From Terebella lapidaria (lineage: Eukaryota; Annelida; Polychaeta; Terebellida; Terebellidae): a DNA stretch of 64,000 nt. Below the pieces are notes generated by a model that saw only the letters and a program-made list of their open reading frames with translations, had not been told where the DNA came from and made no database searches. This document shows positions 1 to 64,000 of the stretch, one piece after another. The translations under genes were made by a program, and so were the position numbers. Location of the stretch: contig OX424562.1 of assembly GCA_949152475.1 (NCBI GenBank), positions 4,154,001 through 4,218,000 on the forward strand. Direction: 5' to 3'. The stretch's first letter is position 1. Every line of letters starts with the position of its first letter.

Positions 1-202
1 AACTGATGGTGGCATAGTTTCCACAGCTGGAAGCACAGGATCCACAGTAGGCAGTGTGGGTTCCCTGGCAGGCAGTGCTGGATCCACAGCTTGCGGCACT
101 GGATACAAGTCGACTGCCATGAACCTTTCATCAGTGTCGTTCAATTGCTCTTTTACATGTCGTATCTGCCCGTAAGATGAGTCAGGTGCAAGCCAAGTGC
201 AC

Positions 203-315
203 CTCAGCAAACAGTGATGACTCATTGGCCACCAAGGCCACTCCGGATGGTAACTGGTCCTGCACGGTGGCCATGTCTGTGATGAGGATCACATTGATGG
301 AATTTGACATGAACG
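203..315 (-). CDS. Possible small unidentified exon
   Basis: On the - strand a pyrimidine-rich stretch ending in CAG (acceptor, complement of 316-317) is followed by an open frame reading FMSNSINVILITDMATVQD and then LPSGVALVANESSLFAE. It can end at a GAG|GTGCAC donor (202/203), giving 113 nt. If the donor is not used, the frame stops about four codons later. The segment alternates hydrophobic strand-like stretches and vaguely resembles a MABP-type beta strand unit, but I cannot name it. A second open frame on the same strand (1 to about 225) is rich in Pro/Val with loose repeats (VDPALPA, VDPVLPAVE). It could be the continuation of a gene running off the left edge, or UTR. Confidence 0.22.
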
Positions 316-1074
316 CTGTTACAGTAAAAATTACAAAATCATTTTGTGCTCCGACCTTGAACCTAAGGTCAAGATCATGAGAACAATCATGATCTTCAGA
401 AATTCTTCAGAAATGTCATAAGAGAAAAATTTTTGAGATAGAAGAAACGTCTGTATCTGATACACCTGTCATTGACATCTACATACCTTTGTGGCCCTGC
501 TTAATCGATCAATTATATACAATTATATCATGTATATACGACGTATAGACTTCCATAGTAGTTCTCATGTTTGGTCACACGGAAAACGCCGCCGTACGTA
601 CGCTGAATTTCTGGTCTTGATACTCCACAGCACAGTGGTCGAATAATTTCGTTACTCCATATGACTGTGTGTCACAAAAGTAACACTGGAAAAGCACCTG
701 TGTAACGAAAAAAAACATTAAATGGATGAATTGTGTAGTTGTGGTACCGCAATCACCGATGCATGGGCTATTCGTGGTACCGTAATCCACCTCACGCGGT
801 ACCGTAATCAAGCCGATTTCTTCTCCCTCAAATTACTCACAACTGCCACTAAAACATATCTTGTAACTTATCCACAGTGTATATGTTGTAATTTCCTCTT
901 CGAAACCACAAAAATATACGCGCATATATCTAGCATATACATACATTTCTCATGTATATGCTAGAAATCGCCGATAAAAGGTCGAAGCATAATCTACCTT
1001 CCGCCATCTACCGCACGGTACCTTAATCTGTGTAAGCACTGTGACTGTGCAGTGTGAACATCGAACAACATGCC

Positions 1075-1850
1075 AAAATAATGTTCGGACTCGCAAATTT
1101 CATGTTTGATGTGAAATTTAACATTGGAGTAGATTGCCAACTTTTTAAATTTTCAAGATAGAAGTTTGAAACTTGCTGAAAAAAATACGGTTTTATGCCA
1201 AATGGAAATGAACAAAATTTCGAATCGATCCGACCATCCTAAACGAAGTTATGGCCAAAAATATTATGAGGTTTTGTGATGAACTTGACTTTAGAATTGG
1301 TCAAATGTATCTAGCTATATCTATACTATAATTTTTCTAACTCGAGCGTTTTACATAGTTTTTCGCTGATATTCTTGCGAGTCTAAATAGTACCGTATCG
1401 TTCCATAACTTCATCTATAACACTTCATCTGAGAGTCAAACGGCAATCTTATACCAAAGTTCAAACTTCTATCGCAAAAAAAAAAGTTGGCAATCTACCC
1501 GAACGTTAAATTTCAGCCCGAAACGGCATTTCAGGGATCTGAGCCTATTCCGGTATTCGATCGTGTTTACATTCACTAGTTGTAATTTTGGGCCAGAAGA
1601 CCCGCTTGAGATTGCACCGATACAAAATTGCATGCAGGGTGTGGACCCAGAAATTCAACGATGGCGCCAAATTTAACACTGGGGTAGATTGCCATTTTTT
1701 TCCCCTGAAATTTGGTATAAAGTTGTTGTTTGACTACTATGTGAAATATGCCAATTTACAGAACGATAACATTTAGCATCGCAAAAATATGATGAAAAGA
1801 CAGTGTAAACAGTGTAGAAAAATCAGGGTATACCCGACGTCGGTCAACAT
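1075..1850. repeat. Dispersed repeat R6, inverted and direct copies
   Basis: The words AACATTGGAGTAGATTGCC (about 1122-1140) and TTTGAAACT recur inverted around 1460-1515 (TTGGCAATCTACCC), making a degenerate foldback of about 400 bp. A third, direct copy runs from about 1655 to 1845 with the tail GCATCGCAAAAATATGATG. The same tail occurs at 4515 and 8510. No coding potential was seen. The copies are diverged, so this is an old non-autonomous repeat of unknown class. The remaining DNA between 320 and 1075 and between 1850 and 2740 shows no gene or clear repeat beyond short GGTACCGTAATC words near 740-820. Confidence 0.5.
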
Positions 1851-2752
1851 ATTCATATGGCATCAGCGTCCAATAGTACGTATTGTCACCTGCAACAAAA
1901 ACATGATATAAGAACATCATCACCTTCACATATCGCAAGAGATATCCTAAATTCGTGCAAATTCGCCGAAGCCAACTTTTTTTTTGCACGTGAACATCGG
2001 TACCTTCTAAATGATCCGTTTTTGACCGCGGAGTGATACAAAATTAAGCAAATTTTCAATCTCAAACATACTATCTCAATCTATCAATAATATATCGATA
2101 TTTTGTCTCAGATTAATTAACCTACCTGCACATCAAAACCAGAAGTAAAGCAAATCTGCTGCATCCGTACATCTACCGGGCCTCAAAACACAATATTAGT
2201 ACACTACTTGGCACTTTTTTCCACCGGACTATCGACTATCACGACCCAGATGCATGTGATTACTGACCTGACATCGATCAGCCCTTCGCGAAATTACCAC
2301 CGGACGTACGGTCCGGGAGTTTCACGCCTGTAGTGAACGCAGCTTTTCAACGGTGGTTTGTTTTTTACGCAACAATTCTACGAAGGTCAAGGCCGAACTG
2401 AATCTATCTGTTTTTTTTTGTATTTGCAAATAGTTTTGTTTTTTATTGAAATTTGGACCAACTCATATTACTAGATATTAGAATCTACATGTGACCAGGT
2501 GAGGTATCTTGTTTCTAATGGCTTTAAGCCTTATGGTACAGTACAGGAGCCGTTTTCACAAAGCCATCGTTACAGTAAACAGGTAAAGGGGCACTGTATG
2601 GGATTCGGCTTTTAGGGGATTTCCTAGACCCAGGTGCCCCACTCACCGAGGGATTTCCAAAATTTTCCTCCCCACGCTTCTATTTATAGAACAAAAGGTC
2701 AGATTACGTTTTTTGACCCAGGATCTCTACCGAGTCAATGCTCAGATCAGCC

Positions 2753-3459
2753 TAGACAAACAATATCGTCTTCTCTGAGGGCCAAAGGCCCGAACAATAT
2801 CGTCTTCTCTGAGGGCCAAAGGCCCGAAGACGAAATGCCTCCCGTGTTAAAATTCTGCTGAATTTCCGACAAAAAAAAAGTCGGAACTTCGAGTCTGTTC
2901 TAACTGGCTAAATATCAGGAATGGTACTCACATTCTTGGTCAGAGGCGGCTCATGATGTCAATACTTCCTAAATCCAACGAAATATCCACTTGTTATTGT
3001 GTTTATCCTCACATTTCACTGTTCTGAAGCCGGCTGGGATACTTTTTCAAACAAATTTCCTGACATCTTTGCCTGCCGAGTGACGTCACACGCGCGCGCA
3101 CTCGTGCGGAATCCCGTGTCATTTTTCGAGGGGATTCCCTCGAATGCACGCGCGTGTGACGTCACTCGGCAGGCAAAGATGTCAGGAAATTCGTTTGAAA
3201 AAGTATCCCAGCCGGCTTCAGAACAGTGAAATGTGAGGATAAACACAATAACAAGTGGATATTTCGTTGGATTTAGGAAGTATAGACATCATGAGCCGTC
3301 TCTGACCAAAAATGTGAGTACCATTCCTGATGTTTAGCCAGTTAGAACAGACTCAAAGTTCCGACTTTTTTTTTGTCGGAAATTCAGCTGATTTTTTACA
3401 CGGGAGCCATTTCGTCTTCGGGCCTTTGGCCCTCAGAGAAGACGATATTGTTTGTCTAA
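2753..3459. mobile_element. 0.7-kb foldback element with 8-bp target duplication
   Basis: Two arms of about 330-350 bp are near-perfect reverse complements around a centre at about 3120-3140. Termini read AGACAAACAATATCGTC and the inverse. The flanks repeat GATCAGCC (2745-2752 and 3460-3467), an 8-bp target-site duplication as left by hAT-type transposases. The left terminus has a partial extra copy of the AATATCGTCTTCTCTGAGG word (2762 and 2795). Two apparent ORFs in the arms on opposite strands encode nearly the same peptide only because of the palindrome; they are not genes. Non-autonomous. Confidence 0.85.
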
Positions 3460-3506
3460 GATCAGCCCAGGACAGGTCGGCTCGGCAGAGATGCTAGGCC
3501 AAAAAC

Positions 3507-3818
3507 CATAGACATAGAAGAGAGATGGACTGCCAACTCGACCTCAGTAACCTTTAGCTTTCGACCAGAGGAATTTGGGTACTTATTTCCAGTTTGTAGT
3601 TTTATGAGAAATTTGGATTGTAAAAATACGTCAAATACTGTACGTTACTTCAACACTATGAGGATCGTCAGGAATGAGCAATGGCAATGTGACGTTATAC
3701 GTTGACAACGGAAGTGTAACTACCGTCTTCCTCCGACCTTGTGTGACCTCAAGCTCAATGACTAGAAACAGAGAGAGTGATACCGAAGTTGGCAGTCCAT
3801 CTCTCTTCTATGTCTATG
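3507..3818. mobile_element. 312-bp hAT-like MITE, uninterrupted copy
   Basis: The terminal inverted repeats start CATAGACATAGAAGAGAG and are about 30 bp long. The flanks are CCAAAAAC (3499-3506) and CCAAAAAT (3819-3826), a 7-of-8 match consistent with an 8-bp target duplication. No ORF is present. This copy matters because it is the empty site for the interrupted copy at 23108-26729. DNA from 3830 to 4060 holds nothing recognisable. Confidence 0.8.
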
Positions 3819-4059
3819 CCAAAAATGTCATCTAGCCCTGAAGGATGAAGGCGGCAAAAAAAAATTTTCGGGAAAACAACGTCACATACTTTATTCCGAA
3901 ACAAACCGGGGGACACCTGTGCGGTCGTGAGACCGACTGCCTCTCCCCCACCGCCCTTTACTTTCACGTGAACAGTGCATAATCGGTCTTAACAGCGCGA
4001 AGAACTGCACCATATCAACTGCTTTAGTAATATTAATTGGATTTATGGCATCATCAGTA

Positions 4060-4575
4060 GAGTTATTCCATCTGCAATGATTATATCATTTTTAAATTCA
4101 GTCAAATGCAATATTGTACCAAATTTCAAACTTCTATCGCAAATTTTGAAGAAGTTTGCACTTTATCCCAATGTTAAATTTCAGCCCAAAACAGGATCTC
4201 GAGCATCTGAGCATATTCGAGGATTTGGTCCTGCTTACATTCATCAGGATTCAAAAATATTATTGTTATTTTGGATCAGAAATCCCACTGGAGGTGTATT
4301 CTACACAAACATGTTGATTTCGAAAGATTTCACTGCTACAAAACCGAGCGAATGCACAAAATTGTGTTCAGACAGAGAATCTAAATGACAGGGCTAAGTT
4401 TAACATTGGGGTAGATGGCTAACTTTTTCAATATCCGAGATAGAAATCTGTAATTCAGTAGAATAGTGCCGTTTGATTCCCAGGTGAAGTATGCCAAGTT
4501 ATAGAACGATACTGTTCAGCATCGCAAAAATATCAGCGAAAAACAGTGTAAGCGAGTTGGAAAAATCAGAGTATA
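4060..4575 (+). repeat. Dispersed repeat R6, second locus
   Basis: This shares the words CAAACTTCTATCGCAAA, CCCAATGTTAAATTTCAGCCC and GCATCGCAAAAATATCAGCG with the locus at 1075-1850. It ends near a CTCGG-rich patch (4580-4740) made of GGACAACTCGGCTC / GGCCCAAGACAAG-like words. No gene was found. A further short copy lies at about 8455-8525. Confidence 0.45.
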
Positions 4576-4740
4576 GGGGGCTAATTGGACAACTCGGCTC
4601 AGGGACAGCTCGCTTAATCTGCTGTTAATAATTGGCCAGGACAGCTCGGCCCAAGACAAGTTGGCCCAGCTCGTCCCACTGATTGGACAACTCGGCTCAT
4701 GACTCGAACACGGCTCGGGTCGCTGGGGGCATGGCTGGGG

Positions 4741-4807
4741 TAGCCCCGCTATTGGCCAATGTTTACAGTATGCGATAAACTGTAAACATTGGCCAATAGT
4801 GGGGCTA
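4741..4807. repeat. 29-bp-arm hairpin
   Basis: The left arm (4741-4769) and right arm (4779-4807) are inverted repeats with one mismatch around a 9-nt loop. The arms contain CTATTGGCCAATGTTTACAG, which includes an inverted CCAAT box. Probably a small foldback relic; no coding or RNA-gene features were seen. Confidence 0.75.
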
Positions 4808-4814
4808 TCTTAGA

Positions 4815-5398
4815 GGTATGATGGGTGAACTTGGCCTTGGGCCAAATTTACTTCTGCTGAGTTGTCATTTTTCATTTTCGGCCATATCTCGGAAACGGTG
4901 CATCGTAGAGCGAAACTGACGTTATTTTCAGACTAGTGGCACTAGACAAACATGTCTCAGAGGGGTATGTTGAGTGAAGTTGACTCTGGGCCAAATTTTT
5001 TGTTTGCTGAGTCAGCATTTTCAATTTTCGGGCATATCTCGGGAACGGTGTGTTGTAGAGCGAAACAGACATTATTTTCGGACTCTTCGCCCTAGACAAA
5101 CATGTCTGAGTATTATGGATGAACTTTGACCTTGACCTCAAATTACTTTGCCGAGTCGGCATGTTTCGTTTTCGGCGATATCAGGTGTGTCAAAGAGCGA
5201 ATTCGACGTTATTTTCGGACTCGGACTACGGGGTTCTATGGATGGACTTTGACCTTGACCTTAAATTTTGAGTCAGCTTTTTTCGTTTTCGTCGATATCT
5301 CGGAACTGGTACATCGTAGAGCGAATCTAACGCTATTTTAGGACTCATCGCCCCACACAAAAATGTCTTAGGGTATGAACTTTGACCTTGGCCTAATT
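4815..5398 (+). repeat. Outer 147-bp repeat array, truncated F3-like element
   Basis: About three and a half diverged copies of the 147-bp F3 unit lie here (recognisable by ATCTCGGAAACGGT, GTAGAGCGAAAC and AGACAAACATGTCT). The array is cut at 5398 by insertion of F3 copy a. A matching outer 3' terminus reappears immediately after that insertion (8399-8447: GATGCCCCATGGCATC, then CTTTAGGCC, ending CATCTAG). An older F3-like element was therefore split by a younger one. Its 5' end is not recognisable. Confidence 0.6.
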
Positions 5399-5770
5399 AA
5401 GGCATTTCGGCAGAAATGCCTTTATGGTTTTAGCAGAATTTTTTTTTTTTTCTTTTTTTTTTTTTTTGCTTCTTCCGCCGTTTTGGTTTCCGGACGATAA
5501 CTTTAGATTGCCTTGATGGATCCTTATCAAATTTTCACCACTAGTCAGAAATGATATGTGGAAGAACCCTATTCTTTTTTAGCCGGCTGCGAGGTCCGTG
5601 AGGTCCGTGAGGATGAAATCAAGGTTTTTGGTTTCCGGACGATAACTCAAAAAATATTCAGGCAATGGATGCAGAACTCTGTATGGATGTTCATATACCA
5701 CCAGGGAAGAACCCTATTGATTTTGGGATCAATCCGTCAAATGACCTTTGACCTAGAGGTCAAAATAATT

Positions 5771-7078
5771 AGGCATCCCGATTGAAAATCGGGAGGCCTT
5801 ATGTTTTTGTCTGTTTTTTTTTTTTTTTTTTTTTTTTTTTTTCCGCCGTTTGGTTTCCGGATCATAACTCTTGAACGCCTTGATCTATCTTTCCGAAATT
5901 TTCACAGCTCATCCGAAATACTTTACTCCTAACCCCTTTTGTTTTTCGTCGAGATCCGAAATCCAAGATGGCCGCCAGCGGCCGATTCCTCTCAATGTCA
6001 TAATTTGATTCAGGCAATTTCCAGGAGAAAAAAATTTTTTGGGTGTATTTTTTTTTTTTTTGACTTGGAATTTTTCCCTTGCCTGCCCCCATGCAGATGT
6101 AATACTGTAACTGAGCCATGCTACTGTATTCACTGACTGCAGCCTGCATGTCCAGCATGAGGCTAGGCTCTGCCCTCTCAGCCAGTGCAGTATATGAGAG
6201 CCCTGCTCAGTAATGCCTTACAAGATCAGCCACTCTGTCCAGCACAGTGATAGGCTCCGCCCCTCTCAGCCAGCCCTGCTCAGTTAGCCTTACAAGATCA
6301 GCCAGTCTTGTCCAGCACAGCAATATAGGCTCCGCCCTCTCAGCCAGCCCTGCTCAGTCATGCCTGACAAGTGATACAGCTAGCATGTCCAACTTGACCC
6401 CAGGCTCATATCCATGCATAATCCCTCACTCCCCCCTTCAAAGCCTGGTTTACTAGTGTGTGTACATGGTAAAAGAATGAAGTTCCACCCCACAGAATAC
6501 AATAGTTGGTTAATAAGCCACACACATGACACAACATGCTTGGGGGATGATTTGCCCTGCCTGCATTTATTTTGTACAAACATGTATTGTTTGAATGTTT
6601 TGTTATTCAACTCTATTTCACATGCAATGACCAAATCATCATTGTTTTAGTTAGCTGGGAAATGTTTAGCTTTGGTTATAATGTGAATGCGAAAATTCCG
6701 CTGTATTGTACAAGTTTTGAAATCACAAAATTGGCCAAGATGACACAGCATTCTTTTAGTCACGTATCATTTTACATTTGACAGGAGCACCTGAAAATAT
6801 CACGAACATCCTGATTAAATATACTAGTATTCTGAATATTGGCTGGGTAGTACTCTGAATATTGGCTGGGTAATTGTCCATTCATTTTGGGTGGCAAATG
6901 TCTGGTGGGCCAAGTTGTCAAGATGATAGAAAGCAGTTCTGGTAAGAAACTGTCTGATGAGCTCTCACTCTTACCCACATACAATGGCCTATGTATCCTT
7001 TTTTCTAGGTCCAGTATGACCATTTGAAATAATAACAAATTGGGGGATGCCACAAAGCCTATAGGCTTTTATGTCTAG
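5771..7078 (+). mobile_element. F4: Helentron-like element nested in F3
   Basis: The 5' end AGGCATCCCGATTG forms a hairpin with its continuation (ATCGGGAGGCC). The 3' end has GGGATGCC, then the hairpin AAAGCCTATAGGCTTT, then ATGTCTAG at 7078. The flanks AATAATT | TTTTTGC rejoin into the uninterrupted F3 sequence seen at about 28419-28434 and 28738-28752. This proves insertion into a T-tract without target duplication. The interior includes short repeats around 6140-6360 (CAGCCAGCCCTGCTCAGT words) and no credible gene. Confidence 0.75.
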
Positions 7079-7429
7079 TTTTTTGCTCATTCATCCTTGA
7101 GGCTTCCTGCATATCTCAAAAACGGTGCGTCGTAGAGCGAAACGGGCGTTATTTTCGGACTCGTCGTCCTAGACAAACATGTCTATGGGGTATTTTTTTT
7201 TTTTTGATTCGACTCCGAGGTCCGTGAGGTCCGTGAGGATGAAATCAAGGCCGATTATGAGACTTGGTTTCCAGACGATAACTCGAAAAATATTTAGGCA
7301 ATAGTTGCAGAACTTTGCATGGAGGTTTATATACCACCAGGGAAGAAACCTATCGATTTTGGGATTGATCCGTCAAACGACCATTGACCTAGAGGTCGAA
7401 ATAACTTTTTGCTGACTCATCCTTGAGGC

Positions 7430-8335
7430 TTCCTGCATATCTCGGAAACGGTACGTCGTAGAGCGAAACTGATGTTATTTTCGGACTCGTCGCCCTAGAC
7501 AAACATGTCTAAGGGGTATTATGGATGAACTTTGACCTTGACCCGAAATTTTTTTGCCGAGTTGGCATTTTTCGTTTTCGTCGATATCTCGGAAACGGTG
7601 CGTCGTAGAGCGAAACGGACGTTATTTTTGGACTCGTCGCCTTGGACAAACATGTCTGAGGAGTTTTATGGATGAACTTTGACCTTGACCCGAAATTTTT
7701 TTGCCAAGTCGGCATTTTTCGTTTTCGTCGATATCTTGGAAAACGGTGCATCATAGAGCGAAACGGACATTATTTTCGGACTCGTCGTCTAGACAAACAT
7801 GTCTTGAAGGTATTATGGATGAACTTTGACCTTGACCCGAAATTTTTTTGCCGAGTTGGCATTTTTCGTTTCCGTTGATATCTGGGAAGCGGTGTGTCGT
7901 AGAGCGAAACAGACGTTATTTTCGGACTCGTCACCCTAGACAAACATGTCTTAAAGTTATTATGGATGAACTTTGACCTTGACCCGAAATTTTTTTGCCG
8001 AGTTGGCATTTTTCGTTTCCGTTGATATCTGGGAAGCGGTGTGTCGTAGAGCGAAACGGACGTTATTTTCGGACTCGTCACCCTAGACAAACATGTCTTA
8101 AAGTTGTTATGGATGAACTTTGACCTTGACCCGAAATTTTTTTGCCGAGTCGGCATTTTTCGTCGATATCTTGGAAACGGTGCGTCATAGAGCGAAACGG
8201 ACGTTATTTTTGGACTCATCGACCTAGACAAACATGCCGGGGGGGGGGGGGGGGGGGTATGATGGATGAACTTTGACCTTGACTAGAAATTTTTTTCGCT
8301 GAGTGTGTCATAGAGCCTGTGACAAAGATGTTTTA
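7430..8335 (+). repeat. 147-bp tandem array inside F3 copy a
   Basis: About six units carry the ordered words ATATCTCGGAAACGGT, GTAGAGCGAAACGGACGTTA, GACAAACATGTCT and TGAACTTTGACCTTGACCC. Unit spacing is about 147 bp, with small indels. A run of about 20 G lies at 8238-8257. Several ORFs on both strands across the array are repeat translations, not genes. Confidence 0.85.
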
Positions 8336-9619
8336 AATATTACGAATTAGTCCTAACACCGAAATGCCTCCAAGGCATCTTTAGGCCTTGACGTCTAGTT
8401 TCAGTCGAGATGCCCCATGGCATCTTTAGGCCTTGTGTGACATCTAGTTTGGTAGGAAATTGCCCTTTGACTCCCAGATGAAGTATGCCAAGTTATAGAT
8501 CGATAACATTTAGCATCGCAAAAGGGTCAAGGTTTACACTATACTAAAGTCGGCGCATAATTTATTGGCGTGAACATATCTAATGAAATCTCGGAACTTA
8601 GTGACTTGTTTTATATGAAATTCAGGCAACGGTTGAACGAGCCTGTGACCTAAGTTGCTGACGTAAATTCCAAGTTTGTTTTTCACACAGGAGACTACTA
8701 TTTCAATAAATACGAATCTAAATGGGATTTTACCATTGTAACAACGAGCGGGAAAGCAGACAGTCAAAACAGTGATGAATGCCAATGCAACAGCTCATTA
8801 ATGCAAAGCGAAATCATTGGTCTGACCAGCAGTGTGCAACGGTCCGAAAAATAACATGTGATGGCGTTATGCTGTTCAAAAAATGGATAGTGGTCACAGT
8901 TTGATTTCCCGGAATGGCTGAGAGTATTATTCTATATTTGGGTGAGATACTATATGTCACATGCAGAATAGGACACAAAGTTTTGTTTGATTGCAGTATT
9001 TTGTTATCGCTAAACAAATGAAAATATTCAGTATCCAGCAATATATGAATTGAGGATAACGGGTGTCTAATTGTATCCCCCGAACAAAGTTCGGCGGATA
9101 CTATGGATTTACGATCGTCGCGCCGCCGCCGCGTCCCCGTCCGCAGACACTTTCTTGTGAACGCGCTGCAGGTTGCAAATATGAACCGATTTTGATAATA
9201 TTTTATATGGACATGTCTTATGGTGAGATCTGGACACCTATCGATTTTGGTTGCCATAGCAACCAAAATAGCCGATTGGCGTAACATTTTGTGCTCAAAT
9301 TAGCCTGTTTAACACACATGGGTTGTGAACGCTCTACGGGTGGGAGTTTTCAATGAATGATGATGAAATCGCACAGGCTCAATGAGAAAGACCATCACAC
9401 GAAACTTATTGTTTTTCAGAATGATCGAATAAATATTAATAAGTTTGAAAGGTTAACTTATTACGACAATTAAAATACCTACTTTGACATGTGTGATCAC
9501 TCCAGTAACCTGTACTATGAAAGCAAATTGCACTAGATTCTTGTTCAGAATACAGAACTGATGTTTTTGGTGAAAAAAGAACAATATTACTGAATAAGTT
9601 AACATTGGTTTTACTAGTT

Positions 9620-10470
9620 AAGTCTATTATTGACCACAATAAAAATAGTTAAGACGAGAAACATTTATTATTGAGCTCAACAAGGTAAAGGTTTTGTCCA
9701 GTACAAATTTCATGGGTGTAACTGAATAATTTAACATTATTTTTAATAGTTAAGTCTATTATTGACCACAATAAAAATAGTTAAGACAAGAAATATTTAT
9801 TATTAACCTCAACAAGGTAAATGTTTTGTCCAGTACAAATTTCATTGGTGTAACCGAATAAGTTAACATTATTTTCACTAGTTAAGTCTATTATTGACCA
9901 CAATAAAAATAGTTAAGTCTATTATTGACCACAATAAAAATAGTTAAGATGAGAAATATTTATTATTAAGCTCAACAAGGTGAAAGTATGTCCAGTACAG
10001 ATTTCATGGGTGTACTGAATAAGTTAACATTATTTTTACTAGTTTAGTCTATTATTGACCACAATAAAAATAGTTAAGACAAGAAATATTTATTATTGGG
10101 CTCAACAAGGTAAAGATTCTGTCCAGTAGACATTTTATTTCTGTAACCAAATAAGTTAACATTTTTTTTTGCTAGTTAAGTCTATTATTGACCTCAAAAA
10201 AAATAGTTAAGGTGAGAAACAATTATTATTGAGCTCAACAAGGTTAAGGTTTTGTCCAGAGGAAATTTCTGGGTGTAACCGAATAAGTTAACTTTATTTT
10301 TACATGTTAAGTCTATTATTGACCACAATGAAAATAGTTAAGACAAGAAATATTTATTATTGGGCTCAACAAGGTGAAGGCTTTGTCCAGTAGAGATTTT
10401 ATGGCTGTGACCAAATAAGTCAACATTATTTTTTTGCTAGTTAAGTCTATTATTGATCACAATAGCTTTT
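9620..10470 (+). repeat. About 132-bp tandem array
   Basis: AGTCTATTATTGACCACAAT starts at 9621, 9753, 9885, 10046, 10179, 10310 and 10444, giving a ~132-bp period over about seven units. A partial 31-bp duplication sits at 9915. Very AT-rich, with no coding potential. Confidence 0.85.
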
Positions 10471-11135
10471 TATGAAAACATTGATCAACTTTTACTTTGA
10501 ATTTCAACTTGAGACCATGTTTGGCTCAAATTATGAGTTAAAATATAACTTATGGTGAAAAATTCGATCTGGCTCCAATTTTGTCATCTTGAAATGCAGT
10601 TTTGGTCAACTTTTACTTTGATTTTCAACTTGTTTGGCACATATTATGAGTCGAAATATAACTTATGGTGAAAAGTTCGATCTGGCTCCATCTTGAAATG
10701 CAGTTTTGGTCAATTTTTAGTTTGAATTTCAACTTGAAACCAAGTTTGGCACATATTATGAGTTGAAATATAACTCATGGCGAAAAGTTTGATCTGGGTC
10801 CAATTTCGTCATCTTAAAATGCAGTTTTGGTCAACTTTTAGTTTGAATTTCAACTTGAAATCAAGTTGGGCAGGTATTATGAGTTAAAATATAACTCATG
10901 ACGAAAAGTTTGATCTGGCTCCAATTTTGTCATCTTGAAATGCAGTTTTGATTACCTTTTACTTTGAATTTCAACTTGAAACCATGTTTGGCACATACAT
11001 ATATTATGGATCGAAATATAACTTATGGTGAGAAGTTCAATCTAGCTCCAATTTTGTCATCTTGAAATGCATTTTTGGTCAAATTTTACTTTGAATTTCA
11101 ACTTGGAACCAAGTTTGTAAAATATTCTGAGTTGA
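10470..11135 (+). repeat. About 121-bp tandem array
   Basis: Five to six units carry GAAATGCAGTTTTGGTCAA and ATTTCAACTTGAAACCA. Starts at about 10591, 10695, 10816, 10937 and 11063 give a ~121-bp period with one shorter unit. It abuts the 132-bp array but is unrelated to it by eye. Confidence 0.8.
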
Positions 11136-12461
11136 AATATAAATAGGTGAAAAGATTGATCTATGATTCTGTATTTTCGTTATTTTATCAAACATGTCGA
11201 ATGGAAATTCATATAAAGAGATTTCAGTGGTGATTTTGAATTCGACCTTCAATAACCTCGGAAAATCAGTGCAGCAATTTTGGTGGGGAAAAGAAAACAG
11301 TTGTGACTTGAGATTTAACATTTCTATGGTAATCTTTTTTAGCCCTTGCTCTAGTTTTTCACACTTGACAGTGATATATTTGGGGCAACAGAGATGATAG
11401 GGCTACGGGGGATACACCCAAGCGGTCGTAGGCGACCGGAAGCGTCTAGTTTTTGACCAACTTTGTATCGTGCCCGGCTATACTCGCGTTGGTCTGGCCT
11501 GAGTCAAATTATAAACTCAGCCCAGTATTGGTTAAGGGACTGTCTCCAAGATGCCATGCCTATGGAACAGATTTCAGAAAAATACCAAACTCTTTGTGCT
11601 GGATTGCGCCGTTGATCACTCAAACAAAATATTGATCATAATAATTTCATCATAATATTGATCATAATAAATTTCAACGTACCGCACGGCCTATATTCCT
11701 TGGCAGATGAGCCAAAATACACGTACCCATTTTATCATACATGTATACATATTCTGCGAGCGTAACATGCATTTGTCTTTCAACAGCAGTAACTGTTAGA
11801 TGTATGAATAACTCCTGTGGCTATTGTGTGATTGTGATTTCTTGAATGCAAAATATATTTTCAAGCACAAGTGATAAAACAAATTTTCTTTTGTGACCAT
11901 TGTATTTTCTATGAGATGGCCCCTATTCAGATCAGCTGTTCCATTGATTTGTGTCAATCCCATACAGCATCAAAATGGCAAGCTAGAATTCCCATGTTAA
12001 AACCCCATAAGGATATATATTTTCCTAAATATACCGACGAGAAATGCACGCGACAGAAAAACAGCCATTGCTTCATAATGGTCACAGTGCCATTTTCACT
12101 TTATATAAATTTCATTTAATACAAGTCAGTAAATTCTGAAATATGACAAGATAGGTTCGCGCCAATAAATTATGCGCCGACTTTAGCACTAGTAGCAGCG
12201 TGATACCTACACAGCCATAGTGCTAGTAGGTGCTCACCCCTCTCAGACTATGGCTGGTTTATAAGCAATCCGTATTTAGCAATTTCTTCATTGACCCGTG
12301 CAAACCACAGAAAGCTTGAATCACTACAACCCGGACATGTGATTGTTTTATGGATTATGTCCTCGGTGGGTTCAACAAGACAGCAATGTCAGAGTTGTTT
12401 CTTCTATTGTTCATTGTAGGCTGGTGGAGGGTGGTGCCCCCTGCTAAGAGCAGACAGAAGC

Positions 12462-15085
12462 ATGATGAGGAAGCGACACCAGAGCAAGCACCAGGTGGCA
12501 CCACCGAACTATGTGCTGGTGATACTGCTGGGAGCTGTGGCGGGATTCTTGCTGGGTCTCAAGAGTCACAGCGTTATACTCGCCTGTGATGGAGGTGGAG
12601 ACCTACTGTTGGAACAACCTCTACACTCGCTGGACACCCACCCTGTGGCGCCTGCAGCTCCTGCAACTCCCAGCCAAGCGGCCGGCCACAAACGATCCCG
12701 AGACCTGCTTCTGGTCGGAGTCATGACAGCCAGAAAGTACCTCAACAGTCGGATTGTCGCTGTTTATAATACCTGGGCTAAAACCATCCCAGGGAAAGTC
12801 ATCTTTTTCTCCAGTGCAGGCTCCGATGTGGACTTTCCGCCGGGAATCCCAGTGGTGAGTTTGCCCGGTGTGGACGACGTTTATCCACCGCAGAAGAAGG
12901 CTTTTATGATGCTCAAGTACTTGTGGGACCATTATGGTGGCCAGTATGAGTACTACATGCGGGCGGACGACGATGTATACATCCGTGCGGATCGTCTGAC
13001 TCAGTTCCTGCACTCTGTCAATAGCTCGCGCGTGGTGTTTGCGGGTCAGGCCGGGCAGGGGAATAAGGAGGACATCGGGCGCCTTAACATGCAGGGTCAG
13101 GAGAACTTCTGTATGGGCGGTCCCGGCGTCATTCTCAGTCACGCAGCCATGGAACAGGTGGCACCACGCATCAGCTACTGCTTCAAAAATCTCTACACTC
13201 ACCATGAAGATGTTGAGATTGGTCGCTGTGTCTACATGGTCACTGGTGTCTACTGTACCTGGGCATATGAGGTAGGTCCTCTGACAACTGTATTCCTTTT
13301 TCACTCAATTCTTGAAGTCCTGACTGAATACATATAGTTACACTCCATATTCACACTATGACCATGAATATATTTCATTCCTATACATGTACCTAATGGT
13401 TATGATGATCATAGAGGTACATTTGGTATACATTCATTCTGCAGATGCAGCAATTGTTTCTGAACAACTACAAAGATCCAAATGGCTCATTCATTGAACC
13501 TCTGAAGACAAAAGATATTCTAGGAGCAATAACTCTGCACCCGATCAAGAACCACAAGTACCAGTACCGTATGCATCACCACTTCCACACGGTGCGCGCG
13601 GGTGAGATTCGGCAGGATCTGCTGCAGCTGTACCGAGAAGTCCATGCCATGAATGAGGTACTACAGGACAGAGACGCCTTTTACAGCCCAAACAAACTGG
13701 GTCTAGGACCGTCGCTGCTCAAGTCCGTGCCAAGGTCCCATGAAGAGGTGCTCTCCTGGGACTTCCTGACCACATCAATCTACTCCCTCAAGTCACGCAA
13801 TCCACGCCGCGCCCTGGAGGTGTCACTCCGGATGGGACTCGAGGACGTGGTCAGACAGACCATGGACATGATCAACAAGAACGCTCGACAGCGGGGCCGC
13901 ACAATCGACTTTCAGAAGATCCTGTATGGCTACCATCGAGTTAACCCTCTCCACGGCGCCGACTACATCTTGGACCTGCTGCTTATCTACAAGAAGCACA
14001 AGGGCAAGCGGCGGATGACAGTACCTGTCCGCAGACATGCCTACCTGCAACAGACTTTTGCTCCAATAGAGGTGACTGAGGAAGCTGACGTTAGTGCCAC
14101 GCTGCCGTTCCCCAAGCAGGGAGATTCTCGGCCGGCCTTCCTGGACCTGCTCCAGCGCGGCATCGGGACGTTGTACAGTCAGCCAGGGGAGCCAGCAGCG
14201 TCACCAGGGACCGGCATCGAACCCGTCATACATTTCATCCTGCCGCTTGCCGGTCGCTTCCAGACCTTCCTCCACTTCATGCACAACTTTGAGGAGGTGT
14301 GCCTGCACCAGACGGCGCCAGTGGTACTGGTGGTCGTCCTATACCGTGGTGAGGCTGAGGATCGCACCCCTGCCGTCGGTGACGTCCTGCGCTCTCTGGC
14401 GCTCAAATACCCACAGCACCGTCTGAGTCTGCTACAGAAGGATGGAGCATTCTCTCGTGGCCAGGCTCTCAGTCACGGTGCTGCTCGCTGCCGTAATGAC
14501 TCACTAATGGTCTTCATCGACGTGGACATCTACTTGAGACGGGACGTACTGCACAGGATCATACACAACACAGTCCAGCACAGACAGGTCTACTACCCGA
14601 TCGTCTTCAGTCAGTACGACCCGGCCATGACGTGTGCTGCTGACACCGACTGCTCCCAGACAAGTGCCTTCTCGTTCACGGAGGACCGTGGCTACTGGCG
14701 ACAGTTCGGCTATGGAATTGTGGCTCTGTACAAGTCAGATTTTCTATCTGCCGGAGGCTTTGACACATCTATCCAGGGCTGGGGTAAGGAAGACGTGGAA
14801 CTCTTTGAGCGATTCCTCTCCATGAACATGACTGTGTTCCGTGCGGCTGATCCTGGGATGGTTCACATGTTCCACGCCGTCAACTGTGACCCACAGCTGG
14901 ACTCGGCGCAGTACCAGATGTGTCTGGGGAGCAAGGCTGCGACCTACGGCAGCACACACCGCCTTGCAGACCACGTCTACCGCACCCCAGAGATCCTTTA
15001 CAAGAACGAGCTGCCAGACACAGAGGATCATGGCCAACAGCACGGTCTGCCCCAGGACTTCAACCTCAACAACCTGAAGCACTGA
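12462..15085 (+). CDS. CHSY1: Chondroitin sulfate synthase, two exons
   Basis: A Golgi type II membrane glycosyltransferase that polymerises chondroitin by alternately adding GlcA and GalNAc. Exon 1 is 12462-13271 and exon 2 is 13445-15085. The 172-bp intron is in phase 0 (GAG|GTAGGT..TGCAG|ATG), giving 816 residues against 802 in human CHSY1. A short basic N-terminus precedes a membrane anchor at about residues 17-33. The beta-1,3-glucuronyltransferase-like half (GT31) has RADDDVYIRADRL with DDD at 169-171, ENFCMGGPGV and THHEDVEIGRCV. After the link TVPVRRHAYLQQTF comes the GalNAc-transferase half, with DVD at 629-631 and GWGKEDVELFERF at about 715-727. The junction reads YE|MQQLF as in vertebrates. 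The start is the first ATG of the frame; ATG at 12350 is out of frame and may be a uORF. It could be co-orthologous to CHSY1 and CHSY3. Confidence 0.95.
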
Positions 15086-16480
15086 CCACCACAGTAACCC
15101 ACCGTCTATCATTTCAGAGACTGCTAGTAATCCATTCTAAATGTGTGTTTGTGTGGAAAAGTGCACATACCCTGCATACAGCATTTTAGTGTGAAACCAA
15201 ATGGTCTGTGTAATTTGTTGTTTGTGTTCATTACAAAGCTAGAATGAGTTTGGAATTCTACATTTTATGTAGTGAATGAAAAAGTCAGGTGGATTTGTTT
15301 ACTGCGAGAGGTTATTGGCTGATTTGTGAAAACCCAACCGATCATAAATTATTTGTTCGCTTGGTTTATCATGTTTAAAACACCCCAGATGGTTAGGAAT
15401 GGTGCTGCAAATTATGGTGCTGGCAAGTATTCAAGTATGAAGGCTGCAATACCTGAGAATTGTGACATATGTTTTATGGTGCTACCAGATTTTCTACATA
15501 CATGTAGTTATTATGTGTCAACGCACACGCCTGGACAAACTGTCATGTTTCAGTTTGTTGGGAATGATGTGATCAATGATGATATTCTGCTGGGAATTAG
15601 ATCGTTTGTCAGTTGCATATTTACTGCCAACACTGGTGTCATACATTTGTTTTTAACACGTACCATTTTACAGAAAAAATATATATTTGAAATGTTTAGC
15701 ATATTTATTGGTGCTACTTGAATGTGTCAAATACATGTCAGATTTTGTGTAATTGTACAATGTACATGTATGTAAATGATAACCAGTACCTGTATCCATT
15801 CAAACTACCAGTCAACTGTGTGTTTTGTGAAGGAAGGCTGCTTGTCAGTTGGTGAGATTCAACCCTGCCAACTTTGTGAGCAAACAATCTTTTCTATCCA
15901 TGGCTTCTGTAGAATCACTTACAATGCAAAGTTTGTTCATTTGACTTTATATAAGAGTGAAAACTCTAATTGAACCATTTCATGAGCTGCACAACTGGCT
16001 GTGTAAAGTGAAAGGATAAACTACATTTGTGGTCGAGTTATATTGCTGCATCACTAAATCCATGGAAAAGCAGCCTTAGACCAGCCATTACTGAAGGAAC
16101 ATTGGTTGACTTCAGAAGTACACTGTACAGTATTCGAGAAATAACTAGGGTGAGTTTAAACCATTGTCCGTATGTCCGTACCTCTACAACATTAGCTGCT
16201 GCATACTACTTGATACAAATACAAAGTACTCGATCTAGTCTGTTGATCTGCTATATTCTGATATATATAGTCTTGTATACAAACATTCTTCATGTATTTT
16301 CTGTGATGCATGTTTTGATAAATGAAAAAGGAATATTCATAACTTGGTACTTCTAATATGTGTACAAATTCATAACTGTATGTTAGGCTTTAGGAATTTT
16401 GTTGTTGATGAATCATTGAGTTACATGTCTCAATTCTGCATGATCCTGAATAATAAATGATCTATATGGAGGAAAAGAAG
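15086..16480 (+). other. CHSY 3' UTR and polyadenylation region
   Basis: AT-rich non-coding DNA downstream of the CHSY stop. A good AATAAA lies at 16452-16457, about 1.37 kb after the stop, and is the likeliest polyadenylation signal. The open frames here (for example 15326-15721) have UTR-like composition and no recognisable domain. Confidence 0.5.
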
Positions 16481-16712
16481 TTTTGTGATATATCTTTGTA
16501 AGCCCATGTGATCAGATTATTTCGGCCAATTTGGACAGGATTCGATGATAATTGGGTTTAACTAAAAATTCAGTAGGTTTGCGTGTATTGCTATAAAGTC
16601 AAAGGCTTGTAATTCACAGCTTCACTTTGGGTGACAGAATTTAGAATTTGAGAGCTCCGTTCAGTAGGTAAAACCTTAATAGTAATTAACCAGGATGGAA
16701 AAACCTTACTAA

Positions 16713-16797
16713 GTGCCGGTCGAGGGCGCAAACCCCAGTCCTCCCACAATGTGAGCCTCAAGAGTCAACAGTCCTATCCACTCAGCCACACAGGCAG
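16713..16797 (-). repeat. tRNA-derived SINE head or tRNA pseudogene
   Basis: Read on the - strand, TGTGTGGCTGAGTGGATAGG matches a tRNA A box and GGGGTTTGCGCCCTCGACC resembles a B box, about 50 bp apart with a long variable-arm-like middle. The cloverleaf is imperfect and there is no clean acceptor stem, so a SINE head or decayed Ser/Leu-type tRNA is likelier than a working tRNA. DNA from 16800 to 17790 is otherwise featureless AT-rich sequence upstream of SPAG8. Confidence 0.45.
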
Positions 16798-17794
16798 TAA
16801 TGATTCACTTATTTTGAATTATTGTATTGAAATACTGTGATTTTGGAATGTATTTTGGGGGTAATTTTACCTATTTTATTTTTACTATTTTCACTGAAAT
16901 TAGTCTGATGAAAATGACTGAGCAGAATTTGGGGATGAACTACACTTGAATTCATAGAAATTGATTTTGAAGTAATAAAAATTTGAAATTTCTGGAAATT
17001 TAGGCCAATTTTTCTCATCTCCAATAATATGGTTGCCTATACAGGGCCAGCCTTACATGTTTTGTTTCCCCTAACCCTGCCCATCTCATATATGGTAGGT
17101 AGGTGAAAAAAATTTTTTTTTGCCCGAGTATGTCAAGACTGAGCGAAGTGGTGTAAAAGCTTAGGCTCACAATACGCGTATTCGTTTCGTCTCCTATATC
17201 CAATTCCGGCAAACTTTCCGTCTCCTATTCCGTTGTCTGTGATATTTAGATCTAGAAGAAAAAAAAATTCTTTAAAAAATCACAAATAAAATTTTTTTGG
17301 GTAGAAAGGATTTATTGAGGGTAGTGAGGGTTAGAAGAAACAACAAAATTTTAGCCCAGTAGTTTATCTATAGGTATTTGGTAGGAACATTTGCAGGGTG
17401 ACTGAGCCCTCTGAGTGTGTTTTTTTTAGGTGTAGTTTGTCCTGAATTAGTTCAAGAAGCGAATGACAAATATCAGGCGACATAAGTAATTTCCAAAGAA
17501 CATATAATCAGCCGCTGAATGCAACCTGGACACCTCAATCCATGAAATTTTGGTTTTGTACATTTTGCCCTTCGGCGATGGTGCTGCCACCTGTCATTTG
17601 CACAGCGCCGCCTATCGAACAAATCCTATCGTTATGGTTACTTGTAAACTTCCGGCTGAACCAAAACAAAAATACAAATGAAAATATTTTATGAAATTTG
17701 CAGAACACAACTGTGATAGATCTATTCATTCACTGTAGATTACTGGTTCGATTGTTGCCTTGCTCAGGAGATAACGTATGCGTAAACTGACAAG

Positions 17795-17884
17795 ATGGCT
17801 TCGCTAACAAGTGATCAAGGCCGAAACGAGATCAGATTCAACAATTCTGGTGGCAAATGTCTCTTAGAAAACTGGGTTGAGGAG
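17795..17884 (+). CDS. SPAG8: SPAG8 exon 1
   Basis: Thirty codons starting MASLTSDQG and ending CLLENWVEE before a GTGGGT donor, phase 0. The upstream ATG at 17778 is in another frame, so 17795 is the chosen start. The NWVEE end continues as RA in exon 2, restoring the family's NWVEERA motif. Confidence 0.85.
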
Positions 17885-20800
17885 GTGGGTTCTATTCTAA
17901 AACAGCCATGTTAGCAGCTGCATGGTTACTTAGAACTAATGCTGCCTTCAAACCAATTTGTGAAGACGGTACGCACCGCCGGTGACGTCGACTGTCACGG
18001 GCGGTGAATGTTGGTTTGAACGTAGTTCCTGGCAGTTGACTACCGCCAGCAGTTGGGGAAAGGGGCAAATTTGGGGACTGTTGTCAAATTTGACAACACC
18101 CCAAGAGTTGTCAAATTTGCCCCTTTCCCCAACTGACCGCCAGCTATTTCACTGGCGGCAAAAATGGAGGCGCTAAAAAATTTCCCACTTCACCGCTAGT
18201 GAACACCGTTGGTAACTTGGCTTGAATGCAAATCACTGGTGGTGAACTGGGAAACACCGTCTCCACAAGTTGGCTAGAAGGCAGCATTTGATCTACTTGT
18301 CTTGTGGTAGAACCTACTAGTGATGGAAGAGGTAGATCTAGATCTAAAAGAGGTACACTAGATCTAGATTCTAACTAATCTCAGTCATCACTTGGTCACG
18401 GAGTCGCTGATTGATGGTGACATTGGATGATGGAAGAAACATTTTTGCCACATACAGTGTATTGTTGCATTCCCTCCTCAATTTTTCGTGCGCATTCCAG
18501 ATCGCATTCCCTCAGTTCCTTATGGTGTAATTACAACCGATCCACATCGTATACTCGTGTAGAATTGGTTTTCTAGGACAAATTTATCTTGGAAGATACA
18601 GGTGACGTGCCTATTCCCGAGCGGGTACTTAAGCCTGAGCACCCCCTACTACGGTCGTCTACGTCAATTATCCTTAAGCTTTGCACTGTATGCAATCGTT
18701 TTGTCATGACTTGCACCTTGTACAATCAACGACGACGATTATCTGGGGGGTGCTCGGGTTTAAGTCCCCGCTCGGAAATAGGCACGTCATCTATATATTA
18801 TGTGTCTGGTAAAATAAATATGTATTTTGGTAAAATATTCACGAACAATCGCTAATTTGTTCACATTGAGAGATTTTGAACAGGTCATCAACAGATTTGC
18901 AGCGGCCATCGCTAAAACCATGCATGCACAAAATGTCAGGCAAGCTTCAAGCCACGCGAGTACGTTTGGCTCTACGCCCTTGGTCAACTTCACCTATAAG
19001 ATCGCGAAAGAACTCCATGTTTCAGAAGAGTGGAAAGAACTCCATGTTTCAGAAGAGTGGTGGCTGACATTTCAGTCATGTCATGTTTTATTGTTTCGAA
19101 AAGAGTAGTACTGGTTTTTAGCTTACCGGCCCTTTGGGCCGATAAGCTATTATCGTGGTTTTTCGTCCGTCGTCCGTCGTTTTGAATCGTTTTTGCCGAT
19201 TTGGCGGCCATTTTTGACGAAAAATTGCCAATTTTGGACTTTGGTGGCCATTTTCTCAAAAACTGTCTGATCAGTTTTGAGATTTTTGTTTCAAAACATT
19301 CCTCTCATGTACCTCTATGACATGTATAGGTTTCGTTGCCCTTGAATCGCCGGTCTGCGTGTGGCGGCCATTTTGATTTTTTGACGGGTCGGCGAAAAAA
19401 AAATTGTTTGTCCCAAATCAAGTCACTACCGTATTCGTTTTGAGCCATTTCCAGCAAAAAAAAAAAAATTTTTTTTTTGACCATTGAAAATTTTTTTGGA
19501 CAGAAAATTTCACCCGATTTTTCCTTCATAATGGGAGATATGCACAGTGATCTCATAGAACACTTCAAGATAGAGCCTAAGTATTGGCACATTCAAATGG
19601 GAAATCATATATTGCGGTTTGAGTGGTGACCTTGAATTTGACCTTCAATGACCTTGAGAGGTCAAAACGACCTTTTTTGTCAAAAAAACGATGAATTTTG
19701 CCTTTGTTGGTCATTTTCTCGAAATCTATTCAGACAGTTTTCCTCAAAATCATGTATAAGATTCTCCTTATGTACCTTTGTGATGTGTATAAATTTCGTT
19801 GCCTTTGAAATGACGGTCTGCGTGGGGCGGCCATTTTGATTTTTTGACGAGTCGGCAAAAAAATTTTTTTTTGTCCCAAATCAAGTCACTATTCGTTTTG
19901 AGCCATTTCCAGCAAAAAAAGAAAAAAAAAATTTTTTTGACCATTGAAAATTATTTTGGACTTACAAAATTTCACCCAATTTTCCCTTCATAATGGGAGA
20001 TATGCAGAGTAATCTCATAGAATACTTCAAGATAGAGCCTAAGTATTGGCACATTCAAATGGGAAATCATATATTGCTGTTTGAGTGGTGACCTTGAATT
20101 TGACCTTCTATGACCTTGAAAGGTCAAAACGACCTTTTTTGTCGAAAAAACGATGAATTTTGCCTTTAGTGGTCATTTTCTCGAAATCTATTCAGACAGT
20201 TTTCCTCAAAATCATGTATAAGATTCTCCTCATGTACCTTTGTGATGTGTATAAATTTCGTTGCCTTTGAATCGACTATCTGTGAAAATTTGTCATTAAC
20301 AAAAAAAATCTTTCAAGATGTAATTCGATTTTGTATTATAGTCCATACAGAAAATGTGTTTCTATCAACATTTACGAAGATGTTTCAACATATTGATTTT
20401 AACATCAGTGTAACAATTTATATGTATTCAGTATTCTATGCAATTCACATGATTGCCGGTAAGCTACAGCACCCTTGTTATGTTGTTTGATCCCATCCCA
20501 CTCTTTACTGGGGACAGTGAAAATTTTTGTGTGTCGTTTTTAGGTTACCGGACCTATGGTCCGATAACCTATTGCCGTCACGTTGCGTCCGTCGTCCGTC
20601 CGTCCGTCGTCCGTCCACATTTTTATCTTTAAAGTTTACAGGCGGATTTTCCTGAAATTTTGCACAAAGTTGCCTAAAAATATTTCAAGAGGGGGTTATT
20701 TTTTAGTTTTTTGATTTTCGCATTTTTCTCAAAATGCCGGCCATTTTTGACGAAAAATGGCCAATTTTTGGACTTTGGCGGCCATTTTCTCAAAAACTGT

Positions 20801-23800
20801 CTGATCAGTTTTGAGATTTTTGTTTCAAAAGATTCCCCTTATGTACCTTTATGATGTGTATAAGTTTTGTTGCCCTTGAATCGCCGGTCTCCGTGTGGCG
20901 GCCATTTTGAATTTTTGACGGGTCGGCAAAAAAAATTTTTTTTGTCCCAAATCGCGTTACTATCCATTTTGGGTCATTTCTAGACAAAAAATTTTTTTCA
21001 CCCTTTGAGAAAAATTTTGGACTTAGAAAATTTTCGGCACTTTTTTCCTTCATAATGAGAGCTGCAGGGACTGTACTCATAGAACGCTTGAAGATAGAGC
21101 TTAGATATTGGCACTTTCAAATGGAAAGTCATATATGGCGACTTGTGTGGTGACCTTGAATTTGACCTTGGATGACCTTGAAAGGTCAAAACAGCCATTT
21201 TTGGGTCGAGAAATGCTCAAATTTGCACCTGGCCTGTCTTTTCTCGAAAACTGTCTGATCAGTTTTGAGATTATTGTTTCAAAATATTCCCCTTATGTAC
21301 CTTTATGATGTTTATAAGTTTTGTTGCCCTTGAATCGCCAGTCTCCGTGTGGCGGCCATTTTGAATTTTTGTTTGCCCCAAATCGCGTTACTATTCATTT
21401 TGGGTCATTTCTAGACAAAAAAAAAATTTTCACCCTTTGAAAAAAATTTTGGACTTAGAAAATTTTCGGCACTTTTTTCCTTCATAATGGGAGCTGCCAG
21501 GACTGTACTCATAGTACGCTTGAAGATAGAGCTTAGATATTGGCACTTTCAAATAGGAAGTCATATATAGCGAGTTGGGAGGTGACCTTGAATTTGACCT
21601 TTGATGACCTTGAAAGGTCTAAACAGCCATTTTTGGGTGAAAAAATGCCCAAATTTGCCTCTACAGATGAAATGCATGTAGATAGAGCTTCAGTTTGCAT
21701 TATGAACATATAGGAAGTCATATATGAAACAACTGATGATGACCTTGATTTTGACCTTGGATGACCTTGAGTGCTAAATGTCTGACTTGAAATCTTGAAA
21801 GTGGCCTCTGAAGCATAAACTTTTGCACATACAGGTTAGGATTGTGTATAAGCCTGTAAAAGAGTCATGGCACATTTTTTGGTGACCTTGAACTTGACCT
21901 TAAAGACCTTGAAGGGCGAATCTCAAAATCTGAAATTGGCCTCTACACACGAAATACTTGTTGATAAAACTTTTTTTTTTGCCGACTCGGCACTTCCTGT
22001 TTGGCCGTATCTCAGAAACGGTGAGTCGTAGAGCGAAACGGAGCTCAATTCCGGCCTTCTGTATTATGAACATACGAAGTCATATGCAGCATACCTGATG
22101 GTGACATTGAGATTCACAAAGATGACCTTGACTGGTAAATCTCAAAATCATATGTCACCTACAATGCTTGAAACCAAAATTGTCCGGTAACCTATCTTAG
22201 CCCTTGGGCTAATTTTTCAAACAGTAGTGCCTGATGTTTCATTATAATGTCTAATACTAGTATGTACATGTATGTTCATGGACAGAATTTTGGTGAGAAT
22301 CCAGTTCTTGCAAAGATTCTCACAAAATGGCCCTTGATTCTCGCAAAATATATATATATGAGAACAGGATTCTCGCAAATTTTCTGAAATTTTCACCCTG
22401 ATGTTTGATCATGTTTCAGAGAGCGGTGGCTGATATGGGGCTGGGGGATGAAGCGATTCAAGCTGACGAAAAGACTCAGAAGAGTCCTGGACAGATGTTG
22501 AAGGAGGGCCACACAGGACTGCTAACGACAAACTTGAACCAATCACCGGAAAACCTGACCACATTCCGAGTGTCATACAAGAAACCCAGCCCACCGAACG
22601 TCCGACAGAAAGGTGAGCTCTTTCAGTCGTGCTTGATTCTCTGCAACAGAAAACATGAAAACAAGCACTTAATCAGTGAGTGAAAGAAGACTTTTTATTG
22701 CTGCGATTTCATTGATGGCACCTATATATGTTCTTTACAGGAAGCAAAGCTGAAATGTTGGAAAAATTACTTTATGAGCAAGTGAGGTGAGCATTATACG
22801 AATACTACTAATCCACTTGTAACATAGTAGAACAAGTAGTACATGTACTAGCATTATAGCTATATTCCAGGCTGTTTGCAGCGTTGAATGCCAGTTATTA
22901 TTATTTTATGAGCAGCAAGGAAGTTGAGGCAGAATTCAATGCACCTCCGGAGCAGGAACCGATGGAGTCAGTGACACACACGGACTTCAACATTGCGGAC
23001 TTTGTGCCACGCAAACAGGAGCCAACAGCTGTAAGTACAAGAAAATGGCAATATATATGTGCAAAAGTCTAGTACTTACATGTAGTCCATGGTCACATGA
23101 TTTATGCCATAAACATAGAAGAGAGATGGACTGCCAACTTGACCTCAGTGACCTCGAGCTTGCGTCCAGAGGAAGATTGGTATTTTATTTCCAGCTTGAA
23201 GTTTCATGGAAAATTGAATTGTCATAATGCGTCAAATACCATACATGATGTTATCACTCGGAAGATCGTCAAGATTAAAAATTAGCCCAAGGGCTAAGAA
23301 TGGTTACCGGACAATGTGTATTTTAGATATTAGCCTTTTGTCCCATAACCTTGAAAGTAAGATCATTGGTCAATTCAAGGTCACCAGAACATTCAGCCCA
23401 TATCATTTCTAGCATGTTCACAATTGATTCCTAAGCTGTAAAGTCGATATTAAGTGAGATACTAGCCATTTTGTGATCTGACCTTGAAAATGAGCTCAAA
23501 GGTCAAGTTCAAGGTCATGAGAATATTCAGCATATATAATTTCCAATATGTTCGCAATTGACTCCTAAGCTGTAAAGTCGATAACAAATGAGATATGAAC
23601 CTTTTTTGTTCTATGACCTTGAAAATGAGGTGAAGGTCAAATTCAAGGTCACCAAAATATTCAGCAAATATCATTCCCTATATGTCCACTATGGATTACT
23701 AAGCTGTAAAGTCGATAATGAGCGAGATATTACCCATTTTGTTCTCTGACCTTGAAAATACATGTAAGGTAAGGTCAAAGGTCAAATTCAAGGTCACCAG

Positions 23801-26800
23801 AATATTCAACATATATCATTTCCTATAAGTTGACAATTGATTGCTAAGCTGTAAAGTCAATGATAAGCAAGATATTAGCCAATTTGTGCTCTGACCTTGA
23901 AAATGAGGTCAGAGGTCAAATTCAAGGTCATGAGAATATTCAGCATATATCATTTCCTATATGCGCACAATTGATTTCTAAGCTGTAAAGTCGATAGTAA
24001 GCCAGATATTGGCCATTTTGTACTATGACCTTGAAAATAAGGTCAAAGGTCAAATTCAAGGTCATCACAATATTCGGCGTATATCATTTCCTTTATGTCC
24101 ACAATTGATTCCTAAGCTGTAAAGTCGATAAGCGAGATATTGGCCATTTTGTGCTCTGACCTTGAAAATGAGGTCAGAGGTCAAAATCAAGGTCACGAAA
24201 ATATTCAGTATATATCATTTCCTATATGTCCACAATTGATTCCTAATCTCTAATCTCAATATTAAGTGAGATATTAGGCAAAATGTGTCCCATTATAAAG
24301 CATAGGGCGATTTAGCATGTGAAAGTCCCATTTGGGCCGAGTTTGGGGGCAGAATGGCCCACTTCAAGCGATTCAAGCGCAACAAAACTTATACAGCTCA
24401 CAGGGGTATATATGAGGAGTGTTATGCATCAACGAGATTAAAAGTTACTGAACAGATTTTGAGAAAACGACCGTCAAAGTCCAAAACTGGCCATTTTTCA
24501 ACTAAAATGGCCGATCTGACCTTGAAACCGAGGTCAGAGGTCAAATACAAGGTCACGAGAATATTCAGCATATATCATTCCCTATATGTCCACAATTGAT
24601 TCCTAGTCTCTAATCTCAATATTAAGTGAGATATTAGGCTTAATGTGTCCCATTATGAAGCATAGGAGAATTTAACATGGGAAAGTCCCATTTGGGCCGA
24701 GTTTGGCCCAAAATGGCCCACTTCGAGTGATTCAAGCGCGATGAAACTTATACACATCACAGGAGTACATATGAGGAGTGTTGTGTATCAAAAAGAAAAA
24801 AAGTTACTGAACAGTTTTTGAGAAAATGGCCGCCAAAGTCCAAAATCAGGCATTTTTCGTCGAAAACGGCCGCCATTTTGAAAATAGTGCGAAAATCGAA
24901 AAACTAAAAAAAAACTATCCTGGAAATATTTCTAGGTATTTTTGTGCAAAATTTCAGAAAGATTCGACCGTAAACTTTAAAGATAAAAATGTGAACGGAC
25001 GACGGATGGCTAGACGGACGACGGACGCAACGCCACGGCAATAGGTTATCGGACCAAAGGTCCGGTAACCTAAAAAAAATTAGCCCAAAGGCTAAGATAG
25101 GTTACCGGACAATTTTGGTTTGGATAATGGAATGTAACAGACCTTGAGATTTATCAATCAAGGTTATCAGTGTGAACATTATGACCATGAGATTTACCAA
25201 TCAAGGTCATCCATGTGAACTTCAATGTCACCATTACATGTACGGGTGCGGTATTTGATTTTCTATATGTTCATAATACAAAGATACGTCTGGGTGCAAG
25301 TGTACGTATAGGCCGCTCAGGGCAGGCCAATGTACACATTCTCAGTCAGACATTTGGCACTCAAGGTCATCTGAGGTCAAGTTCAAGGTCATCATTAGTT
25401 GTGCCATATATGTCTTCCTATATGTTCATAATGCAAACATAAGCCTTATCTGCAAGCATTTCATCTATAGAGGCAAATCTGGGCATTTTTTGACACAGAA
25501 ATGGCTGTTTTGACCTTTCAAGGTCATCCAAGGTCAAATTCAAGGTCACCACACAAGTTGCCATATATGACTTTCCATTTGAAAGTGCCAATTTCTAAGC
25601 TCTATCTTCAGGCGTTCTATGAGTACAGTTCTGGCAGCTCTCATTATGAAGGAAAAAATTGCCAACAATTTTCTAAGTCCAAACATTTTTTCAAAGGGTG
25701 ACATTTTTTTCCCCTGGAAATGGCCCAAAATGGATAGTAATGCGATTTGGGGTGAAAAAATTTTTTTTCGCCCACTCGTCAAAAATTCAAAATGGCCGCC
25801 ACACGCAGACCGGCGATTCAAGGGCAACCAAACTTATACACATCACAGAGGTCCATAAGGGGAATCTTTTGAAACAAAAATCTCAAAACCGTCTGAACAG
25901 TTTTCGAGAAAAGACAGACAAGGTGCAAATTTGGGCATTTTTCGACCCAAAAATGGCTGTTTTGACATTTCAAGGTCATCCAAGGTCAAATTCAAGGTCA
26001 CCACACAAGTCGCCATATATGACTTCCCATTTGAAAGTGCCAATTTCTAAGCTCTATCTTCAGGCGTTCTATGAGTACAGTTATGGCAGCTCCCATTATG
26101 AAGGAAAAAATTGCCAAAAATTTTCTAAGTTCAAAATTTTTTTCAAAGGGTGAAAAATTTTTTTTGCCTGGAAATGGCCCAAAATGGATAGTAATGCGAT
26201 TTGTGCCGCCTCGTCAAAAATTCAAAATGGCCGCCCCACGGAGACCGGCGATTCAAGGGCAACCAAACTTATACACATCACAGAGGTCCATAAGGGGAAT
26301 CTTTTGAAACAAAAATCTCAAAACTGTCTAAACAGTTTTTGAGAAAATGGCCGTCAAAGTCCAAAATTGGGCACTTTTCAACAAAAATGGCCGCCATTTT
26401 GAGGAAAATGCGAAAATCAAAAAACGAAAAAAAAACTTTCCTGGGAATATTTTTAGCTGTTTTTGTGCGAAATTTCAGAAAGATTCGACCGTAAACTTTA
26501 AAGATAAAAATGTGGACGGACGACAGACGACGGACGGACGGATGCCGGACGCAACGCCATGCCAATAGGTTATCGGACCATAGGTCCGGTAACCTAACAA
26601 TTGTAATTATTACGTTGACAATGGAAGTTAAACTACCGTCTTCCTCTGTCCTTTTGTGACCTCAAGCTCGATAACTACAAACAGAGAGATTGATATCAGA
26701 GTTGGCAGTCCATCTCTTCCATGTCTATGATTTATGCTACCTTTATTTAAATGCAGATTGCTTTCCCTGAAGTGGCATCAGTTGCTGGCTTTTTGTTTGA

Positions 26801-27295
26801 ATTCTTGAATGACTCAAATTTCAACTGGAAGCTGGAAATATGGAAAGTTTAATTTGTGAAAAATTTCCTGAACAACATTGCTACTTGAGACCACTTTTCC
26901 TAGGACTTCCCATCTTAGGTTGTAATTAGTAGACAATGTATCATGCACCTACTGTTTTATTGTTTGACACCGTGATCTGTTTGTTTTTACAGCACCACGA
27001 CTTTGTTAGTGAGCAGCCAGTCACGTTCTGGACCGAGCACAAGGACAAAATGCATGTGAGTTTCAACAAATATCTTGTAATTCTAGAATTGAACACATCA
27101 GATTTTCTCTACAGGCTTCATGTTTGCTGGACTATATCTATGAATATTTATATTTATTTGTTCTTCCAGGGAGTTTCTCAAATCAAGCCAACATTTGACT
27201 CACCATTTCGCAAAAACACAGCCTTCAGCAAACCCATTGATGAGTACATGGACCAACCCAAACCGCATGAAAGTGATTTGGTACCGAATATGTGA
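17795..27295 (+). CDS. SPAG8: SPAG8 orthologue, six exons
   Basis: Sperm-associated antigen 8 is a microtubule-inner protein of ciliary and sperm doublet microtubules. CDS exons: 17795-17884, 22420-22612, 22741-22786, 22916-23030, 26993-27055, 27170-27295. All have GT..AG borders and phases close to 633 nt (210 aa plus stop). Diagnostic motifs appear in the vertebrate order: NWVEERA across the exon 1/2 junction, EGHTGLL, MLEKLLYEQVSKEV (exons 3/4), MESVTHTDF, SEQPVTFW (exon 5), SPFRKNTAFSKPI (exon 6). The long N-terminal extension of the human protein is absent. Exon 4 could instead use an acceptor at 22870, which adds 15 residues in frame; the 22915 acceptor aligns better. Introns 1 and 4 are filled with mobile elements. 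AATAAA is at 27645-27650. Confidence 0.88.
18051..18134. repeat. 22-bp-arm hairpin in SPAG8 intron 1
   Basis: Arms AGTTGGGGAAAGGGGCAAAT.. (18051-18072) and their inverse (18113-18134) enclose a second palindrome, TTGTCAAATTTGACAA. Small foldback; no RNA-gene signature. Confidence 0.75.
18601..18791. mobile_element. About 190-bp MITE in SPAG8 intron 1
   Basis: Imperfect terminal inverted repeats of about 50 bp include GTGACGTGCCTATT and GAGCGGG..ACTTAA..GAGCACCCCC, mirrored at 18735-18791. No ORF. The target duplication is unclear. Confidence 0.6.
19120..20482 (+). mobile_element. F2 copy a: Helentron-like element
   Basis: The 5' end AGCTTACCGGCCCTTTGGGC folds with CCGATAAGCT, followed by a CGTCCGTCGTCCGTCG tract. 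The 3' end has GCCGGTAAGCT (the inverse of the 5' repeat), then a degraded hairpin AGCACCCTTG..TTATG. The interior has about three units of ~460 bp (ATGTGTATAAATTTCGTTGC at about 19319, 19786 and 20246), each with TGACCTTGAATTTGACCTT. It lies in SPAG8 intron 1. Non-coding. Confidence 0.7.
20542..22212 (+). mobile_element. F1 copy a: Helentron-like element
   Basis: The 5' end AGGTTACCGGACCTATGGTC folds with CGATAACCT, followed by the CGTCCGTC tract and TTTAAAGTTTAC. The 3' end has GTCCGGTAACC (inverse of the 5' repeat), then the terminal hairpin TTAGCCCTTGGGCTAA at 22197-22212, then T's. The interior has two ~454-bp units related to the F2 interior. One stretch near 21985-22045 (GCCGACTCGGCACTTCC, GAGTCGTAGAGCGAAACGGA) resembles the F3 147-bp unit, hinting at exchange between families. 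Lies in SPAG8 intron 1. Confidence 0.75.
22420..22612 (+). CDS. SPAG8: SPAG8 exon 2
   Basis: Acceptor GTTTCAG|AGAGCG and donor AAAG|GTGAGC. Reads RAVADMGLGDEAI, then QMLKEGHTGLL, then ENLTTFRVSYKKP. It contains the conserved H-x-GLL motif. Phase 0 in, phase 1 out. Confidence 0.85.
22741..22786 (+). CDS. SPAG8: SPAG8 exon 3 (46 nt)
   Basis: Acceptor TTCTTTACAG and donor AG|GTGAGC. Encodes GSKAEMLEKLLYEQV, matching the family's EAMLEMLL-type helix. Phase 1 in, phase 2 out. Confidence 0.8.
22916..23030 (+). CDS. SPAG8: SPAG8 exon 4
   Basis: Acceptor GAGCAG|CAAGG and donor GCT|GTAAGT. Encodes SKEVEAEFNAPPEQEP then MESVTHTDFNIADF, matching the SPAG8 KEVQAEQEP / ESVTHHDY block. The alternative acceptor at 22870 is also in frame. 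Confidence 0.8.
23282..25072 (-). mobile_element. F1 copy e, reversed, with 134-bp array
   Basis: Begins with the 3' hairpin TTAGCCCAAGGGCTAA and GGTTACCGGAC, and ends with the 5' hairpin (GGTTATCGGACC..GGTCCGGTAACC) at 25072. The interior has about seven 134-bp units (23330-24290), then the GGCCGCCATTTT region and the CGGACGACGG tract. It is separated from copy f by a run of about seven A's. Confidence 0.8.
25080..26596 (-). mobile_element. F1 copy f, reversed, with ~434-bp units
   Basis: 3' hairpin (TTAGCCCAAAGGCTAA) at 25080 and 5' hairpin ending CCTA at 26596. The interior has two ~434-bp units (GGCGATTCAAGGGCAACC at about 25812 and 26246) instead of 134-bp units. It is head-to-tail with copy e in the same orientation. 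Confidence 0.8.
26993..27055 (+). CDS. SPAG8: SPAG8 exon 5 (63 nt)
   Basis: Acceptor TTTTTACAG|CACCAC and donor CAT|GTGAGT. Encodes HHDFVSEQPVTFWTEHKDKMH. The EQPxTFW motif is the strongest short SPAG8 signature. Phase 0 both sides. Confidence 0.85.
27170..27295 (+). CDS. SPAG8: SPAG8 exon 6 (terminal)
   Basis: Acceptor TTCTTCCAG|GGAGTT. Encodes GVSQIKPTFDSPFRKN then TAFSKPIDEYMDQPKP and ends LVPNM-stop. The GVSxI..DSPFRKN..FS.P block matches the C-terminal part of SPAG8. The 3' UTR follows, with AATAAA at 27645-27650; no further gene was seen before 27898. Confidence 0.85.
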   Translation, partial: GVSQIKPTFDSPFRKNTAFSKPIDEYMDQPKPHESDLVPNM

Positions 27296-28056
27296 ATGGA
27301 ACTTGATTTGTCAACCATTGATTTGTCATGAGCTTCATCTTCATCACTCATCTATTTAATGAATTCAATACACACTGTAACCATGGTAGCCGTGTGGCAA
27401 ATTGTCCATATCTTATCTGTTTCTATATCAATATACATGGTGTCGAAGAGAGAGAAACTTGTGTGAAACAAAATTGTCAGATTCGAGATATGGTATCTTG
27501 TTGCTGAGGCAATGAGAAGACTGCAACTATTTTATTTGGAAAATTGACATGTTTTATTAATGTTACCATATATTTACCTGTGGATATCATTTTGAAGCAA
27601 AAAGTTATTTGTTATATTATCGGAATCCTAACTTCGAGAAAATCAATAAATAGATTTTTTGCAGCATTGTTTTGCGGGTTTCACACCATATGTACAGATT
27701 CAAGTGATCATATTTCAGTTCAATATTACATTGAACAAGAACTTAAACATGTAGTGATTTATTTACGTGATAATTTGTTCCATTTTATTCTACGTCAATT
27801 TCAATATTTTGTGCAGGATTACTCATTGAAAATGATGTATTCCAAAGGCTATTAGAAAGGTTAGAGAAATTTGGAGTTTTGAGCCACAACTGTTTTTAGG
27901 TTACTGGACCTATGGTCCGATAACCTATTGCCGTGGCGTTGCGTCCGTCCATCGTCGTCCGTCCACATTTTTATCTTTAAAGTTTACGGTCCAATCTTTC
28001 TGAAAATTTGGGAAAAGATACCTTCAAATAATTCGAGAACGAGGTATGTTTTAGTT

Positions 28057-30161
28057 AAGGCATTTCGGCAGAAATGCCTTTATGGTTTTAGCAGAATTTT
28101 TTTTTTTTTTTTCTTCCACCACTTTTGGTTTCCGGACGATAACTTTAGATTGCCTTGACGGATCCTCGTCAAATTTTCACCACAAGTCAGAAATGATATG
28201 TGGAAGAACCCTATTCTTTTTGAGCCGGATCCGAGGTCCGTGAGGTCCGTGAGGATGAAATCAAGGCTAATTTTGAGACTTGGTTTCCGGACGATAACTG
28301 GAAAAATATTTACGCAATAGTTGCAGAACTCTGCATGGAGGTTCATATGCCACCAGGGAAGAACCCTATTGATTTTGGGATCGATCCGTCAAACGACCTT
28401 TGATCTAGAGGTCGAAATAATTTTTTGCGGATTCATCCTTGAGGCTTCCTGCATATCTCAGAAACCGTGCATCGTAGAGCGAAACGGACGTTATTTTCGG
28501 ACTCGTCGCCCTAGACAAACATCTCTAGGGTGTATTATTTTTTTTGATCCGGCTCCGAGGTCCGTGAGGTCCTTGAGGATGAAATCGAGGCTGATCTTGA
28601 AACTTGGTTTCCGGACGATAACTCGAAAAATATTCAGGCAATAGTTGCAGAATTTTGCACGGAGGTTTATATATCAACAGGGAAGAACCCTATTGATTTT
28701 GGGATCGATACGTCAAACTACCTTTGACCTAGAGGTCGAAATAATTTTTTGCTGAGTCATCCTTGAGGCATCCTGCATATCTCGGAAACGATGCGTCGTA
28801 GAGCGAAACGGACGTTATTTTCGGACTCGTCGCCCTAGACAAACATGTCTAAGGGGTATTATGGATGAACTTTGACCTTGACCCGAAATTTTTTTGCCGA
28901 GCCGGCATTTTTCGTTTTCGTCGATATCTCGGAAACGGTGCGTCGTAGAGCGAAACGGACGTTATTTTCGGACTCGTCGTCCTAGACAAACATGTCTAAG
29001 GGGTATTATTGATAAACTTTGACCTTGACCCAAAATTTTTTTGCCGAGTCGGCATTTTTCGTTTTCGTCGATATCTCGGAAACGGTGCTTCGTAGAGCGA
29101 AACGGACGTTATTTTCGAACTCGTCGCCCTAGACAAACATGTCTTAAGGGTATTATGGATGAACTTTCACCTTGACACGAAATTTTTTTGCCGAGTCGGC
29201 ATTTTTCGTTTTCGTCGATATCTCGGAAACGGTGCTTCGTAGAGCGAAACGGACGTTATTTTCGGACTCGTCGCCCTAGACAAACATGTCTAAGATGTAT
29301 TATGGATGAACTTTGACCTTGACCCCAAATTTTTTTGCCGAGTCGGCATTTTTCGTTTTCGTCGATATCTCGGGAACGGTGTGTCGTAGAGCGAAACGGA
29401 CATTATTTTCGGACTCGTCGCCCTAGACAAACATGTCTAAGGTGTATTACGGATGAACTTTGACCTTGACCCGAAATTTTTTTGCCGACTCAGCATTTTT
29501 CGTTTTCGTCGATATCTCGGAAACGGTGCGTCGTAGAGCGAAACGGACGTTATTTTCGGACTCGTCACCCTAGACAAACATGTCTTAACGGTATTATGGA
29601 TGAACTTTCACCTTGACACGAAATTTTTTGGCCGAGTCGGCATTTTTTGTTTTCGTCGATATCTCGGAAACGGTGTGTCGTAGAGCGAAACGGACATTAT
29701 TTTCGAACTCGTCGCCCTAGACATGTCTAAGGGGTATTATGGATGAACTTTGACCTTGACCCGAAATTTTTTTGCCGAGTCGGCATTTTTCGTTTTCGTC
29801 GATATCTCGGGAACGGTGTGTCGTAGAGCGAAACGGACGTTATTTTCGGACTCGTCGCCCTAGACAAACATGTCTAAGGGGTATTATGGATGAACTTTGA
29901 CCTTGACCCGAAATTTTTTTGCCGAATCGGCATTTCTCGTTTTCGTCGATATCTCGGGAACGGTGTGTCGTAGAGCGAAACGGACGTTATTTTCGGACTT
30001 GTCGCCCTAGACAAACATGTCTAAGGCGTAAGGGGTATTATTTTAACGGTAAATTTTTTTGCGGAGTCGACATTTTTCATTTTCGTCGATATCTAGTATA
30101 TATTATAAATTAATCATCACACCGAAATGCCTCCAAGGCATCTTTAGGCCTTGACGTCTAG
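28057..30161 (+). mobile_element. F3 copy b with long 147-bp array
   Basis: 5' hairpin AAGGCATTTCGGCAGAAATG. 3' CCGAAATGCC, then the hairpin, then GACGTCTAG at 30161. Two ~330-bp units come first, followed by a regular 147-bp array from about 28780 to 30100. This is the most uniform F3 copy and therefore probably the youngest. Inserted in F1 copy b. Confidence 0.75.
28780..30100 (+). repeat. 147-bp tandem array in F3 copy b
   Basis: About nine units. Marker ATGGATGAAC-type words start at 28861, 29008, 29155 and 29302, an exact 147-bp period. Each unit has TGACCTTGAC, GTCGATATCTCGG, GTAGAGCGAAACGGACGTTA and CTAGACAAACATGTCT. Open frames are repeat translations. Confidence 0.9.
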
Positions 30162-31560
30162 TTTTCTTAGTTTTTAATATTTTTCAAAATGGCGGCCATT
30201 TTCGTCGAAAAACGGTCAACTTTGGACTGTCTGATCAGATTTGAAATTTTGGTTTCAAAAGATTCCCCTTATGTACCTCTGTGATGTGTATAAGTTTGGT
30301 TGCCCTTGAATCGCCGGTCTGCGTATGGTGGCCATTTTGAATTTTTGACGGGTCGGCGAAACAAAAAAATTTCGGCCCAAATCGCATTACTATCCATTTT
30401 GGCCCATTTCTAGGCAAAAAAAAAATATTCACGATAATTTGGACTTTTAATTTGGACCACTTTTTTCCTTCATAATGGGAGCTGCCAGAACTGTACTCAT
30501 AGAACGCCTGAAGATAGAGCTTAGAAATTGGCACTTTCTAATAGGAAGTCATATATAGCGACTTGTGTGGTGACCTTGAATTTGACCTTCGATGACATTG
30601 AAAGGTCAAAACAGCCATTTTTGGGTAAAGAAATGCCCAAATTTGCCTCTGTAGATGAAATGCTTGCAGATAGAGCTTATTTTTGCATTATGAACATATA
30701 GGAAGACATATATGGTGCAACTAATGATGACCATCAACTTGACCTCAGATGACCTTGAGTGCCAAATGTCTGACTCAGAATGTGTAAGTTGGCCTGAGCA
30801 ACCTAAACCCTTGCACTCCGATATATCTTTGTATTATGAACATATAGAAAATCAAATTTCGCAAACGTACATGTAATGGTGACATTGAAGTTCGCACAGA
30901 TGACCTTGATTGGTAAATCTCAAGGTCATATGTTCACACTGATAAACTTGATAGGTCTGTTACCTGCCATGGCTAAACCAAAATTGTCCAGTAACCTATC
31001 TTAGTGTTTGGTCTAGCTTTTTTTTCACAAAATTGCTGTTTTGATCTTTCAAGGTCACTCAAGGTCAAATTCAAGATCACCACTGAAATCACCAGTATAA
31101 TGTAACTTCACATTTGAATATGTCAATATTTAAGCTCTATCTTGACGTACGGCATAGGAGTTTAATCCGCACAGTTCCCATTTTGAAGAGAAAATAGATG
31201 AAATTCAATTCTGCAAATCCAAAATATTTTCAATAACAACAAAAAACATAGCACCAAGGGTGCTGTAGCTTACCGGCAATCATGAGAATTGCACAGAGTA
31301 TTGATTTTCCAACATATAAATTGTTACACTGATCTTAAACTCTATTGTCAAAATATGTTTGGAAATGTTGCCGGAAACACATTTTCTGTATGGATTATAA
31401 TACCGTATCAAGTTACATCTTGAAAGATTTTTCTCGATCATGACATACATTCACAGACTGTCGACTCAAAGGCAATAAAACTTCTACACTTCACAATGGT
31501 CCAAATACAAGTAGTCCAAAACAATTTATCAAAGGCCAAAAAAAGTATTGTTTTTTTTTT

Positions 31561-32065
31561 AGGTTACCGGACCTATAACCTATTGCCATAGCGTCGCGTC
31601 CGTCGTCGTCGTCGTCGTCTACATTTTTGTCTTTAAAGTTTACAGTTGAATCATTCTGAAATTTTGCACAGAGGGAGGTATTTTTTATTTTTTCATTTTC
31701 AATTTTTTGGCAAAATGGCTGCCATTTTTGACGGAAAATGGCCAATTTTGGACTTTAACATTCATTTTCTCAAAATGGCTAATATCTTGTTTATTATGAA
31801 CTTGGGATTCAGCTTGGGATTCAATTGTGGACATAATTATGCCGAATATTCTGTAGACCTTTAATTTGATTTTTGATTTCATGGGACATAATGACTAATA
31901 TGTCTTTTTAATTTATAGCTTAGTAATCAATTCTGAGCATATAGGAAATCATATATGCTTAATACTCTCGTGATTTTGATTTTAACCAGGGACCTTATTT
32001 TCAAGGCCACGGGACAAAATAACTATTATGTATTGTCCGGTAACCTATCTTGGCCCTTGGGCTAA
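31561..32065 (+). mobile_element. F1 copy c, short (505 bp)
   Basis: 5' AGGTTACCGGACCTATAACC (hairpin shortened) with a GTCGTCGTCGTC run. 3' GTCCGGTAACCTATCTTGG then CCCTTGGGCTAA. It has lost most of its interior. Inserted in a T-tract of F2 copy b in the opposite orientation. Confidence 0.75.
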
Positions 32066-32339
32066 TTTTTTTTGCTGGAAATGGCTCAAAACGAATAGTG
32101 ACTTGATTTGGGACCAAAAAATTTTTTTTCACCGACCCGTCAAAAAATAAAAATGGTCGCCACACGCAGACCGGCGATTCAAGGGCAATGAAACATACAC
32201 ATCATGAGGGGAATGTTTCAAAACAAAAATCTCAGAACTGATCAGACAGTTTTTGAGAAAATGGCCATCAAAGTCCAAAATTGGCCATTTTTCGGCAAAA
32301 ATGGCCACCAAATCAGCAAAAACGATTGAATAAAAAAAA

Positions 32340-34354
32340 TTAGCCCAAGGGCTAAGAAAGGTTACCGGAAGAACGTTTAGTTTTAAAACAACATTTATCA
32401 TCAAAATTGCCTTACCTTTCAAGGTCAATCGAGGTCCAATTTACGGTCACCATTGAAATATATGATTTCCCATTTGATATTACCAATATTTAGGCTCTAC
32501 CTTGAAGTGTTCTAGGAGTTTACTCCATACATGTACAGCTCTCGTTATGAAGGAAGAATATCAAAGGTCAAATTCAAGGTCATAACAATATTCACAATAT
32601 GTATTTCATATGTAAACAATTGATTCCTGAGCCATAATGTTGCTAACAAACAAGATATTACCCATTTTGTGCTTTGAGCAAAGGTCAAATTCAAGGTTAC
32701 ATGTATGAAAATATTTAGCTTATATCAGTTCCAAAATGACTAATATCAGATATTAGTCATTTTGTGCTCTGACTTTGAAAATAAGGTCAAGTTCAAAGTC
32801 ATGACAATATTCAGCACATATCATTTCTTGGGTGTTCATAATTGATTCCCAAGCTGTAAAGTCAATAATAAGCGAGATAATAACTATTTTGTTCTGTGAC
32901 CTTAAAAATGAGGTCGAAGGTCGAATTCCAAATCCTGAGAATATTCGGTATGCATCATTGACTATGTGTCCATAGTTGATTCCTAACCTATTAAGCTGAT
33001 ATTAGTCATTTTGTGTTATTAGTAGTCAAATTCAAGGTCATCAAAATATTCAGTGTATATCAGTGTGTCCACAATTGGTTCCCGAGCTAAAAAAAAATCA
33101 ATAGAGAAGCAAGATATTAGCCATTTTGTCCTGTGACCTTGAAAATGAGGTCAAAGATCGAATTCAAGGTCATGGCAATATTCAGCATATATCATTTTCT
33201 ATATGTTCACAATTGATTCCTAGGCTGTAAAGTCGACAATAAGCGAGATATTAGTCATTTTGTCCTATGACCTTGAAATTTCGGTCAAAGGTTAAATTCA
33301 AGGTCACAAGAATAATCTGTATATATTATTTCCTATATGTTCATAATTGATTTCTAAGCTGTAAAGTCGATAATAAGCGAGATATTAGACATTTTGTCCT
33401 GTGACCTTGAAAATTAGGTCAAAGGTCAAATTCAAGGTCACGACAATATTCAGAATATATCATTTCCTATATGTGCACAATTGATTCCTAAGCTGTTGAG
33501 TCGGAAATAAGCAAGATATTAGCCATTTTGTCCTGTGACCTTGAAAATGAGGTCAAAAGTCAAATTCAAGGTCACTAGAATATTCAGCATATATCATTTC
33601 CTATATGTTCACAATTGATTCCTAAGCTGTAAAGTCGATAATAAGCAAGATATTAGCCATTTTGTCCTGTTGACCTTGAAAATGAGGTCAAAAGTCAAAT
33701 TCAAGGTCACTAGAATATTCAGCATATATCATTTCCAATATGTTCACAATTGATTCCTAAGCTGTAAAGTCGCTAACAAGCAAGATATTCGCCATTTTGT
33801 CCTGTGACCTTGAAAATGAGGTCAAAAGTCAAATTCAAGGTCATGAGAATGTTCAGCATATATCATTTCCTATACGTCCACAATTGATTCCTCATCTCTA
33901 ATCTCAATGTTAAGTGAGATATTTGGAAAAATGTGCCCCATTATAAAGCATAGGAGAATTTAACATGGGAAAATTCCATTTGGGCCGAGTTTGGGCCCAA
34001 AATGGCCCACTTCGAGCGATTCAATGGCAACGAAACTTACACATTTCATAGGATACTACCAGTATGAGGAGTGTTATGCATCAAGAAGAAAAAAAGTTAC
34101 AGAACAGATTTTGAGAAAACGACCGTCAAAGTCAAAAAAATTGGCCGTTTTTCGTCAAAAAGGGCCGCCATTCTGAAAAAAAATTGTGAAAATCAAAAAA
34201 CTAAATACCTCCCTCTCGAAACATTTTTGGGCATTTTTGTGCAAAATTTCAGAAAAATTCGATTGTAAACTTTAAAGATAAAAATGTAGACGTACGACGA
34301 CGACGGACGCAACGCCAGGGCAATAGGTTATCAGACCAAAGGTACAGTGACCTG
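32340..34354 (-). mobile_element. F1 copy g, reversed, with 134-bp array
   Basis: 3' hairpin TTAGCCCAAGGGCTAA at 32340. Degraded 5' end (GGTTATCAGACC..GGTACAGTGACC) near 34354. Carries a 134-bp array at about 32560-33920, the most regular in the window. Confidence 0.7.
32560..33920 (-). repeat. 134-bp tandem array
   Basis: CATTTTG markers at 33122, 33256, 33390, 33524, 33658 and 33793 give a 134-135-bp period. Each unit has TGACCTTGA, then AGGTCAAAGGTCA, then TCAAGGTCA within about 39 bp (for example 33402-33440), followed by ATATATCATTTCCTATATG and AATTGATTCCTAAGCTGTAA. Confidence 0.9.
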
Positions 34355-34846
34355 AAAACGAAAAAATGTCTCAGGGTATTGGCCCAAGGAATGCTGTGGT
34401 GAATTTTCAGAAAAATTCATCAAGACAAAAAAGTTATTCGCCGGACGGACGACGGACAGAAAACCACGACAATAGCTTATCGGCCCATATAGGCTGGTAA
34501 GCTAAAAATGGGCTGGATATGACTCAAAAGAGATAGTGACTTAATTTCGGACCAAAATTGTTTTTTCGCCGACCCATCGGAAAATCAAAATGGCCGCCAT
34601 TGTTAAAGAATCAAGAACAATGAAACTTATACACATCAGAGGGTTACATATGGGAAGTATTCTTCGATTAGAGGAAAAATTACTGAGCAGATTTCGAGAA
34701 GATGGCTGCCAAATTCAAGGTCATTGAAGTTCAAATTCAAGGTCACCACTGTAATTTATGATTTCTTATTTGAATGTGGTAATATTTATGCTGTATCTTG
34801 ATGTGTTCTTGAAATTTACTCCATACTTCTCCCATTATGAGGGAAG

Positions 34847-36185
34847 CTAGCCCAAGGGTTATGTTACTGGACAGTTGTGGTTTTAAGCATTTTAGGTGAA
34901 TTATGACCTCGGTATTTACCATTCAAGCGTCATCTTTATCGATTTCAATGTCGCCATTATGACTTATGTTCATAATACAAACTATTTTGTCTGTAGAGGC
35001 CAATTAACACATTTTTGGCCAGGCGTTCTACTTAAGATTTAGCCTTCAAGGTCGTATGAGGTCATGTTCAAGGTCACCAAAAGATGCGCCCTATACACAT
35101 GTCATACACGACTTCTTAAAAGCTTCTACCCGGTAACACAATCCTAAACTCTAGGCACAAGCGTTTAAACCCCAGAGGCCTCTTTACACATTTTATGCCA
35201 GACATTAAGCACTCAAGGTCATCGGAGGACAAGCTCATGGTCACCATTAGGTGTGCCATATGACTTCCTATATGCTCATAATACAAACATAATTAAGCCC
35301 TATCTGCAAATATTTTCTCTGAAGAGGCAAATACACATTTCAGGTCAAGGATGACCTTTAGATTTAGCCTTCAAGGTTGTCTGGAGTCAAGATCAAGGTC
35401 ACCAAAACATATGCCATATATATGACTTATAGCACAGTTCTAAGCTCTAGGCGCAAGCGTTTAAGTCCCAGAGGCCAATTTACAAATTTCGCGCCAGACA
35501 TATAACACTCAAGGTCATCTGAGGACAAGCTTAAGGTCAAGTGTGTCATATATGACGTCCTATGTGTTCATAATACAAACAAAAGCTGTATCTACAAGCA
35601 TTTTCTCTGTAGAGGCAAACACGTATTCCAGGTCGGGGATGACTTCGAGCTATAGAGGGCAATTTATACATTTTGTATCAGACATGGCCTTGAGATTTAG
35701 CACTCAGTGTCATCTGAGGTTAGGTTCGAGATCACCTATAGTTATGCCACATGCGACTTCCCAGTTCCCATGTGCTCAGAAAACAAACATCTATAAGCAT
35801 ATTGTCTGTAGAGGTTAAGATTACCAATAAGAATTATGAGCACAATTTCACCAAAAGAGGTACCATATATGGCTCCCTAAATGCTCATAATACAAATCAT
35901 AGCTCTATCTACAAGCATTTTGTCTGAAGATTCCAAATTGGCACATTTCAATAACTCGAGAAGCCCAAAATATTGGCCCAAAACGATCTGAAATGCACAA
36001 ATTGGTCCCTGTAGACACAAAACGCTTGCAGATACAGCTTATGCATGTACTAGTATTATGGACATATAGGAAGTCATATACGACGGATCTTTTGATGACC
36101 TTGAATTTGACCTCACGTGACCTTGAATCGTGACCTCACGTGATTTTGGTAAATCTCAATGTCACGTCTAAATTGAAATGTGTAT
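34847..36185. mobile_element. Decayed F1 remnants
   Basis: A degraded reversed F1 3' terminus (CTAGCCCAAGGG..GTTACTGGAC) starts at 34847 and is followed by F1-type interior with GACTTCCTATATG / CATAATACAAAC words in several diverged units. No 5' terminus is found, and 36060-36180 reads in the opposite orientation. Old, rearranged copies with no coding content. Confidence 0.5.
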
Positions 36186-36313
36186 TCACCTCACCAAAAT
36201 TCAATATTTGTATATTATTATATGACGTTGCTGTCTACCGCACGGTGATTGGTCGAAACGTTGTCACATGAACTCCCATAATTATAAATTTACGTACATG
36301 TATTTCTGCAGGT

Positions 36314-36369
36314 GACCCGCGGAATCTTATATTGGTTCCTCGAGCAGACCAATATAATTTCCGCGGGTC
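36314..36369. repeat. 22-bp-arm hairpin upstream of cGLR
   Basis: GACCCGCGGAATCTTATATT (from 36314) is mirrored by AATATAATTTCCGCGGGTC (to 36369) around TCCTCGAGCAG. The rest of 36185-37191 is AT-rich DNA with no gene or clear promoter motif; it should contain the cGLR promoter. Confidence 0.7.
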
Positions 36370-37191
36370 AGCTGCGATAGCGCCATAGTATGGATATTAG
36401 CATTGGCTGCTTTAGATGGGGTATACATATTCATAATGACTTTTTATATTCAAATCATCAGAAATCGTATAATAAAAAAAAATATGGAGGCTAGGTTTCG
36501 TACAATAAATTATATGGCACTCGGCTTCGCCTCGTATCATATACATGTAATTTTCCGAAGTGCCAATAAAAGTGATATTGCACTTAAACAAGCCCCATAT
36601 TTGTATAATATTTGCCTCTTCAAATGTAACAAGGAATTTTCTGTATGGTGGGTGTGTACCTTGTCCAGTACGCGATTTGTTTGAGGAAAACTACTCGGAT
36701 TGTGGATTGAACAGTTTAAATCACAAAAGACTATGATTTTTATCGCATAGCATGCGTGAAACCTATCAAATTATATACATGTACACGCGTCTGTACCCAC
36801 GATATATCTCGCTCGAGTGAGTTGGTTTCCTTTTTCGCAGGCGGCAGCATATGCTTCCATAGTAGATGTACATTATGTATAAACACCACATTAGTGTGTC
36901 TGTATGTGTGTATGCTTATAGCAGTGTATGTCGAGGCACACGAAGTTAGAACAAATTGATACGTAGCCTACACCAGATATTTTTACAGCGTAGAGTCCAC
37001 GGCCCAACGAAGCTTGGTTAGGCGCATGTCTTGTACATATATATGCATGTGAGCACTCGTCATTAAGTATCACAGCGTATACGCGCAAGTATATCTAGTA
37101 GCTAATGAATCGTGTATCTATCATACTAGTTACTTGAACGTGCATGTGTAAAACCAAATAACCCAGCCGAATAAATGTCATTGATTACACA

Positions 37192-39222
37192 ATGGCATAT
37201 AATCGCTGTTCATCTGGATCAGAAGTACGCCTTGATGGCCTGAACAAGGGTTTGCAAACTACAATTTCTGACTCAGAAATAAACCCAGCTGACAAATCCC
37301 AGTCAGAAAAGCTGTCCGTTGAGTATCAGCCACAACCTGGGACTTCTAGGCGACACGACATGCAATATCGTACACCATGTCAGGAGACTGAAGCAGCATT
37401 TGTTGAACACATCGACTGGACAGAAACAAATGATCAGCCACCACCAAAAATCTGCCCACTCTCTTGGAATTATGTCCGATGGTACGGCGACCTAGATGGA
37501 ACTTCAAGATGTTTGATGCGTGATTCCCTTTTGAACATGGATAAAACTTTCCGCACCAATCCACGTGACACACAGGTGATTCGGATGCATGACGATGTTG
37601 AAAAGATCATCACTGACATCGCTGAAAGTATCCAGGAATTTGATCCAAGATTTCAGTCCAAAATTCTCCGCATGGGAAGTGCTCACAACGAACTGAAAAT
37701 TGGTGAACCAAACGAGTTTGACTTTTCGTTAGAGTTAGATCCATATAATTTCTTCATGGATAGATCTGGTGCCTGTCGCGCCACAGAATATCTTCTTCGG
37801 ATAATGTCGCACGAAAATGACTGCACCATGCAAGTGAATGGATCCGACCTCGAACAATTCGAAAAAGTTGTCGTATCGAAAGAAGAGGTTATTAACAAAC
37901 GTGTGATGTCTGAGAAGGACAGCGAAGAACAACTGGTCTTCAAATGGAACGAGAACACAATGCTGAATGGTCTGTACATTTCACACAGATTTTCACAATT
38001 GGTGGCTCTTGCAATGACGCAACTGCAACTACCACAAAATTGGATTCATGGTGGATTCAACAGACCGGACTTCAGCGGTATTCGGTTCCACTATCCTGCC
38101 AACCTTCTACAGTTTGAACACAGAGACCCTCTCGACGGTCACGTGATCCAGGTCTCAGTGGATCTAACTCCTCTTCTCAAAGTTCCTTTCAAGTCCGTGA
38201 CAAAAATGACTTTTGTACCGAGTGATCTCCTAGATGAATACCTGCATGATCACGACTTGATGCCGTACACGTGGCTAAGAGTAATGAGGAGCTCCTCGCA
38301 CATGGCTGTCACTTCAAGCCCTGCAGAGGAGGATTGGTTAAGATCGTTGGACATGATGTCTATGCCCAAGAGAGCAATCAGGATTTGCAAAATATTGCAT
38401 TCGAGAACAGGCTTGGATATGAAGCGACTCATATCTGAAGAGCATGTGAAGCCAGTCCTGGACTTCAGAAAAGCGAAGCATGAGAAGAATGAGTCAATAA
38501 TGAATTCACTTTACGAGAAAATCTACTCGGAAATAAGCAGAGACTTCTTTCGTGGAAAACCTAGGTTTGATGTCCTCCTTGCCAACATTTCAGATCAGCT
38601 GGTGTCCTGGAATGACCTAGGTGAGAACATAGGGAGTGAGCCCTACATATCATCCTACAAGTTCAAAAAGACTATATTAGTGTTAATGGCCCTGGACCCA
38701 CATGGTGGTAAAAAATGGACTGAAGAGGACCTGCCTGATATAGTTGTCAGTACCCTGATGTTGGTCCACGATCTTAGTGTTCACGATCGCCAAATCAACG
38801 ACTTCCTCTATGACACAAATACAGGGAAAGTTGATGCTAGGAGCTCAAAACATGAAGATGTACTACAACATGACAAAATACCTACAAAGTATGCTCATTT
38901 GCACAAAAATTTGATACAGTGTCGTAACTTGGTCAGTCTGTTTCGCCACAATGACAAGATCACATTCTACAATGGATATGAGCACAAGGTTGACAAGGAT
39001 GAGCTCGTTTGCATGATGTTCCAGGCTCTGCTGTACTTAGCAGAAGGCAAAAGTCCTGTGGAAGTGACCTGGGAGAGGTGTTTACCAGAAAATTTACTTG
39101 AAGAGGAGGAAGAAGACATGAAACAAGATCTTATTCGAGCCGACTTCTACAAGTGGTTCCTGAGGAAGGTTCGGCTCAGCGAGTTATTGACCTCTCTCAG
39201 AATTTCCACAGACATGCTGTGA
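37192..39222 (+). CDS. Mab-21 / cGAS-like receptor (cGLR), single exon
   Basis: A 676-residue intronless protein of the Mab-21/cGAS nucleotidyltransferase family. In animals these enzymes sense nucleic acid or other ligands and make cyclic dinucleotides that signal through STING; others are inactive. Visible signature: GS at 162-163 (RMGSAHNEL), ExD at E175/D177 (PNEFDFSLEL), and a third acidic residue D324 (IQVSVDLTPLL). The G-to-E spacing of 13 equals that of human cGAS. The stretch from D177 to D324 is about 55 residues longer than in cGAS. A helical C-terminal half follows (MPKRAIRICKIL about 391-402; SYKFKKTILVLMAL about 488-501). No cGAS-type HxxxxCC zinc thumb is seen. The N-terminal ~85 residues are polar, Gln/Pro-rich and probably disordered. 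The upstream ATG at 37175 is out of frame. The absence of introns suggests an old retrocopy or the intron-poor state common in expanded cGLR families. Confidence 0.85.
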   Translation: MAYNRCSSGSEVRLDGLNKGLQTTISDSEINPADKSQSEKLSVEYQPQPGTSRRHDMQYRTPCQETEAAFVEHIDWTETNDQPPPKICPLSWNYVRWYGDLDGTSRCLMRDSLLNMDKTFRTNPRDTQVIRMHDDVEKIITDIAESIQEFDPRFQSKILRMGSAHNELKIGEPNEFDFSLELDPYNFFMDRSGACRATEYLLRIMSHENDCTMQVNGSDLEQFEKVVVSKEEVINKRVMSEKDSEEQLVFKWNENTMLNGLYISHRFSQLVALAMTQLQLPQNWIHGGFNRPDFSGIRFHYPANLLQFEHRDPLDGHVIQVSVDLTPLLKVPFKSVTKMTFVPSDLLDEYLHDHDLMPYTWLRVMRSSSHMAVTSSPAEEDWLRSLDMMSMPKRAIRICKILHSRTGLDMKRLISEEHVKPVLDFRKAKHEKNESIMNSLYEKIYSEISRDFFRGKPRFDVLLANISDQLVSWNDLGENIGSEPYISSYKFKKTILVLMALDPHGGKKWTEEDLPDIVVSTLMLVHDLSVHDRQINDFLYDTNTGKVDARSSKHEDVLQHDKIPTKYAHLHKNLIQCRNLVSLFRHNDKITFYNGYEHKVDKDELVCMMFQALLYLAEGKSPVEVTWERCLPENLLEEEEEDMKQDLIRADFYKWFLRKVRLSELLTSLRISTDML

Positions 39223-39607
39223 TAATAACTGAGCATGTGGAATCAACACTGGGCAGAGTTTCAGAGAAGTGATGTTCAGACACCTATGTTTGGAACTGTG
39301 TACATTGAGCTTAAGGACCTAATATTGCTTGAAAGATTCTTTGTCAGATCACAGGGAGTCGGTCAATGCAAACCGTACAAATCTATTCATCTGATCTGTT
39401 TGTGGTCAGTTTGAACTATTCCAACGTTCGAATTCAGAAAAATGGCATGTCTCCATGTCAAAGATACATCATGTATATCGACTATTTCATGTATTTCATT
39501 TGTAGAAAATTTACACAATTTGAATTCCCTTTGTAGTGAAATACACAATTTTAAAAACACAATCACAATGTTGTGAAGTGAAGTAATGAAGTACAATGTC
39601 ATTACAA

Positions 39608-39897
39608 TGTCCACAATTGATTCCTAAGCTGTAGAGTCGATAATAAGTGAGATATTAGCCATTTTGTCCTGTGACCTTGAAAATGAGGTCAAAGGTCAAC
39701 TTCAAGGTCATGACAATAATCTGCATATATCATTTCCTATATGTTCATAACTGATTCCTCAGCAGTAAAGTCGATAACAAGCGAGATATTAGCCATTTTG
39801 TCCTATGACCTTGAAAATGGGGTCAAAGGTCAAATTCAAGGTCATCAGAATATTCAGCATGTATCATTTCCTATATGTCCACAATTGATTCCTAAGC
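39608..39897 (+). repeat. Orphan two-unit fragment of the 134-bp array
   Basis: Exactly two 134-bp units plus a repeated 22-bp boundary (TGTCCACAATTGATTCCTAA at 39608 and at 39876). There are no F1 hairpin ends on either side. The two units match, in order, the pair at about 48700-48993 in F1 copy i. It starts about 385 bp after the cGLR stop and fuses directly to the 16-bp minisatellite. Confidence 0.8.
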
Positions 39898-40918
39898 ACA
39901 TGAGGTCTCACTCACACGAGGTCTCATTCACATGAGGTCTCACTCACACGAGGTCTCATTCACACGAGGTCTCATTCACACAAGGTCTCACTCATACGAG
40001 GTCTCGTTCACACGAGGTATCACTCACACAAAGTCGCATTCACAAGGCGTCTCATTCATACGAGGTCTCATTCACATGAGGTCGCATTCACAAGGCGTCT
40101 CATTCACACGAGGTCTCTTTCACACGAGGTCTCTTTCACACGAGGTCTCACTCACACGAGGTCTCATTTACACGAGGTCTCATTCACACGAGGTCTCACT
40201 CACACGAGGTCTCATTCACACGAGGTCACATACACACAAGGTCTCATTCACACGAGGTCTCATCCAAACGAGGTCTCACTCACACGAGGTCTCATTCACA
40301 CGAGGTCTCATTCACAGGAGGTCGCATACACACAAGGTCTCATTCACACGAGGTCTCATTCACACGAGGTCTCAGTCACACGAGGTCTCATTCACATGAG
40401 GTCTCACTCACACGAGGTCGCATTCACACGAGGTCTCATTCACACGAGGTCTCGTTCACACGGCGTCTCATTCACACAAGGTCTCATTCACATGAGGTCT
40501 CCCTCACACGAGGTCTCACTCACACGAGGTCCCATTCACCCGAGGTCTCTTTCACATGAGGTCACACTCACACGGGGTCTTTTTCACACGAGGTCTCGTT
40601 CGCACGAGGTCGCATTCACCAGAGGTTTCATTCACACGGCGTCTCATTCACATGAGGTCTCAGTCAAACGAGGTCTCACTCACTCGAGGTCTCATTCACA
40701 CGAGGTTTCACTCACACGAGGTCGCATTCACACGGCGTCTCATTCACATGAGGTCTCATTCACACGAGGTCTCATTCACACAGCGTCTCATTCACACGGG
40801 GTCTCATTCACACGAGGTCTCATTCACACGAGTTCTCATTCACACGAGTTCTCGTTCACACGAGGTCTCATTTACACGAGGTCTCATTTACACGAGGCCT
40901 CGTCCACACGAAGACTCA
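39898..40918 (+). repeat. 16-bp minisatellite, about 64 copies
   Basis: Unit CATTCACACGAGGTCT, with variants (ACTCACACG, CACATGAGG, CACACGGCG). Because 16 is not a multiple of 3 and the unit lacks stops, all three forward frames are open and read the same 16-residue cycle (RSHSHEVSFTRGLIHT). The long ORFs at 39932-40399, 40396-40980 and 40556-40948 are therefore repeat translations, not demonstrated genes. DNA from 40920 to 41474 has no gene. Confidence 0.9.
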
Positions 40919-41160
40919 TTAAATATTCACACAAACTTTATGATATGAACAACCAACAAATATTTTCTCAATATATATAAATTGTTTCATTGATACTATT
41001 CTGCGATGATATGAAACATAAGATAATAGTTTATTGAAACATGTTTATTCGAGCTACTTCTACTGGATTATACAATTATCACTGTTTATATTATTAACTC
41101 CCGATATTAGTAACCAGGCTTTACCAGTCCGAAATACCCTACTAGTTTATTTGTCAACCG

Positions 41161-41166
41161 TTTATT
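41161..41166 (-). other. Candidate polyadenylation signal of the transporter gene
   Basis: TTTATT on the + strand (AATAAA on the - strand), about 310 nt beyond the transporter stop. Another lies at 41044-41049. No other support. Confidence 0.3.
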
Positions 41167-41474
41167 AGAGAAAAATTAATAATGATTCAATTGTTTTCAC
41201 TATACATGTACACAAACTGACAACATGGTGACAACAATTATTTTCTCTGAATTATTAAAATGGCCATAACAGCCTTTAAGAATTTACATCAAATGTCAAT
41301 CAGACGTGACAACTGTCATGATTGATTTTTACGTTGGGTCTATCACTAAGCTCGGAAACACCTGTACCATAACTGTTCGCCCGCCCCGGAAAGATGTAAA
41401 TATATCAACAAACGAATATTCTAATATGTACAAATGCTATCAGGGTTATTCATGAACTGCTATTCATGTGTAAA

Positions 41475-42686
41475 TTAATCAGTTGGCTTTGTTCTGCAGT
41501 ACCTAACAACCTCTGTCGTTGGCACGATGGTATTGCCAGCAAAAACGAGTACTGCGCCCAGAATTCCAATGGCATTGGCCCGACCCACATACATCCCTGA
41601 CAACACTGTGTACTGCAGTAAGAACAGGACAGGAAGATTGCATGTACCTAATAGTGCTATTAACTTTTCAGGGATGACCTGACAACTGTAAGCATAGAAG
41701 AAGTTATGTGTACCCGAGAGCAGCATGTGGCCAGCGAGGTACCAGATGCAGACGTGAAAATGCGGTAATGAAGGTGTTTCCATCAGGCCCATGATCCCAA
41801 AAGACGTGACGACGCCAAGCAGTGATGACCAAAACATGAGTACCATCGTGTTCATGCCAGAGAGTTTGTAGTTGAGCACGAGAACAAACATGCTCTCTGA
41901 CAAAGCATCCAGAAAAACAAGAGTATAGCCGAATAAATTGTCTCTGTCATGGTTGATGGTTTCTTCAATTCCATTGGAATCATTAGCAAAGGCAGACCAA
42001 TTTGTTGAGAGAGCCAAATGACAAGGTGATTGATAACTCTGGTTGGTCTGTACGAACGTTTTCCCAAATTTTCCTGAGTGGAATATCCATGGTGGTTGAG
42101 CGGTGAGAAGTATCCCAACGAGGCAGATGACTCCAGCAAGAGCGTAGTGCCATGGCAGGGTGCGCCTCACAACACAAGACGCCGAGTACATGAAGAACAC
42201 CATCCAAGTTCTGGCGACCCCAGCTGCTACCCCTACTGGCAAATAATACGAGTATCCATAAGAGCAGTAGCTTGATGACACTATTGCCGCAGATGCCAGG
42301 AGTATCCACCCAATCTGTTCACGCTTCACTTGAACATCACAATTCCTGCTGACGCCCACAGCACCAATAGCCACCAGGAGTTGTACCGAGTACCGCAAAC
42401 CGTTCAGCTCCGCGTGGGGGATCGAGCGGTTCAGTAACTGAGTGAATGTTAATCCCCCACAGAATTCCAAGACACTGAGAACACGGGCCGCGTAGCCGGT
42501 GACCTGTCTCCATACATGTATGCCAGAGTCCCCGTCCTTCGCAACATCGTCCTCCTTCTCCGCTGTCTCAACAAGAGCACCGCTGGACGGACCATAGCTG
42601 GACAGCAGATGTTCTTCTACACCAGACTCATCCCGGGTGGCACAGCAGCAAGTCATTTTCTGTATGTATGCAGAAGAGATAATCAT
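41475..42686 (-). CDS. EamA/DMT-superfamily transporter, SLC35G-like, single exon
   Basis: A 403-residue polytopic membrane protein. A soluble N-terminus (~60 residues, CCC and acidic stretches) is followed by about ten membrane segments: roughly 63-83, 98-113, 126-147, 149-170, 180-198, 252-272, 280-300, 312-332, 338-358 and 370-390. These form two EamA-like halves joined by a hydrophilic loop (201-250) with three N-glycosylation sequons (NQS, NWS, NDS). The ESMFVLVLNYKLSG..VLMFWSSLLG and IPEKLIALLGTCNLPVLFLLQY segments match drug/metabolite transporters of the SLC35G/SLC35F type. The substrate is unknown. It is convergent with the cGLR across the minisatellite. Another start (M11) is possible. 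Intronless. Confidence 0.65.
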   Translation of the reverse strand: MIISSAYIQKMTCCCATRDESGVEEHLLSSYGPSSGALVETAEKEDDVAKDGDSGIHVWRQVTGYAARVLSVLEFCGGLTFTQLLNRSIPHAELNGLRYSVQLLVAIGAVGVSRNCDVQVKREQIGWILLASAAIVSSSYCSYGYSYYLPVGVAAGVARTWMVFFMYSASCVVRRTLPWHYALAGVICLVGILLTAQPPWIFHSGKFGKTFVQTNQSYQSPCHLALSTNWSAFANDSNGIEETINHDRDNLFGYTLVFLDALSESMFVLVLNYKLSGMNTMVLMFWSSLLGVVTSFGIMGLMETPSLPHFHVCIWYLAGHMLLSGTHNFFYAYSCQVIPEKLIALLGTCNLPVLFLLQYTVLSGMYVGRANAIGILGAVLVFAGNTIVPTTEVVRYCRTKPTD

Positions 42687-43012
42687 GACGAAGTTTGGTG
42701 AAAATAAATACTCTTTAGGAACATTTTGTGAGCGGTGGAAACAAATATATTATACTCATGATTTGTACAATGGGGTGGGGAAAGTCTTACGATAATTCGT
42801 ACCGATTATGAGTCGAAACCCTGAGTTGCTTACCGTTAACTAATTTTGATAATTTGAATTGCAATAATGTGTTTGTCAATGACACGTGACTTCACTATCC
42901 CAAAGATATCCTGTCTACGCGCTCCTGTCTTTTCACTTCCATAGGCGATTGTTGCAATGTACTGTGCAAATTTGACACTGTTTTGCTGCTGAGCGAATAT
43001 CACACCCTTCCC

Positions 43013-43044
<32 letters not shown>

Positions 43045-44259
43045 ATAAAACCCAAAAAGGTGTGGTCCTTGTTTGCGCGCTCCAATCACAGTAAAGATGG
43101 ACATAGGGCAGACTTTGAGTAGTTGGATATTGATTCGGAGAATGACTCTCAACCAAAGAGTTTGTCTCAACTCCCCATTCACAGTGCTGACACGGACTAG
43201 TGTAAAGTGCTTTACCCTAGTCCAAGATGGCGAATCGTACGCGGCTCGATTTGTTTATACTCCGTGTACACTGAACTGACAGTTATCACGAAAGATGTTC
43301 ATACAGACTGATAGATTGAAACCACATAGACTTGCAACTCTAAGTATGACATTCTGAATTGCCGATAATTCACGTAATTTGAATACTAAAATTCACCCTT
43401 GACCAGGGTAAAGTGAAAGCGAGCATAGGGTAAAGAGGAATGTAACGGTATTCGTGATTAGGGTACAGTTCGTAGTTAAGATTCGGTGAATTTAACATTC
43501 GGTGAATTATGTTTCACATGGTATATACTGGTACCACAAATGTATACGACACACATGACATACATAGGTTACACCAAAAATGTTTTTGAAATGTCACATG
43601 AACTTGGCTTGTTTTGCAACTTAGTTTGGTCATCCGATTTGGTTGGCGTGCTCGTTGTCTACACTAAAAAACGACCAAAACTACCGTTCACGCCCGTGAC
43701 AACCCGAGCTGTTCGAACAGACAACAATGTTTGAATATTCTAATTTTTTGTTGAGATGTGTAACCTTTTTTCTCGACCTATCAAGATTTGTTGAGGAATT
43801 AAAACATATATCACTGAGAAAGTAAGTAGGTAATTTATTTTGAACAGCATCACGAAAAAAAAAAAATTGTTAAAAATAATAGAAGTTTCCAATAAATTGC
43901 AGCATCCTATGTACAATGATGTGGAGTTATATCATCTTATTCACTTGTATATAGCAATCGGACACTGATATTGGGAAAAGAGGAACAATGGGATTGGATG
44001 GGCGAAATACCTGGTAAATGATAATCTCCGTGGCTTATAGCAAATGAACAATAAAATCGAACAATATGTAAAAAGGTATGTAAAAAGGTCTCGCAGCGTG
44101 ACGACATGAATTGATATTGGTGACATTTTGTGTACACGAGGACTCGAAGTATATATGGCATCATGGCTGGTTCGATTTATATAGAATAACTTAATCAATA
44201 AAGCAAAGATAACGTTTAAAAGAGAATATTTGTCATGATGATCACTAGGTGTCGTTATG

Positions 44260-45965
44260 CAGGCCCGTAGGCAGGGGGGGGGGGGGGTTACGCCCCCCAC
44301 CCCCTGATAAGTAATCCCCTGAAAACTGATGTCAATATTGTAATATCGTAATATGATGTATGAATAAGAGATGAGAATAAATGGACCATGTTTAGCATTA
44401 CAGGTATGATTGTGTGACAAGTGCCACCGGACCGGACCTATGGTCTGATAACCTATTAATTGGCATGGCGTTGTGTCCGTCGTCTGCGTTGTCCGCGTCA
44501 GCGTCGTCCGTCCACATTTTTATCTTTAAAGTTTACAGGTGAATCTTTCTGAAATTTTGCACAAAAATGCCTTAAAATATTTTGAAAAGGAGGTATTTTC
44601 TTGTTTTTTGATTTTCGCATTTTTTTCAAAATGGCGGCCATTTTTTAAGAAAAGCAGCTGATTTCTGACTTTGGCGGCCATATTCTCAAAAACTGTTCAG
44701 ACAGTTCATGTTTTTGTTTCAAAAGATTGCCCTCATATACCTCTGTGAAGTGTATAAGTTTGGTTGCCCCTGAATCGCAGGTCTGCATGTGGCGGCCATT
44801 TTCATTTTCTCGACTGGTCCCAAATGGGACTTTCTCATGTTAAATTCTCCTATGCTTCATAATGGGGCACATTTTTTCCAAATATCTCACTTAATATTAA
44901 AATTAGAGAATAGGAATCAATTGTGGACATATAGGAAAAGATATATGCTGAATATTCTCATGACATTGAATTTGACCTTTGATCTCATTTTCAAGGTCAC
45001 AGGACAAAATGGCTAATATCTCGCTTATTATCGATTTTACAGCTAGCTTAGGAGTCAATTGTGAACATATAGGAAACGATATACATGTATACAGATCATT
45101 CTCTTGACCTTGAATTTTACCTTTGACCTAAATTTCAAGGTCAAAGGACAAAATGACTAATATTTCGCTTATTGTTGACTTTACAGCTTAGGAATCAATT
45201 GTGAACATATAGAAAATGATATATGCTGAATATTATCGTGACCTTGAATTTGACATCTGACCTCAGTTTTTGAAGGTCAGAGCACAAAATGGCTATTATC
45301 TCGCTTATTATCGACTTTACAGCTTAGGAATCAATTGTGGACATATAGGAAATGATATATGCCGAATATTCTGATGACCTTGAATTTGACCTTTGACCTC
45401 ATTTCAAGGTCACAGGACAAAATGGCTAATATTTCACTTATTATCGATTTTACACCTTAGGGATCAATTGTGGACATATAGGAAATGATATATGCTGAAT
45501 ATTCTCGTGACCTTGAATTTGACCTCTGACTCACTTTCAAGGTCGAGAGCACGAAATGGCTAATATCTCGCTTATTATCGATTTCACAGCTTAGGAATCA
45601 GTTGTGGACATACTATAAACATGATAAATGATATATGCTGGATATTCTCGTGACCTTAAATTGACCAACAACCTTACTTTTGAGGTCATGGGACAAAAGG
45701 CTAATATCTGAAATATATATTTTCCGGTAACCTTTCTTAGCCTTTCTTAGCCCTTGGGCTAATTTTACGAATATGTGTATCTGATTCCAAATATTTGACA
45801 TACACATGTTAATAATTAACTCTGAAGTATACCTCAGAAGTGTTCTGTGAGCTTATGCTGCCCCCCGAACCCCCAGAGCGTGTATGACGAGCGATCGCTA
45901 CGCTCGCTTCGCTTTTTCACATGCAATATTAAGCCTTCTTATTTTTTGGGTAAACCCCCGGCCTG
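44260..45965. mobile_element. CAGGCC-ended element split by F1 copy d
   Basis: Starts CAGGCCCGTAGGCAGGGGG and ends ACCCCCGGCCTG, flanked by TTATG on both sides (44255-44259 and 45966-45970), a 5-bp target duplication. The right part has the GCTCGCTTCGC word seen in many invertebrate short repeats. Non-coding. F1 copy d interrupts it. Confidence 0.6.
44421..45762 (+). mobile_element. F1 copy d with 134-bp array
   Basis: Degraded 5' hairpin (ACCGGACCTATGGTCTGATAACC) near 44421, then CGTCCACATTTTTATC. The 3' end GGTAACCTTTCTTAG with the CCCTTGGGCTAA hairpin ends at 45762, with a small local duplication of CCTTTCTTAG. About six 134-bp units lie at about 44880-45700. Confidence 0.7.
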
Positions 45966-46362
45966 TTATGTGACTACCGATATATCTCTCTTTCTTCAAT
46001 ACGATTATGATAATACGTGATAATTGGTTCATTCGATTACTTTTAGTTACTATCTATTCATTTAACCTGTTATTCACGTTATATTGATGACTTATTCTTT
46101 GATAATGCTCACCTGTCCTGCTACCTCGTTTATGTACTGCAATTCATCACCTGATAGACAAAATATGTTTGTTTATGAAGACTTGTGTGTAGTACTCCAT
46201 GAATATACTACACAACACTTAGATCTACACTTATATTCTACTGATAATCCAGGTACAAAACTCGGAAGAATAATAAAGAATATCTGTAATGTTGACATTA
46301 GTCATGAATTGCTAGTTCAGATTAGTGGAGCTATACGTATAAACAACGTAGGTTACATAATG

Positions 46363-46474
46363 CAAATATTGGATGATGGGGAGTCTAATACAGAGTTTAC
46401 GGGATTAAGAAAATCGTCCAATATATATTTTTTGAATCCCGCAAACTCTGTATTGGACGACCAGCATCCAATAT
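46363..46474. repeat. Hairpin in the 43-47 kb TIR element
   Basis: Nested inverted words ATATTGGATG..AATACAGAGTTTACGGGATT are mirrored by GAATCCCGCAAACTCTGTATT..CATCCAATATT around an AT-rich centre. It lies in the only sizeable ORF of the element, which argues against that ORF being a gene. Confidence 0.65.
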
Positions 46475-47234
46475 TTGCTAGATATTATCAATAGAAACAA
46501 TCAGTCAATCTATTTGCATTTTGTGTGCTCCTGAATGGTTTATGATGAACCCAACTGAAAACGAAACTGACAGGATGCCAATATACGGAATCCCAATCTA
46601 TCGGATCCGGTATACTTTTTCTTAGGAACAGACATGCTGATTGGATACACGAATGCAATATACTATTTTTGGGTCCAGCACATAGTATTTGGGAGTGACA
46701 CGAGGTACAAATAGACCAATCTGGTAGAGGGATTCGTGCCAGTTCATTAATATATCTTGTTATTGCGTGGTTCTAAATTAAAAATATCACACACTTCCGA
46801 TTTTAACGTAATTTACTTGTGCCAGATATGATTAATATAAATATATATGATATTTGCAGTTTTTCTTAAGTTGTGTATTCCGCATCTACCACTCGTCTAT
46901 GAACAAAAATGAAGGTAGAAGCATTCCTTTGACAGTCACTTTACCCTAGTAGTGAAAACACTTCACCCTAGTCCTGAATTCCCGTCTATGACACCCCACC
47001 CTAATCAGCCAGTAAAATAGAACGTCGTTTTATAAATCAACGATGTGCAATTTCCATCAAAATAGCATCGCATATTATCAATACACTATTACCTAGTAGC
47101 TGAGTATATAGAGCACATAGAACTGATACCGATAACCGCCTCGATTGTGCAAACAAAAATCGAACCGCACGTACCTGTCGCCATCTTGGACTAGGGTAAA
47201 GCACTTTACCCTAGTCCGTGTCTGCACTGTGAAT

Positions 47235-47906
47235 CTAAATGGTCCGTAAATTATTCACATTCCGTCATGGTGTGAAGCTGGTCACAAACAAACATACCTA
47301 TATCTTTGTGTGCCTTAGATTGCTAGACATATTCAACAAAAGGTATGTAATGTTTGATTGTCACCAAGAATCACATTATGGCGACACGTGAATTAGTTTC
47401 CAGCCCTATGGCCAGCGTCTCGCCCTTTATCAATCTACATATATTGTAGCCGTATACCTTTTGGGGTTATAAATTCCAAGTTTTCGTGGCGCTGGTGATC
47501 GAGTAACGCGTACTAACATCACTTGGTGAGTAAAGCAGAAACGCGTCTCGGTTCATTCTAAGCAAGGAATGGCATGGTGTGTAAGTTCTTCTCTGATCAT
47601 GAGCATTAATTGTATTTCTCTCCCGCAGACGGAGACACAAGTACTAACGACACCCATGAAGTCGTCTCGAGCACCAACCTGTTGCTGCTCTATTGTAATT
47701 TGTTCAGATCCGAGAAGGCTTTCTTTCCTAAATCCAGCTGGTAGGGCTGTCCGGGCTTGGATTGACCCCGCACTTGGAAGTCGAAGTAGGCCAACTTCAT
47801 GTTGCTAAAGTTCAAATGGTTCTCGTGGCGGCTTCCGCCAAGAATTTCTGCCGAAACCAGACCTACTGTATGAACATCCATGCAGGGACGCTGTCTTGAA
47901 AGATAA
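47235..47906. other. Interval without a supported gene
   Basis: Single-copy-looking DNA. A - strand open frame at 47690-47881 (MKLAYFDFQVRG.. segment) has mildly protein-like composition but no splice or family support. Confidence 0.4.
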
Positions 47907-48313
47907 AAACTGATGCCTCGGAGGCATTTCGGTGTTACGACTAATTCGTAATATTTGAAAAATGTTTGCCACGGGCTCTATGACACACCGTTTGCTAGAT
48001 ATTGACGAAAATTAAAAATGTCGACTCAGTGAAAAAAAATTCGGGTCAAGGTCAAAGTTCATCCATAATACCTTTAAGACATGTTTGTCTAGGGCGAGAA
48101 GTCCGAAAATAACGTCTGTTTCGCTCTACGACGCACCGTTTCCGAGATATCGACGAAAACGAAAAATGCCGACTCGGCAAAAATATTTCGGGTCGAAGCC
48201 AAAGTTCATTCATAATACCCTTTAGATATGTTTGTCGAAGAGGACGAGTCTGAAAATAACTTCCGTTTCACTCTACGACGCACCGTTTCCGAGTTATCGT
48301 CGAAACAAAAAAA

Positions 48314-49695
48314 TTAGGCCGAGGGCCAAAGATAGGTTACCGGACAATGTTTAATATTTTAGATGTTAGCCAGGCCACTGGTCAAGATAATATTCAGCAT
48401 ATATAATATTAAGCATATATCATGTCCACAGTTGATTGCTAAGCTGTAAATTCAATAATCAGAGAGATATCAGCAATTTTGTGCTGTGGCCTTGAAAATG
48501 AAAGCAAAGTTCAAATTCAAGGTCATCAAAATATTCAGTGTACATTGTATATCATTTTCTTTATGTCCACAATTGATTCCCAAGCCATACAGACAATAGA
48601 GGAGCAAGATATGAGCAAGTTTGTCCTGTGACCTTGAAAATGAGGTCAGAGGTCAAATTCAAGATCACGAGAATATTCAGCATATATCATTTCCTATATA
48701 TCCACAATTGATTCCTCTGCTGTAAAATCAATAATAAGTGAGATATTAGCCATTTTCTCCTGTGACCTTGAAAATGAGGTCAAAGGTAAAATTCAAGGTC
48801 ATGACAATAATTTGCACATATCATTTCCTACCAGTATATGTTCATAACTGATTCCTAAGCTGTAAAGTCGATAACAAGCGAGATATTAGCCATTTTGTCC
48901 TATGACCTTGAAAACGGGGTCAAAGGTCAAATTTAAGGTCATCAGAATATTCAGTATATATCATTTCCTATATGTCCACAATTGATTCCTAAGCTGTAGA
49001 GTCGATAATAAGCGAGATATAAGCCATTTTGTACTATGACCTTGAAAATGGGGTCAAAGGTCAAATTCAAGGCCATCAGAATATTCAGCATATATCATTT
49101 CCTATGTGTCCACAATTGATTCCTAAGCTGTAGAGTCAATAATAAGCGAGATATAAGCCATTTTGTGCTCTGACCTTGAAACTGAGGTCAGATGTCAAAT
49201 TCAAGGTCACGAGAATATTCAGCATATATCATTTCCTATATGTCCACAATTGATTCCTAGTCTCTAATCTCAATTTTAAGTGAGATATTAGGCATAATGT
49301 TTTCCATTATAAAGCATAGGAGAATTTAACATGGAAAAGTCCCATTTGGGCCAATTTGGGCCAAAATGGCCCACTTCGAGCGATTGGAGCGCAACGAAAT
49401 TTATAGACATCATAGGAGTACATATAAGGAGTGTTATGTATCAAAAAGAAAAAAAGTCACTGAACAGATTTTGAGAAAATGGCCGCCAAAGTCCAAAATC
49501 AGGCATTTTTCGTTGAAAACGGCCGCCATTTTGGAAAAAATGCAAAAATAAAAAAAATAGGTATTAGTTAGGTATTTTTGTGCAAAATTTCAGAAAAATT
49601 CGCCCGTAAACAAAAAAGATAAAAATGTGGATGACGACGGACGACGGACGCAACGCCATGCCAACAGATTATCGGACCATAGGTCCGGTAACCTA
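48314..49695 (-). mobile_element. F1 copy i inside F3 copy c
   Basis: 3' hairpin TTAGGCCGAGGGCCAA (a compensated variant of the usual TTAGCCC..GGGCTAA) at 48314. 5' hairpin ends CCTA at 49695. Seven or so 134-bp units at 48380-49290. Flanking F3 array sequence resumes as AAAATGCCGACTCGG. Confidence 0.8.
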
Positions 49696-50932
49696 AAAAT
49701 GCCGACTCGGCAAAAAAATTTCGGGTCAAGGACAAAGTTCATCCATCATACCCCTTAGACATGTTTGTCTAGGGCGACGAGTCCGGAAATAACGTCCGTT
49801 TAGCTCTTCGATGCACCGTTCCCGAGATATCGACGAAAACGAAAAATGCTGACTGGGCAAAAAAATTTCAGGTCAAGGTCAAAGTTCATCCATAATACCT
49901 TTAAGACATGTTTGTCTACGGCGACGAGTCCGAAAATAACGTCCGTTTCGCTCTACGACGCACCGTTTCCGAGATATCGACGAAAACGAAAAATGCCGAC
50001 TCCGATAAAAAATTTCGGGTGAAGGTCAAAGTTCATCCATAATACCCCTCAGACATGTTTGTCTAGGGTGACGAGTCAGAAAATAACGTCCATTTTGCTC
50101 TATGACGCACCGTTTCCGAGATATCGACGAAAACGAAATAGCCGACTCGGCAAAAAAAATTCGGGTCAAGGTCAAACTTCATCCATAATACCCCTTAGAC
50201 ATGTTTGTCTAGGGCGACGAGTCCGAAAATAACGTCCGTTTCGCTCTACGACGTACCGTTTCCGAGATATGCAGGAAGCCTCAAGGATGAGTCAGCAAAA
50301 AGTTATTTCGACCTCTAGGTCAAAGGTCGTTTGACGGATCAATCCCAAAATTGATAGGATTCTTCCCTGGTGGTATATAAACCACCATGCAAAGTTCTGC
50401 AACTATTGCCTGAATATTTTTCGAGTTATCGTCCGGAAACCAAGTCTCATAATCGGCCTTGATTTCATCCTCACGGACCTCACGGACCTCGGAGTCGAAT
50501 AAAAAAAAAAAAACCCCATAGACATGTTTGTCTAGGGCGACGAGTCCGAAAATACATGTAACGTCCGTTTCACTCTACGATGCACCGTTTCTGAGATATG
50601 CAGGAAGCCTCAAGGATGAATCAGCAAAAAATTATTTTGACCTCTAGGTCAAAGATTGATCCCAAGACGGATTGATCCCAAAATGAACAGGGTTCTTCCC
50701 TGGTGGTATATGAACCCCCATGCAGAGTTCTGCATCTATTGCCTGAATATTTTCCGAGTTATCGTCCGGAAACCAAAAACCTTGATTTCATCCTCACGGA
50801 CCTCGGAGCCGGCTCAAAAAGAATAGGGTTCTTCCACATATCATTTCTGACTAGTGGTGAAAATTTGACAAGGATCCATCAAGGCAATCTAAAGTTATCG
50901 TCCGGAAACCAAACGGCGGAAGAAGAAAAAAA

Positions 50933-53175
50933 TTAGCCCAAGGGCTACGATAGGTTACCGGACAATATATAATAGCTATTTTGTTCCGTGGCCTTGAAAA
51001 TAAGGTCACTGGTCAAAACTGGTCAAAGTCAAGAGAGTATTCCGCATACCAGTATATGATTTCCTATAAGCTTACAATTGAAAACTGAGCTGTAAATTGA
51101 ATAATAAGCGAGATATTAGCCATTTTGTGCTCTGACCTTGAAAATCAGATCAAAAAGGGTCAAATTCAAGGTCATGACAATATTCAGAATATAACATTTC
51201 CTATAGGTTCATAATTGATTCCTAAGCTGTAAAGTCGATACTAAGCGAGATATTAGCCATTTTGTGCTCTTGACCTTGAAAATAAGGTCAAAGATCAAAT
51301 TCAAGGTCACGACAATGTTCAGCATATATCCTTCCCTATATGTCCACAATTGATCATTATGCTGTAAAGTCGATAATAAGCGACATTTCCGCCATTTTGT
51401 CATGTGACCTAGAAACTGAGGTCAAAGGTCAAATTCAAGGTCATGAAAATATTCGGCATATATCATTTCCTACATGTCAACAATTGATTCTCAAGTTGTA
51501 AAGTCAACAATTAACGAAAAATTAGCCATTTTGTGCTTTGACCTTGAAAATCAGATCAAAGGTCAAATTCAAGGTCATGACAATATTAAGAATATAACAT
51601 TTCCCATAGGTTCATAATTGATTCCTAAGCTGTAAAGTCGATAATAAGCGAGATATTTCCCATTTTGTGCTCTTGACCTTGAAAATGAGGTCAAAGATCA
51701 AATTCAAGGTCACGACAATATTCAGCACATATCATTTCCTATATGTCCACAATTGATCCTTAAGCTGTAAAGTCGATAATAAGCGACATATTAGCCATTT
51801 TGCCATGTGACCTAGAAACTGAGGTCAAAGGTCAAATTCAAGGTCATGACAATATTCGGCATATATCATTTCCTACATGTCAACAATTGATTCTCAAGTT
51901 GTAAAGTCGACGATAACAAATTATTAGCCATTTTGTGCTCTGACCTTGAAAATTAGGTCAAAGGTCAAATTTAAGGTCATCAAAATATTCGGACTATATC
52001 ATTTCCTATATGTGCACAATTGATTCCTAAGCTGTAAAGTCGATAATAAGCGACATATTAGCCATTTTGTGCTTAGAGATTGAAAATAAGGTCAAAGTTC
52101 AAATTCAAGGTCATAAAAATATTTGGACTATATCATTCCCTATATGTGCACAATTGATTCCTATGCTGTAAAGTCGATAATAAGCGAGATATTAGCCATT
52201 TTGTGCTCTGACCTTGAAAATCAGATCACAGGTCAAATTCAAGGTCATGACAATATTCAGAATATAACATTTCCTATAGGTTTCCAATTGATTCCTAAGC
52301 TGTAAAGTCGATAATAAGCGAGATATTAACCATTTTGTGCTCTTGACCTTGAAAATGAGGTCAGAGGTGAAATTCAAGGTCATGACAATATTCTGCATAT
52401 ATCATTTCCTATATGTTCATAATTGATTCCTAAGCTGTAAAGTCGATAACAAGCGAGATATTAGCCATTTTGTCCTGTGACCTTGAAAATTAGGTCAAAG
52501 GTCAAATTCAAGGTCATCAGAATATTCAGCAGATATCATTTCCTATATGTCCACAATTGATCCCTAAGCTGTGAGGTTGATAATAAGCGAGATATAAGCC
52601 ATTTTGTGCTCTGACCTTGAAAATGAGGTTAGAGGTCAAATTCAAGGTCACGAGAATATTCAGCATATATCATTTCCTATATGTCCACAATTGATTCCTA
52701 GTCTCTAATCTCAATATTAGGTGAGATATTAGGCATAATGTGTCCCATTATAAAGCATAGGAGAATTTAACATGGGAAAGTCCCATTTGGGACCTGTCGT
52801 GAAAATGAAAATGGCCGCCACACGCAGACCTGCGATTCAGGGGCAACGAAACTTATATACATCACAGAGGTATATGAGGGGAATCTTTTGAAATAGTAAT
52901 CTCAAAACTATCTGAACAGTTTTTCAGAAAATGGCCACCAAAGTCAGAAATCGGTCGTTTTTCGTCGAAAATGGCCGCCATTTTGAAGAAAACGCGAAAA
53001 TCAAAAAACTAAAAAATACCCCCTTTTTGAATTATTTTTAGGCATTTTTGTGCAAAATTTCAGAAAGATTCACTTGTAAACTTTAAAGATGAAAATGTGG
53101 ACGGACGACGCCGACGACGCACGACGGACGCAACGCCATGCCAATAGGTTATCGGACCATAGGTCCGGTAACCTA
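50933..53175 (-). mobile_element. F1 copy j inside F3 copy c
   Basis: 3' hairpin TTAGCCCAAGGGCTA at 50933. 5' hairpin (GGTTATCGGACC..GGTCCGGTAACC) ends at 53175. A 134-bp array of about thirteen units at 51000-52720 is the longest of its kind here. Inserted in the A-rich (T-tract) leader of F3 copy c. Confidence 0.8.
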
Positions 53176-53473
53176 AAAAAGAAGAAGAAAAAAAAAAAAA
53201 TTCTGCTAAAACCATGAAGGCATTTCTGCCGAAATGCCTTAATTCAATATTCGTCCCGCTCCCTACTTTGGACCTGCACTCCGCCCTTTCAACCTCTTAT
53301 AGAGCCTTCTTACGCAGCAGTAGTGTTAGATTGAACTTCCTAAACTAATTTAGTAGGTTTAAAAGAACTTGAAGTTTGAGAGTGAATATTGTGTGAAAGT
53401 AATTTGACTTGAAAATAGCTTGCACGTGAAAGTAATTAATGGAAGAAAGCAAAAACGTCGTGCAATAAACTTC

Positions 53474-55427
53474 TTAAAATATAAAATTGAATAGAAATGT
53501 ACCTAGGCAAGAGAAGGTCGTCGGCGAAGGAGGGACCCCCGGCAGTCGCTTGCTGACGGCGGGTGAACTAAATTTAACATCACCAAATAAGAGGAACTTG
53601 TCCTCGGAGCCGACATCCGTCTGGTGAATTGTGCGTACAGATGCTCCAACATCCACAGTATAGAGACGGACCTAACACGGGTCCGAGGTGGTAGTGGGCA
53701 CCATCGTGCCACGTTAATTCCCTATAACAAAAAGATACGAATGAGCTAAGGTCAAAACTCTGAGATAACAGAGTTTCAACCAAAAAGGAAGGGATAATTT
53801 CAGGTTTGATGGCGGAGCCATCCTCCTTTCACTGCATTTAGGAAAAGCCGAGAGCATGAATCTCAATGCATCTCTTTCTTCGAGCGAGGAGATATACACT
53901 TTTAAACGTTAAGAATTAAGGATGCTCTCTCCAACTGTTCGACTGTCTGCACTGTCTGGACTGTCTGCTAACAACTCCAAAAGGTCCTTGAACTTAACTT
54001 GGCCAAAACTCGAGAACATTGATGTGCTCGTCCTGCTGCGAATTAAACCAAAGCCCTGAGAGGCTGAGACCTCACGAGAGTCCCAATGCGCTCGCCAGCC
54101 CTCTAAATTGGCGTCCATAAAGATGCCTGGATGGAGGATGCTGAGGGAATGGTGAACCTCAGAGCAGATTTCCCGAGTCTCCGAACAAACCCCCACTAAC
54201 GCAGATCCAGGAACACGTCCTGTAACACTGGCACCAACTAAGACATGTCCCCTGTTGCATGAGACCAGTTAGTATGCAGCTGGTGCTGAAGTGAGCTCAT
54301 GTGTAGCTGTCCCAGAGGCACCATCTTCTCTGTGGGAGCCGAGGTGTCTATCATAGACTGGCAATGAGAAGTGGGCTGTGGAACTTGGTAAAAAAACCCT
54401 GCAATCAACCAATGCTGCTTGGTCGGAATACCAGATCCGGAGGTCGTCCAAAGTCGATAGCAATCGACCATTCACTGAGTTTGCTAGATGAGAGTTCGCG
54501 GACAATGATGTCTGATTAACCAATTGTTCAGATATTAATACAGGACGACCCCACAGCGATAAGCCAACAGCTGAAGCTCTCTCACGCACACGTGGAAGCG
54601 TGCATCCTTTAAATCTACTGTATGATTACTACCCACAAATTGACAGGCATCGCCAACCTGATGACTTCTGGTGTCTACGTGGGGTTGGAGGTAACGATTT
54701 GAGGACGAAAGATCTACCACCGGCTCTAACCTCCTGAAGCTTTGGGCACTATCAAAATGATGCTGTAAAACTCAGGGTCACGTGGAAGAGAAACCTCCCT
54801 GACCATGCTGCCCACCTCGCTGTGTGGCTGCAGAGGACCCTTGGAAGGGCTGACCGGGTTGACCCAGTGCTCTACCCCGGCCGTGACCAGACAAGGAGGC
54901 CTTAATGTAGCAGTACACTAAAGCATTTAGATGGAATCCTTGAGTTGAGCTCGACTGATCCAAGAAAGTGAAGAAAAACTCAAATTGAAATCCAAGAAGC
55001 AAGATGCTTGTCCTTCCAATAAACAGCTGACAAAGCATGGACAAACGTAATGGCAATTCCGGGGGAACAGTTTCGTCAAAAAAACATTCTCTGATGCCAC
55101 TGACTCGGTCTAGTTTCATCAAGAAACTATAATGAAAGACCGAGAATGAGGGGCACAGAACGACCAGTTTGACAGAAATTGTTATTAAAATTCTTTAATG
55201 GCATTATTTCCCTCTTATTTGGAAGCCAGGTAAGTTTTCCCAAATGACTTGCTTATTATAGATGTCAAAGTATGGATATAAATAAAGCTATCACATCATT
55301 TAAAGTTGTTCTAATAATTTAAACTTTCGAGGTCATATTGACCATTTTCGGCCCAAAAAAATCCCAAAAAGTGTATTTAGATATTTAACCAAGGTACATG
55401 TATGTTTTGACAGATTCGTAAGATAAT
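53474..55427 (-). mobile_element. Decayed DIRS-like retrotransposon fossil
   Basis: On the - strand, short open stretches carry recognisable RT/RNase H-type protein of the DIRS group (an RNase H-like FMDANLEGW word around 54.1 kb) and a Gly/Gln-rich capsid-like tail near 54.8 kb. It is heavily broken (many breaks) and clearly older than the neighbouring DIRS element. No ends are definable. Family assignment rests on similarity to the adjacent element's parts. Confidence 0.5.
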
Positions 55428-55700
55428 TCCCAAATTTTAATTGTAAATTTGCCGTTTATTGTTATTACTCACCTCTAAACTACTACATGCTCCTTTTCGA
55501 TCTACTCGAGCGCTCCTTTTGCCGCCAAAACCGCCGCACATATGCGCGCGCAGCTGCGCAGAAGCTTCACTTTTCTGTCCAAGAACGACAAAAGGAAGCC
55601 CCTCGCGCAAAACTGGCGGGGATGGATGGGAGGGCCTTTACTGTAGTAGTTTAGAGGTGAGTAATAACAATAAACGGCAAATTTACAATTAAAATTTGGG
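55428..55700. repeat. Foldback terminal-repeat unit beside the DIRS element
   Basis: TTCCCAAATTTTAATTGTAA.. from 55428 is mirrored to 55701; arms are about 65 bp. The interior (GAGCGCTCCTTTTGCCGCC, GCGCGCAGCTGCGCAGAAG) matches, inverted, the right end of the DIRS element near 61400-61470. Probably a terminal-repeat fragment of a related DIRS-family copy. Confidence 0.6.
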
Positions 55701-56258
55701 AAGTTTATTTTATACATCACCAATCTAAACTACTACATGCTCCTTAGAATCAAAGGATAGGCGGTAGAGCAGTTGTGCTAGAGAGTCATGAAAACAGACG
55801 ATAGTCTCGATTTCAAGCGAATCGCTAAAATGCTACATTTTCGATATATCTTTAGTAAATAATAAAGATACTCACCTAGCGGTGCGATCGCTTGCCTCCG
55901 ACATGCACGAATTTCTTCTTCACCCATCGGTGGAAACCGGAACTCTACTTGAGACCGTATCATAAAGAACTCAAAGACAAACACAGAGTGTTGCTATATA
56001 CACGTCACGTTAAAACCAAGACTTTTCTGTCCAGCTGGTTCAAACAATAGCCTGCGCAACGACCAGACTAAATCTGGACGACTGGTCCTGAAGTTCGGCA
56101 GCATTGGACAGATAGAACCCGATGAATGTCGTAGAATTAGTCCACATTCCGGCCCTCACGATATATTCCAACGGAATATTCGACCTGGCCGCCAAAGACA
56201 TCGAGATGTGTCGGATTTGATGGGACGATATTTTGTAAGTGACTCGATCGTCAGCTGA

Positions 56259-57341
56259 CTACGCATAGACAGTCCTCACTACAACCTTCACCCATCTGGA
56301 TAGTGTAGCTGTGGAGATATCCGTAGCCCTATTAGGCTGATAGGAAATAAATAATCGCTTACGATCTTTCCTGATCGATCTGGTACGATCGATGTAAATT
56401 TTCAGCGCTCTTACCGGGCACAATAGAGCGTCCGGCTCATTCCGTCCTACGTAATCGCCCAGTGGCGGAATTACGATAGGGGAGAACGCTTTCCCGCCCT
56501 CAACCGCAGCACGTGTCTTAGGCATAAAATCACGTACTGGGTATAAGGAAACGGACCCATCCGCGCCAAATGCCACTCGCGATACGTCAATCGCCCCGAC
56601 ATCTGAGCGTCTTCGACCACTTGCTAGCATGACTAACAAGAAAGTCTTAAGAGTTAACCTCTGCAAGGAAACTTCCTTGAGAGGCTCCCAAGGTGCTTTA
56701 GTAAGACAATATAGCACAAAAGCCATGTCCCAATCCGGTAGAGTAGGAACTCCCCGTGGCCTTTGAGTCCTAAAGGACGCCAAGAGATCAGCAAGGATAC
56801 GATTATTAGTTAAATCGATCCCCCTAGCACGGAATACAGGGCCCAGCATGGACCTGTATCCCTCGATCGTAGTAGGCTTCAAATTAAGCCTATCAAAAAG
56901 ATAGCAGAGAAAGTCTAGCACTGCATTCAGAGGGGCAGAGAGCGGATCAATGCGCCTTCCGTTACACCAACGTACGAATACTCTCCATTTAGCTTCATAC
57001 GTTTTAGAGGAGGATCTCCTATTCTTTCTCGCGAGATGTACGGACACCTGTTGAGAAAATCCTGCCTCCTGGAAGGATCGCTCCATAGCCTCCACACGTG
57101 TAACTTGAGGACGTGGACAGAATCGTGAAATATATCCCGCCCTGGTTGCCTCAGCAACCTGTCCTCGATCGGGAGAACCCGTGGTACATCGATCAGGAGG
57201 GACAGTAGCAGCGGGAACCACGCCTGCATCGGCCAGCATGGCGCCACCAACAGAATATCGCACTGAGACCTGGCTACTTTGTGCAGCACTTCCGTTAGGA
57301 ACCGGGTTGGCGGGTACGCATACCAGAACATCCCGTCCCAC
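56259..57341 (-). CDS. DIRS element tyrosine recombinase part
   Basis: Contains the core-binding SAM-like segment (SSKTYEAKWRVFVRWC, TIEGYRSMLGPVFR) and the catalytic-domain start with the first catalytic Arg region (LLVMLASGRRRSDVGAI). This phage-integrase-like enzyme replaces the DDE integrase and explains the lack of target duplications. Confidence 0.75.
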   Translation of the reverse strand: MGRDVLVCVPANPVPNGSAAQSSQVSVRYSVGGAMLADAGVVPAATVPPDRCTTGSPDRGQVAEATRAGYISRFCPRPQVTRVEAMERSFQEAGFSQQVSVHLARKNRRSSSKTYEAKWRVFVRWCNGRRIDPLSAPLNAVLDFLCYLFDRLNLKPTTIEGYRSMLGPVFRARGIDLTNNRILADLLASFRTQRPRGVPTLPDWDMAFVLYCLTKAPWEPLKEVSLQRLTLKTFLLVMLASGRRRSDVGAIDVSRVAFGADGSVSLYPVRDFMPKTRAAVEGGKAFSPIVIPPLGDYVGRNEPDALLCPVRALKIYIDRTRSIRKDRKRLFISYQPNRATDISTATLSRWVKVVVRTVYA

Positions 57342-58771
57342 GACAGGGACATCGCGTCCACAGCCAGTGCCTCACTCTCTGGCAGAGGTGAGAAGTAGAC
57401 CGGGAGCTTGTGATTCCGAGAGGTTGCGAACAGGTCTATGTTCGGTGTCCCGAACGCCTGACAAACGCGACGAAACACCCCCGGATGTAAACTCCACTCC
57501 GTGCCTATGATCTTGTCCGGTCTCGACAGGGCGTCTTCTAGGACGTTCCTGCGACCCGGTAGGTGCCTTGCCCTGATAAACAGACGGGACTTGAAGGCAA
57601 ACCTGATCAGACACTCGGCTTCCAAACAAAGCTGACTCAACCGAGTTCCACCTTGTTTGTTTACGTGCGCCACTACTGTGCTGTTGTCCGTGAAGACCAG
57701 CCATTTGGTCCCTGGGGGACTCTGAGGCCCCCAGATCTCTAACGCACGTCTCACCGCTCGCAGCTCTAGGACATTGATGTGCAATGCCCTCTCGCTCGTG
57801 TTCCACACAGCCGAGAGTTCGTGCTCGTCCATATGAGCACCCCAAGCCAATTCTGACGCATCGGTGAAGAAGGTCCGATCGGGCAGATACTCCGCCAGTG
57901 GCATCCCTCGGAAAAGATTCCGATGGTCCCGCCACCAATGCATTGCTTCCCGAGCATGATCGTCCACCGATACGACGGACAAAAACTGTCCAGCTGTGTA
58001 TGACGACTGCGTCAGCGCGATATCCATCGCCACAATCGCCTTGAGAACTCTCTTCCACTGAGAAAGAGCTACTCCTCGATCTGATCGTAATCTACCCCAA
58101 CATACTTGAATCTCTGAGTCGGGGACAGATGAGACTTCGCCCAATTGGGGATCCAGCCAAGGCTGGTCGCCAACCTGAGGACGAACCCGGATTGCTCTAT
58201 AGTCTGAGACGGGAAGTCGGCTATGATTAACCAATCGTCGATGTAATGGTGGAATTGAATTCCAACCGATCGAAACCTGGCTGCCATCGCCCTTACGATA
58301 CGGGTGAAAACGTGAGGAGCGGTGGCTACTCCAAAAGGAAGTACCCTGAACTGATACACTGAGTCCTCGAAAGTGAACTTGAGGTATCGCCGATCGGCTG
58401 GGTGTATGGGCACGTGTAAGTACGTGTCCTTGACGTCGATACTGACTGCCCACTTCCCCTTGGACAGAGCTTTCTGAACGGAAAGCGCCGACTCCATCTT
58501 GAACCTGGGTATGACCAGGAATTTGTTCAGGTTTGACAGGTCGAAAACGGGACGCCACCCGCCTGTCTTTTTCGGCACTAGGAAGATGAGAGAATATAAT
58601 CCCCTCTCGTCCTTGACCACCTCGATCGCACGTTTCTCTAGCAACTGCTGCACCTCGTGCTGCAGAAGCTGAAACTTTTCCCGATCGCCGGGCACAGGGA
58701 AGAACCACGCTTTGGGTCTGATCGGTGGTTTTCCAGCCTCCCATCTGAAGGTGAGACCGAACTTCACCCAT
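56927..58771 (-). CDS. DIRS element RT/RNase H part
   Basis: A long open stretch covering the region after the RT active site, with RNase H motifs (FFTDASELAWGAHMDE, ELRAVRRALEIW, FTDNSTVVAHVN). It overlaps the RT and recombinase stretches in other frames, as DIRS elements do. Confidence 0.75.
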   Translation of the reverse strand: MGEVRSHLQMGGWKTTDQTQSVVLPCARRSGKVSASAARGAAVARETCDRGGQGREGIIFSHLPSAEKDRRVASRFRPVKPEQIPGHTQVQDGVGAFRSESSVQGEVGSQYRRQGHVLTRAHTPSRSAIPQVHFRGLSVSVQGTSFWSSHRSSRFHPYRKGDGSQVSIGWNSIPPLHRRLVNHSRLPVSDYRAIRVRPQVGDQPWLDPQLGEVSSVPDSEIQVCWGRLRSDRGVALSQWKRVLKAIVAMDIALTQSSYTAGQFLSVVSVDDHAREAMHWWRDHRNLFRGMPLAEYLPDRTFFTDASELAWGAHMDEHELSAVWNTSERALHINVLELRAVRRALEIWGPQSPPGTKWLVFTDNSTVVAHVNKQGGTRLSQLCLEAECLIRFAFKSRLFIRARHLPGRRNVLEDALSRPDKIIGTEWSLHPGVFRRVCQAFGTPNIDLFATSRNHKLPVYFSPLPESEALAVDAMSLSWDGMFWYAYPPTRFLTEVLHKVARSQCDILLVAPCWPMQAWFPLLLSLLIDVPRVLPIEDRLLRQPGRDIFHDSVHVLKLHVWRLWSDPSRRQDFLNRCPYISRERIGDPPLKRMKLNGEYSYVGVTEGALIRSLPL

Positions 58772-59139
58772 GCCACGACTGAGTTGTCTGACAACGCCAG
58801 ATCGCTCCAGTTCTGAACGAACTGAGCCAGGCGCCCCCCGACTGGACCAGGTTGTGGAAGATCGAATTCCGAAAGAACTGAACCTTCCACAGAGCCTACG
58901 CTTTCCTGCAACGAGTCACTTCTTAGCAGAAGATTTCCCTTTGCCCTTGAAGCGTCCACCCCCTTTGCCTCCACGCTTGCCATCCCCCTGAGGAGGGGGA
59001 GGCTGCGCCCCCCGAAAGGGCGGCTGTGCAGAAGCGGGTGCATGTGGTGCCTGAGGTTGGGCAGGCTTCTGACCCTTGGTCTTCTTGCCTGTCCCAGATC
59101 CCGCCGACTTCCCAAGCAAAGCCTTGGCCATAGCCTCAT
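58069..59139 (-). CDS. DIRS element reverse transcriptase part
   Basis: Contains RT hallmarks in order: LIFLVPKKTGGWRPVFDLS, SIDVKDTYLHVPIH, FRVLPFGVATAPHVFTRIV and the active-site YIDD (HHYIDDWLII). This is typical of DIRS/Pao-like RTs. It copies element RNA into DNA. Part of the element at 55701-61578. Confidence 0.8.
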   Translation of the reverse strand: MRLWPRLCLGSRRDLGQARRPRVRSLPNLRHHMHPLLHSRPFGGRSLPLLRGMASVEAKGVDASRAKGNLLLRSDSLQESVGSVEGSVLSEFDLPQPGPVGGRLAQFVQNWSDLALSDNSVVAWVKFGLTFRWEAGKPPIRPKAWFFPVPGDREKFQLLQHEVQQLLEKRAIEVVKDERGLYSLIFLVPKKTGGWRPVFDLSNLNKFLVIPRFKMESALSVQKALSKGKWAVSIDVKDTYLHVPIHPADRRYLKFTFEDSVYQFRVLPFGVATAPHVFTRIVRAMAARFRSVGIQFHHYIDDWLIIADFPSQTIEQSGFVLRLATSLGWIPNWAKSHLSPTQRFKYVGVDYDQIEE

Positions 59140-59593
59140 CCCGGAGATGTTCCCGCATGACGGAAATATCCGATCGAGAGGTTGCCGTAGGTATAGCCCG
59201 AGAAAAGCGGCCTCTCACGTAGCTCAGCGACGTCCGTAGTGGACACGTCAAGCAAACGGAGATCTGCATCACGCATGGTGAGATCCAATTGTGTGCCCAG
59301 GTGCGCACTGTCACGCTCAGCAGCATGAACCACTCCGGCCAAGACGCCGAGTGCCGCATGAATGTTGGCGCGACTCCCCTCCTCCAGATCCGCCTCGTCC
59401 ACAAACTCCTGAACCAAAGTGGTCAGGTGATCTGTCAACGAGAGCTGCCCCATCAATTGATGAGACAGCGTCTGCCAGTGAGGAAGGCGAGCCTTTTTCA
59501 CATAAGCTGACCAGACCGTACCCTGCTTCTGGGAAAGCAGGTGAAGGTTAGGGTCTTCGACCGGGACGGAAGTCTGATGTCCACCCTCGGACT

Positions 59594-60832
59594 CTATAGT
59601 CCGATAGGTGTCGATCGACTCAGGCCAACACGGCTAGTCGGGAATGTCGACTCCGCACGAGCCACATCCTTCTTAGCCGTAACTCCCTTGTTGATCTTGT
59701 CGAAAGACTTGACCAACGCGGGAGCCACAGGGAGCCGGATCGGCCGACGAACTGGCGCCAACGCGAACCTACCGGTTCCCCGTGAGGGCCCTGGAGCATC
59801 GATCGGCAAGTCCATACGCCTTGCCACCGACTCCAAAGCCCACCGGAAGTTAGAACCCCCGGCCTGATCGGAAGTCTCATCCTCCGAGGAGGACGACTCC
59901 TGATCAGCTTCCACTCGACCCCCCCGATCGTTGGACCTCACAGGTCCGATCGAAGACCTTGATGACCCCAAGGGTACATCAAAGGACGGGCGAGGGAATG
60001 CCTGCTCAGCGATCGCGCCCGTCCGGCGACTTACATCAGCGTACACAGGACTTGAGTGGTCCTGAGGAACGACCTCAGCACCACCCGCCCAATCGTGCCC
60101 TGATCGAGGACCAGGAGCACGACCGCCAAGTGAAGACTCCCGATCGCACAAACGATCGAGAGCCTCACCCCCAAACATAGGGAACTCTTCCCCCTCGAAC
60201 CTCGAGACCGAGGACCCGAAAGAGCCATCCAAGATGCTCCGCCGATCGAAGCCCGAAGCCTGATCGTTGCCCACCGAGAGGTCGGACGAAGCCTGAGCCA
60301 CATCGAAAATCGATGTGGTCTCAGCACCACGGCGCTTAGAGGAAGCACGCTTCCTCTTCTTGGAAGGCCCAGGGGAAGAGGTAACGGACCTCTCCACCTC
60401 CATCGGCCCCGACTGAGGGACGACGAAGGTGAAGTGCGGTTCCTTGACTGCTTTCGTCTTGGCAAGAACTGAAACCTTCTTCTTAGAAGGTTTCGACTTC
60501 TTGCCAGCAGGGGGAGCAAGCTCTCCCTGCGAGGAAGGGGCAGTCGAAGAACCGGCCGGGACTCCCTGTCCAAGCAGGGAAGAGAGACCCGGCAGGAGGG
60601 GACCCTGAAGGGACGACAGCGACTGTGCAAAAAAGGACTGCACAGCTGCGTTGACCATGTCCTGTGTTAGCCCCAGGGGCTGGCTAACACCGGACGCAAT
60701 CTGAGCCGTCACAGGCGGAGTCTCCACCTCCATGGGCGACTGGCGGACTTGCGGAGCCGTAGCTTCCGCAAGCCTCAAAGCATCCTGACGAGCCATTGAG
60801 GCACGAAGGAAGAGGGACGCCAGAAACGGCAC
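59594..60832 (-). CDS. DIRS element capsid-like ORF1 part
   Basis: A 412-residue open stretch, low-complexity, Ser/Pro/Arg-rich with a basic KKRKRASSKRRG segment. It is first in transcription order, the position of the Gag-like ORF in DIRS elements. No conserved enzymatic motif. A further basic Gly/Pro-rich stretch of the same region extends toward 58.9 kb. Fossil element part. Confidence 0.55.
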   Translation of the reverse strand: MPFLASLFLRASMARQDALRLAEATAPQVRQSPMEVETPPVTAQIASGVSQPLGLTQDMVNAAVQSFFAQSLSSLQGPLLPGLSSLLGQGVPAGSSTAPSSQGELAPPAGKKSKPSKKKVSVLAKTKAVKEPHFTFVVPQSGPMEVERSVTSSPGPSKKRKRASSKRRGAETTSIFDVAQASSDLSVGNDQASGFDRRSILDGSFGSSVSRFEGEEFPMFGGEALDRLCDRESSLGGRAPGPRSGHDWAGGAEVVPQDHSSPVYADVSRRTGAIAEQAFPRPSFDVPLGSSRSSIGPVRSNDRGGRVEADQESSSSEDETSDQAGGSNFRWALESVARRMDLPIDAPGPSRGTGRFALAPVRRPIRLPVAPALVKSFDKINKGVTAKKDVARAESTFPTSRVGLSRSTPIGL

Positions 60833-61578
60833 AGATCACACCTCAAATCCTCCATAGATACCGGGCCATGGTCCAAACAGTCGAAACACAAACTGTGTTT
60901 CTCCCCTCCTCGGAGAGTATTGACCAGACACTTCGGGCATGGACCTTCGTCCATGGCACCGGTACCAAGGGAGGATTGTGAAGTCATGATCACCAAAGGG
61001 AACTAACCACACACAGTAACAGGGCGGGCAAAATAAGCAAACCTGAGACTGCGCTGAAAAAGAATCCTAAGAGGACTACGAATATATAAACTACAGTATA
61101 TGACAATAAATATACAGTAGAAAATTAACGTAGAGCTAATGATAGATGTAAACAACAAGTACACTATCAAGTACGACGGATGGACGATAATAGGGTGAAC
61201 TGGCTATACAAATCGCTGACGATCTAGCAATTAACAAACTATCGACCAATACTTATCCAAATATACACAAAACGATGTCTATGAACGTGGCAGGTGAAAT
61301 TCCGTAAGAATATATCGCAAAAAGCTAGTTTGCAGACTAAATTCTACGAATTCACCGGGAACCAAAATCCAAAGCTGCCAAACAAAAACGGCGGTGAACA
61401 GAAAAGTGAAGCTTCTGCGCAGCTGCGCGCGCATATGCACAGCGGTTTTGGCGGCAAAAGGAGCGCTCGAGTCATGCAGGCAGACGATCGCGCCTTGCTT
61501 TCAGTACGCAAATTTCTATCCAGAACAATCGAAAAGGAGCATGTAGTAGTTTAGATTGGTGATGTATAAAATAAACTT

Positions 61579-62680
61579 CATCATGTACAAAAAATATTTC
61601 AGACCCGGACGAACGGTCTGAATGACAAACCATGACAATAGCTTATGGGCACAAATTGGCCAGTAAGCTAAGCCAAGCGTTATTAAACTTATGTACACAT
61701 TTATAGCAATGAATACAGTAACTTGACATCAGGGTCCGATTAATATTTTTGGTTGCAGAAAAACAGAACCCAGATTTGTTCACTTTCATATATTTATTAT
61801 TTCTGTGTTGTTTTGGGTTTTCTTAATATTTATCATATATTAATCTTACATTGTTCTATGTACATAAATGATGATGACATTCACACTGCTGACACACTTG
61901 TAGATACAGATGTATACACAATATCCATTCCATGCATGAAAATATTTGCTATGCACTTGTACAATATACATCTACACATCGCTGACATTAACAACTTACT
62001 TGCCATAAGTTGTACAAATCAAAAGTCATTCAAAGAAACTTCATTTAAACTATGTACGTAACTATTATATCGACCCCTTGTGCATTCATCAACCCTCATC
62101 GATTGAATAAAACAGGACAATATTGCACCTTCGGCAATAGAGTGAAAGGGGTTCGATGAATCCAGCGCATGCCCAGCACATGTTGAAAATCATAGGTTAC
62201 AATGTATTCTTATTGTAATTCCAATGTTGTGAGAATCCATTCAGTTTATCTTAGGAATTGGTTTTGTCAGCTTGGGATGATGTGTGGTATTATACAGGTG
62301 TTGCGCTTGAAGGGGGATTGTTCTTGGTTCATCACTATCCAAGTGCCAACTTCAATAGTATCACAATTCCATTCACACCAATCAGGGGAACTGAAATGTA
62401 CAAATTTAGTAGCGATAGGATTGGTGTATACTTTCAACATGAAGAAGTACTGATTTAATTCATTATATAGTGAATTGAGGAGACCTACTTCTCATGACAG
62501 TTCTGACAGATCGTATCAAGTTGATTAGTTGTGTTTTGATTCCGGGCTCCTCCCCGAAGCCTTTCTGGTCACTGCTCCAGCCAACTGTAACAGAACAACC
62601 AACATGAGTCCCTATTGATTGTACCTGTACATGTTCAGTAGTTCACAATCCTATAATCTCAGTAACTCAGTGAAGAGTTA
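61579..62680. other. Interval without a supported gene; F2 5'-end relic
   Basis: 61636-61673 is a degraded reversed F2 5' terminus (GACAATAGCTTATGGGC..GGCCAGTAAGCT) cut off by the DIRS element. The rest is AT-rich with only spurious ORFs. Confidence 0.45.
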
Positions 62681-62684
62681 AGGT

Positions 62685-63215
62685 GTGATCTTTGCTTGCT
62701 TGGTTCCTGCCTACAGCTTGGTACTAGTCCATGCAAAAAAACGGTCACAGAACGGCCTGAAACCCTGGGATTTTCGTGTTGGGCCAATACCTCATGAAAT
62801 TCAGTGTGTATGTGCCAATAAATGTGTCAGAGCCATGGAGGACCCTCATAGCTGTTCTAAAGAAACATTTTGAGTAGTCTACATTGGATACAGTTGATGT
62901 ATTCTCCAGTTTAATATCGAAATGTGACAGATTTCTGCGCAACCTTTAATTGGGTCAGCAAACTGCTCTCAAGCAGATTTGACTATGTAAACTCAAAACA
63001 TAACAAATATATACACCTGTAGACCATCAAAATGATTCCATTGAATGAATATGAAGGTAGTTTATGGCTCCAACACATTTATTGGCACACACACACTGTA
63101 TAAAGTGTATTTCATGAGGTATTGGTCCAAGCCCTTCGGTAGCCGTTTTTTTGCATAGACCAGTACCAAGCTGTAAGCGGGAATCAAGCTAGATCTTTGC
63201 AGGGAATGGGACATC
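62685..63215. repeat. Inverted duplication of about 150 bp
   Basis: 62690-62850 and 63065-63215 are diverged inverted copies. Shared words are CCTACAGCTTGGTACTAGTC, TGCAAAAAAACGG, CCTCATGAAAT and TGCCAATAAATGTGT. Each copy yields a VPAYSLVLVxAKKR-type peptide in opposite strands, which is a palindrome effect rather than a gene. Confidence 0.65.
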
Positions 63216-63254
63216 ACAAGTGTGAGTGAGACTGACTGCCTAACTAATCTTTTA

Positions 63255-63310
63255 TCTACATAGACAAACAATATCGTCTTCTCTGAGGGCCCTCACTGAA
63301 GACGATATTT
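63255..63310. repeat. Terminus of the 0.7-kb foldback family
   Basis: AGACAAACAATATCGTCTTC then TCTGAGGGCCCTCA and GAAGACGATATT form a small palindrome. It shares its first ~30 bp with the ends of the foldback at 2753-3459, so it is a relic or minimal copy of that family. Confidence 0.65.
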
Positions 63311-63492
63311 TCTCGCACTCTGCTGTGATTTTACAGTGATGACACCAGTATAGTATATCTTGTGAGGCCTTTTTAGGCCTATTGTTTTGGGAAACCAGTT
63401 TCGGGTAAAATCATTCCCAGCACAAGTGTTTTGAAAACAGTACATTTCATGACCATTGCTTGTACGTGTACAGTAGGTGTATTTCGTAGAAA

Positions 63493-63635
63493 ATGCATTT
63501 TGCATTCTTTCGAGTGCGATCATGATTTTTCTCAGCACTCGTCACTGTTTCCAGGACTCGCCTGAAGGCTCTGCCTGGATTGGTGAGTTGTGCTGAGAAA
63601 AATCATGATCGCACTCGAAAGAATGCAAAATGCAT
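63493..63635. repeat. 143-bp foldback with 47-bp arms
   Basis: ATGCATTTTGCATTCTTTCG.. (from 63493) is mirrored almost perfectly to 63635 around a ~50-bp loop containing GGACTCGCCTGAAGG. Likely a MITE-type foldback. No gene was recognised from here to the window end. Confidence 0.8.
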
Positions 63636-64000
63636 AGTCGGTCTATTATCTGCAGACAGTGTAACTGACTACTGAGTGTTACAGTGGACAGGTGCATTCT
63701 AGGTTGAGGGCCTGGTCTAGTTCATACTTTTAGCGAGGAATCTTTCATCGTGCAAAATACATATAGCGTTGACACACAGCAACGCAGCTTCCAACAGAGA
63801 ATATAAAGTCAGAGCCATCTTTGTCACAATAAACAATCGAATACCGCCGACTGACTGTCAAGTTGGCAATGGGCGATATTAGGAGCAATTCGGCGTGACC
63901 TTCACCTTCCAGGAAAAACGTTCGGCGAACACGAACACGCACGAGAACCCGTGGTAACAGGAAGATTCGTACCCGAGAGGATTCGTACCCGCTCAAGAAG

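Follow-up and report, generated by a model that had tools for sequence, protein, structure and literature searches.

What kind of element builds a stretch of annelid DNA in which repeats lie inside one another and several families seem to obey one structural rule? We addressed this question in a 64,000-nucleotide stretch of contig OX424562.1 of Terebella lapidaria (GCA_949152475.1; hereafter the window), about 25 kb of which consists of nested repeats without genes, with five end-types that we call F1, F2, F2b, F3 and F5 (Table 1). Our reading, held with high confidence, is that the nested repeats of the window are non-autonomous rolling-circle transposons belonging to the Helitron2/Helentron group (HINEs), and that F2 is moved by a Helentron.

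Element families in the window

Among open reading frames of at least 120 aa, the longest contained fully in a listed element measure 153 and 151 aa, and a 157-aa frame overlaps the 5′ edge of the F5 element; judged by ORF length, the listed elements have no coding capacity. Tandem arrays of 147, 134, 131, 121 and 462 bp occur in the window. The sequence-only reading of this DNA had taken the families to be unrelated in sequence and built on one grammar. The common grammar stands, but the unrelatedness does not: F2 and F2b diverge by changes that compensate one another, which marks them as related families, and F1 and F3 are 77% identical over 115 bp directly inside the 5′ palindrome (5439-5552 versus 5806-5919). 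This shared segment includes some T-tract. As read from the sequence, the F1 copy that starts at 5399 appears to lie inside an older F1-like element (4808-5398 and ~8399-8447).

Table 1. 5′ palindromes and element copies located in the window
Feature	Position	Strand	Remarks
F1 5′ palindromes	5399, 28057, 53240	+, +, -	by fuzzy end search, as for the four rows below
F2 5′ palindromes	20541, 25072, 26596, 27897, 53175	+, -, -, +, -	
F2b 5′ palindromes	19119, 34504	+, -	
F3 5′ palindrome	5771	+	
F5 5′ palindrome	9073	+	
F1 copy	5399..8398	+	5′ palindrome AAGGCATTTCGGCAGAAATGCCTT, preceded by CTAATT; 147-bp array; 3′ ...ACCGAAATGCCTCCAAGGCATCTTTAGGCCTTGACGTCTAG, then TT
F3 copy, nested in F1	5771..7078	+	5′ AGGCATCCCGATTGAAAATCGGGAGGCCT; 3′ GGGGGATGCCACAAAGCCTATAGGCTTTTATGTCTAG, then TT
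F5 copy	9073..11449	+	5′ GTATCCCCCGAACAAAGTTCGGCGGATAC after CTAATT; 131-bp array 9589-10464; 121-bp array 10481-11163; degenerate F2-like 3′ end at ~11354; 3′ end CGGGGGATACACCCAAGCGGTCGTAGGCGACCGGAAGCGTCTAG, then TT
F2b copy	19119..20482	+	5′ TAGCTTACCGGCCCTTTGGGCCGATAAGCTA; 462-bp repeat x2; 3′ end worn
F2 copy	20541..22212	+	5′ TAGGTTACCGGACCTATGGTCCGATAACCTA; GTCC-rich microsatellite; 3′ GTCCGGTAACCTATCTTAGCCCTTGGGCTAA, then TTTTT
F2 copy	23282..25072	-	134-bp array; adjoins 3′ end of F2 copy 25080..26596
F2 copy	25080..26596	-	
F2 copy	27897..31016	+	split by F1 28057-30161; 3′ end GTAACCTATCTTAGTGTTTGGTCTAG (by eye)
F1 copy, nested in F2	28057..30161	+	147-bp array, ~9 units
F2b copy	31247..34504	-	3′ GCCGGTAAGCTACAGCACCCTTGGTGCTATG, then TTTTTT; split by F2 copies, with F2 3′ ends at 32065 (+) and 32340 (-)
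F2 copy	44428..45762	+	134-bp array; worn 5′ end, its limit set approximately by eye
F1 copy	47911..53240	-	split by two F2 copies; 5′ palindrome at 53240, after GAATT, off the TWATT motif; 3′ end altered past GGCATC (by eye)
F2 copy, nested in F1	48314..49695	-	lineage-g type 3′ end (GTCCGGTAACCTATCTTTGGCCCTCGGCCTAA); limits by eye
F2 copy, in T-tract of F1 copy	50933..53175	-	134-bp array, ~12.5 units

Structure of the element ends

As first described from the sequence, all five families have a 5′ palindrome, one arm of which recurs inverted near the 3′ end, where a second hairpin follows; the 3′ hairpins were read directly by inspection, without thermodynamic scoring. We compared the ends by the longest exact inverted match between 5′ 35 nt and 3′ 60 nt in a 5 x 5 family matrix, using one representative copy per end. 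Within families this asymmetric terminal inverted repeat (ATIR) matched over 11 nt (F1), 13 nt (F2), 12 nt (F2b), 8 nt (F3) and 10 nt (F5), compared with at most 7 nt between families; F3 has the weakest own-family match. When 1500 random 60-mers of the window were scored, a sample that may contain further copies of the same family, the own-family score was reached by 5 (F1), 14 (F2), 2 (F2b), 26 (F3) and 1 (F5).

The 5′ ends read AAGG, TAGG, TAGC, AGGC and GTAT, with palindromes, and none reads TC. At the opposite end, F1, F3 and F5 terminate in GTCTAG, with the hairpin ~10-11 nt from the end in F3 and F5, and F2 and F2b terminate at the hairpin itself, in CTAA or CTATG. The sequence-only reading had put GTCTAG endings forward for three of its families; we rejected GTCTAG as a diagnostic word: it occurs 40 times in the window (15.5 expected), only five of these are element ends (7078, 8398, 11449, 30161 and 31016), and 24 of the other 35 fall, judged by position, in 147-bp-type units. 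Since the word is mostly non-terminal and stems largely from such arrays, alone it proves little.

Insertion sites and target preference

Two target classes were apparent, F1, F3 and F5 following TWATT-like sites and F2 and F2b lying in T-tracts, with few F3 and few F2b copies behind the assignment. In the left flanks of 100 F1 copies, T stood at -5 in 94, A or T at -4 in 95, A at -3 in 88, and T at both -2 and -1 in all 100; the second right-flank base was T in 97/100 F1 and 58/62 F5 copies, and insertions have T on both sides. The expectation that all families sit in T-tracts therefore fits F2 and the few F2b copies, but not F1, which sits after TWATT.

Reconstructed empty sites for four insertions revealed about two extra T's per insertion and nothing longer. 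After dropping two T's, the alignment was gap-free for F1 at locus L064 and for the F3 copy of the window, the joined flanks of which match F1 copies, and 1-2 gaps remained for F1 at locus L063; the F1 copy within F2 at 28057, with an ambiguous empty site, was left out of the count. Of the claim of insertion without duplication, this much holds: nothing beyond about TT was found in the tested insertions. Each of them does add two T's or so, and these may belong to the element or may be a duplicated TT.

The empty site CATATATCA/TTTCC (slash, junction) fits insertion between A and T without duplication, as would be expected if F1, F3 and F5 were canonical Helitron1 elements (TT...CTAG between A and T) and only F2 and F2b were Helentron-type. 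The CTAG ends of these three families fit CTRR, and the hairpin position in F3 and F5 and the A at -3 of F1 flanks agree with this too. We nevertheless regard it as improbable, as the 5′ ends are not TC, all three families possess a 5′ palindrome and an ATIR, both absent from Helitron1 by definition in the parts of PMC3627910 used here, and the second right-flank T is unneeded for insertion between A and T, a site that fits F1 only partly.

A much fainter prospect is that the families are MITEs or foldback elements of the DDE cut-and-paste type that duplicate a TT target. Such elements would explain the two T's added per tested insertion, the palindromic ends and the high copy number, but would carry inverted repeats at their very ends and a target duplication of fixed length, whereas the ends here are asymmetric, the 3′ inverted copy is subterminal and followed by a different hairpin, and nothing is duplicated beyond about TT; for F2 the idea is already disfavoured by the Rep-helicase (RepHel) frame between its ends.

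Genome-wide copy number

Exact-pattern counts over the whole genome covered seven of the ten ends and ranged from 908 to 4,850: F1, 3429 (3′) and 1699 (5′); F2, 1331 (3′) and 4850 (5′); and, for 3′ ends, F5 1932, F3 908 and F2b 1456. These are lower bounds, because only exact matches were counted and one flank base was required to be non-G. Reversed-pattern controls gave 0 matches genome-wide for all seven counted ends. Together with the empty sites, these counts refute the view that the ends look alike by convergence, or by chance in DNA rich in T and in palindromes, a view to which we assign next to no probability in spite of the 144 hairpins found in the window by the scan used, the GTCTAG words generated by arrays and the random pieces reaching the F3 score, since own-family matches also exceed all cross-family ones. 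The HINE reading draws part of its support from near-constant junctions, high copy number and matched ends within families.

Candidate autonomous partner of F2

The sequence-only reading had presumed a separate autonomous partner for each family. Genome-wide, 150 RepHel domain matches were scored, most within long open frames. At C9:36037527-36057178, a 19.65-kb insertion has F2 termini around an open Rep-helicase-endonuclease frame of 2526 aa with a Rep-side domain; the insertion was read except for ~6.6 kb in its interior. Host sequence stands directly before the F2 5′ palindrome and resumes after the F2 3′ end, and because the left-side host homology spans only ~24 nt and the joined-flank matches have 7-10 gaps, the pairing of these ends rests on one locus. 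A mechanical rule scan (6-bp hairpin seed and 9-nt match) returned three candidate pairs there, with the expected tail in the F2 pair only. This element also carries a worn F5 element inside it.

Two copies of RepHel lineage B cease to match at the F2 3′ end, with only 4 T's aligned beyond it, and two copies of lineage g also terminate in an F2-type 3′ end. In the remaining copies examined, either too little 5′ sequence was read or it contained F5 ends without an F2 5′ end. We rejected the idea that the autonomous F2 element begins with F5, given that copy homology runs on upstream of the F5 5′ end.

The domains found by Pfam in the RepHel protein are Helitron_like_N, PIF1 and DUF6570. Lineage B combines Rep and an SF1/PIF1 helicase in a single open frame of 2514 aa (Helitron_like_N 100.8 bits, PIF1 72.9 bits). 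Its C-terminal 221 aa score 26.2 bits for Exo_endo_phos against a Pfam cut-off of 24.5, and a longer 1420-aa piece scores 21.3 bits, under the cut-off; this endonuclease is 25% identical to that of lineage A over 198 aa, and a sequence search against PDB gave no match. The F2 partner is best read as a Helentron, with a protein predicted to join Rep to a PIF1-type helicase and, at its C terminus, an endonuclease.

Partner search for the other families

A Rep-helicase frame with the same termini, which the sequence-only reading had proposed to look for, was found for F2, but no RepHel partner was found for F1, F2b, F3 or F5 in the flanks read. Neither a scan of lineages A, C, b, d, e and i with F1 and F2 end words nor a fuzzy search of them with the ends of all five families, which lists identical matches once, found an end in ORF orientation, and we rejected these lineages as partners; the ends of A and C were not reached, as their copies match through both flanks read. 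One F2 3′ end was seen at locus L039, on the strand opposite to the RepHel ORF. In A, A2, C1, C2, g and g2, no pair returned by the rule scan had the expected tail, and outlying RepHel loci C5, C12 and C14 had no such ends within 8.9-9.0 kb.

A partner for each family is not what the ends suggest: the GTCTAG end and TWATT-like targets shared by F1, F3 and F5 point to one common enzyme type serving all three rather than one each. These families probably depend on a RepHel type that our search did not pick out.

Proposed mechanism

Under the HINE reading, each family is marked by a 5′ palindrome and an inverted copy that matches it near the 3′ end (the ATIR), plus the 3′ hairpin. Following published models, Rep would nick at the T beside the 5′ hairpin, the helicase would peel off the strand, and base pairing between the 5′ and 3′ ATIR copies, together with the 3′ hairpin, would mark the stop. 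The freed strand, perhaps circular, would be joined between TWAT and T in the case of F1, F3 and F5 and within a T-tract in that of F2 and F2b, with the central arrays as passengers.

More tentatively, end recognition could be modular, the ATIR and 5′ hairpin forming a changeable family address and the 3′ terminus and target a class module, GTCTAG ends with insertion between TWAT and T (F1, F3, F5) or hairpin-terminal CTAA/CTATG with T-tracts (F2, F2b). One RepHel type per class might then serve several families, and a new family might originate when the three matched arms change in concert.

Comparison with known elements

The assignment to Helitron2/Helentron-derived HINEs has proved right as far as tested, by the published structural rule (PMC3627910, PMC4067079, PMC7492417) and the F2-ended Rep-helicase-endonuclease frame. 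The suggestion that the families may be undescribed applies at most to these particular families, because the grammar, internal arrays and targets between T and T or between TNAT and T are published, the last for Fusarium (PMC5148889). What this genome adds is the occurrence of the two target classes side by side, and a candidate autonomous partner with matching ends for a HINE family that carries arrays. The oyster study could not make such a link, having tied its HINEs to no autonomous element (PMC7492417). The families also form a natural series within one genome, in which 5′ arm, hairpin partner and 3′ copy change together, so that the ATIR-pairing model of the replication end point becomes directly testable. 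The remaining biology is as published.

Our elements were compared with HINE-Mo and Cg_HINE by described structure. HINE-Mo-1 to 7 and their Helentrons in mite, Culex and Drosophila have a palindromic 5′ subterminal repeat, an inverted copy near the 3′ end, a 3′ palindrome, tandem repeats in some copies, a TT preference with no target modification, T's that are possibly element-owned and an autonomous RepHel-endonuclease partner with the same ends (PMC4067079). Our elements differ in the extended TWATT target of one class and in the autonomous F2 copy at C9, with its length of 19.65 kb and the worn F5 element inside it. Pacific oyster Cg_HINE, which the F2 layout closely matches, has a left subTIR, a complementary IR and a GTCC-type microsatellite, satellite-like central arrays, a right subTIR with palindrome, T-rich sites and many parallel families within one genome (PMC7492417).

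The Helitron2 group resembles our families in its hairpin-forming 5′ ATIR, a 3′ ATIR that closely precedes the 3′ hairpin, 5′ T and compensatory changes between related families, as between F2 and F2b (PMC3627910); unlike the F2 partner, Helitron2 as described in the passages used of PMC4067079 encodes no endonuclease. FoHeli1/2 of Fusarium oxysporum share ATIRs, hairpins at both ends and insertion between TNAT and T, like F1, but are fungal, end in ATATTTT rather than GTCTAG and have no endonuclease reported in the text available (PMC5148889), one passage of which gives TNAT and A as the insertion site.

A shared end rule in five abundant families

The repeats of the window (C8:4154001-4218000) are interspersed, often nested, and carry internal arrays (as seen by a tandem-repeat run, self-comparison, direct reading and a hairpin scan), with the listed element parts totaling ~25 kb. 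Comparison of five end-types of gene-less rolling-circle elements (HINEs, non-autonomous Helentron/Helitron2 elements; F1, F2, F2b, F3 and F5) revealed that each 5' end finds an inverted match in its own 3' end (11, 13, 12, 8 and 10 nt, respectively) vs. at most 7 nt between families, in agreement with the sequence-only reading, which had proposed one end rule across families. Of the labels used there, F1 alone can be equated with the F1 of this analysis, through positions 5399 and 53240. Random window pieces reached the own score in 5, 14, 2, 26 and 1 of 1500 cases, respectively, some of these cases being other copies; F3 is the weakest family in this test. The three matched arms of F2 and F2b differ by G-to-C, C-to-G and C-to-G changes; Bao and Jurka describe compensatory change of this kind for two Culex elements (PMC3627910).

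Exact-pattern searches of the whole genome (761.6 Mb, 438 contigs) for seven ends yielded 1699 and 3429 matches for the F1 5' and 3' ends, 4850 and 1331 for those of F2, and 1456, 908 and 1932 for the 3' ends of F2b, F3 and F5; reversed-pattern controls gave 0 matches for all seven. The end grammar, arrays and targets are already published. No description of these five families was found in the literature searched, a weak negative since Repbase lay outside that search; what is added is new members of a published type and a candidate partner for one family.

Features of the window and of the loci read elsewhere in the genome (L, locus; C9, contig; positions without prefix are window positions)
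Feature	Position	Strand	Details
Element-bearing stretches	5.4-11.4, 19.1-22.2, 23.3-26.6, 27.9-34.5, 44.4-45.8, 47.9-53.2 kb
F1 ends			5' AAGGCATTTCGGCAGAAATGCCTT; 3' ACCGAAATGCCT-CCA-AGGCAT...GACGTCTAG
F2 ends			5' TAGGTTACCGGACC...GGTCCGATAACCTA; 3' GTCCGGTAACCTATCTTAGCCCTTGGGCTAA
F2b ends			5' TAGCTTACCGGCC...GGCCGATAAGCTA; 3' GCCGGTAAGCTACAGCACCCTTGGTGCTATG
F3 ends			5' AGGCATCCCGATT...AATCGGGAGGCCT; 3' GGGGGATGCCACAAAGCCTATAGGCTTTTATGTCTAG
F5 ends			5' GTATCCCCCGAA...TTCGGCGGATAC; 3' CGGGGGATACACCCAAGCGGTCGTAGGCGACCGGAAGCGTCTAG
Palindrome	4741-4807		29-bp arms; adjoins first F1 array
Two ORFs	12462-15085		Pfam Fringe/CHGN and CHGN
676-aa open frame	37192-39222		no Pfam hit at 1e-3
Inverted 78-bp repeat	43177-43252 and 47157-47234		89.7% identical; palindrome in each
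Retroelement with reverse transcriptase ORF	56259-60832	minus	RVT_1
F2-ended autonomous candidate	C9:36037527-36057178		19.65 kb
Post-stop RepHel hairpin	L042 about 4361-4391; L051 and L056 near ORF end
Lineage A and C copies	L039-L040, L043-L044, L047-L050

Two classes of 3' end and target

F1, F3 and F5 carry a 10-20 nt tail with GTCTAG at its end and sit after TWATT-like sequence, whereas F2 and F2b end in the hairpin or within 3 nt of it and occupy T-tracts; GTCTAG also terminates one F2 copy of the window (31016). This split is based on samples of F1, F2 and F5, two F3 copies and a handful of F2b. Flanks were quantified at the first 100 places listed per search, all on one contig (C1). 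Left of F1 (100 of 1699), T occupied -5 in 94, A/T -4 in 95, A -3 in 88, and T both -2 and -1 in 100; right of F1 (100 of 3429), T occupied +1 in 99 and +2 in 97, with positions beyond being free. Right of F2 (100 of 1331), T was counted 96, 100, 99 and 97 times at +1 to +4, and right of F5 (62 displayed out of 1932) in 62/62 at +1 and 58/62 at +2. In the loci read, left flanks were TAATT and TTATT for two F3 copies, and TAATT (two), TCATT (one) and TATTT (two) for five F5 copies; the window F1 copies follow TAATT, TAGTT and GAATT, the last being off the motif. Each target type is known on its own: FoHeli1/2 insert at TNAT|T, Helitron2 and Helentrons at TTTT|T (or C) and TT (PMC5148889). The least expected feature is that both target types occur in one genome, linked to the type of 3' end.

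Two F1 insertions (L063 and L064) occupy the identical point of the F2 134-bp unit (empty: CATATATCATTTCC; filled: CATATATCATT|F1|TTTCC). With two T's dropped, the joined L064 flanks aligned gap-free to host copies over 118 positions (best identity 94.9%), as did those of an F3 inside F1 (118 positions, 92.4%), indicating that any duplication is no longer than about two T's; in L063 one or two gaps remain in the rows shown. The two extra T's may be owned by the element, as Thomas et al. suggest for theirs (PMC4067079). Two claims of the sequence-only reading need narrowing: placement in T-tracts applies to F2 and the few F2b copies read but not to F1, F3 and F5, and absence of target duplication stands apart from about two added T's per tested insertion, either the element's own or a TT duplication.

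A candidate RepHel partner of F2

A Helitron_like_N profile search of the genome returned 234 candidates with 150 scored matches, mostly in long open frames. Eleven lineages or individual loci encoding Rep-helicase (RepHel) proteins were read across their 3' flanks (A, B, C, b, d, e, g, i and outliers on C5, C12 and C14); two of them, B and g, terminate in the F2 3' end. In two lineage-B copies (89-93% alike) the match ends there, the alignment reaching 4 T's beyond, and two lineage-g copies stop likewise. On C9, ATGCTTTATAATGGGGCTCATTTT directly precedes the F2 5' palindrome (L068 2628), and TTTTCCAAATATCTCACTTAATATTGAG comes after the F2 3' end (L046 3579); joined, these flanks look like internal sequence of another F2 element. 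The left host match spans only ~24 nt, and the joined-flank alignments carry 7-10 gaps, agreeing best with two to three T's dropped. Between the ends lies a 2526-aa open frame (Helitron_like_N search), the sequence read covering all but ~6.6 kb of the interior. A rule scan (9 nt or more of inverted match, hairpin-forming 5' copy, CTAR or CTATG plus TT tail) at C9 (12.1 x 4.0 kb) returned three pairs, of which only the F2 pair bore the tail; the flanks of RepHel copies A, A2, C1, C2, g and g2 gave zero tail-bearing pairs, the 5' reads of g and g2 being shorter than the C9 distance. F2 is the one family with a candidate RepHel partner identified.

The lineage-B protein matches Helitron_like_N, PIF1 and DUF6570 (Pfam), and weakly Herpes_teg_N (26.0 bits vs. 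a cut-off of 25); Exo_endo_phos was just over the cut-off on the C-terminal 221 aa and under it on a 1420-aa piece. A hairpin, GTGTCCACCC...GGGTGGACAC or near-identical, lies directly past the RepHel stop codon within conserved 3' sequence of lineages B and g. Five copies of the F2-ended lineages (B, c15, B2, g2 and c2; loci with F5 ends near RepHel: L041, L045, L061, L062, L066 and L067) also have F5 ends on the upstream side of their RepHel ORF, with a weaker end match in lineage g. Since homology between c2 and B2 extends upstream of F5, this element seems to be a long-time passenger within the F2-ended autonomous element.

Lineages A and C are each present as two copies on different contigs, 99.5-99.9% identical across the flanks read, within which no element ends were found; they are very large or segmentally duplicated. 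The lineage A protein carries an endonuclease.

Proposed mechanism

The following model builds on what was observed: end pairing, the junctions and, at one locus, a RepHel frame enclosed by F2 ends. Rep would nick at the 5' T and the helicase would displace the strand until pairing of the asymmetric terminal inverted repeats, together with the 3' hairpin, acts as a stop, as proposed previously (PMC3627910). The displaced strand, possibly circular (FoHelis offer an experimental hint of a circle; PMC5148889), would then be joined to the nicked target. Internal arrays travel as passengers, like those of oyster Cg_HINEs (PMC7492417).

Neighboring features of the window

The 78-bp inverted repeats are possibly the ends of a 4-kb DNA transposon. 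The retroelement is possibly DIRS-like: an ORF adjoining the RVT_1 ORF resembles a tyrosine recombinase by eye, with no Pfam hit at 1e-3. Window genes, among them a chondroitin GalNAc-transferase, point to an animal, and the two CHGN-matching ORFs are likely a chondroitin synthase-type gene; the 676-aa frame looks Mab-21-like by eye. At 39607-40920, F2-type 134-bp units pass directly into 64 copies of a 16-bp repeat, CACACGAGGTCTCATT.
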